Shown here in pieces: positions 1 through 26,251 of a stretch of DNA of 26,251 bases. The position numbers and the translations under genes are program-made. The notes below the pieces were generated by a model. That model saw only the letters and a program-made list of their open reading frames with translations. It was not told the origin of the DNA and did not search any database. Each line of letters opens with the position of its first letter. Position 1 is the first letter of the stretch. Source of the stretch: a virus; IMG/VR virus record IMGVR_UViG_3300035698_008295, positions 1 to 26,251 of that record. One strand, written 5' to 3'.

Positions 1-2
1 GA

Positions 3-308
3 AGGGGATTCTCCAGTCCATCGAAGAAGGAGAACGGCAACATAGAACCCAAGCCAGTGATCAGGGAGTACGAAGGCAAACAAACCTGCCAGCATTGCGG
101 AGGAACCAAACAGGCCGAATGGCGATTGCTGGTCTGCAAGGATTGCAACCAGATCATCGGGAAGGGAACCAAACTGAAGAGCGGAAGTGTGTACTGGTCT
201 TTCTGGGTAGGCAACGTGAACGAACACGGGGAAAGGAACGAAGGGAAAGGAACCAGGGAGGAGAACAGCCCAGGAATAGGGAAAGGAACGAAGTACCACC
301 AAAGGTAG
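3..308 (+). CDS. Zinc-ribbon protein, 5'-truncated by the window edge
   Basis: The reading frame is open from the window edge, so this is probably the C-terminal part of a longer protein. A GTG at 57 could be an internal start but has no good ribosome site. Two CxxC pairs (CQHC and CKDC, about 13 residues apart) form a classic zinc-ribbon arrangement. Downstream the protein is basic and polar and repeats the peptide GKGT followed by K or R three times, because the DNA repeats GGGAAAGGAAC-like units between about 157 and 290. I do not recognise the family. A zinc ribbon in a small phage protein could bind nucleic acid or only be structural. The gene points rightward and is followed by a terminator at 458-495, so it ends an upstream operon that converges on the leftward cassette. 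Confidence 0.55.
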   Translation, partial: RGFSSPSKKENGNIEPKPVIREYEGKQTCQHCGGTKQAEWRLLVCKDCNQIIGKGTKLKSGSVYWSFWVGNVNEHGERNEGKGTREENSPGIGKGTKYHQR

Positions 309-381
309 TAGAAGAACAATCCAATTCAGTCTGCTCTGCTGGCTTGGCCGATCAGCCTGTCAGCTCACCCGAATCCGGTTT

Positions 382-416
382 GGCACGTTAGGCAGGTTAG
401 GCAGGTTAGGTAGGTG
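382..416. repeat. 9-bp tandem repeat, about 3.5 copies
   Basis: The unit GGCAGGTTA occurs twice perfectly (391-399, 400-408). A one-mismatch copy, GGCACGTTA, precedes them at 382-390 and a partial degenerate copy follows. It lies in the gap after the zinc-ribbon gene. It could be a protein-binding iteron-like array or simple slippage; nothing in the sequence decides which. Confidence 0.6.
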
Positions 417-457
417 GCCAGCGGCGTGCTGTGTCAATAAGGACGAAAGAGCCAACG

Positions 458-495
458 AGAACGGGTAGATTCTGTGGGGATTCTGCCCGTTTTCG
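458..495 (+). terminator. Rho-independent terminator of the upstream rightward operon
   Basis: AACGGGTAGA (461-470 region) pairs with TCTGCCCGTT (482-491 region), a stem of about 10 bp with one G-T wobble and a loop of about 11 nt. It is followed by a short T-run (TTTTC). It sits about 150 nt past the stop of the zinc-ribbon gene, in the right place to end that transcript before the converging leftward cassette. Confidence 0.6.
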
Positions 496-520
496 TCGAT
501 ATGGATAAAAATGATGCCAG

Positions 521-575
521 GGGGGTCCCAAGTGCGTCCAGGATCTTAACCGGACCCCGGGGGGCCTGCCCCCGT
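521..575. other. GC-rich inverted repeats in a gene-free stretch
   Basis: Between 309 and 620 I see no convincing gene. This part holds two competing hairpins. GGGGTCC (522-528) pairs with GGACCCC (552-558), and CGGGGG (558-563) pairs with CCCCCG (569-574) around a 5-nt loop. A T5 run follows at 594-598. It could be a second terminator, a small structured RNA, or a remnant. The base composition is much more GC-rich than its surroundings. Confidence 0.35.
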
Positions 576-620
576 AGGGTAGTAACTAGTCTCTTTTTAA
601 CTGCGTAACATTTTTCACTG

Positions 621-800
621 TTAAGATAGGTAATCACCTAGCTCTCTCATGGTGAGAGAGCTAGGTGGTCCTTGCTTCCATGAATTGTTTGAGTTGTGAG
701 TCTGGATGGCTTCTCCAGTTGGACGGATTTTCTGCTTAGACCAATCCATCTTCTTGTTGGCAGCAGGGTCTTGCATAAAGAACTTGAAAGGATTTCGCAC
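621..800 (-). CDS. Small hypothetical protein, 59 aa
   Basis: A GTG start at 800 lies 16 nt after the stop of the 78-residue gene and follows an in-frame stop closely. GAGGC just upstream is a weak ribosome site. An internal ATG nine codons in would give 51 residues. The product is polar, with no motif I recognise. Its last 15 codons or so are encoded by the perfect palindrome at 635-667, which is unusual and weakens the case for coding; equally, the palindrome may have been placed over the end of a real gene. It would be the last gene of the leftward cassette. Confidence 0.35.
   Translation of the reverse strand: MRNPFKFFMQDPAANKKMDWSKQKIRPTGEAIQTHNSNNSWKQGPPSSLTMRELGDYLS
635..667. repeat. 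Palindrome copy A: perfect 15-bp stem, 3-nt loop
   Basis: Positions 635-649 and 653-667 are perfect reverse complements around a TGG centre; the core is CTCTCTCA-N3-TGAGAGAG. This is the longest stem of a four-member family (also at 3850, 10930 and 18432). It lies between the converging transcripts, where a bidirectional terminator would be expected, but neither side carries a U-tract. On the minus strand it is nearly identical to copy B over about 27 nt, including the flanks. Confidence 0.8.
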
Positions 801-816
801 GCTGCCTCAGTTACAC

Positions 817-1053
817 CTACCAATACTCAACACATCTAGTCGGAATTGCTCCCGGAGACTTTAGGATTATTTCCCTAATGTGGCACTTGTCGTCTACGGT
901 GATTACTAGCCTTGCGGAACCAGACGGCAAGTACATGGGAGTGCGAAGAGTAATGTGGTCTGGGCTCGTCTTAATGACTTCAATTACTTGACGACCAACA
1001 ACTAGATGTCCATCTACAGCAGCCGAATAGCGGCTAGAGGTTTGCGGAGCCAT
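817..1053 (-). CDS. Small hypothetical protein, 78 aa
   Basis: The ATG at 1053 follows the stop of the 57-residue gene by 18 nt, so it is part of the leftward cassette. Alternating hydrophobic and polar stretches (GHLVVGRQVIEVI, ARLVITVDD) suggest a small all-beta domain, and there are two cysteines near the C-terminus. I do not recognise a family. The ribosome site is weak (TTGGG about 9 nt upstream), so translation may be coupled to the gene before it. Confidence 0.55.
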   Translation of the reverse strand: MAPQTSSRYSAAVDGHLVVGRQVIEVIKTSPDHITLRTPMYLPSGSARLVITVDDKCHIREIILKSPGAIPTRCVEYW

Positions 1054-1071
1054 GTCAACTACCCAAGAACT

Positions 1072-1245
1072 TCAGGAGCGAGGAGAACTGTATGTTAATT
1101 CTAGGGAGATTGAGGCGTACTGGAAAGACCGAATCGGCTCCCGGTACGGAAAATCGACCGGATAGTGACCGGACTCCTTTCGCATCTCCACCAGTCGTCC
1201 GTCCAGTGGACCTCCGATAATTGGGATCTTTAGCCCCTCTCCCAT
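1072..1245 (-). CDS. Small hypothetical protein with GGPLDG motif, 57 aa
   Basis: The ATG at 1245 lies 4 nt after the stop of the preceding gene, with AGGTG about 6 nt upstream. The product has IIGGPLDGRLVE near its N-terminus, followed by a tyrosine/proline-rich strand region. The GG-P-x-DG signature is one I associate with short hypothetical proteins of phages and actinobacteria, whose function is unknown. Its spacing within the cassette (stop at 1072, next start at 1053) and its ribosome site support coding, although it is very short. Confidence 0.6.
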   Translation of the reverse strand: MGEGLKIPIIGGPLDGRLVEMRKESGHYPVDFPYREPIRSFQYASISLELTYSSPRS

Positions 1246-1249
1246 CACT

Positions 1250-1534
1250 TCACCTGCTTTCGTAAGAGCCTGTTTCGGTTAGCAGTTTATGCACTTCCGC
1301 CTGGGTGACTTCCTTGCAGCCGGTGGGCATCAGATGCTCGTCCAGGTGAATTACAATCGCCCGCTTGTAAACTTCGATCCTGGGCCAGTAGAAGACGCCC
1401 ATCAGCTCGAGCAATAACTCCGGGGCAATACCAACGACCGGAAGCCAGTACCTGGGGTTCATGTTCCTCACAGCGTCAAGCTCGCGGATTTTCTCCTCAG
1501 TCTCTTTGTCAGGTAAGTAGGTCTTAATCGGCAT
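1250..1534 (-). CDS. Hypothetical protein, 94 aa
   Basis: The frame is open upstream to 1675, but that part is only the shadow of the preceding gene. I chose the ATG at 1534, which overlaps the preceding stop by 11 nt and has the purine-rich ribosome site GAAGGGAAAG just upstream, an arrangement typical of translational coupling. The product starts MPIKTYLPDKETEEKIREL, then a hydrophobic helix-like stretch (GIAPELLLELMGVFYW), then a C-terminal part with VIHLDEHL. I do not recognise a family and see no membrane segment or metal site. Confidence 0.65.
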   Translation of the reverse strand: MPIKTYLPDKETEEKIRELDAVRNMNPRYWLPVVGIAPELLLELMGVFYWPRIEVYKRAIVIHLDEHLMPTGCKEVTQAEVHKLLTETGSYESR

Positions 1535-2021
1535 CGTCTTTCCCTTCTTCCCAGTGCGGATCTTCGCCAGCTTCTTTGCAGAGGGCGATTGCTGTGTGCG
1601 ATCCAAGGCTAAATACCCGGGCAACCCTGCTCCAAAGTGGGCCGGCCAGTGGGTGCGGGTCGTCTTGTTCGTCACTGGGGGTACTTCCGATGTACTTCAG
1701 GCCCCGCACGGCATTGTGTGTCTGCCGCACGTAGTCATTGAGAATTCCGACAGGTTCCTCTCCATTTTCTCTCTTGTAAAAGGCGATGTAGGATTCTCGC
1801 AGCGATTCACCGAGAGCAATACTTGTCCAGGCAACATCAGGGGCTCCATCCTCTATGGCTTTCCTGATATACGGAGTCGATCCAGCGATACTGAGCGCAT
1901 TGATGACCGGTCCGGAATTGAACAGGGCAAACAGTTTGTTTGCGTCACACTCCGAATCGACTCCGATAATCAAATCAAATGGCAAAAAATTCGATTTCTT
2001 TTTTCTCATGCTGACTTGCAT
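1524..2021 (-). CDS. Hypothetical protein, 165 aa
   Basis: The ATG at 2021 follows the stop of the ASCH-domain gene by 51 nt, with AAAGGG about 6 nt upstream; an ATG four codons later is possible. After a lysine-rich N-terminus comes FDLIIGVDSECDANKLFAL, which looks like a beta strand followed by a helix. An alanine-rich central part and an acidic tail follow. I cannot place it in a family. It overlaps the next gene by 11 nt, which suggests coordinated expression with it. Confidence 0.65.
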   Translation of the reverse strand: MQVSMRKKKSNFLPFDLIIGVDSECDANKLFALFNSGPVINALSIAGSTPYIRKAIEDGAPDVAWTSIALGESLRESYIAFYKRENGEEPVGILNDYVRQTHNAVRGLKYIGSTPSDEQDDPHPLAGPLWSRVARVFSLGSHTAIALCKEAGEDPHWEEGKDDAD

Positions 2022-2072
2022 GGGTTTCCCTTTCGCTTGATTGTTAATGTGCAGTAAACCCCCGTCTTTGTC

Positions 2073-2648
2073 TTACAGTGCCTCTCCAGTTTCCTGGTCG
2101 ATAATCTGGATTCCCTGCAACTCGGCCATGGTAAACTTCATCCCTTCGGGAGTCGCGGCGAGGACTTCTGTGAGTGAGACATTGAACAGACCCTGTTTGC
2201 CAGTCCAGGGAATCGGCTCTTTCAGAACATGGATACGCTCGAACACCCAGGCATAGGGGCCTTCGCAGTGCTGATCCTCCAGAATCGTCTCCATCTTGGC
2301 AAAGTTCCTGAGGTCCCCGTAGGGAATTCGCTGCTCGTAGCATTCCCGCAGCCGGGGAACGTGGTAGCATTCGGTCAGGCATCCCATCCCCAGGATTTTG
2401 CCGAAGGACATTTCGCTTTCGGGGATCCCGTAATTCCGGTCGTTTCCTTCCGCGTCCAGGCGGAGTCGCTCCCGGGACAAACCGGCATGAATCAATACCG
2501 CTCCCCGGCGAGAAGTGCTTCGACTGCGATTCTCGATCCGCTTCGAGCGCGGGTCACTATCCGGGAGCATAAACAAGTGGGCGTAGGGTTGGTGGATGGT
2601 TAGGCACTTGAGTCCTATGTCATGCCCGGTTGGTACTTCTGTTGACAT
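2073..2648 (-). CDS. ASCH-domain (PUA-like) protein, 191 aa
   Basis: The sequence shows the ASCH pattern in order: CLTIHQPYAHLF near residues 15-26, KRIENRS near 36-42, RGAVLIHAG near 48-56, then GPYAWVFERIHVL near 130-142 and WTGKQGLF near 148-155. ASCH domains share the PUA-like fold and are thought to bind RNA or modified nucleotides; some relatives hydrolyse N4-acetylcytidine. I cannot tell the ligand here. I prefer the ATG at 2648 over the GTG at 2651 because GGAG lies 8 nt upstream. The gene overlaps the DUF1643 gene by 29 nt, so the two are probably co-translated and may work together. Confidence 0.85.
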   Translation of the reverse strand: MSTEVPTGHDIGLKCLTIHQPYAHLFMLPDSDPRSKRIENRSRSTSRRGAVLIHAGLSRERLRLDAEGNDRNYGIPESEMSFGKILGMGCLTECYHVPRLRECYEQRIPYGDLRNFAKMETILEDQHCEGPYAWVFERIHVLKEPIPWTGKQGLFNVSLTEVLAATPEGMKFTMAELQGIQIIDQETGEAL

Positions 2649-3171
2649 CACATGATCTCCATAGCTGGGGGTGGGTGTCTGCCTTGACGTAAAGGGGATG
2701 CCAGGGGTGTCCGTCCTTTGTCTTTTTCAGGCAATGCAGGTCTTTTCCGGCCTTGCTAGCCAGTTCGATCACTTCTGCTATTCGATCTTCAATTCCCTTC
2801 TGGGCTCCCCAGGCGGCAATTACCAGATCCGAGCATTTGAGATAGTCGAGAAGGTGACTATCTGTTTCGGGACCAACTCTCTCAGGGTGAGACATCGCCA
2901 ACTTGGCATCGGTCTCGGCAATGCCGAAGAGATTCAGCATAAAAAGACCGTCATAGCCCCACTTCTTGGCGAAGTTAATGCAGCGAGTGACGGTCGGGTC
3001 GCTGTCGTTTTCATTGGCCTTGGAGGGATTCAGCCCGATAAAGGCACACATTTTCCAGGGATCAGGGAAGGTAATAAGCCATCCTTCCCATTTTCGGCAG
3101 AGGGCATATCTCCAGGTTCGGCAGGGCGAAAATGTTGCCGTGCTGACCACAAACTCCGTTTTCTTAGCCAC
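2620..3171 (-). CDS. DUF1643 family protein, 183 aa
   Basis: Signature segments of DUF1643 are clear: GLNPSKA at residues 46-52, SDPTVTRC at 57-64, the WGYDGLFMLNLFG stretch at 71-83, VIAAWGAQKG at 117-126 and TKDGHPWHPLY at 151-161. The family is widespread in bacteria and phages and is uncharacterised; the conserved N, D, R, W and H residues suggest an enzyme or nucleotide-binding protein. The start is the GTG at 3171, directly after the TAG of the micro membrane ORF, with GGAGGAAG just upstream. Its end overlaps the ASCH gene by 29 nt. It is full length for the family. Confidence 0.85.
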   Translation of the reverse strand: MAKKTEFVVSTATFSPCRTWRYALCRKWEGWLITFPDPWKMCAFIGLNPSKANENDSDPTVTRCINFAKKWGYDGLFMLNLFGIAETDAKLAMSHPERVGPETDSHLLDYLKCSDLVIAAWGAQKGIEDRIAEVIELASKAGKDLHCLKKTKDGHPWHPLYVKADTHPQLWRSCDVNRSTNRA

Positions 3172-3270
3172 CTACTTCCTCCGTAAAGCATGAACTACAA
3201 AATAAATCAGGACTGCCAGCACGCCGGCAATGCCAGTCGCGTTCAGGAATAGTTCGCGAAAGCAAATCAC
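3172..3270 (-). CDS. Micro membrane protein, 32 aa
   Basis: The GTG at 3270 overlaps the TGA of the preceding micro ORF (GTGA), and its own TAG is followed at once by the GTG of the DUF1643 gene. The product has a hydrophobic segment of about 18 residues (ATGIAGVLAVLIYFVVHA) followed by RRK, the pattern of a single membrane helix with a cytoplasmic C-terminus. There is no lipobox. It could be a holin-like or other small membrane factor, but the family cannot be named from so short a sequence. Confidence 0.55.
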   Translation of the reverse strand: MICFRELFLNATGIAGVLAVLIYFVVHALRRK

Positions 3271-3350
3271 CCGAATAGCATCCAGGCAAAGAACAGCAGG
3301 ATCGCAATCCCGCAGGTATTCTCAATTATTTCGTTCCATTTGATTCGCAC
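3267..3350 (-). CDS. Micro membrane protein, 27 aa; first gene of the leftward cassette
   Basis: The GTG at 3350 has AAAGGAG about 6 nt upstream, the best ribosome site of the cassette, and lies about 60 nt downstream of the predicted transcription start of the promoter at 3417-3444. The product has a charged N-terminus (MRIKWNEIIEN) and then a hydrophobic stretch to the end (GIAILLFFAWMLFG). It would insert as a single-pass membrane peptide. It is coupled to the next micro ORF by a GTGA overlap. Function unknown. Confidence 0.5.
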   Translation of the reverse strand: MRIKWNEIIENTCGIAILLFFAWMLFG

Positions 3351-3395
3351 ATCCAACTCCTTTTGGCCTTTCTTTGTCCTGACGCCATAATTCCG

Positions 3396-3424
3396 CTTTC
3401 AGTGTGTCGTGAGATATGTATACT
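3396..3424 (+). promoter_or_regulatory. Candidate rightward promoter of the packaging/late operon
   Basis: A weak -35 box CTTTCA (3396-3401), a 17-nt spacer and a good -10 box TATACT (3419-3424). Transcription would start near 3431, upstream of the first rightward gene at 3465. Its -10 shares the palindrome GTATAC (3418-3423) with the leftward promoter, so the two cannot easily be occupied at once. The weak -35 box is what one expects if an activator or phage factor is needed. Confidence 0.4.
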
Positions 3425-3444
3425 CTTAATCCAGGAAACGTCAA
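3417..3444 (-). promoter_or_regulatory. Sigma70-like promoter of the leftward cassette
   Basis: On the minus strand, TTGACG (3444-3439) is followed after 16 nt by TATACA (3422-3417). Both boxes are close to the sigma70 consensus. The start would fall near 3410, about 60 nt before the first micro ORF. This position also argues against a 60-codon minus-strand ORF that would have to start upstream of the promoter, at 3504. Confidence 0.65.
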
Positions 3445-3464
3445 CAGGCCAGCGGAGAATTCAA

Positions 3465-3848
3465 ATGCAACATTTTGTGAGGGGCCAAGGTGGTCAGCAA
3501 TCAATCTTGCCTGGGCAAGCCGGACCGAGCTTACCGGAAGTGCAGCACGAAGAGTATGCCCGCGTGGAGGCGATGCTGCTGCGACGGGTGGAACTCGCCT
3601 TCAACTATGTCCAGTTCTGTCATGGGCACATGGGCAAGAAAGCATTCCCTTCCACGTATGGCGAGCCGGCAGTGCTTGAGGAGCTGGAGCTGCCTCCGCA
3701 GGCCGAGGGTGTGTACCGGAATGCCTTGAAGCTCATGGACGACTACATGGCAGGACGAACTCAGCCCGATTACCGGAAAGCCCACCGCACGCCATCCATG
3801 AAGAAAGCTTTGCAATACAAGATCATCACACAGAAGAACATCCAGTAA
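3465..3848 (+). CDS. Hypothetical protein at head of late operon, 127 aa
   Basis: The frame is open from 3363, but I start at the ATG at 3465 because GGAG lies about 8 nt upstream and the earlier start would precede the likely promoter. The product has a Gly/Gln-rich N-terminus, a predicted helical centre (HEEYARVEAMLLRRVELAFN), two cysteine/histidine residues (CHGH) and a basic C-terminus (RKAHRTPSMKKALQYK). I do not recognise the family. As the first gene before terminase it could take part in packaging, but that is position only. Confidence 0.6.
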   Translation: MQHFVRGQGGQQSILPGQAGPSLPEVQHEEYARVEAMLLRRVELAFNYVQFCHGHMGKKAFPSTYGEPAVLEELELPPQAEGVYRNALKLMDDYMAGRTQPDYRKAHRTPSMKKALQYKIITQKNIQ

Positions 3849-3849
3849 A

Positions 3850-3870
3850 GCTCTCTCGCCATGAGAGAGC
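3850..3870. repeat. Palindrome copy B, between the first and second late genes
   Basis: GCTCTCTC (3850-3857) pairs with GAGAGAGC (3863-3870). A further G-T pair, which would be a wobble in RNA, closes a CCA loop. It begins two bases after the stop of the 127-residue gene and ends 16 nt before the next ATG. It is nearly identical to the minus strand of copy A, including flanks. Confidence 0.8.
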
Positions 3871-3886
3871 AAGGAGAACAGGGGCC

Positions 3887-4663
3887 ATGGAAGAAATTGT
3901 AATCGCTTCGGAAAAGCCCATGACTGGGAGACGAGCTTTCGCCGAGCGCATTAAGCTAGAGGGGCGCAAGAAAGAGCTGGATGCCATGGTCGCCAAGGTC
4001 AGGCAGGAACAAATGACCGCTACTGGTAAAGTTCATCACTCCAGCGCACAAATGGCTGCGATGCGTCGGCTGGGCTACAAAAGTGCGAAGGAGGAGCTGG
4101 CCTTGCACCAGGAGCGTTTGGATAATATCCATCTGACTTCCCAAGAGAAAGAAGATCGGGAAGTAAAGCGGGTGGAGGACGAGAAGATCCAGCTCATGAG
4201 TTTCGAGGAGGCAGTCAACAGTCTCCCGCCGACCACCGACGACAAGACAGAGATCGACTGGATCCGGGCTCACCCGGCGATGGGGCGTCAGTCCTTGTCT
4301 AACAACGACATGGCGAAGATCAAGATTACCGTGGATGACATTCTCGCTGCCCCTCACGGCAAAGCCCCTTCCCAAAGTGCGGTCTGGAGTCTCCAACACT
4401 GGGCCAATCATACCACGGAGTTTTATAAGCAGATTATCTCCGGGCAAAAGAAGGGTACGGACGGTTCCACGAAAGGGACGGTCTACGGCAGCGAGAAGCA
4501 AATATCCGAGATCCATAAACTCATTAAAGGAATTTCAAATGAAGTCCAGTCAGAAACAGTGGGGGATGATAAAGATCCGGGGGGCGGGCGGAGCGAGCCT
4601 GCAGGGTCCCTGTCCGGTGCAGTTGATTCACTTGGATCCAGTGGCAAGGCCGGAGCCGGGTAA
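3887..4663 (+). CDS. Candidate terminase small subunit, 258 aa
   Basis: The start ATG at 3887 follows palindrome B, with AAGGAGAA upstream. The N-terminal half (to about residue 105) is strongly charged and likely helical or coiled-coil (rich in K, E and R). The central part, about residues 120-200, contains SLSNNDMAKIKITVDDIL and SQSAVWSLQHWANHTTEFY, an alpha-helical region. The tail is Gly/Ser/Asp-rich and probably disordered. The small terminase subunit recognises phage DNA and usually sits directly before the large subunit, as here. I see no clear helix-turn-helix, so the assignment rests on position and helical character. The tail is overlapped by an ORF in another frame at 4539. Confidence 0.45.
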   Translation: MEEIVIASEKPMTGRRAFAERIKLEGRKKELDAMVAKVRQEQMTATGKVHHSSAQMAAMRRLGYKSAKEELALHQERLDNIHLTSQEKEDREVKRVEDEKIQLMSFEEAVNSLPPTTDDKTEIDWIRAHPAMGRQSLSNNDMAKIKITVDDILAAPHGKAPSQSAVWSLQHWANHTTEFYKQIISGQKKGTDGSTKGTVYGSEKQISEIHKLIKGISNEVQSETVGDDKDPGGGRSEPAGSLSGAVDSLGSSGKAGAG

Positions 4664-4766
4664 GTCTGGCATATTCAGTGTTGCCACGACATCGTTGCCT
4701 TTCCTGGTTCCGGCGAAGCTGGGCATGGGAAAGGTTCCCGCGCATACCCTGCGCCCACGTAATTAA
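4539..4766 (+). CDS. Candidate overlapping small gene before terminase, 75 aa
   Basis: The ATG at 4539 has an excellent ribosome site (AAAGGA, 7 nt upstream) although it lies inside the preceding gene in another frame. The first 125 nt overlap the low-complexity tail of that gene; the remaining part fills the otherwise empty stretch up to the terminase start. The product is basic (MKSSQKQWGMIKIRGAGG at the start, HTLRPRN at the end). I do not recognise it. Alternatively the frame is fortuitous and translation here only feeds ribosomes to the terminase start 17 nt downstream. Confidence 0.4.
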   Translation: MKSSQKQWGMIKIRGAGGASLQGPCPVQLIHLDPVARPEPGKSGIFSVATTSLPFLVPAKLGMGKVPAHTLRPRN

Positions 4767-4783
4767 GCTGGAAGGGGCCAAGG

Positions 4784-6736
4784 ATGGCCGACTCCGATCT
4801 ACATAAGCTAGTTCCGAGAGGATTTGAGGAGAACCTCAAGTTCCGGGCTAAGCTATTAAAGAAAGCGGACGAGGATGAATCGTTCCGTGAAGATCTCTGG
4901 GAAGCGTGCAAGAACGATGTTCTGTTCTTTTTCAACGCCTTCTGCTGGCTGTACGAACCGCGACCACGTTTTCTGCATGAGACAACCATCCAGCTCCCCA
5001 AGATGATCCCCTTTATTACTTGGCCCCATCAGGAGCCGGTAATCACTGAGATCAAGAAGAATCTCGGTATCGAAGATATTGTCGTAGAGAAGTCCCGTGG
5101 CGAAGGCATGTCCTGGATTGCTGTGTTGCTGGCTTTGCACGACTGGCTATTCGACGACATGGCCAAGGTAGGTCTGGTCTCCAGTAGCGAGAAGAAGTCT
5201 GACGATCCCGGCAATATGGACTCCTTGCTGGCCAAGATGGACTGGGAGCTAGAGAAGCTCCCGCCTTGGATGGCCGGCATCAAGGATGTGGATTTTACCC
5301 GGAACAAGTCCGATCACTCCTTCGTGAATCACCGCAATGGTTCCCAGGTTAATGCGTTCTCGGCGACCTCCGATACGGGCCGTTCGGGGCGTTATAAATG
5401 GTTTGCTCCTGACGAATTGGCTTTCTGGGAGCGTCCTAAAGACAGTCAGTTCATGACGTCTGTCAGTGGTGCGACCGATTGCCGGCTGATTATCTCCACC
5501 CCCAACGGCAGCGAAGGATCCTACTACGACTTTGTTCATGCTCCCTCCAATGCCGTGAAGTTGCGGCTGCACTGGACGGATAACCCGTCGCGGAACCGGG
5601 GGCTGTATAAACTGGTCAAGGGCAGGCCGGTGGCTGTTGATCCGATCAATAATCCGCTGCCGCGTGAATATGAAGTGATGTCCCAGGAGATCGTTGATCT
5701 TTTCTCCGCCTTGCGGGAGAAAGGGTTCAAGCCGGAAGGCAAGCTGCGTTCTCCCTGGTACGACAAGCAGTGTTATCGCGGAGACGCCACCCCGCATAAG
5801 ATTGCCCAGGAATTGGACCTGGACTATGGCGGGACGATGTTCCGGATCTTCGGAGACGAGTTCCGGGCAATCGCCAAGGAAACAGTCCGCAATCCCACTA
5901 TTCGCGGCATCCTGAGCTACGACACCGAGACGTACGACGTCACCTTCGACAAGTCGGACGATGGGCAGTTCAAGCTCTGGACCCAACTGGATCATCGCAA
6001 CCGTCCTCCGCATCGACCGTATGTGATGGGGGTGGATATTTCCTCCGGCCTCGGCGGGAGTCACACTTCCAACTCCGTGGTGGTGGTGATCGACCAGATT
6101 ACAGGCGAGCAGGTATTCGAGTATTCAACCAACATTGAGGAACCGGGGATGTTCGCCGGCACCTGTCTGGCGATTGGCTACTGGTTCCATACTGCGTATT
6201 TCAACTGGGAAGCCAACTTCGGCGGGGCATTTACTCGCCGGGTGCTGAAATCAGGTTACCCGAATCTGTACTACCGGAAGAATCTGGACTCACGCGGAGA
6301 GAAACGCACAAAGAAACCGGGCTGGTGGACGAGCGACATCACCAAGAGCATCATGATGGGTGCTATTTCCCAGGCAGTGATCGAAAAGAAGTTGGTGATT
6401 CGCGGCAAGGAACTGCTGGAGGAGAGTGGCCAGTACGTTCAAAAGGGAACGCAGATCATTCATACGCAGGCTGCGAAAACGACAGATACTTCCTCGACGG
6501 GGCTGGCTCACGGTGATAGAGTAATCGCTCTCGGTGTTGCCCATCAAGCCAACATTGACCGGCCTGTCAGCAAGGAAGCCCAGGCCGATCCGGAGAATGC
6601 AGTCGATGAATACACTCGTCTAAATCCTCCTAAGGGGACGATGGCGGCAAGGAATAAAGAGTACGAGGATGAGCAGCGCGAGCTGGAGGATGAATGGGAT
6701 GATCGAGGCAACTGGGATATAGCTCAAGGAAGGTAA
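4784..6736 (+). CDS. terL: Terminase large subunit (ATPase and nuclease), 650 aa
   Basis: This is the packaging motor that drives DNA into the prohead through the portal and cuts it. The N-terminal ATPase shows a Walker A-like segment VVEKSRGEGMSW (residues 100-111), in the variant form without the usual GK[ST] that many terminases use. It also has Walker B WFAPDEL (206-212, acidic pair D210/E211) and the coupling motif LIISTPNG (235-242). The C-terminal RNase H-like nuclease has the first acidic residue in VMGVDISSG (D418), a second in WEANFGG (E476) and a third in HGDRVIAL (D578). The charged C-terminal tail fits portal docking. The length is normal to slightly long. The start has the module GGCCAAGG-ATGG shared with two other genes. 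Confidence 0.93.
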   Translation: MADSDLHKLVPRGFEENLKFRAKLLKKADEDESFREDLWEACKNDVLFFFNAFCWLYEPRPRFLHETTIQLPKMIPFITWPHQEPVITEIKKNLGIEDIVVEKSRGEGMSWIAVLLALHDWLFDDMAKVGLVSSSEKKSDDPGNMDSLLAKMDWELEKLPPWMAGIKDVDFTRNKSDHSFVNHRNGSQVNAFSATSDTGRSGRYKWFAPDELAFWERPKDSQFMTSVSGATDCRLIISTPNGSEGSYYDFVHAPSNAVKLRLHWTDNPSRNRGLYKLVKGRPVAVDPINNPLPREYEVMSQEIVDLFSALREKGFKPEGKLRSPWYDKQCYRGDATPHKIAQELDLDYGGTMFRIFGDEFRAIAKETVRNPTIRGILSYDTETYDVTFDKSDDGQFKLWTQLDHRNRPPHRPYVMGVDISSGLGGSHTSNSVVVVIDQITGEQVFEYSTNIEEPGMFAGTCLAIGYWFHTAYFNWEANFGGAFTRRVLKSGYPNLYYRKNLDSRGEKRTKKPGWWTSDITKSIMMGAISQAVIEKKLVIRGKELLEESGQYVQKGTQIIHTQAAKTTDTSSTGLAHGDRVIALGVAHQANIDRPVSKEAQADPENAVDEYTRLNPPKGTMAARNKEYEDEQRELEDEWDDRGNWDIAQGR

Positions 6737-6739
6737 GCC

Positions 6740-7300
6740 ATGTCGAGAATGAATAGGCGGAAGTGTAAGATTAGCGGAAGCACTTCCTTTCAGATGAAGT
6801 GGTTCAGTTCGCTCTCTCTGCCGGTCCATCTTTCCTGGGCGGCGAAAGTCGTGCTGGGCCTGATCGGGAACAAGGTGACCGAACCGAGAGAAATGGCGGT
6901 TGTCCTGGGGATCAAGGAGGAGCCGGAGATCCTGGAGCTGGAGCGATTCATCGAGAGGCTTTTGCTGCGAGGAAAAAAGAACCTTGTGATTCGGAATTGT
7001 TTGCGGAATGGACTCCCTCCAGAGATTGCCGTGGAACTGCCCCAGGACTGCAAAGTTCGATGTGCGACCTGTGAACGCTATACTCGCTACTTGCCCTGCG
7101 TGGCCTGCTTTGTCCCTGGCTACAGTGATGAGGACTCCGTGGAGCCCATGGTCAAGCCAGCGATCAGCACAGAGGAATTGCCTGGAACTATGGGAAAAGT
7201 GGCAGTCATGGAAGAACGGGTGAGGCTAGGGGAATGTCCCTTTCACCCTCGAGATGCGAGAAACTATGATTTGAGTGAGCCCCTGGATTTTTTTGAATAG
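6740..7300 (+). CDS. Hypothetical zinc-ribbon protein between terminase and portal, 186 aa
   Basis: The start lies 3 nt after the terminase stop with AAGGAAGG upstream. The middle (about residues 45-95) is helical and could hold a winged-helix-like region (EPREMAVVLGIKEEPEILELERFIERLLL). It is followed by a zinc ribbon, CATC (108-111) and CVAC (120-123), with C104 nearby. A helix-turn-helix next to a zinc site would suit DNA or protein docking, but this is inference. I do not recognise a named family. Lying between terminase and portal suggests a packaging or head accessory role. Confidence 0.6.
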   Translation: MSRMNRRKCKISGSTSFQMKWFSSLSLPVHLSWAAKVVLGLIGNKVTEPREMAVVLGIKEEPEILELERFIERLLLRGKKNLVIRNCLRNGLPPEIAVELPQDCKVRCATCERYTRYLPCVACFVPGYSDEDSVEPMVKPAISTEELPGTMGKVAVMEERVRLGECPFHPRDARNYDLSEPLDFFE

Positions 7301-7341
7301 TAGTGTGTCGTAATGACATTAAGGGAAAGGAATCCCCACCC

Positions 7342-9108
7342 ATGAAACCCCATACGCCGGATTACGTTGAGAACTTATCGCATTGCATCGGTTGGTCGTA
7401 TGATCAACTGGAGCCGTTTCGCAACCTCACCTTGGGGTTAGTAGAGGAGTATGCCGGCAGCGGTTATGGGAAGTCCAGTAGTCGCAGGCAAGATACGGTA
7501 ATCAACTTGCTGAATCAGGCGGCAGTAGCCTACACGATGGCCCTAGCCGCGAATCGTCCGCGAGTGCTTTACTCTTCTCAGTATCCACAGTTCAAATACT
7601 TTTCCAAACACTTCGCCGAGGCCCAGAATAACCTGAACAAGAAGATCAAGATGGAGAAGGCCGCACGCATGTTCGTGTTGGATGCCTACTTCTGTGTCGG
7701 GTTCATGCGGGTATTCCAGAAGGACACCGTGCCGGTGATGCTGGAACAGGACGTCTGGGTTGATCCGGGCATCCCCTGGGCCAGTAACGTCTCCATCGAC
7801 AACATGTTCTACGATTACAACGCGAGATCCTGGGAGGAGGTTGCCTACGCCGGGGATGTCTACCGGATTCCCTACGCCGATCTAAAGAACAGCCGGTATG
7901 ACCAGAAAGCCAGGGAGGATCTTACTCCCACCAGTAAGTACGACTACCCCCAGGACCGTTTAGACAGAATCGCCAAGGAGCATGAAACCGATCACGATGA
8001 ACTGGAGCCGCACATCGACGTCATGGACGTCTGGGTGGGCAGTCGGAACCAGATCGAGACTTATCCTTGCAAGCTGACTTCGGGAAAGATGTCGATCACT
8101 GGCAAGCGGGCACTGGCGGTGAACGATAACGAGATCGACGGGAACCCTTACGTCCAGCTCGGATTCAATCCTGTCCCACAAAATACCATGCCGACGTCGC
8201 CTGCCCAGCATATCTCCTTTATGTCCAGGAATATCAATAGCCTGCTGCGTAAGCAGATCAAGCGAGCCAAGAACCAGAAGCGCATCCACACCTACACCCC
8301 CACCGGGGCCAAGGATGCCGCGAATCTCAAAAACTCCAACGATGACGATTGGCGTATGGTGCAAGAGCCGAATGAGATCGGCGAAGTCAACATTGGTGGT
8401 GTCGATCCGAATACTCAGGCATTTATTGGCGGTTTGATCCAGATGTTTGACCGCATGGCCGGGAACCTCTCTGCTATGGCTGGTCTGGGGCCGCAATCAG
8501 GGACGGTGGGGCAGGAAAAACTGATCCATGAACAAGTATCCGCCACGGAATCCATGATGCAGATGCGAGTGAAGGAGGCCATGGTTGAAGTGCAGTCGAA
8601 ACTCGGTCACTTGCTCTGGAATAACAAGTCCCTGATGATCCCTGGGAGAATTCCGATCGAGGGGGCGGAGGGGTACTTCGTGGATGATGTCTGGAGGCCG
8701 GAGTACCGCGATGGTGAATTCCTGGACTATGAGGTAGACATCGACGTTTACTCCATGGCATACAACTCTCCGCAGCAGCGGGTGGAAATCATCAACGGGC
8801 TGTTGAATCAAATCTACTTGCCTGCGATGCAGGCAACCCAGGAGCAGGGTGGTCGGCTCAACATGCAAGAGCTGACGTCGATGCACTCTGAGCTATTGAA
8901 CCTGCCGCGACTCAAGCAGATTGTGCAGTTCATCGGCTCCCCCGAAGAGGCTCCCACTCCTGCCGGTCGGCCCATGGCGAGCAATACAACTCGCCGGTAC
9001 GTGCGTACCAGTGAATCCAACGGTGGAAGTATGGCAGGCAAATCCCAGGCCCAGCAGATGGCTTGGCTGGGTGCTGCCAACAATGATCAGGCGGCAATGG
9101 CGATTTAA
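7342..9108 (+). CDS. Portal protein, 588 aa
   Basis: The portal forms the dodecameric ring at one capsid vertex and docks terminase and tail. Evidence is the position after terminase and before scaffold and capsid, the length of nearly 600 residues, and portal-like character: an N-terminal helical region with RQDTVINLLNQAAVAY and a central beta-rich wing. A long helical part follows (NINSLLRKQIKRAKNQ and SATESMMQMRVKEAMVEVQS), then a Gln/Gly/Ala-rich tail. The frame is open from a GTG at 7303, but I prefer the ATG at 7342 because AAGGGAAAGG lies upstream of it, although the spacing of about 11 nt is long. Confidence 0.75.
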   Translation: MKPHTPDYVENLSHCIGWSYDQLEPFRNLTLGLVEEYAGSGYGKSSSRRQDTVINLLNQAAVAYTMALAANRPRVLYSSQYPQFKYFSKHFAEAQNNLNKKIKMEKAARMFVLDAYFCVGFMRVFQKDTVPVMLEQDVWVDPGIPWASNVSIDNMFYDYNARSWEEVAYAGDVYRIPYADLKNSRYDQKAREDLTPTSKYDYPQDRLDRIAKEHETDHDELEPHIDVMDVWVGSRNQIETYPCKLTSGKMSITGKRALAVNDNEIDGNPYVQLGFNPVPQNTMPTSPAQHISFMSRNINSLLRKQIKRAKNQKRIHTYTPTGAKDAANLKNSNDDDWRMVQEPNEIGEVNIGGVDPNTQAFIGGLIQMFDRMAGNLSAMAGLGPQSGTVGQEKLIHEQVSATESMMQMRVKEAMVEVQSKLGHLLWNNKSLMIPGRIPIEGAEGYFVDDVWRPEYRDGEFLDYEVDIDVYSMAYNSPQQRVEIINGLLNQIYLPAMQATQEQGGRLNMQELTSMHSELLNLPRLKQIVQFIGSPEEAPTPAGRPMASNTTRRYVRTSESNGGSMAGKSQAQQMAWLGAANNDQAAMAI

Positions 9109-9131
9109 TCATCTCAACGGAGGCAGACAGC

Positions 9132-9662
9132 ATGAGTGAAGCAGCAGGGGAAAAGCCGTGCATTTTCAAGCGATGCGACAACGGCGAGTTGGTGTACGTG
9201 CCCTTTGCGTATGCCCTGGAACATCAGGACGGGGCAGGGTTCATTGTGCTGGAGGATGGATCCACGGCAAGGCGACAAGTGACGCTAGAAAAAGGAATTG
9301 CCCACGAAGAGGAGCGGATCAAGGGGCTAGGGGAGGCTAAGCACAGCCTGAATGTGCCGATGGTCAGCGATGCCCTGGGGTTCTCCGAAACGATGTTGCC
9401 GCAGTGGGAGAAGGATCGGCAGGACAATCTCTTCCATGGGGTTGAGTTTGTGCGAGATCCCGAGGTCCCGCAGTTCATCCAGGTGAAATGCAACTGCCCG
9501 GCGACGTACGCAAGGTATATCAAGCATCGCGGCATGATCGACCAGAACGCCCACTCCGGCACGGCGATCACAGCCAAGGACCTGGAATCTGCCCGGGAGC
9601 GAATCAACGCGGCGTTTCAAGAACGGGAACAGAAGATGCTGGAGGGAATCGGCTATCGGTAG
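9132..9662 (+). CDS. Hypothetical head-region protein, 176 aa
   Basis: The ATG at 9132 has GGAGG about 8 nt upstream. The N-terminal part looks beta-rich (ELVYVPFAYALEHQDGAGFIVL). The centre has DNLFHGVEFVRDPEVPQFIQV, and CNCPATYARYIKHRG carries a C-x-C pair. The C-terminus is a charged helix (LESARERINAAFQEREQKML). I do not recognise it. Its place between portal and scaffold is often used by maturation protease or head accessory genes, but no protease motif (Ser-Lys or Ser-His pair in context) is visible. Confidence 0.6.
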   Translation: MSEAAGEKPCIFKRCDNGELVYVPFAYALEHQDGAGFIVLEDGSTARRQVTLEKGIAHEEERIKGLGEAKHSLNVPMVSDALGFSETMLPQWEKDRQDNLFHGVEFVRDPEVPQFIQVKCNCPATYARYIKHRGMIDQNAHSGTAITAKDLESARERINAAFQEREQKMLEGIGYR

Positions 9663-9770
9663 TTGCGTGTAGCCAGGACAGCTTTTTGGATAAAATCTTG
9701 CCCTAGACTATTTTTTGTGTGTAGGTGTTGTGCTAAGAATAAGAAATCTAAGTCACGGAGAGGACTGATT
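9663..9770 (+). promoter_or_regulatory. AT-rich gap before the scaffold gene; possible weak promoter
   Basis: No gene is supported here: the scaffold frame is open through the gap but has no ribosome site until 9771. The stretch is T-rich. TTGGAT (9686-9691) and TATTTT (9709-9714) with 17-nt spacing form a weak sigma70-like candidate that would boost scaffold and capsid expression. This is low confidence. Confidence 0.25.
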
Positions 9771-10919
9771 ATGACAGTAGAAAACCAAACTATTGAACCC
9801 CTGACCGAGCGAGAAATCGCCATTGCCAGAGGGGATGCGTACCTGGGGAGTGAAACTTACTCAGGCAAGAATGATCCCGAACCGAAGGATGATGAGCCTG
9901 CAGATAATGATGTCACCACGACATCTGACGACGCAACTGGCCCCACTCCGGAAGAGATCGTAAAGAAAATGGGCGAAAGTTCCGGAACGGATTCCGGCAG
10001 TCCCAAAGGCAGCAAGGAAGCTGCCGAAGCCAAGAGTGCAGCCAGTTCTGAAAGTGATTCAGATCCGGAATGGCTCACTGACGACATGAAGGAGTTCGGC
10101 AAGAGCTACAACATGTCTGATGAGCAGATCCAAGGTTTCTCAGGGAAAGAGGAACTGCTGCGAGCAGGGATGCTCTTTGATCAAGGTGGACGAAATCCTG
10201 CCCAGGCCAAGGTCGCTGATGCGGTTATTGACCCCAATGCTTCCAAGGAAGCTACCGAGGCAGAAAACAAAGCCACGGAAGAAGTCGAGGACCAAACCGG
10301 CAAGGATGTCAAGACGGGCAAGGATGGCCTAATTGACGTCAAGCACTACGAGGACAACGAATACAACGAAGACACGTTGGTACTGGTCAAGACCTTGCGG
10401 GAAATTCAGGAATGGAAGCAGGGACTGGAAGCCCGCGACCAGAAAGCTGCCTACGACAAGGCCATTAAAGAATTCGACTCTGGTGTCGAGAAGCTCTATC
10501 CGGAGATTTTCGGAGACACGCCGGAAGAAGACCAGGAGTTGTCTCAGGAGTTCACCAGCAAGCGTGAAAAGCTCTGGGCGGAGCGAGATAAGTTCGAGAG
10601 GGAGCTGTACGAGGAGAAGCTTGCTGCCGGAGAAAAGCCAGAGGACATGGAATGGCCCAGCTTGGAAACGATCCTGCAGCGAGTCACCTTGAAGGTGTTC
10701 GGCGAAGAGGCAATCAAGGCCGAAAAGGCCCGGCTCCTCACGACCCTGAACGACCAGCAGAAACGCGGTAGAGCGGCTCCCAAACGGAATGTTTCGAGCG
10801 GAGTTCCAGCTAAGAGCAGGGCTGACAGCGGAGACAGTGACGGTTCCTTTGAGGACAGTGCTGCTGAAATCGCCAGTATGCCGGAAATCAATAAGTTCTT
10901 TGAAGAACACTCAAGTTAG
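9771..10919 (+). CDS. Scaffolding protein, 382 aa
   Basis: Scaffolding proteins guide capsid assembly and then leave the head. This one is highly acidic, with an Asp/Glu/Ser/Thr-rich, probably disordered first half and a charged helical second half (EFTSKREKLWAERDKFEREL). It ends in a basic region (LNDQQKRGRAAPKRN) and a short C-terminal helix. A basic C-terminal region that binds the coat protein is typical of the class. It lies directly upstream of the major capsid gene. I chose the ATG at 9771 (GGAGAGG upstream), not the earlier open frame from 9663, whose first 36 codons have a different, Cys/Arg-rich character. Confidence 0.75.
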   Translation: MTVENQTIEPLTEREIAIARGDAYLGSETYSGKNDPEPKDDEPADNDVTTTSDDATGPTPEEIVKKMGESSGTDSGSPKGSKEAAEAKSAASSESDSDPEWLTDDMKEFGKSYNMSDEQIQGFSGKEELLRAGMLFDQGGRNPAQAKVADAVIDPNASKEATEAENKATEEVEDQTGKDVKTGKDGLIDVKHYEDNEYNEDTLVLVKTLREIQEWKQGLEARDQKAAYDKAIKEFDSGVEKLYPEIFGDTPEEDQELSQEFTSKREKLWAERDKFERELYEEKLAAGEKPEDMEWPSLETILQRVTLKVFGEEAIKAEKARLLTTLNDQQKRGRAAPKRNVSSGVPAKSRADSGDSDGSFEDSAAEIASMPEINKFFEEHSS

Positions 10920-10929
10920 TTTTGTGGCT

Positions 10930-10950
10930 ACTCTCTCACGATGAGAGAGT
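10930..10950. repeat. Palindrome copy C, upstream of the major capsid gene
   Basis: ACTCTCTCA (10930-10938) pairs perfectly with TGAGAGAGT (10942-10950) around CGA. Compared with copies A and B, the outer pair is A-T instead of G-C, so pairing is kept while the bases change. It starts 11 nt after the scaffold stop. Confidence 0.8.
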
Positions 10951-10959
10951 TTGAATTTT

Positions 10960-10988
10960 GTCCGGAAACGGACTTGTCATGGATGACA
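10960..10988 (+). promoter_or_regulatory. Two further hairpins in the capsid gene leader
   Basis: GTCCG (10960-10964) and CGGAC (10969-10973) flank GAAA, a GNRA-type tetraloop. Immediately after, TGTCAT (10975-10980) and ATGACA (10983-10988) form a second inverted repeat. The GGGAGG ribosome site and the capsid ATG follow. Together with palindrome C these make a compact three-hairpin leader, which could stabilise the mRNA or tune capsid translation. Confidence 0.5.
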
Positions 10989-11001
10989 GGGAGGCCCAAG
11001 G

Positions 11002-12042
11002 ATGGGACTTTTACCAGATGCTATCGACGATTTTGTTTCCCTGACCCAGCCGCACTTCAAGCGGTATCGGTGGACGGACATCTCCATGGAACACCAGGAG
11101 TATGTCTCTGGGAACATCATCAGTAAAAAGAAGGTGATGGAGTCTGGTGGACCGAATATCTCGTTCCGTCTGAAGACTCGCAACACCGGAAATGCCCGCA
11201 ATACCGGGCTCTATGCCCAGGATCAGACTCGCGTCGAGGATGTGACCGTTGCTGCCAGCGTCCCTTGGGCGATGCAGACGACCAACTACTCCTACGACAT
11301 CTACGAGGAGATTTTCCAGAGTGATCGCGAAACGATCATCAAGGAACTTCAGATCCGTGACCATGATGCGATGAGCGACATGGCGGAGCTGAATGAGGAG
11401 AATCTCTGGTCGACTCCAACGATCCCGAGTGATACTCGCCCCATGGGGATTCCGTTCTGGATTCAGAAGAATCCGACCACGACTCCCGAAGGTGGATTTA
11501 CCGGTGGAGATCCCAGCGGATTCCCTGCCGGCCGAGCTGGCGTCAGCTCGACGAACTACCCGCGATGGTCTAACTGGGCGTTTGGTTATTCCAATGTCAA
11601 CAGTTCGGACTTCGTGCGGAAGGTGAAGAAGTCGATTGTCTTCACCCGGTTCACTCCTCCAGTCCCGCATCCCGAGTTGGGATTTGGTAAGGCCGACTAC
11701 TGTGCCTACACGACCTATCGTGTACTGGAACCACTGGAGCGTCTCTGCGAATCCCGCAATGACAATCTGGGGAACGACTTGGCTAAGTACATGAATACCG
11801 TGATGATCGGTGGCGTGCCGGTCAAGATGGTTTTCTGGCTGGAAGCGGAAGATGCCGACGATCCGATCTACGGCATCAACTGGAAAGTTTTCCGACCGTT
11901 CGTGAAGAAGGGTGTGGACATGCGACGGAACAAGCCCATGCAGCCTACCGGCCAGCACTCGGTTCGTACCGTGCATATCGACCACTCGATGAACTATATC
12001 TCTTACAACCTGCGTGCCCTGTGGGTGGGAAGTAAGTCTTAA
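11002..12042 (+). CDS. Major capsid protein, 346 aa
   Basis: This would form the icosahedral shell. Evidence is its position straight after the scaffold gene, its size (about 39 kDa expected), and a soluble, alpha/beta composition with a central Gly/Pro/Thr-rich stretch and an aromatic C-terminus typical of the HK97-fold shell proteins in this gene order. The ribosome site GGGAGG and the structured leader suggest strong, controlled expression. No cleavage site or separate protease is evident. The family call is from context and overall character rather than one diagnostic motif. Confidence 0.75.
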   Translation: MGLLPDAIDDFVSLTQPHFKRYRWTDISMEHQEYVSGNIISKKKVMESGGPNISFRLKTRNTGNARNTGLYAQDQTRVEDVTVAASVPWAMQTTNYSYDIYEEIFQSDRETIIKELQIRDHDAMSDMAELNEENLWSTPTIPSDTRPMGIPFWIQKNPTTTPEGGFTGGDPSGFPAGRAGVSSTNYPRWSNWAFGYSNVNSSDFVRKVKKSIVFTRFTPPVPHPELGFGKADYCAYTTYRVLEPLERLCESRNDNLGNDLAKYMNTVMIGGVPVKMVFWLEAEDADDPIYGINWKVFRPFVKKGVDMRRNKPMQPTGQHSVRTVHIDHSMNYISYNLRALWVGSKS

Positions 12043-12121
12043 TCTAAAAGGTGTTGTAAAGACATCTACTGTTTGAAACTTGTGATTCTTATTAGTTGCT
12101 TCCCAAGGAAGGGGACATAAC

Positions 12122-12991
12122 ATGAACGGACTTTTGGGCCTATCGGCGAATTCTTTATTCACCAATCACCAGGGGCAGTCTGGTGGTCGGGGATTGAGTC
12201 CTCGTCTCTGGAACAATGCCTACGGGCAGGGATTGTCTCCTGATGGTCAGGCAAATGCCTTTTCCATTGGGGATGACTTCACCAACTTTGGGCAGCTTGC
12301 TCCGGCAATTTCCGGAACGACTGCCTACACTGCCCATGGTGGGTATGGGGCGTACCTCGATACGGCGACTTCTGCCTGTTCGATCAAGCAGCTCGCTACC
12401 GAGAGCGGTGGCGTGATCCGACTGCTTACTGGAGTCACGGACAATCATGAAGCATGGTTGACCAGTGGTGGCAACTCCGGCGTGCTGGGGGCGATCAGTA
12501 ATGTGGCGGGGTCTTCCAAGCTCACTATCCTTGAAATGCGTGCCCGCTTTAATCAGATCGTGACCATCGGCTCCTTTCTGGGACTGGGTGAGGAAGGACT
12601 GGCTGCTGCGGACACGATGGATGATTCAGGCGACTTGGCCAGCAAGGATGTGGTCGGGTTCCATGTGAATGAAGATGATCCGGATGCCTTGTCCTTTGTC
12701 TATCGGAAGGCAGGGCAGTCCCTGGTGGTTCCGATTGCCAGCGTCCAGGCCATTACGGCGGCGACTTGGTATAAGTTTGGGTTTGTGTTCAACCCAGCAG
12801 CCCGACCGAGCCAGCGACTGAAGGTGTATGTGGACAATGCGGAGAACGCGACGACTATCGCGGCTGCGACGATTGCCCTGGCCACTTTCCCGCTAGGCGA
12901 GGAAATGGCATTCCTGGCAGGCATCAAGAACGGTGCTGCGGCTGCTTCCAGTCTGGACCTGGACTGGTGGCAATACTGGCAGGCCGGATAA
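12122..12991 (+). CDS. Virion protein with ConA/LamG-like beta fold, 289 aa
   Basis: The ATG at 12122 has AAGGAAGGGG upstream. The N-terminus (about residues 1-55) is Gly/Asn/Gln-rich and looks flexible, like a virion-anchoring arm. From about residue 100 the sequence alternates strands in the manner of a concanavalin-like jelly roll (LTILEMRARFNQI, WYKFGFVFNPA, RLKVYVDNA) and ends in the typical last strand LDLDWWQYWQAG. Lying between the capsid gene and a strong terminator, it is a good candidate for a capsid decoration or head fibre protein that binds glycans or the shell. Confidence 0.6.
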   Translation: MNGLLGLSANSLFTNHQGQSGGRGLSPRLWNNAYGQGLSPDGQANAFSIGDDFTNFGQLAPAISGTTAYTAHGGYGAYLDTATSACSIKQLATESGGVIRLLTGVTDNHEAWLTSGGNSGVLGAISNVAGSSKLTILEMRARFNQIVTIGSFLGLGEEGLAAADTMDDSGDLASKDVVGFHVNEDDPDALSFVYRKAGQSLVVPIASVQAITAATWYKFGFVFNPAARPSQRLKVYVDNAENATTIAAATIALATFPLGEEMAFLAGIKNGAAAASSLDLDWWQYWQAG

Positions 12992-13020
12992 TCGTATCGG
13001 TGGTGGCTGCGGCTACCGCC

Positions 13021-13066
13021 ATGGCGATGCTGGGACCCCTCCGTGTTCCAGCATCGCCATTTTTTT
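13021..13066 (+). terminator. Strong Rho-independent terminator after the head genes
   Basis: A perfect 13-bp stem, ATGGCGATGCTGG (13021-13033) with its complement at 13048-13060, has a 14-nt loop and is followed by seven T residues. It is the clearest intrinsic terminator in the window and closes the head-gene transcript. The next gene starts only 32 nt later with no obvious promoter in between. Confidence 0.9.
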
Positions 13067-13097
13067 GAATCTTCAATCCATCATCGGGAGAAGTGTC

Positions 13098-13496
13098 ATG
13101 GCAGGAATTAAAAAAATGAAACAGGAGCTATGCGAACTACTGGGTGTGGCTGAGTGCCCCAGGGAGTACGAGTACGCTCTATCTGTCGCGGATCGCGTAG
13201 CCAAGTGCAGCGTACCGGTGCAGCTCGTATTGCTCGGCATTGGCCGGCTCAATCTCCCAGTCGCTTCTCCTGACGAAGATGCAGAAGAGTCGGAAGAGGA
13301 AGTGCCGGAGGAGGTTGCGGAAGTTGAGGGCGAAGAAGAGGAGTCGGAAGAAGTCGAAGAGGAGACCGAATCTGACGAGCCTAAATCGGAAGCAGAACCG
13401 GCCAAGGAGCCGGAGCCCAAGAAGGCCCCAGCCAAGCGAAAAAGCAGAGCGAAAAAACCAAAGCCTGCCGAGAAACCACAGCCAGAAGACAAGTAA
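13098..13496 (+). CDS. Acidic/basic low-complexity protein, 132 aa
   Basis: The ATG at 13098 has GGGAGAAG upstream; the frame is open earlier but runs through the terminator there, so that part is not coding. The first 60 or so residues form a small, probably helical domain (KKMKQELCELLGV, YEYALSVADRVAKC). Next comes a run very rich in Glu (about 62-105) and a tail of Lys, Pro and Ala repeats (EPKKAPAKRKSRAKKPKP). The charge-split tail could bind DNA or a partner electrostatically. I do not recognise a family. Confidence 0.65.
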   Translation: MAGIKKMKQELCELLGVAECPREYEYALSVADRVAKCSVPVQLVLLGIGRLNLPVASPDEDAEESEEEVPEEVAEVEGEEEESEEVEEETESDEPKSEAEPAKEPEPKKAPAKRKSRAKKPKPAEKPQPEDK

Positions 13497-13534
13497 GTCG
13501 CTGGCAAACGAAGTCTTAACGGAGGATGTTTGTG

Positions 13535-14383
13535 ATGAATCGTACTGACGAAGAAATGTTGCAGCGAATCCTGAATGTCTCCGTGCTGCCGGAGAGACTT
13601 CTGGCGGAGTATGCACTCCGGTCCCGTATGCACCATGCGTGTGGTGGATCCGGGGCTATGGGTCCCGTCGCCCTGATTGATCTTGTTCGCGGCCTGGGCA
13701 TGATCCCAGTGGTCAAGGCCAAGAAGGACGCCAAGATTGATTGGCGTCTAGTTCCGCGTACCGGCAAGGTGCGAATCAAGGCCCTGTACTTCGGGGACTG
13801 GACCCTGGGTACCTACTTCGGGTTTGGTGAGGATGGGGCTCTGGAGGTCCGCATGGATCACGATGGGGTCATGCGTCACTTGCCGCGTCATGCTGTCAGA
13901 ATGGCAAATGAGGACGATGAGGCGATGGTCGCCATGGTCAATGGGGAAGTCGCCGAGAACGATAGCATGGACGCTCCTGCGGAAGCCCCTCAGGAGTCAG
14001 TAGATCCGGAAGCGGATACGGACGTTTTTGAGGATTCCCCTCGGACGATCCCGATTTCCACCAATGTCCAAAAGCCTACACGCCCCTCATTGCGTGGATC
14101 TGGCGACGATTCTGGCTATACGCAGTTTGGTGACGGAGGGGTAGTTGATGAAGCTCCCGGAACTTCCGGACCAGCAGCATCGCCTCCAGCGGACATGCCA
14201 GTCGCGGAGGCCATTGACTGGAATGATGTGGCTCTGGGGCATGGACTCTGGATCGAAGAGGAAGGCGATTACGTTGATGCCACCTTCCGGGGCCTCGGAG
14301 AACAAGAAGGTTTCTTGTCGGTGCAGGTCGGCGATGAACCGGAGCTGCGAGTAGTCCCAGCAAATACAACCCAACTGGCTTAG
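13535..14383 (+). CDS. Hypothetical protein with two small beta modules, 282 aa
   Basis: The ATG at 13535 is chosen because GGAGG (13521-13525) lies 9 nt upstream; an ATG at 13526 would touch the ribosome site. An N-terminal helical part (about 1-60) is followed by a strand-rich module (about 72-124, with WTLGTYFGFGEDGALEVRM). Then comes an acidic, proline-rich linker (about 128-222) and a second strand-rich module (about 225-282, with GLWIEEEGDYVDATFRGLG). The modules share the pattern of Gly-aromatic strands ending in a residue pair before V or A, and may be duplicated SH3-like barrels. Role unknown, probably virion structural. Confidence 0.65.
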   Translation: MNRTDEEMLQRILNVSVLPERLLAEYALRSRMHHACGGSGAMGPVALIDLVRGLGMIPVVKAKKDAKIDWRLVPRTGKVRIKALYFGDWTLGTYFGFGEDGALEVRMDHDGVMRHLPRHAVRMANEDDEAMVAMVNGEVAENDSMDAPAEAPQESVDPEADTDVFEDSPRTIPISTNVQKPTRPSLRGSGDDSGYTQFGDGGVVDEAPGTSGPAASPPADMPVAEAIDWNDVALGHGLWIEEEGDYVDATFRGLGEQEGFLSVQVGDEPELRVVPANTTQLA

Positions 14384-14393
14384 GAGTCAAGGG

Positions 14394-14909
14394 ATGAGTG
14401 CAACTGCCTATCCATTACGCAAGGTCTTGTCGTCTAACTCTACGGCAAGCTCTTTTACCGCCAAGATCCCCACTGCCACTAAGCCGGCAGGTGAGAGTGT
14501 GGTGGATGTCTTTGACATGGCCATTGGGCAGGCGGTTGAAACCTACCTGCCTAAGTACTGTCAGGTAATTCCGTTTGGTACGAATGCCAATAACGAAACT
14601 TTGACTATGCGAGTCTGGGGCTGGAGTAAGGAAAGCACTTCATCTGGCTTGTGGATTCCTCAGTTACTACTGGAGGTCACAGTCACGCTGGGGAACGTGG
14701 ATGCTGCGGCGATTGCGGATGACACTTACATGGCGGATACGCTGGCGATTGCGGCAGGCGATGCGAATGCTGCCGTGGTGAGCCCAGCCAATGACACCCC
14801 TGGCAGCTTCCTGTTGCACCTGCGGGGAATCCAAATGATTGAGTTTGATTTCAAGACGGGGACTGCCGCGTCGTCGAACGCTTACTGGCGAATGATGGAT
14901 CAAGACTAA
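14394..14909 (+). CDS. Candidate virion structural protein, 171 aa
   Basis: The ATG at 14394 has AGGAG and AAGGG upstream. The protein is rich in Ala, Thr, Ser and beta strands (LTMRVWGWSK, LLLEVTVTLGN, IQMIEFDFKTG), soluble, with no motif I can name. Its neighbours are head and connector genes, so it is likely part of the particle, perhaps a head-closure or decoration protein. Its stop overlaps the next start by one base (TAATG), so the two are probably translated together. Confidence 0.6.
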   Translation: MSATAYPLRKVLSSNSTASSFTAKIPTATKPAGESVVDVFDMAIGQAVETYLPKYCQVIPFGTNANNETLTMRVWGWSKESTSSGLWIPQLLLEVTVTLGNVDAAAIADDTYMADTLAIAAGDANAAVVSPANDTPGSFLLHLRGIQMIEFDFKTGTAASSNAYWRMMDQD

Positions 14910-15250
14910 TGCCCGTCGAAGTTCTTGTAGCCCTGGAAGATGTCGGACCTTACAAGAGGAAGGATGTCATTGCCGCCAAACCAGCAGGATCTCCCTGGGG
15001 GCGACGTGAGAAGCGTCCTGCCAAGGGGAAATCTCGTACGCTGGGGATCGCTATCGTCAACGATGCGGAACTGGAAGCGAAGATGAAGGGCAAGCCTCTG
15101 TCCGAACCATTTCGGGATGGTGATGAAGTCTCCTCGAAGGTCATCGACCTGGATGCGTTACCCCAGGTCATGAAAGAGCGAATGGCTGACCGCAAGGATG
15201 TGGGGCACATGGGTATCGTGCCACTTCACAACAAAGGCAAGCGGAAATGA
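14909..15250 (+). CDS. Small basic hypothetical protein, 113 aa
   Basis: The start overlaps the preceding stop (TAATG) and the end overlaps the next start (ATGA), so it sits in a tight translational relay. The product is strongly basic, particularly at residues 30-42 (GRREKRPAKGKSR) and at the end (HNKGKRK). A middle section contains DAELEAKMKGKPLSEPF. It has no membrane segment or metal site. I do not recognise a family; a role with DNA in the head or at the connector is possible but unproven. Confidence 0.6.
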   Translation: MPVEVLVALEDVGPYKRKDVIAAKPAGSPWGRREKRPAKGKSRTLGIAIVNDAELEAKMKGKPLSEPFRDGDEVSSKVIDLDALPQVMKERMADRKDVGHMGIVPLHNKGKRK

Positions 15251-16911
15251 GCGTCAACTATACGATCAAACCAGACGGTGGTAAGGTTGCCCTCTCGCTT
15301 AATTCGCTCGGGCACCTGACTCGCTCCAATGCGGGCCTCGGCCTGTTGCTCCCGGGGAGTGCCGACTTTGTTTTCGGTTGGTGGGTTTATCTGACAAGTA
15401 AAGCTGCATCGAGTGCCGTTGTCTCCGTGTTTTATGCGCTCAACGACCGACGCGCCTATATACTGTCTTACAATCATGTCCTCGATCGGTATGTTTGGAC
15501 TCTCAATGCGACCGGAGCGGCAGCAGGCAACGTCACGATCTCCGCAAATAACTTCGGGAGTCCCCCGCTCAATACCTGGATGTTTGTCGAATGCGGGCGT
15601 ATCAGCGGTTCCAGTTTCATCCGTGTGAACCGAGGTACTTCAAACTCAGCGGCATTCGCTGGCTCTGTGTTTGCTTCGAGCGTGGAGATGCAAGTTGGCG
15701 GATCCAATGGAAACACCCACTTCACCGGCCGGATCGATGAGGGATATTTTTGGACGAATGCAGGCGGGAACAGTCTACCGACCAGCGGTGATTCCGACGA
15801 CATCTACAATAGTGGATCGGGGGTCAGTTGGGGAGAGTTACTCGACCTTGAACTTGCCTTGCCCTATGCGGCGTGGAGTCTCGAAGAGACGAGCGGCACA
15901 CGCTATGATCGACTTGGGAATAAGCCATTGTCAGTCAGCGGCACGGTGGCTAATGCTAGTGGCTTAGTCGTCACTGCTGACTATACTTTGCTCCAGACAT
16001 GGGGAGCGAATCTCGCAGCTACCTACGATGGCTCTGAGGCGTGGAATGCGCTCGTTTACTCCGGTGATGATTTTTTGGGGAGTGCGGACTACACCCTGTC
16101 TGGCATCCAAGAAACGGGCGAGCCAGTCACGATCAGAGCAGCTGATCAGCAAGGCCATGCTGGCGATCCCACTGCAGGTGCATTCACTGAGTTCGATCTC
16201 ACGATCTCGAATTGTGACAATATTCACGTCGAGGGTCTCCGATTTGATGGGGGTGAGCTCGCATTCATCGGCGGCGGTTCCAACTATGATTTTCAGGCGA
16301 CCGGCAATCTCATCGCCGCCGGTTTGTTGCATATCAATTTAGATGCTGCCGATCTGGACGGGTTGCTGATCGAAAATAATCTCTGCATCGAGAATCCTGC
16401 ATTCGGAATCCTGGTCTATGTGGATGCGACCGACAGCAATGCGGAGTTGACGGATGCTGCGATTCTGCACAACACGATCATCGGCGTGGATGATGGTGAT
16501 TATGGCATCGAGGTGATCGGCGTTGAATCAGCAGGAGCAGCCACCTTTGCGGGTGCTGTCTTGAATAACTGCGTGATCGGCTGCGGGGCTCTCGATCTGT
16601 TTGTTGATGACACAAATTTCACTTCCTTCACGCTCGATCAGCAGGGCAATGCGACCAGCGACGAGTCTGGGGAAGTTACGGGGCTGGCAGCAGCGGATAT
16701 CTTTGTCGATCCACTCAGCGACTATACCCCCAAGGCCAATGGGGACCTGCATCGGGCGGGAGTGGAGTCCACGACATTAATTGACATCTTAGGCAACGGC
16801 AGAAACTCTACGCCAGACATCGGTGCCTTTGAACAGGCAACGTCGCCTGCTAGTGATTGGTCTTTTGGTAATATCTATGACGGCTTGAGTCTGGGGATCT
16901 ACGATGACTAA
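15247..16911 (+). CDS. LamG-like plus beta-helix protein, tail-spike-like, 554 aa
   Basis: About residues 30-215 look like a LamG/concanavalin-type lectin domain: FGWWVYLTSK, WMFVECGRI and the typical closing strand GRIDEGYFWTNAG. From about residue 255 the pattern changes to repeated short strands with Asn ladders (NIHVEGLRFDGG, LLIENNLCIENPAFG, AAILHNTIIGVDDG). This is a right-handed parallel beta helix, and it ends in PDIGAFEQ (about 523-530), a common closing signature of such domains. Beta-helix proteins of phages are often tail spikes with glycan-degrading activity, but I see no assured catalytic residues. The last 20 residues form a short tail that could anchor it. The gene lies among connector genes, an unusual place for a spike. 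Confidence 0.65.
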   Translation: MSVNYTIKPDGGKVALSLNSLGHLTRSNAGLGLLLPGSADFVFGWWVYLTSKAASSAVVSVFYALNDRRAYILSYNHVLDRYVWTLNATGAAAGNVTISANNFGSPPLNTWMFVECGRISGSSFIRVNRGTSNSAAFAGSVFASSVEMQVGGSNGNTHFTGRIDEGYFWTNAGGNSLPTSGDSDDIYNSGSGVSWGELLDLELALPYAAWSLEETSGTRYDRLGNKPLSVSGTVANASGLVVTADYTLLQTWGANLAATYDGSEAWNALVYSGDDFLGSADYTLSGIQETGEPVTIRAADQQGHAGDPTAGAFTEFDLTISNCDNIHVEGLRFDGGELAFIGGGSNYDFQATGNLIAAGLLHINLDAADLDGLLIENNLCIENPAFGILVYVDATDSNAELTDAAILHNTIIGVDDGDYGIEVIGVESAGAATFAGAVLNNCVIGCGALDLFVDDTNFTSFTLDQQGNATSDESGEVTGLAAADIFVDPLSDYTPKANGDLHRAGVESTTLIDILGNGRNSTPDIGAFEQATSPASDWSFGNIYDGLSLGIYDD

Positions 16912-18418
16912 TACCTTGGCGATGGACTACAACAAGATCCGGCGTGCGGTGGGCATGAGTGCCTCGTACGGCAGGAACTACTCCATCTGGTCTCCCCAGG
17001 TGGCTGCGGACGTCGATGCGTTTATTGAGGATGCCCTGCGAAGAGTATACTTCGATGCGCGACTGCCAAGCACGGAAAGAGAGCTAGAGCCCCCTCACTC
17101 TTGGTCGTTCTTGCGGGCGGTGAAGTTCCTGGAGATTGTCGCGGGCGAGAGTACCTACGACTTGCCGGCGAACTTTGGTGACATGCTGGGGAGCGGATTT
17201 ATCTATGCGGCAGACGACAAGCAGCCTCCGGTTGCTGTGGTGAATGAGGGCGAAGTGCGGTCGATTGTCTCCAATGCAAGTAAGTCAGGCCCGCCGAAAT
17301 ACTGTGCAATCCGCCCCAAAGAACAGACAGATGGAGCGCAGACCACCTACGAAGTGGTCTTTTATCCGACCCCGGACGCCAGCTACACGCTGTCGTATCG
17401 CTACGGAATCATCCCTCCGATGATTTCCGAGGACAATCCTTACCCGATGGGTGGGGCAGTCCACGGAGAACTGATCAAAGCGGCGTGCTGTGCCCAAGCA
17501 GAGATTGAACTGGGCGACAACGAAGGGATCTGGTCGAAACGGTACCGGGAGCTACTGGCCTCCAGTATTGCCCTGGATACTCGCTTGGCGGCATCGGTGG
17601 AATCTGAGGCATGGCCCCTGGAGGATGAGGCTACCGGGTTGACGATCAACAGAGCCTACCTGGGCAGGTTGATCGGTAATACCATGAAGTTCGGCCCGAA
17701 TCGCTCCATTTGGAATCATCGGCAACTGCAGGAGGTTAAGCTGGTTCTGGAAACCGCCCTGCGGAAGTTCTACTCCCCGCCTGTGTTGCAGGGGGAGAGG
17801 TATCCACATGACTGGAGTTTTCTGGAGCCCATCGTGCCGTTTCAGTTGGTCTCCGGTCAGTACGAGTACGATCTGCCGGATGGTTTCGTCGATATTGTGG
17901 GCCGGATCAGCTACGCTCCGGCAGAATCGGTGATCTATCCCGACATCGAAATCATTGGAATTGAGCGGATCTTGATGAGAATCAGACGTTCCACTCCAGC
18001 CGGCAGACCGGAATTGGCGGCATGGGTGGTCAAACCCTTTGATTCGGCGACTGGAACCCGGCATCAGCTAGTGGTCTGGCCAGTCCCCGATGCCAGCTAT
18101 GACTTAAATATCCGGATGCAGCTCAATCCGCACAGCCTGGGTGAAGAGTCGGAGTTCCCGTTGGGTGGACAGCAGCACGCTCAGACACTGATTGAGGCCT
18201 GTCTGGCAGCAGTCGAACAGTATCAAGGAAAGAATGGGCTGCATGTCCAAGAGTTTGAACGATGCCTGATGGCAAGTGTGGGGGCAGACAGGAAACTCAA
18301 TGCCCCGGACACCATGGGTAGGAACACTGATCATAGTGACACGCCGGAAGATGACCATTATTTTTCCCGGCGTGATTGCAACTCTCAGGTTGTCACCTAT
18401 AATGGCGTATCGTATTAG
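16904..18418 (+). CDS. Head-tail adaptor with tandem duplicated domain, 504 aa
   Basis: Resembles the connector/adaptor proteins that join portal to tail in short-tailed phages (roles like P22 gp4 and T7 gp11). Two copies of one domain are visible: residues about 12-245 and 253-485. Matched pairs are GRNYSIW / GPNRSIW, the HSWSFL / HDWSFL stretch, STYDLPANF / YEYDLPDGF, VVFYPTPDASYTL / LVVWPVPDASYDL and NPYPMGGAVHGE / SEFPLGGQQHAQ. Normal family members carry one such domain of about 230 residues, so this is a fusion. The start overlaps the spike-like gene by 8 nt. Confidence 0.7.
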   Translation: MTNTLAMDYNKIRRAVGMSASYGRNYSIWSPQVAADVDAFIEDALRRVYFDARLPSTERELEPPHSWSFLRAVKFLEIVAGESTYDLPANFGDMLGSGFIYAADDKQPPVAVVNEGEVRSIVSNASKSGPPKYCAIRPKEQTDGAQTTYEVVFYPTPDASYTLSYRYGIIPPMISEDNPYPMGGAVHGELIKAACCAQAEIELGDNEGIWSKRYRELLASSIALDTRLAASVESEAWPLEDEATGLTINRAYLGRLIGNTMKFGPNRSIWNHRQLQEVKLVLETALRKFYSPPVLQGERYPHDWSFLEPIVPFQLVSGQYEYDLPDGFVDIVGRISYAPAESVIYPDIEIIGIERILMRIRRSTPAGRPELAAWVVKPFDSATGTRHQLVVWPVPDASYDLNIRMQLNPHSLGEESEFPLGGQQHAQTLIEACLAAVEQYQGKNGLHVQEFERCLMASVGADRKLNAPDTMGRNTDHSDTPEDDHYFSRRDCNSQVVTYNGVSY

Positions 18419-18431
18419 TGTCGTGACAAAA

Positions 18432-18448
18432 TCTCTCAAGCTGAGAGA
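18432..18448. repeat. Palindrome copy D, after the adaptor gene
   Basis: TCTCTCA (18432-18438) pairs with TGAGAGA (18442-18448) around AGC. It is the shortest stem of the family (7 bp); the next pair is an A/G mismatch. On the minus strand it closely matches copy C, including flanking bases. It lies 13 nt after the adaptor stop. Confidence 0.7.
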
Positions 18449-18457
18449 GTAGCGAAG

Positions 18458-18473
18458 CTCCTAGTCTCAGGAG
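18458..18473 (+). promoter_or_regulatory. Short hairpin covering a ribosome binding site
   Basis: CTCCT (18458-18462) can pair with AGGAG (18469-18473), which overlaps the GGAGG ribosome site of the gene at 18481. A 5-bp stem is weak on its own but lies only about 10 nt after palindrome D, so the leader could slow initiation unless ribosomes or a protein open it. Confidence 0.35.
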
Positions 18474-18480
18474 GCCAAGG

Positions 18481-18840
18481 ATGGCCGATGAACTCACAGT
18501 CAATGCCTCGCTGAGCTTTACCAAAAGTTCCTTTACGGTTTCCCTGGCCAAGAATGGCCTGAAGCTGGATGTGACCGGAACGAAGTTCATCCACAACGTC
18601 CAGGCGATTGGGACCTCGGAAGAGGCTATTGTCTTGGGGGATGTGGGGACTCCCGGGTTTGCGATCTTCATCAACCGTGACGCAACCAACTTCGTGGAGA
18701 TACGCTCCGGAACTGGGGCAACGGACTGCATCAAGCTCAAGGCTGGGGAAGTTGCGATGTTTCGCTTCGCTTCTGCGGCTCCCTACGCAATCGCCGACAC
18801 AGGTGCCTGTAACGTCGAATATGTAATCATCGAAAACTAG
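18481..18840 (+). CDS. Small beta-rich virion protein, 119 aa
   Basis: The ATG at 18481 has GGAGG 7 nt upstream and shares 16 identical bases around the start with the large terminase gene. The protein is all-beta in appearance: LTVNASLSFTKSSFTVSL, then GTPGFAIFINRDATNFVEIR, then IKLKAGEVAMFRFAS. I recall this arrangement from small structural proteins of similar phages. It is likely displayed on the particle or at the tail, but no exact role is known. It is followed by another structural gene with AGGAG spacing. Confidence 0.65.
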   Translation: MADELTVNASLSFTKSSFTVSLAKNGLKLDVTGTKFIHNVQAIGTSEEAIVLGDVGTPGFAIFINRDATNFVEIRSGTGATDCIKLKAGEVAMFRFASAAPYAIADTGACNVEYVIIEN

Positions 18841-18850
18841 GAGATTCAGT

Positions 18851-19732
18851 ATGCACAATTCCGCTTATGAAATGGCCGGGGCTCCCTTTGCGGTGACTGA
18901 TCCTAGTGACGGAAACGCGATTGGCGTTGACCGTTTCAACCAGGACGTTTCCCTGGTGATTGCTGCCGGTGCCTCCGAAACGAATACGCTTTCGGCTCCG
19001 CCCCAGGAAGGACAGCGAATGCGTTTGTTCGCCCAGTCGGTAGGGGCTGCTGGCTCGCGTGTCGTGACTTCCGCAACTCCATTGGACGCTGCCGGGAAGC
19101 TTACGCTGACTTTCGATGCGGTTGACCAGCTTGTGATTCTGGAATCTTCCGATGTCGGTGGTGGCGTATTCGAGTGGCGAGTGACCCACACGGAAGGGCT
19201 CGAAGCTCTGAAAGTGCTGCATTTGCCTCTCGGGGCATGGGTTGAAGCTGATGGAACTGCCCTGGCTGCTTTTGGTGATGGTGCGAGTACGACTCCCGGA
19301 TTCAATCTAGCCAACAGTAAGGCCTTGAATATCCGGTGGAATAACCACGCGACCCCAGATCCGATCGGGATTAACATTCCCTATCCGGATGACATGGACA
19401 TCACCAAGGATGCCTATGTGAAGATCCTGGCCAGCAAGAGCAGTGCGACTGTTGGCGATGCGGTGACCTTTGCGGTGACTGCCTTCAATGTTGTTCCGGC
19501 TGCACTGCATGACGCAGATGCCGACTTTGGTGGAGCCACGGACGCGATGGTCGGTAATGCAACTGCCAAGACGGTAGTGGAACTAACCCGCACGCTCGCG
19601 GCTGCAAATTTAGCAGGAGCCCCTGCGTCGATGTCTTTGACGATTCAGCCCACGGACGGAACGCTCGGCACTGATGACGTCATGGTGCATTCCGTGCGGC
19701 TCGAGTATCGGGGCAAGGTCCTAGCTTCGTAA
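18851..19732 (+). CDS. Beta-rich virion structural protein, 293 aa
   Basis: The start is the ATG at 18851 with AGGAG upstream. The N-terminal half (about 1-120) has strands such as RMRLFAQSVGA and LTLTFDAVDQLVIL. It contains no cysteines. The C-terminal half (about 125-293) looks like a separate beta-sandwich (SKALNIRWNNHATPDPIGI, then PASMSLTIQPTDG and VHSVRLEYRGKVL). Two-domain beta proteins between adaptor and nozzle genes are usually tail or decoration components. I do not recognise a named family. Confidence 0.65.
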   Translation: MHNSAYEMAGAPFAVTDPSDGNAIGVDRFNQDVSLVIAAGASETNTLSAPPQEGQRMRLFAQSVGAAGSRVVTSATPLDAAGKLTLTFDAVDQLVILESSDVGGGVFEWRVTHTEGLEALKVLHLPLGAWVEADGTALAAFGDGASTTPGFNLANSKALNIRWNNHATPDPIGINIPYPDDMDITKDAYVKILASKSSATVGDAVTFAVTAFNVVPAALHDADADFGGATDAMVGNATAKTVVELTRTLAAANLAGAPASMSLTIQPTDGTLGTDDVMVHSVRLEYRGKVLAS

Positions 19733-19742
19733 GGGGCGAACC

Positions 19743-22070
19743 ATGCCGCGTGATCCGTTTGTGTTAGAGTGGCCTGCAGCCGGTCTCGACCGAAGTGTCG
19801 CGTACTGGAAGCAAAAGCCATACTCAACCCCCGCGTCGATGAACGTGCGTAGCTATACGGCTGCGGGTGAGAATCGACGCGGGGGAATGCGTCCCATGCT
19901 GGCGAAAGCTTTCTCCGCCCTCTACGGTGGTGGGTCTCCGATCAATTTATTGACGGAGGTCGGCTATGTGGATGCGACCCTGCAGACTCCCCTGGTGATT
20001 GCTGCGGGCGGAAGTCTCTACCTGCAAGAGAAGTCTCCGAACCAAGACACACTCACCCCAGTTTCTTCTCCCCTGGGATTCAACAGTGAAGTGCAGTTGA
20101 TGGCTGCAGAGAACTACCAGAAGCTCTACCTGCCGGATCATGATGCTGGCGGAGCTGTCCTGGAACGAGAAGATGGCATTGTAGCTTCTGGGGTACTTAC
20201 CACTAGTGCCGGAATTAATATGCCGACTGCCGGCGTGCAGGTGGGGCAGGTGGTGATTCTGAGAGGCGAGACTGCGGCCCAGGACGAACAGATCAAAATC
20301 ATCCTGCCGGGGACTCCTACCTCTGGAACCTTTACCCCTGTCATTACTTGGCTCAAGCCGACCGGTTCGGCAGATGGCAGTGCCACGCTGGCTACGGAAA
20401 CCCTTACGGCAATCGCCTACAACGCTTCTGCTGCTACCGTGACGGGTGTGTTTGAAGCTGCGACCGCGATTGGCTCCGGCAATGTCACGGCAGCATTGAC
20501 GACTGGTGGCTGGATTCTGACTTTTGGTGGAACCTTGGATGGGCTCAATGTCGGAGAAGAGTTCGGAAACTTCTCCTACTTGACTATTGACTCTAATACG
20601 CTCAATAGCACGGTAATTCCCCAGGTGGAAATTGACCGGGTAGTTTATGGCGGTGAGGATGTCACTCGCTGGACCTCTACGGTCTCTGCCGTGTCGGGTG
20701 CCAATGTCACGCTCAGTAATTACGGAGGCCCCAACAGCCCGGATGGCGTGCTGCGTTTTTCAGTGTTCCGCTCACCCAAGATATTCGACCCCAAGGAACT
20801 GACGCTGACGGTCTGGGACACCGAGGAGTATTTCAAGCCGGTGCCGCCGATGGTAGAAGGGACTGCGAGGCAGAGCGGAAAAATTCCATTTAACTTCGGA
20901 ACTACTGTTGTTGGTGGCATCAAGTACCTCAATCGTGATGCGGCTCCTGAACTGAAAGAACTGAAAACGATGCGACTGCAAAAGGGGTTTGTTCCCTGCG
21001 GTTGCCATACGGCAGTGCTATGGAACGGGCGGGTGGCGATGACGGGTTCGCCCCTGGCTCCCCATGCTGTTTATTATTCCCGTCAAGGAAACTTCCGCGA
21101 CTTTGACTACTTCCGAGAAGATGACCGTGCGGCTTATGTGTCGGTGAGCGGTGAAGAGGGGGAGATCGGGGAGCCAGTAGTCTCGCTAATGGCTCACAGC
21201 GAAGCCTGCATGATCATTGGTTGTCAGGGGAGTATGTACGTTCAGCGAGGCAATCCGCGACTGGGATCTGGTCCCAAGGTGATTAGTTCCACGGTGGGCA
21301 TTGTTGGTCCGCAAGCTTGGTGTCATGCTCCTTCCCTGGATGGCGGAGGCAATCATGTGATTATCTTTTTGTCTCCCAGTGGCCTGTGTGCGATCAGTGG
21401 CGAGTGCGGATCTCCGCCAGCTTCCATCTCCAAGGAAGTCATGCCTAATGAACTGCAGGGGGTGGACAGCAGCACGCATCATATCTGCATGGAATACTGC
21501 CCAAAGTATCGCGGCATCCTGATTATCATCACCCCGAAGGATCAGGCCGGGACATCAACCGCCTTCTGGTTCGACTGGCAGGACATGTCTTTCTGGCCGG
21601 AGAGCTACAATGTCTCTCACCAGACGTACTCCCTGCATCGCAAGCGGACCTATACCGGAAACGAATCTCCTGTCGTGTGGGGGTGTCGCGATGGATATCT
21701 CCGCAATGCAGACTCGGTGGCGACCACGGATGATGGGGAGACGGTGAATTCCTACCTGGACTTTGGGCCAATCCCGCTGGGAAGCAGTGGTTTCGAGGAA
21801 GGTGTGGCGGCAGAATTGGTCGGGGAATTCGGTACCTTTGTCGGCGAAGTCGCCTGGGAGTTGCGGATCGGCGAGAATCCCGAGGCGGCATATAACCAAT
21901 CCGCAAGCTCCGAGAAGGAGAGCGGTACATTCACTTCCGGAGTATCGGCAACCGCCTATCCACGTAGACGCGGCGGGGCCTGTGTCGTGCGTCTTTCTAG
22001 CTCTGACAAGTGGGTATTCGAGTCGATGCTGCTAGGGCGGGATGCTTCCGGTCGCCGGAGGCACTCGTAA
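19743..22070 (+). CDS. Candidate tail nozzle protein (beta-propeller-like), 775 aa
   Basis: In short-tailed phages a large beta-propeller protein (T7 gp12, P22 gp10) forms the tail nozzle under the adaptor ring. This protein has the right size and position. It begins with an SxNVRSY and GGMRP region (about 34-54). Many short beta stretches follow, including an inserted Thr/Gly/Ala-rich domain at about 160-300, and then propeller-like blades with HAVYYSRQGNFRDFDYF, SVSGEEGEIGEPVVSL and HVIIFLSPSGLCAI. The C-terminus is Arg-rich. The start has AAGGGG upstream and the stop overlaps the next start. The function is inferred from context and fold character. Confidence 0.6.
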   Translation: MPRDPFVLEWPAAGLDRSVAYWKQKPYSTPASMNVRSYTAAGENRRGGMRPMLAKAFSALYGGGSPINLLTEVGYVDATLQTPLVIAAGGSLYLQEKSPNQDTLTPVSSPLGFNSEVQLMAAENYQKLYLPDHDAGGAVLEREDGIVASGVLTTSAGINMPTAGVQVGQVVILRGETAAQDEQIKIILPGTPTSGTFTPVITWLKPTGSADGSATLATETLTAIAYNASAATVTGVFEAATAIGSGNVTAALTTGGWILTFGGTLDGLNVGEEFGNFSYLTIDSNTLNSTVIPQVEIDRVVYGGEDVTRWTSTVSAVSGANVTLSNYGGPNSPDGVLRFSVFRSPKIFDPKELTLTVWDTEEYFKPVPPMVEGTARQSGKIPFNFGTTVVGGIKYLNRDAAPELKELKTMRLQKGFVPCGCHTAVLWNGRVAMTGSPLAPHAVYYSRQGNFRDFDYFREDDRAAYVSVSGEEGEIGEPVVSLMAHSEACMIIGCQGSMYVQRGNPRLGSGPKVISSTVGIVGPQAWCHAPSLDGGGNHVIIFLSPSGLCAISGECGSPPASISKEVMPNELQGVDSSTHHICMEYCPKYRGILIIITPKDQAGTSTAFWFDWQDMSFWPESYNVSHQTYSLHRKRTYTGNESPVVWGCRDGYLRNADSVATTDDGETVNSYLDFGPIPLGSSGFEEGVAAELVGEFGTFVGEVAWELRIGENPEAAYNQSASSEKESGTFTSGVSATAYPRRRGGACVVRLSSSDKWVFESMLLGRDASGRRRHS

Positions 22071-22552
22071 TGGCCTCTTACCCCAGCCGGCGAGAGCTGG
22101 CAATCAATCCAGATCCCTGTAATGCGGTGGAAGAGAAAGAGAACTGGGCTCGTCTCTCCAAACAGTCGCAGCGAATGGCATCGGACGAACTCTACACCCA
22201 GCACATTATTGACTCGCAGAGCGGCACCATTATCTATGAGGGCGGCACGCTCTATGTCAATAACATCGTGATCAATGGTACGGACGTCACCGGCATGGTG
22301 AAATGCACTGCAGCGGACGCACTTTCATTCTTATTCGACCAGTTCGAGGACACAGACAATCCATCTGGATATGCGGCGGGGGATTTATACTGCAAGGTGG
22401 GGCTGGTGAATCCTGGTGTTGGTGAGACGCTGGATATTTACATCGACCACACCACGATCAACGGGCACGCCGGAGGTAATGCGGGCAAGTGGTTTCTGGC
22501 TTATGACTATGATAACAATCGTTGGACGCTGATTGATTCCGGGGCCTGCTAA
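22070..22552 (+). CDS. Hypothetical virion protein, 160 aa
   Basis: The start overlaps the nozzle stop by one base (TAATG); the frame is open earlier at 22010 but that part shadows the nozzle gene. The N-terminal 45 residues are charged (RRELAINPDPCNAVEEKENWARLSK has a helix look). The rest is beta-rich, with GTIIYEGGTLYVNNIVING and GKWFLAYDYDNNRWTLID, a pattern of short repeated strands. It may be a tail-tip or fibre component. I do not recognise the family. Confidence 0.6.
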   Translation: MASYPSRRELAINPDPCNAVEEKENWARLSKQSQRMASDELYTQHIIDSQSGTIIYEGGTLYVNNIVINGTDVTGMVKCTAADALSFLFDQFEDTDNPSGYAAGDLYCKVGLVNPGVGETLDIYIDHTTINGHAGGNAGKWFLAYDYDNNRWTLIDSGAC

Positions 22553-22554
22553 AT

Positions 22555-23046
22555 ATGGCAAAAGTTTGGCTCAACGGCGACGGTAAAGTGATCCTAAGCG
22601 GCGGGAAAGTCGTACTGTGCGAGGACTGCCCCTGCGGTTGGTGCGAGAACTGCTCGACTGATCCTCCTGATTCAGGTGGCGGGCGAGAGGTTGATGTCGA
22701 ACTGGCGGGAGTGGCGAACGATACCTGTACGGACTGCACGGACTACAACACCAATACCTATACGCTGACGGAAACGGTGACCTGTGCCTTGCAGCAGCAG
22801 ACGGGCTTGCCGTGCGATCACATCATCACGGCTTTCTTTGAAAATGGATACATTGAGGGTTGGGTGCAAAACTCCTCCTTCGTACTGTTGGCAGTATTCC
22901 GCAAGTCGATCAGTTCCCCCTATGATTGCACGGCGACACATGAACTGACCTACATCGCCGAGGGCGCAGACGATGGCACGCTGCCCGAGTACGAATCCGA
23001 TCAAGAATGCGACTTCTCCACTTCCACGATGACGCTAAACCCATGA
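22555..23046 (+). CDS. Cysteine-rich protein, 163 aa
   Basis: Eleven cysteines are present: a tight cluster at residues 22, 25, 27, 30 and 33, a C-x2-C at 58/61, and singles at 77, 87, 125 and 152. After the cluster comes a short Asp/Pro/Ser/Gly-rich linker and then a beta domain that starts EVDVELAGV. Proteins with such a Cys cluster followed by a C-x2-C beta domain are familiar to me from Planctomycetes and their phages. The cluster could bind zinc or form disulfides if exposed. There is no signal peptide. It overlaps the next cysteine-rich gene (ATGA). Confidence 0.65.
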   Translation: MAKVWLNGDGKVILSGGKVVLCEDCPCGWCENCSTDPPDSGGGREVDVELAGVANDTCTDCTDYNTNTYTLTETVTCALQQQTGLPCDHIITAFFENGYIEGWVQNSSFVLLAVFRKSISSPYDCTATHELTYIAEGADDGTLPEYESDQECDFSTSTMTLNP

Positions 23047-23354
23047 AATCCATTGGAATAATCAGACCGGACGGACGTTACGACCACGTTTGCCCAGCCT
23101 GCGGTAAGGTGGCGATCAAGAACCGCGAGGAATGGTCGCATGGATGTGGTCCCAAGCGAGATCCGTGGGGATGTATCCACCTGAGAGAACCCACTGAGGA
23201 GACCGTCCAGTGCAAAGGTTGCCCGGGGACTCATAAAGTACATAGTATTTTCCGATGCACCCGCTATACTAAGTGCCTGCCGGTCGCGACCCATGAGGGT
23301 GTGCGGACCTGTTTGCTCTGCCGATCCTACGTGATTGAACAAGGAAGTTCATGA
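23043..23354 (+). CDS. Zinc-binding cysteine-rich protein, 103 aa
   Basis: The ATG at 23043 overlaps the preceding stop (ATGA); an upstream in-frame start at 23007 would lie inside that gene. Ten cysteines fall in five pairs: 17/20, 35/44, 57/60, 72/78 and 90/93. The pattern CPAC, then GCIH, then CKGC, then a phenylalanine-arginine-cysteine strand and CLLC matches a small protein type I recall from planctomycete phages and genomes, of unknown function. It probably binds two zinc ions. The end overlaps the next gene (ATGA). Confidence 0.7.
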   Translation: MKSIGIIRPDGRYDHVCPACGKVAIKNREEWSHGCGPKRDPWGCIHLREPTEETVQCKGCPGTHKVHSIFRCTRYTKCLPVATHEGVRTCLLCRSYVIEQGSS

Positions 23355-24238
23355 TGGAATACACGCGATATACCGGAGCGATGAGCCCGTCCCATGCCAG
23401 GGCCACGAAGTACAGTCCCACGAAGGCGTCTACCAGCACGTACAGCAAGTACCGCAATATCAACGGTGGAACGAGTGGCAGTCCTTCGGGTGCAGGTTTT
23501 GCCTACGAGAATAGCCGGAAGAAGTCGGCACAGGGCCGAAAGCTATCCCCCCAGGAAAAGGCGATTCGCGATCTGCAACGAGCCTACGATAAGGCAGCGG
23601 CATCGGAGCGAAAACGATTCAAGGATATTGAGTCGGGGTACAAGCGGCGACGTCGCGATGGGCTGGATCGACTGGAAAAGTTGGGCGGAGCAGAACGAGC
23701 AGAACTGAATCGCAACTTTGACACTAATCGCGAAAACACCTTGGCCCGCATGTCGAATATGGGACTGGGAAATACGACCGTCATGGACTCTGCGGCGATG
23801 GGTGTCGCCAGAAACCGAGAGGAAGCTGCCCGTCGATTGAATTCGGGCCTAACGCGAGAACAGCTCCAGACGGATGCTTCCCTGAGTGGGGACGTACTAG
23901 CATTCCAGGAACGACCAACACAGTCCTATCCTGACATGAAGTTCGCGGCCCAACTTGCCGCCCAGACCGGCAGTGCTGGTGGTGGTTACGGGGGTGGATA
24001 CGGAGGATCTTACGGTAGCTTCGGTGGTGGGCCAGTGTTTGGCGGTAGTTACGGAGCCTCCTACCAGCCCTTCGGTGGATCGCGACCATACAGCTCCAGC
24101 CGGGCGGCAAGAGCGGCAGCTTCTGCGGCAACTCAGCGAGGGAGGGTCGGATTCAATCCCTACAATACCCAGCCCAATTCAACGAACACGATCACCTGGA
24201 ATCAGTACGGTGGAATTCCAGCGTCCTCCATAGCTTAA
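23351..24238 (+). CDS. Candidate internal virion/ejection protein, 295 aa
   Basis: The ATG at 23351 overlaps the preceding stop (ATGA). Residues 1-60 are Ser/Thr/Tyr/Lys-rich and look disordered. About 64-185 form a strongly charged helical, probably coiled-coil region (LSPQEKAIRDLQRAYDKAA, then ERKRFKDIESGYKRRRR). About 205-245 are a Gly/Tyr/Ser low-complexity stretch. Such helical, basic proteins after the nozzle gene in short-tailed phages are often internal proteins ejected with the DNA. No lysozyme or transglycosylase motif is visible, so this is inference. Confidence 0.5.
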   Translation: MMEYTRYTGAMSPSHARATKYSPTKASTSTYSKYRNINGGTSGSPSGAGFAYENSRKKSAQGRKLSPQEKAIRDLQRAYDKAAASERKRFKDIESGYKRRRRDGLDRLEKLGGAERAELNRNFDTNRENTLARMSNMGLGNTTVMDSAAMGVARNREEAARRLNSGLTREQLQTDASLSGDVLAFQERPTQSYPDMKFAAQLAAQTGSAGGGYGGGYGGSYGSFGGGPVFGGSYGASYQPFGGSRPYSSSRAARAAASAATQRGRVGFNPYNTQPNSTNTITWNQYGGIPASSIA

Positions 24239-24257
24239 TCAACAGGTCAGGTTAGTC

Positions 24258-25907
24258 ATGCCGATCACATTTGGACATAGTGGCTCTTATGCCATGGGAA
24301 AACTGGGGCTATTGGCCGGTCAATCCCAGGCGAATGAGCAAGAGGCGAATCGGGCGGAACGTCGCCGAGCCCAGGCTCTGCAGCTCCAGCGAGAGCGGGA
24401 AGCCCGAGCCGAGAGAGGGTACGAACGTCGATTAGGTCGCCAGCAGCAACTGGAAGATCGTGCCTTCGCGATGCAAGCCCAGGATCGCGCTGCCCAGCAA
24501 GATCAAGCTGTCTGGAAAGAGCGGCAGAGCATCAACTCTCAGGCCCAGTCTGACTCGCAGAAGCTCAGTGGGCAGATCACCGAGGCGAGAGACAAGCGAC
24601 TCCAAGGGTTCGATCAGTCCCAGGCAGAATCCGCTCAGCAGCGTGATTGGACGATGGGCGGGATCGAGAACCTGGAAAAAAGTGTCACTGAGATCGAAAA
24701 AGAATTCGGTCAGGCCGAAATGACTCCGGCCGGCAAGGAATCCTACGGCAAGCTGATGTCGAAGTTGCGAGCGATCCAGGGGCAACGCAATCAGGCAGAA
24801 GGCGGTATTCCTCCTGCTGCCTACCAGAAAGCCCTGTCTCAGTGGATGAATGAATTCGAGACAGAGTTTGGCAGCAAAGCCGAGGCGATGGTCAAGCCAA
24901 AGCCGACTATTGATGAGGAGATTGCTGAAAACTCTATCACGCGACCAGATGGCTCGATGCTGGTCAAGCAAATCGGAGCCAGCGGACAGGTCAACTGGAA
25001 GCACGTTCCACCACCCGAGGATCAGCGTCCCGCCCAGCAGGTTTCGGCCAGTGAGTATTACGGTCACGCCAAAGAGGGCAAGAAGCGGTTTGACGACGAC
25101 TACAAGGCTGCACAGGAGCGACTCACGGCAGCAGCCGGAATAGATGCCGTGGGGACCGTCCCTAGCCGGGAGAAGGTTCTCCAGGAAATGCGGGAGCATT
25201 ATGAGGCCCGGAGTGCTTTTGCGGCCCCCGTAGCTCCACCGACTCCAGTGGCTCCACCCACCCCAACTCCCGCCGAGCAGGAAGCGATGGCGGGGATTGC
25301 TCCCGAACTGTACAGCCGGCCAATGGATCCGGTCGGCGGCGATGAAATGAGTGTTGTTCCTCCTGAACCAGTGCCACCACAAAACCCCATCCAGCAACTC
25401 CCGCAAAAAACGAACGAACCAGCGGAATTTGAGGATGCGCTTTGGCGAGGAAAGCTCAACCCTGACGGAAGTGTTCCGCATAGTCCCGATGACTGGGAGA
25501 CAGGGCCATACGACCCCAGCACACCACCTCAGCGGCAGCAAGCAGCACAGCAGGAAGCCGAACCGGAACTGGAAGGTAGCTCCATTGAAGAAGAGGAGCA
25601 ACTGGACGCACTGACGGACAAGATTCTGGCTGGGGATAAAGAGGCCCTGAAGGAATTCAACGATTTGCAAGAAAAGTTGTCGTCAGGAAAGACTAAAAAT
25701 ACCCTGCCACTGCCAAAGGACATCAAGCCCTGGAAATCATCAGACGGGAAGCTCCGAGAGCCCACCAAGGAAGAGGAAGCCTACCTCAAGAAGATGCGAA
25801 GAAGCAGCAAGGGAGCGTACATCCTGGATAACTGGGGTCAGCGGTCCATCATCCCGGGAGGGATGCCATACATCGACCCAGACGGAAACCAACGAACCAA
25901 GCTTTAA
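24258..25907 (+). CDS. Candidate internal virion/ejection protein, 549 aa
   Basis: The start is the ATG at 24258, with only a weak CAGG upstream. Residues about 20-180 are a long Gln/Glu/Arg/Ala-rich coiled coil (EANRAERRRAQALQLQRERE). The region around 325-345 is a Pro/Ala/Thr repeat (PVAPPTPVAPPTPTP). A further charged helical part follows (about 435-480, with EEEEQLDALTDKILAGD), and the C-terminus is basic. Together with the preceding gene and the next one it forms a block of helical, disordered proteins, which fits the ejection-protein set of a short-tailed phage. No enzyme motif is visible. Confidence 0.5.
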   Translation: MPITFGHSGSYAMGKLGLLAGQSQANEQEANRAERRRAQALQLQREREARAERGYERRLGRQQQLEDRAFAMQAQDRAAQQDQAVWKERQSINSQAQSDSQKLSGQITEARDKRLQGFDQSQAESAQQRDWTMGGIENLEKSVTEIEKEFGQAEMTPAGKESYGKLMSKLRAIQGQRNQAEGGIPPAAYQKALSQWMNEFETEFGSKAEAMVKPKPTIDEEIAENSITRPDGSMLVKQIGASGQVNWKHVPPPEDQRPAQQVSASEYYGHAKEGKKRFDDDYKAAQERLTAAAGIDAVGTVPSREKVLQEMREHYEARSAFAAPVAPPTPVAPPTPTPAEQEAMAGIAPELYSRPMDPVGGDEMSVVPPEPVPPQNPIQQLPQKTNEPAEFEDALWRGKLNPDGSVPHSPDDWETGPYDPSTPPQRQQAAQQEAEPELEGSSIEEEEQLDALTDKILAGDKEALKEFNDLQEKLSSGKTKNTLPLPKDIKPWKSSDGKLREPTKEEEAYLKKMRRSSKGAYILDNWGQRSIIPGGMPYIDPDGNQRTKL

Positions 25908-25931
25908 TAGCTCACCATAAAAGGATTTTGC

Positions 25932-26251
25932 ATGACTGCCCTGAATTCCACCCCGCAGCCCTGGGAAAATGATCCACTCACTCCCACTGACCTGGACGTC
26001 CAGAAAGCCCAAGCGAATTATGCCAAGGGGATTGTCGCCGATGGGGAGGGGCTCAACGACCCGATCTCCGAGACGTTTGAGGATGCCCTGGAGGTCGGCA
26101 AGCAGGTACTGACGGATCATTACATCCAAAATTCCCCCGAAGGGAAGAAGTATCTGGCGGAAGAGGAAAAAGCCAAGGAGCAAGAATTCCAGTTTGGCCT
26201 GATCGAGAAGTACGAGAAGCAAGCCTACGAGGAGGGTGAGGGGTGGATGGA
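25932..26251 (+). CDS. Hypothetical protein, 3' end beyond the window
   Basis: The ATG at 25932 has AAAAGGA about 7 nt upstream and starts MTALNSTPQPW. The frame stays open for 106 codons to the window edge. The visible part is acidic and helical (DLDVQKAQANYAKGI, KYLAEEEKAKEQEFQFG, LIEKYEKQAYEEGEG), like the beginning of a large internal virion protein. It is unclear whether a lytic domain follows outside the window. Confidence 0.6.
   Translation, partial: MTALNSTPQPWENDPLTPTDLDVQKAQANYAKGIVADGEGLNDPISETFEDALEVGKQVLTDHYIQNSPEGKKYLAEEEKAKEQEFQFGLIEKYEKQAYEEGEGWM

Follow-up and report, generated by a model that had tools for sequence, protein, structure and literature searches.

The window, as we call the whole stretch of DNA analyzed here, corresponds to the full length of one IMG/VR record (26,251 bases) and represents a 26-kb fragment of a SU10-like podophage. 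It has no nucleotide relative in the phage collection, and no recognizable regulator gene was found within its 26 kb. The genes referred to below are as follows.

3887-4663, + strand: small-terminase-like (terS-like) gene, named from its position before terL and conserved in the group
4784-6736: terL
7303-9108: portal gene, weakly SU10-like (below the Pfam cut-off)
11002-12042, + strand: inferred major capsid gene, its role assigned from gene order and conservation
16904-18418, + strand: SU10-adaptor gene (PF24175, E = 2.8e-18), upstream of copy D of the palindrome family
18481-18840, + strand: virion-operon gene for a 119-aa protein, downstream of copy D and conserved in several relatives

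Neither the terS-like product nor the inferred capsid product has a match in Pfam or PHROG; the inferred capsid gene is the best-conserved gene of the group, with 55-71% identity in the nearer relatives. The adaptor gene matches as two domains, and a SU10-adaptor-like stretch is repeated about eight times in tandem in another contig (G001; L012, about 3189-9680). Among the minor features of the window, an identical 16-mer, GGCCAAGGATGGCCGA, lies over the start codons of terL (4776-4791) and of the 119-aa gene (18473-18488), and the start of the capsid gene has a similar context. A strong intrinsic-terminator-like hairpin (13021-13060; 16 pairs followed by T6) stands directly past the gene after the capsid gene, and the ORF called at 12933-13496 probably starts downstream of it.

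A palindrome family in the window

A family of palindromes with the pattern CTCTCTCA-NNN-TGAGAGAG is spread over the window. The four members described in an earlier note on this DNA (copies A to D) are all present, and a weak match, copy E, is listed with them.

635-667, copy A: CACCTAGCTCTCTCA-TGG-TGAGAGAGCTAGGTG, perfect 15-bp arms around a 3-nt centre, in the leftward cassette
2877-2895, copy E (weak): CTCTCTCAGGGTGAGACAT, two mismatches, with the inner core TCTCA-NNN-TGAGA intact
3850-3870, copy B: GCTCTCTCGCCATGAGAGAGC, eight pairs plus a G-T pair at the loop edge
10930-10950, copy C: ACTCTCTCACGATGAGAGAGT, nine pairs
18431-18449, copy D: ATCTCTCAAGCTGAGAGAG, seven pairs, an outermost A/G mismatch, then A/T

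With up to two mismatches allowed, the pattern occurs five times in the window, whereas 200 simulated sequences averaged 0.005 occurrences; with up to three, the counts are six and 0.20. A search of the window for other palindrome families of at least three copies found none. The inverted matches among copies that the earlier note had pointed out are there, at 90% over 29 nt for copies A and B and at 85% over 27 nt for copies C and D. Its argument from changes that preserve pairing fared less well: the G-C to A-T change in the flanking pair and the G-T pair of copy B are both there, but within the arms every altered pair lacks a compensating change. The statement that the palindromes lack a U-tract is right for copies A and B, whereas copy C (on the + strand) and copy D (on the - strand) were flagged as weakly terminator-like. 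A further GC-rich inverted repeat, CCCCGGGGGGCCTGCCCCCGTAGGG, without a T-run, lies at 553-580, downstream of copy A in the minus-strand direction.

Copies B, C and D fall completely within gaps between genes, which make up 2.0% of the possible 19-mer positions (three of the five copies, P of about 8e-5). Copy B sits immediately 5' of the RBS (AAGGAG) of the terS-like gene, copy C has the capsid start codon 52 bases on, and copy D lies past the SU10-adaptor gene and ahead of the 119-aa gene. For these three the proposed placement at gene ends or in leaders stands. It does not extend cleanly to copy A, which overlaps the final, 3' codons of an unsupported minus-strand ORF (620-800, 59 codons) and so is itself not clearly in a gap, nor to copy E, which is intragenic (within a minus-strand DUF1643 ORF). 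Copy E could be a fifth site, the alternatives being a decayed copy or a chance match.

Palindrome families in relatives

The CTCTCTCA family was found in none of the relatives tested and is unique to the window genome among them. Exact matches to CTCTCTCA-NNN-TGAGAGAG in 29 other viral contigs were set aside as chance or unrelated, being mostly of one copy each; L037 alone among the 29 matches a window protein, and even there weakly. Other families were found in other members of the group. The closest relative with a long sequence, G006 (capsid identity 71%), has a family of its own, GTGACA-CAG/CTG-TGTCAC, with 14 sites at up to one mismatch and 15-16 at up to two in 28 kb, ten sites lying within the first 5.7 kb. 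In G046 (76.7 kb) the corresponding pattern is GTGACA-ACG/CGT-TGTCAC, which occurs exactly at eight sites and, when up to two mismatches are tolerated, at 14, most of them located in leaders or in divergent regions; GTGACAACGTGTCACATT was found in G046 only. The families of the window, G006 and G046 follow a common plan, in which a half-site ending in CA is followed by a 3-bp centre and then TG.

Two further families stand outside the main argument: a degenerate one in G053 (TGACA-N3-TGTCA), and ten GACCTAGNCTAGGTC-type palindromes at 4693-10868 in the 13 kb of G062 (L225, a terL relative), some of them paired 21-30 bp apart. A 20-mer of G002, ATGTCTCGTCGCCGAGACAT, was rejected as a family (three copies, in predicted genes, not above simulations), and palindrome families within tandem or coding repeats of other loci (for example, L112, L114, L116 and L159) were left out. 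The families are sporadic, and most other contigs of the group have none.

Sites of the G006 family at 5690, 16223 and 21834 occupy the borders of window copies B, C and D, respectively. At the copy B border the downstream genes are homologous (window 3887-4663 and G006 5717-6370, 38%); at the copy D border G006 is without the 119-aa gene, and what matches is the position directly after the adaptor gene. A hand calculation puts the probability that three of three borders coincide by chance at about 0.01-0.02 (based on 5-6 occupied of about 22 borders, or on three of about eight wide borders). A G046 site at 18125 was considered as an equivalent of copy D and not counted, the homology table placing it one gene earlier. 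The earlier note had regarded an absence of conservation at the same gene borders in related phages as evidence against its proposal; we find that the sequence is not kept, but that G006 carries a palindrome of different sequence at three of these borders.

A prophage relative and the search for a regulator

An apparently intact SU10-like prophage is present in Cerasicoccus frondis (G067 contig C5, about 116-166 kb; L218, L259-L263). It is a distant relative (capsid identity 36%) that encodes a tyrosine integrase and, adjoining it, an HTH plus Peptidase_S24 (CI-type) repressor (4.4e-13), and its palindromes have the half-site ATTTACGA, different from that of the window. Dispersed sites of the prophage include those at 37675, 38744 and 46409. 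A matrix whose training set was confined to four dispersed sites (a pair where the gene preceding terL begins, one site in a divergent region and one in a late-gene leader) was used to scan 100 kb; in coordinates equal to 185001 minus the contig position, the best remaining match lies at 21280, beside the repressor gene, with two more at 21313 and 21331. When the columns of the matrix were permuted (1000 trials), an equally extreme best match arose in 7 of the 1000 and three such peaks in 1 of the 1000. In at least one member of the wider group, dispersed border palindromes look like the operators of the phage's own repressor.

Searches of the free phages for HTH_3 and Peptidase_S24 gave nothing convincing, even with the 76.7-kb G046 among them, and for S24 the 32 phage contigs searched, many of them fragments, yielded no match. 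Among 384 genomes of the Cerasicoccus class, no such prophage was found besides that of G067. Two small proteins, one HTH-like of 92 aa in G006 and one HTH of 91 aa in G046, were considered as regulators: they have no similarity to each other, and the G006 protein is without a PDB relative.

Operators, late promoters or RNA hairpins

We consider it probable that the palindromes are dispersed operators, sites in double-stranded DNA at which a phage regulator would bind as a dimer; a repressor is the likeliest kind. Such a regulator would bind half-sites that end in CA and flank a 3-bp centre and, the copies being spread over both the leftward cassette and the late operon, one protein could silence or roadblock transcription at several borders, with those at terS, at the capsid gene and after the adaptor gene under its control. 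We infer that the window sites are bound by a regulator of the phage itself, that it acts as a repressor, and that its gene lies outside the 26-kb fragment. The best-supported reading of the comparison with relatives is that operator positions persist at borders while the letters turn over. Of the earlier note's three proposed roles, the evidence favors that of operators for a phage regulator. The case for operators is weakened by the failure to find the regulator in the window, by the distance of the prophage and its different half-site, by the sporadic occurrence of the feature and by the modest P value of the G006 borders, as well as by the RNA fold of copy A and the paired changes in capsid-leader hairpins of other relatives (see below).

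The main rival explanation, which we regard as unlikely, is that the palindromes are phage-specific late promoters, or parts of promoters, read by a phage sigma factor or activator at the borders of late operons. Copies B, C and D do lie upstream of late genes, and in G046 the flanks of the sites are directional, with AAA in front and ATT behind, and a start codon is often found within about 10-40 bases. The late promoters of phiEco32 and phage 7-11, members of the same broad virion group by the SU10 marker, stand upstream of late genes at positions that are kept while the consensus changes (PMC8948821). Those promoters, however, are of the sigma-factor type (tAATGTAtA or GTAAtg-(16)-aCTA), single or bipartite, and are not dyads (PMC8948821), and inspection by eye of the surroundings of the G046 and window sites showed no second element that recurs. 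Also speaking against late promoters are sites that lie inside long genes or are closely paired (G006 1808/1846, G046 32056 and window 2877) and, in the Cerasicoccus prophage, the clustering of the motif next to a CI-type repressor.

We give a little less credence still to the idea that the family consists of RNA leader hairpins (RNase III-type processing sites, mRNA stabilizers or weak terminators) copied within the genome. Stable RNA folds count in its favor, that of copy A being very strong (-28.9 and -32.5 kcal/mol) and those of copies B and C moderate, as does the G-T pair in copy B; the fold of copy D, however, is no better than those of many shuffled sequences (17/200 on the + strand, 72/200 on the - strand). 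In the families of the window (G000), G006 and G046, 20 pairs depart from the consensus, of which 14 are unpaired, six are G-T and none is compensated, and what is kept is the letters, beyond mere pairing. The asymmetric centre of the G046 sites reads ACG or CGT regardless of which way the gene downstream points, and that family also has a recurrent A/A mismatch just outside its arms. The absence of any compensated pair among the 20, together with the use of the G046 centre in either orientation, favors sites read in double-stranded DNA by a dimeric protein rather than RNA hairpins, and on these grounds the RNase III sites and mRNA stabilizers suggested in the earlier note are disfavored. The G062 family is neutral in this respect: at four of its outer pairs both partners have changed and pairing survives, but such symmetric change is as compatible with a DNA dyad as with an RNA stem.

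Paired changes, which count toward RNA hairpins, are seen in single-copy hairpins upstream of the capsid gene in other relatives (L060, L061, L067 (about -71), and L063, L064), where the letters change and the pairing is kept. Their stems are AAATGAC/GTCATTT, CAGATGAC/GTCATCTG and TAACTGAC/GTCAGTTA, and the hairpins of L063 and L064 share a kept loop, GCC-GTGTA-GGC. We treat these capsid-leader hairpins as distinct from the palindrome family and as a candidate RNA element in their own right.

Least probable, to a degree that we would call slight, are other kinds of dispersed DNA site, whether partition sites like the centromere repeats of N15 (which the palindromes resemble in being dispersed and of low copy number) or hairpin promoters for an N4-like virion RNA polymerase (which they resemble in that N4 early promoters have 3-nt loops), since no ParA or ParB is found among the 13 Pfam families in 74 G046 proteins, 15-16 sites within 28 kb, as in G006, is a high number for a centromere, and the large G046 proteins have no RNA polymerase match.

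Comparison with known dispersed repressor sites

If the palindromes are operators, they would belong, by kind, with dispersed sites that are already known. The conserved inverted repeats (CIRs) of the Streptomyces phage phiC31 are palindromic repressor sites found in intergenic positions genome-wide; they differ from the window sites in sequence, host and virion type, and are likened to them by description. In Cluster A mycobacteriophages (L5 and Bxb1), the stoperators provide many sites for the immunity repressor Rep across one phage genome, and their motif, like that of the sites in the window and its relatives, is similar but not identical between relatives (PMC6550527). Stoperators are, however, asymmetric and mostly in one orientation to transcription (PMC6550527), whereas the window sites are dyads, and a Rep-type repressor was not identified here. 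The SPbeta repeated element (SPBRE), a 15-bp motif repeated at intergenic places of the SPbeta prophage, is bound by the master repressor MrpR (PMC10516654), a protein with a tyrosine-recombinase fold, whereas the Cerasicoccus prophage relative has an S24 repressor.

More tentatively, and with less confidence than we attach to the operators themselves, some SU10-like podophages may possess a genome-wide regulatory network in which the positions at the terS, capsid and post-adaptor borders are kept and the letters are replaced (CTCTCTCA in the window, GTGACA in G006 and G046, and ATTTACGA in Cerasicoccus), the regulator of the free phages being of an unrecognized type. Cultured SU10-like and phiEco32-like phages have, to our knowledge, been studied as lytic; the dispersed operator-like sites of their uncultured relatives, together with the apparently intact Cerasicoccus prophage and its integrase and S24 repressor, suggest a temperate lifestyle with direct control of the late operons in some members of this virion group. 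If operator letters are indeed exchanged while positions stay fixed, this would provide a natural series on how immunity specificity can change across many sites together.

With regard to the fold of MrpR, G046 encodes at 50627-51229 a 200-aa protein with a tyrosine-recombinase catalytic domain, but homologues of it are present in G001, G002, G038, G039 and G047, with or without a palindrome family.
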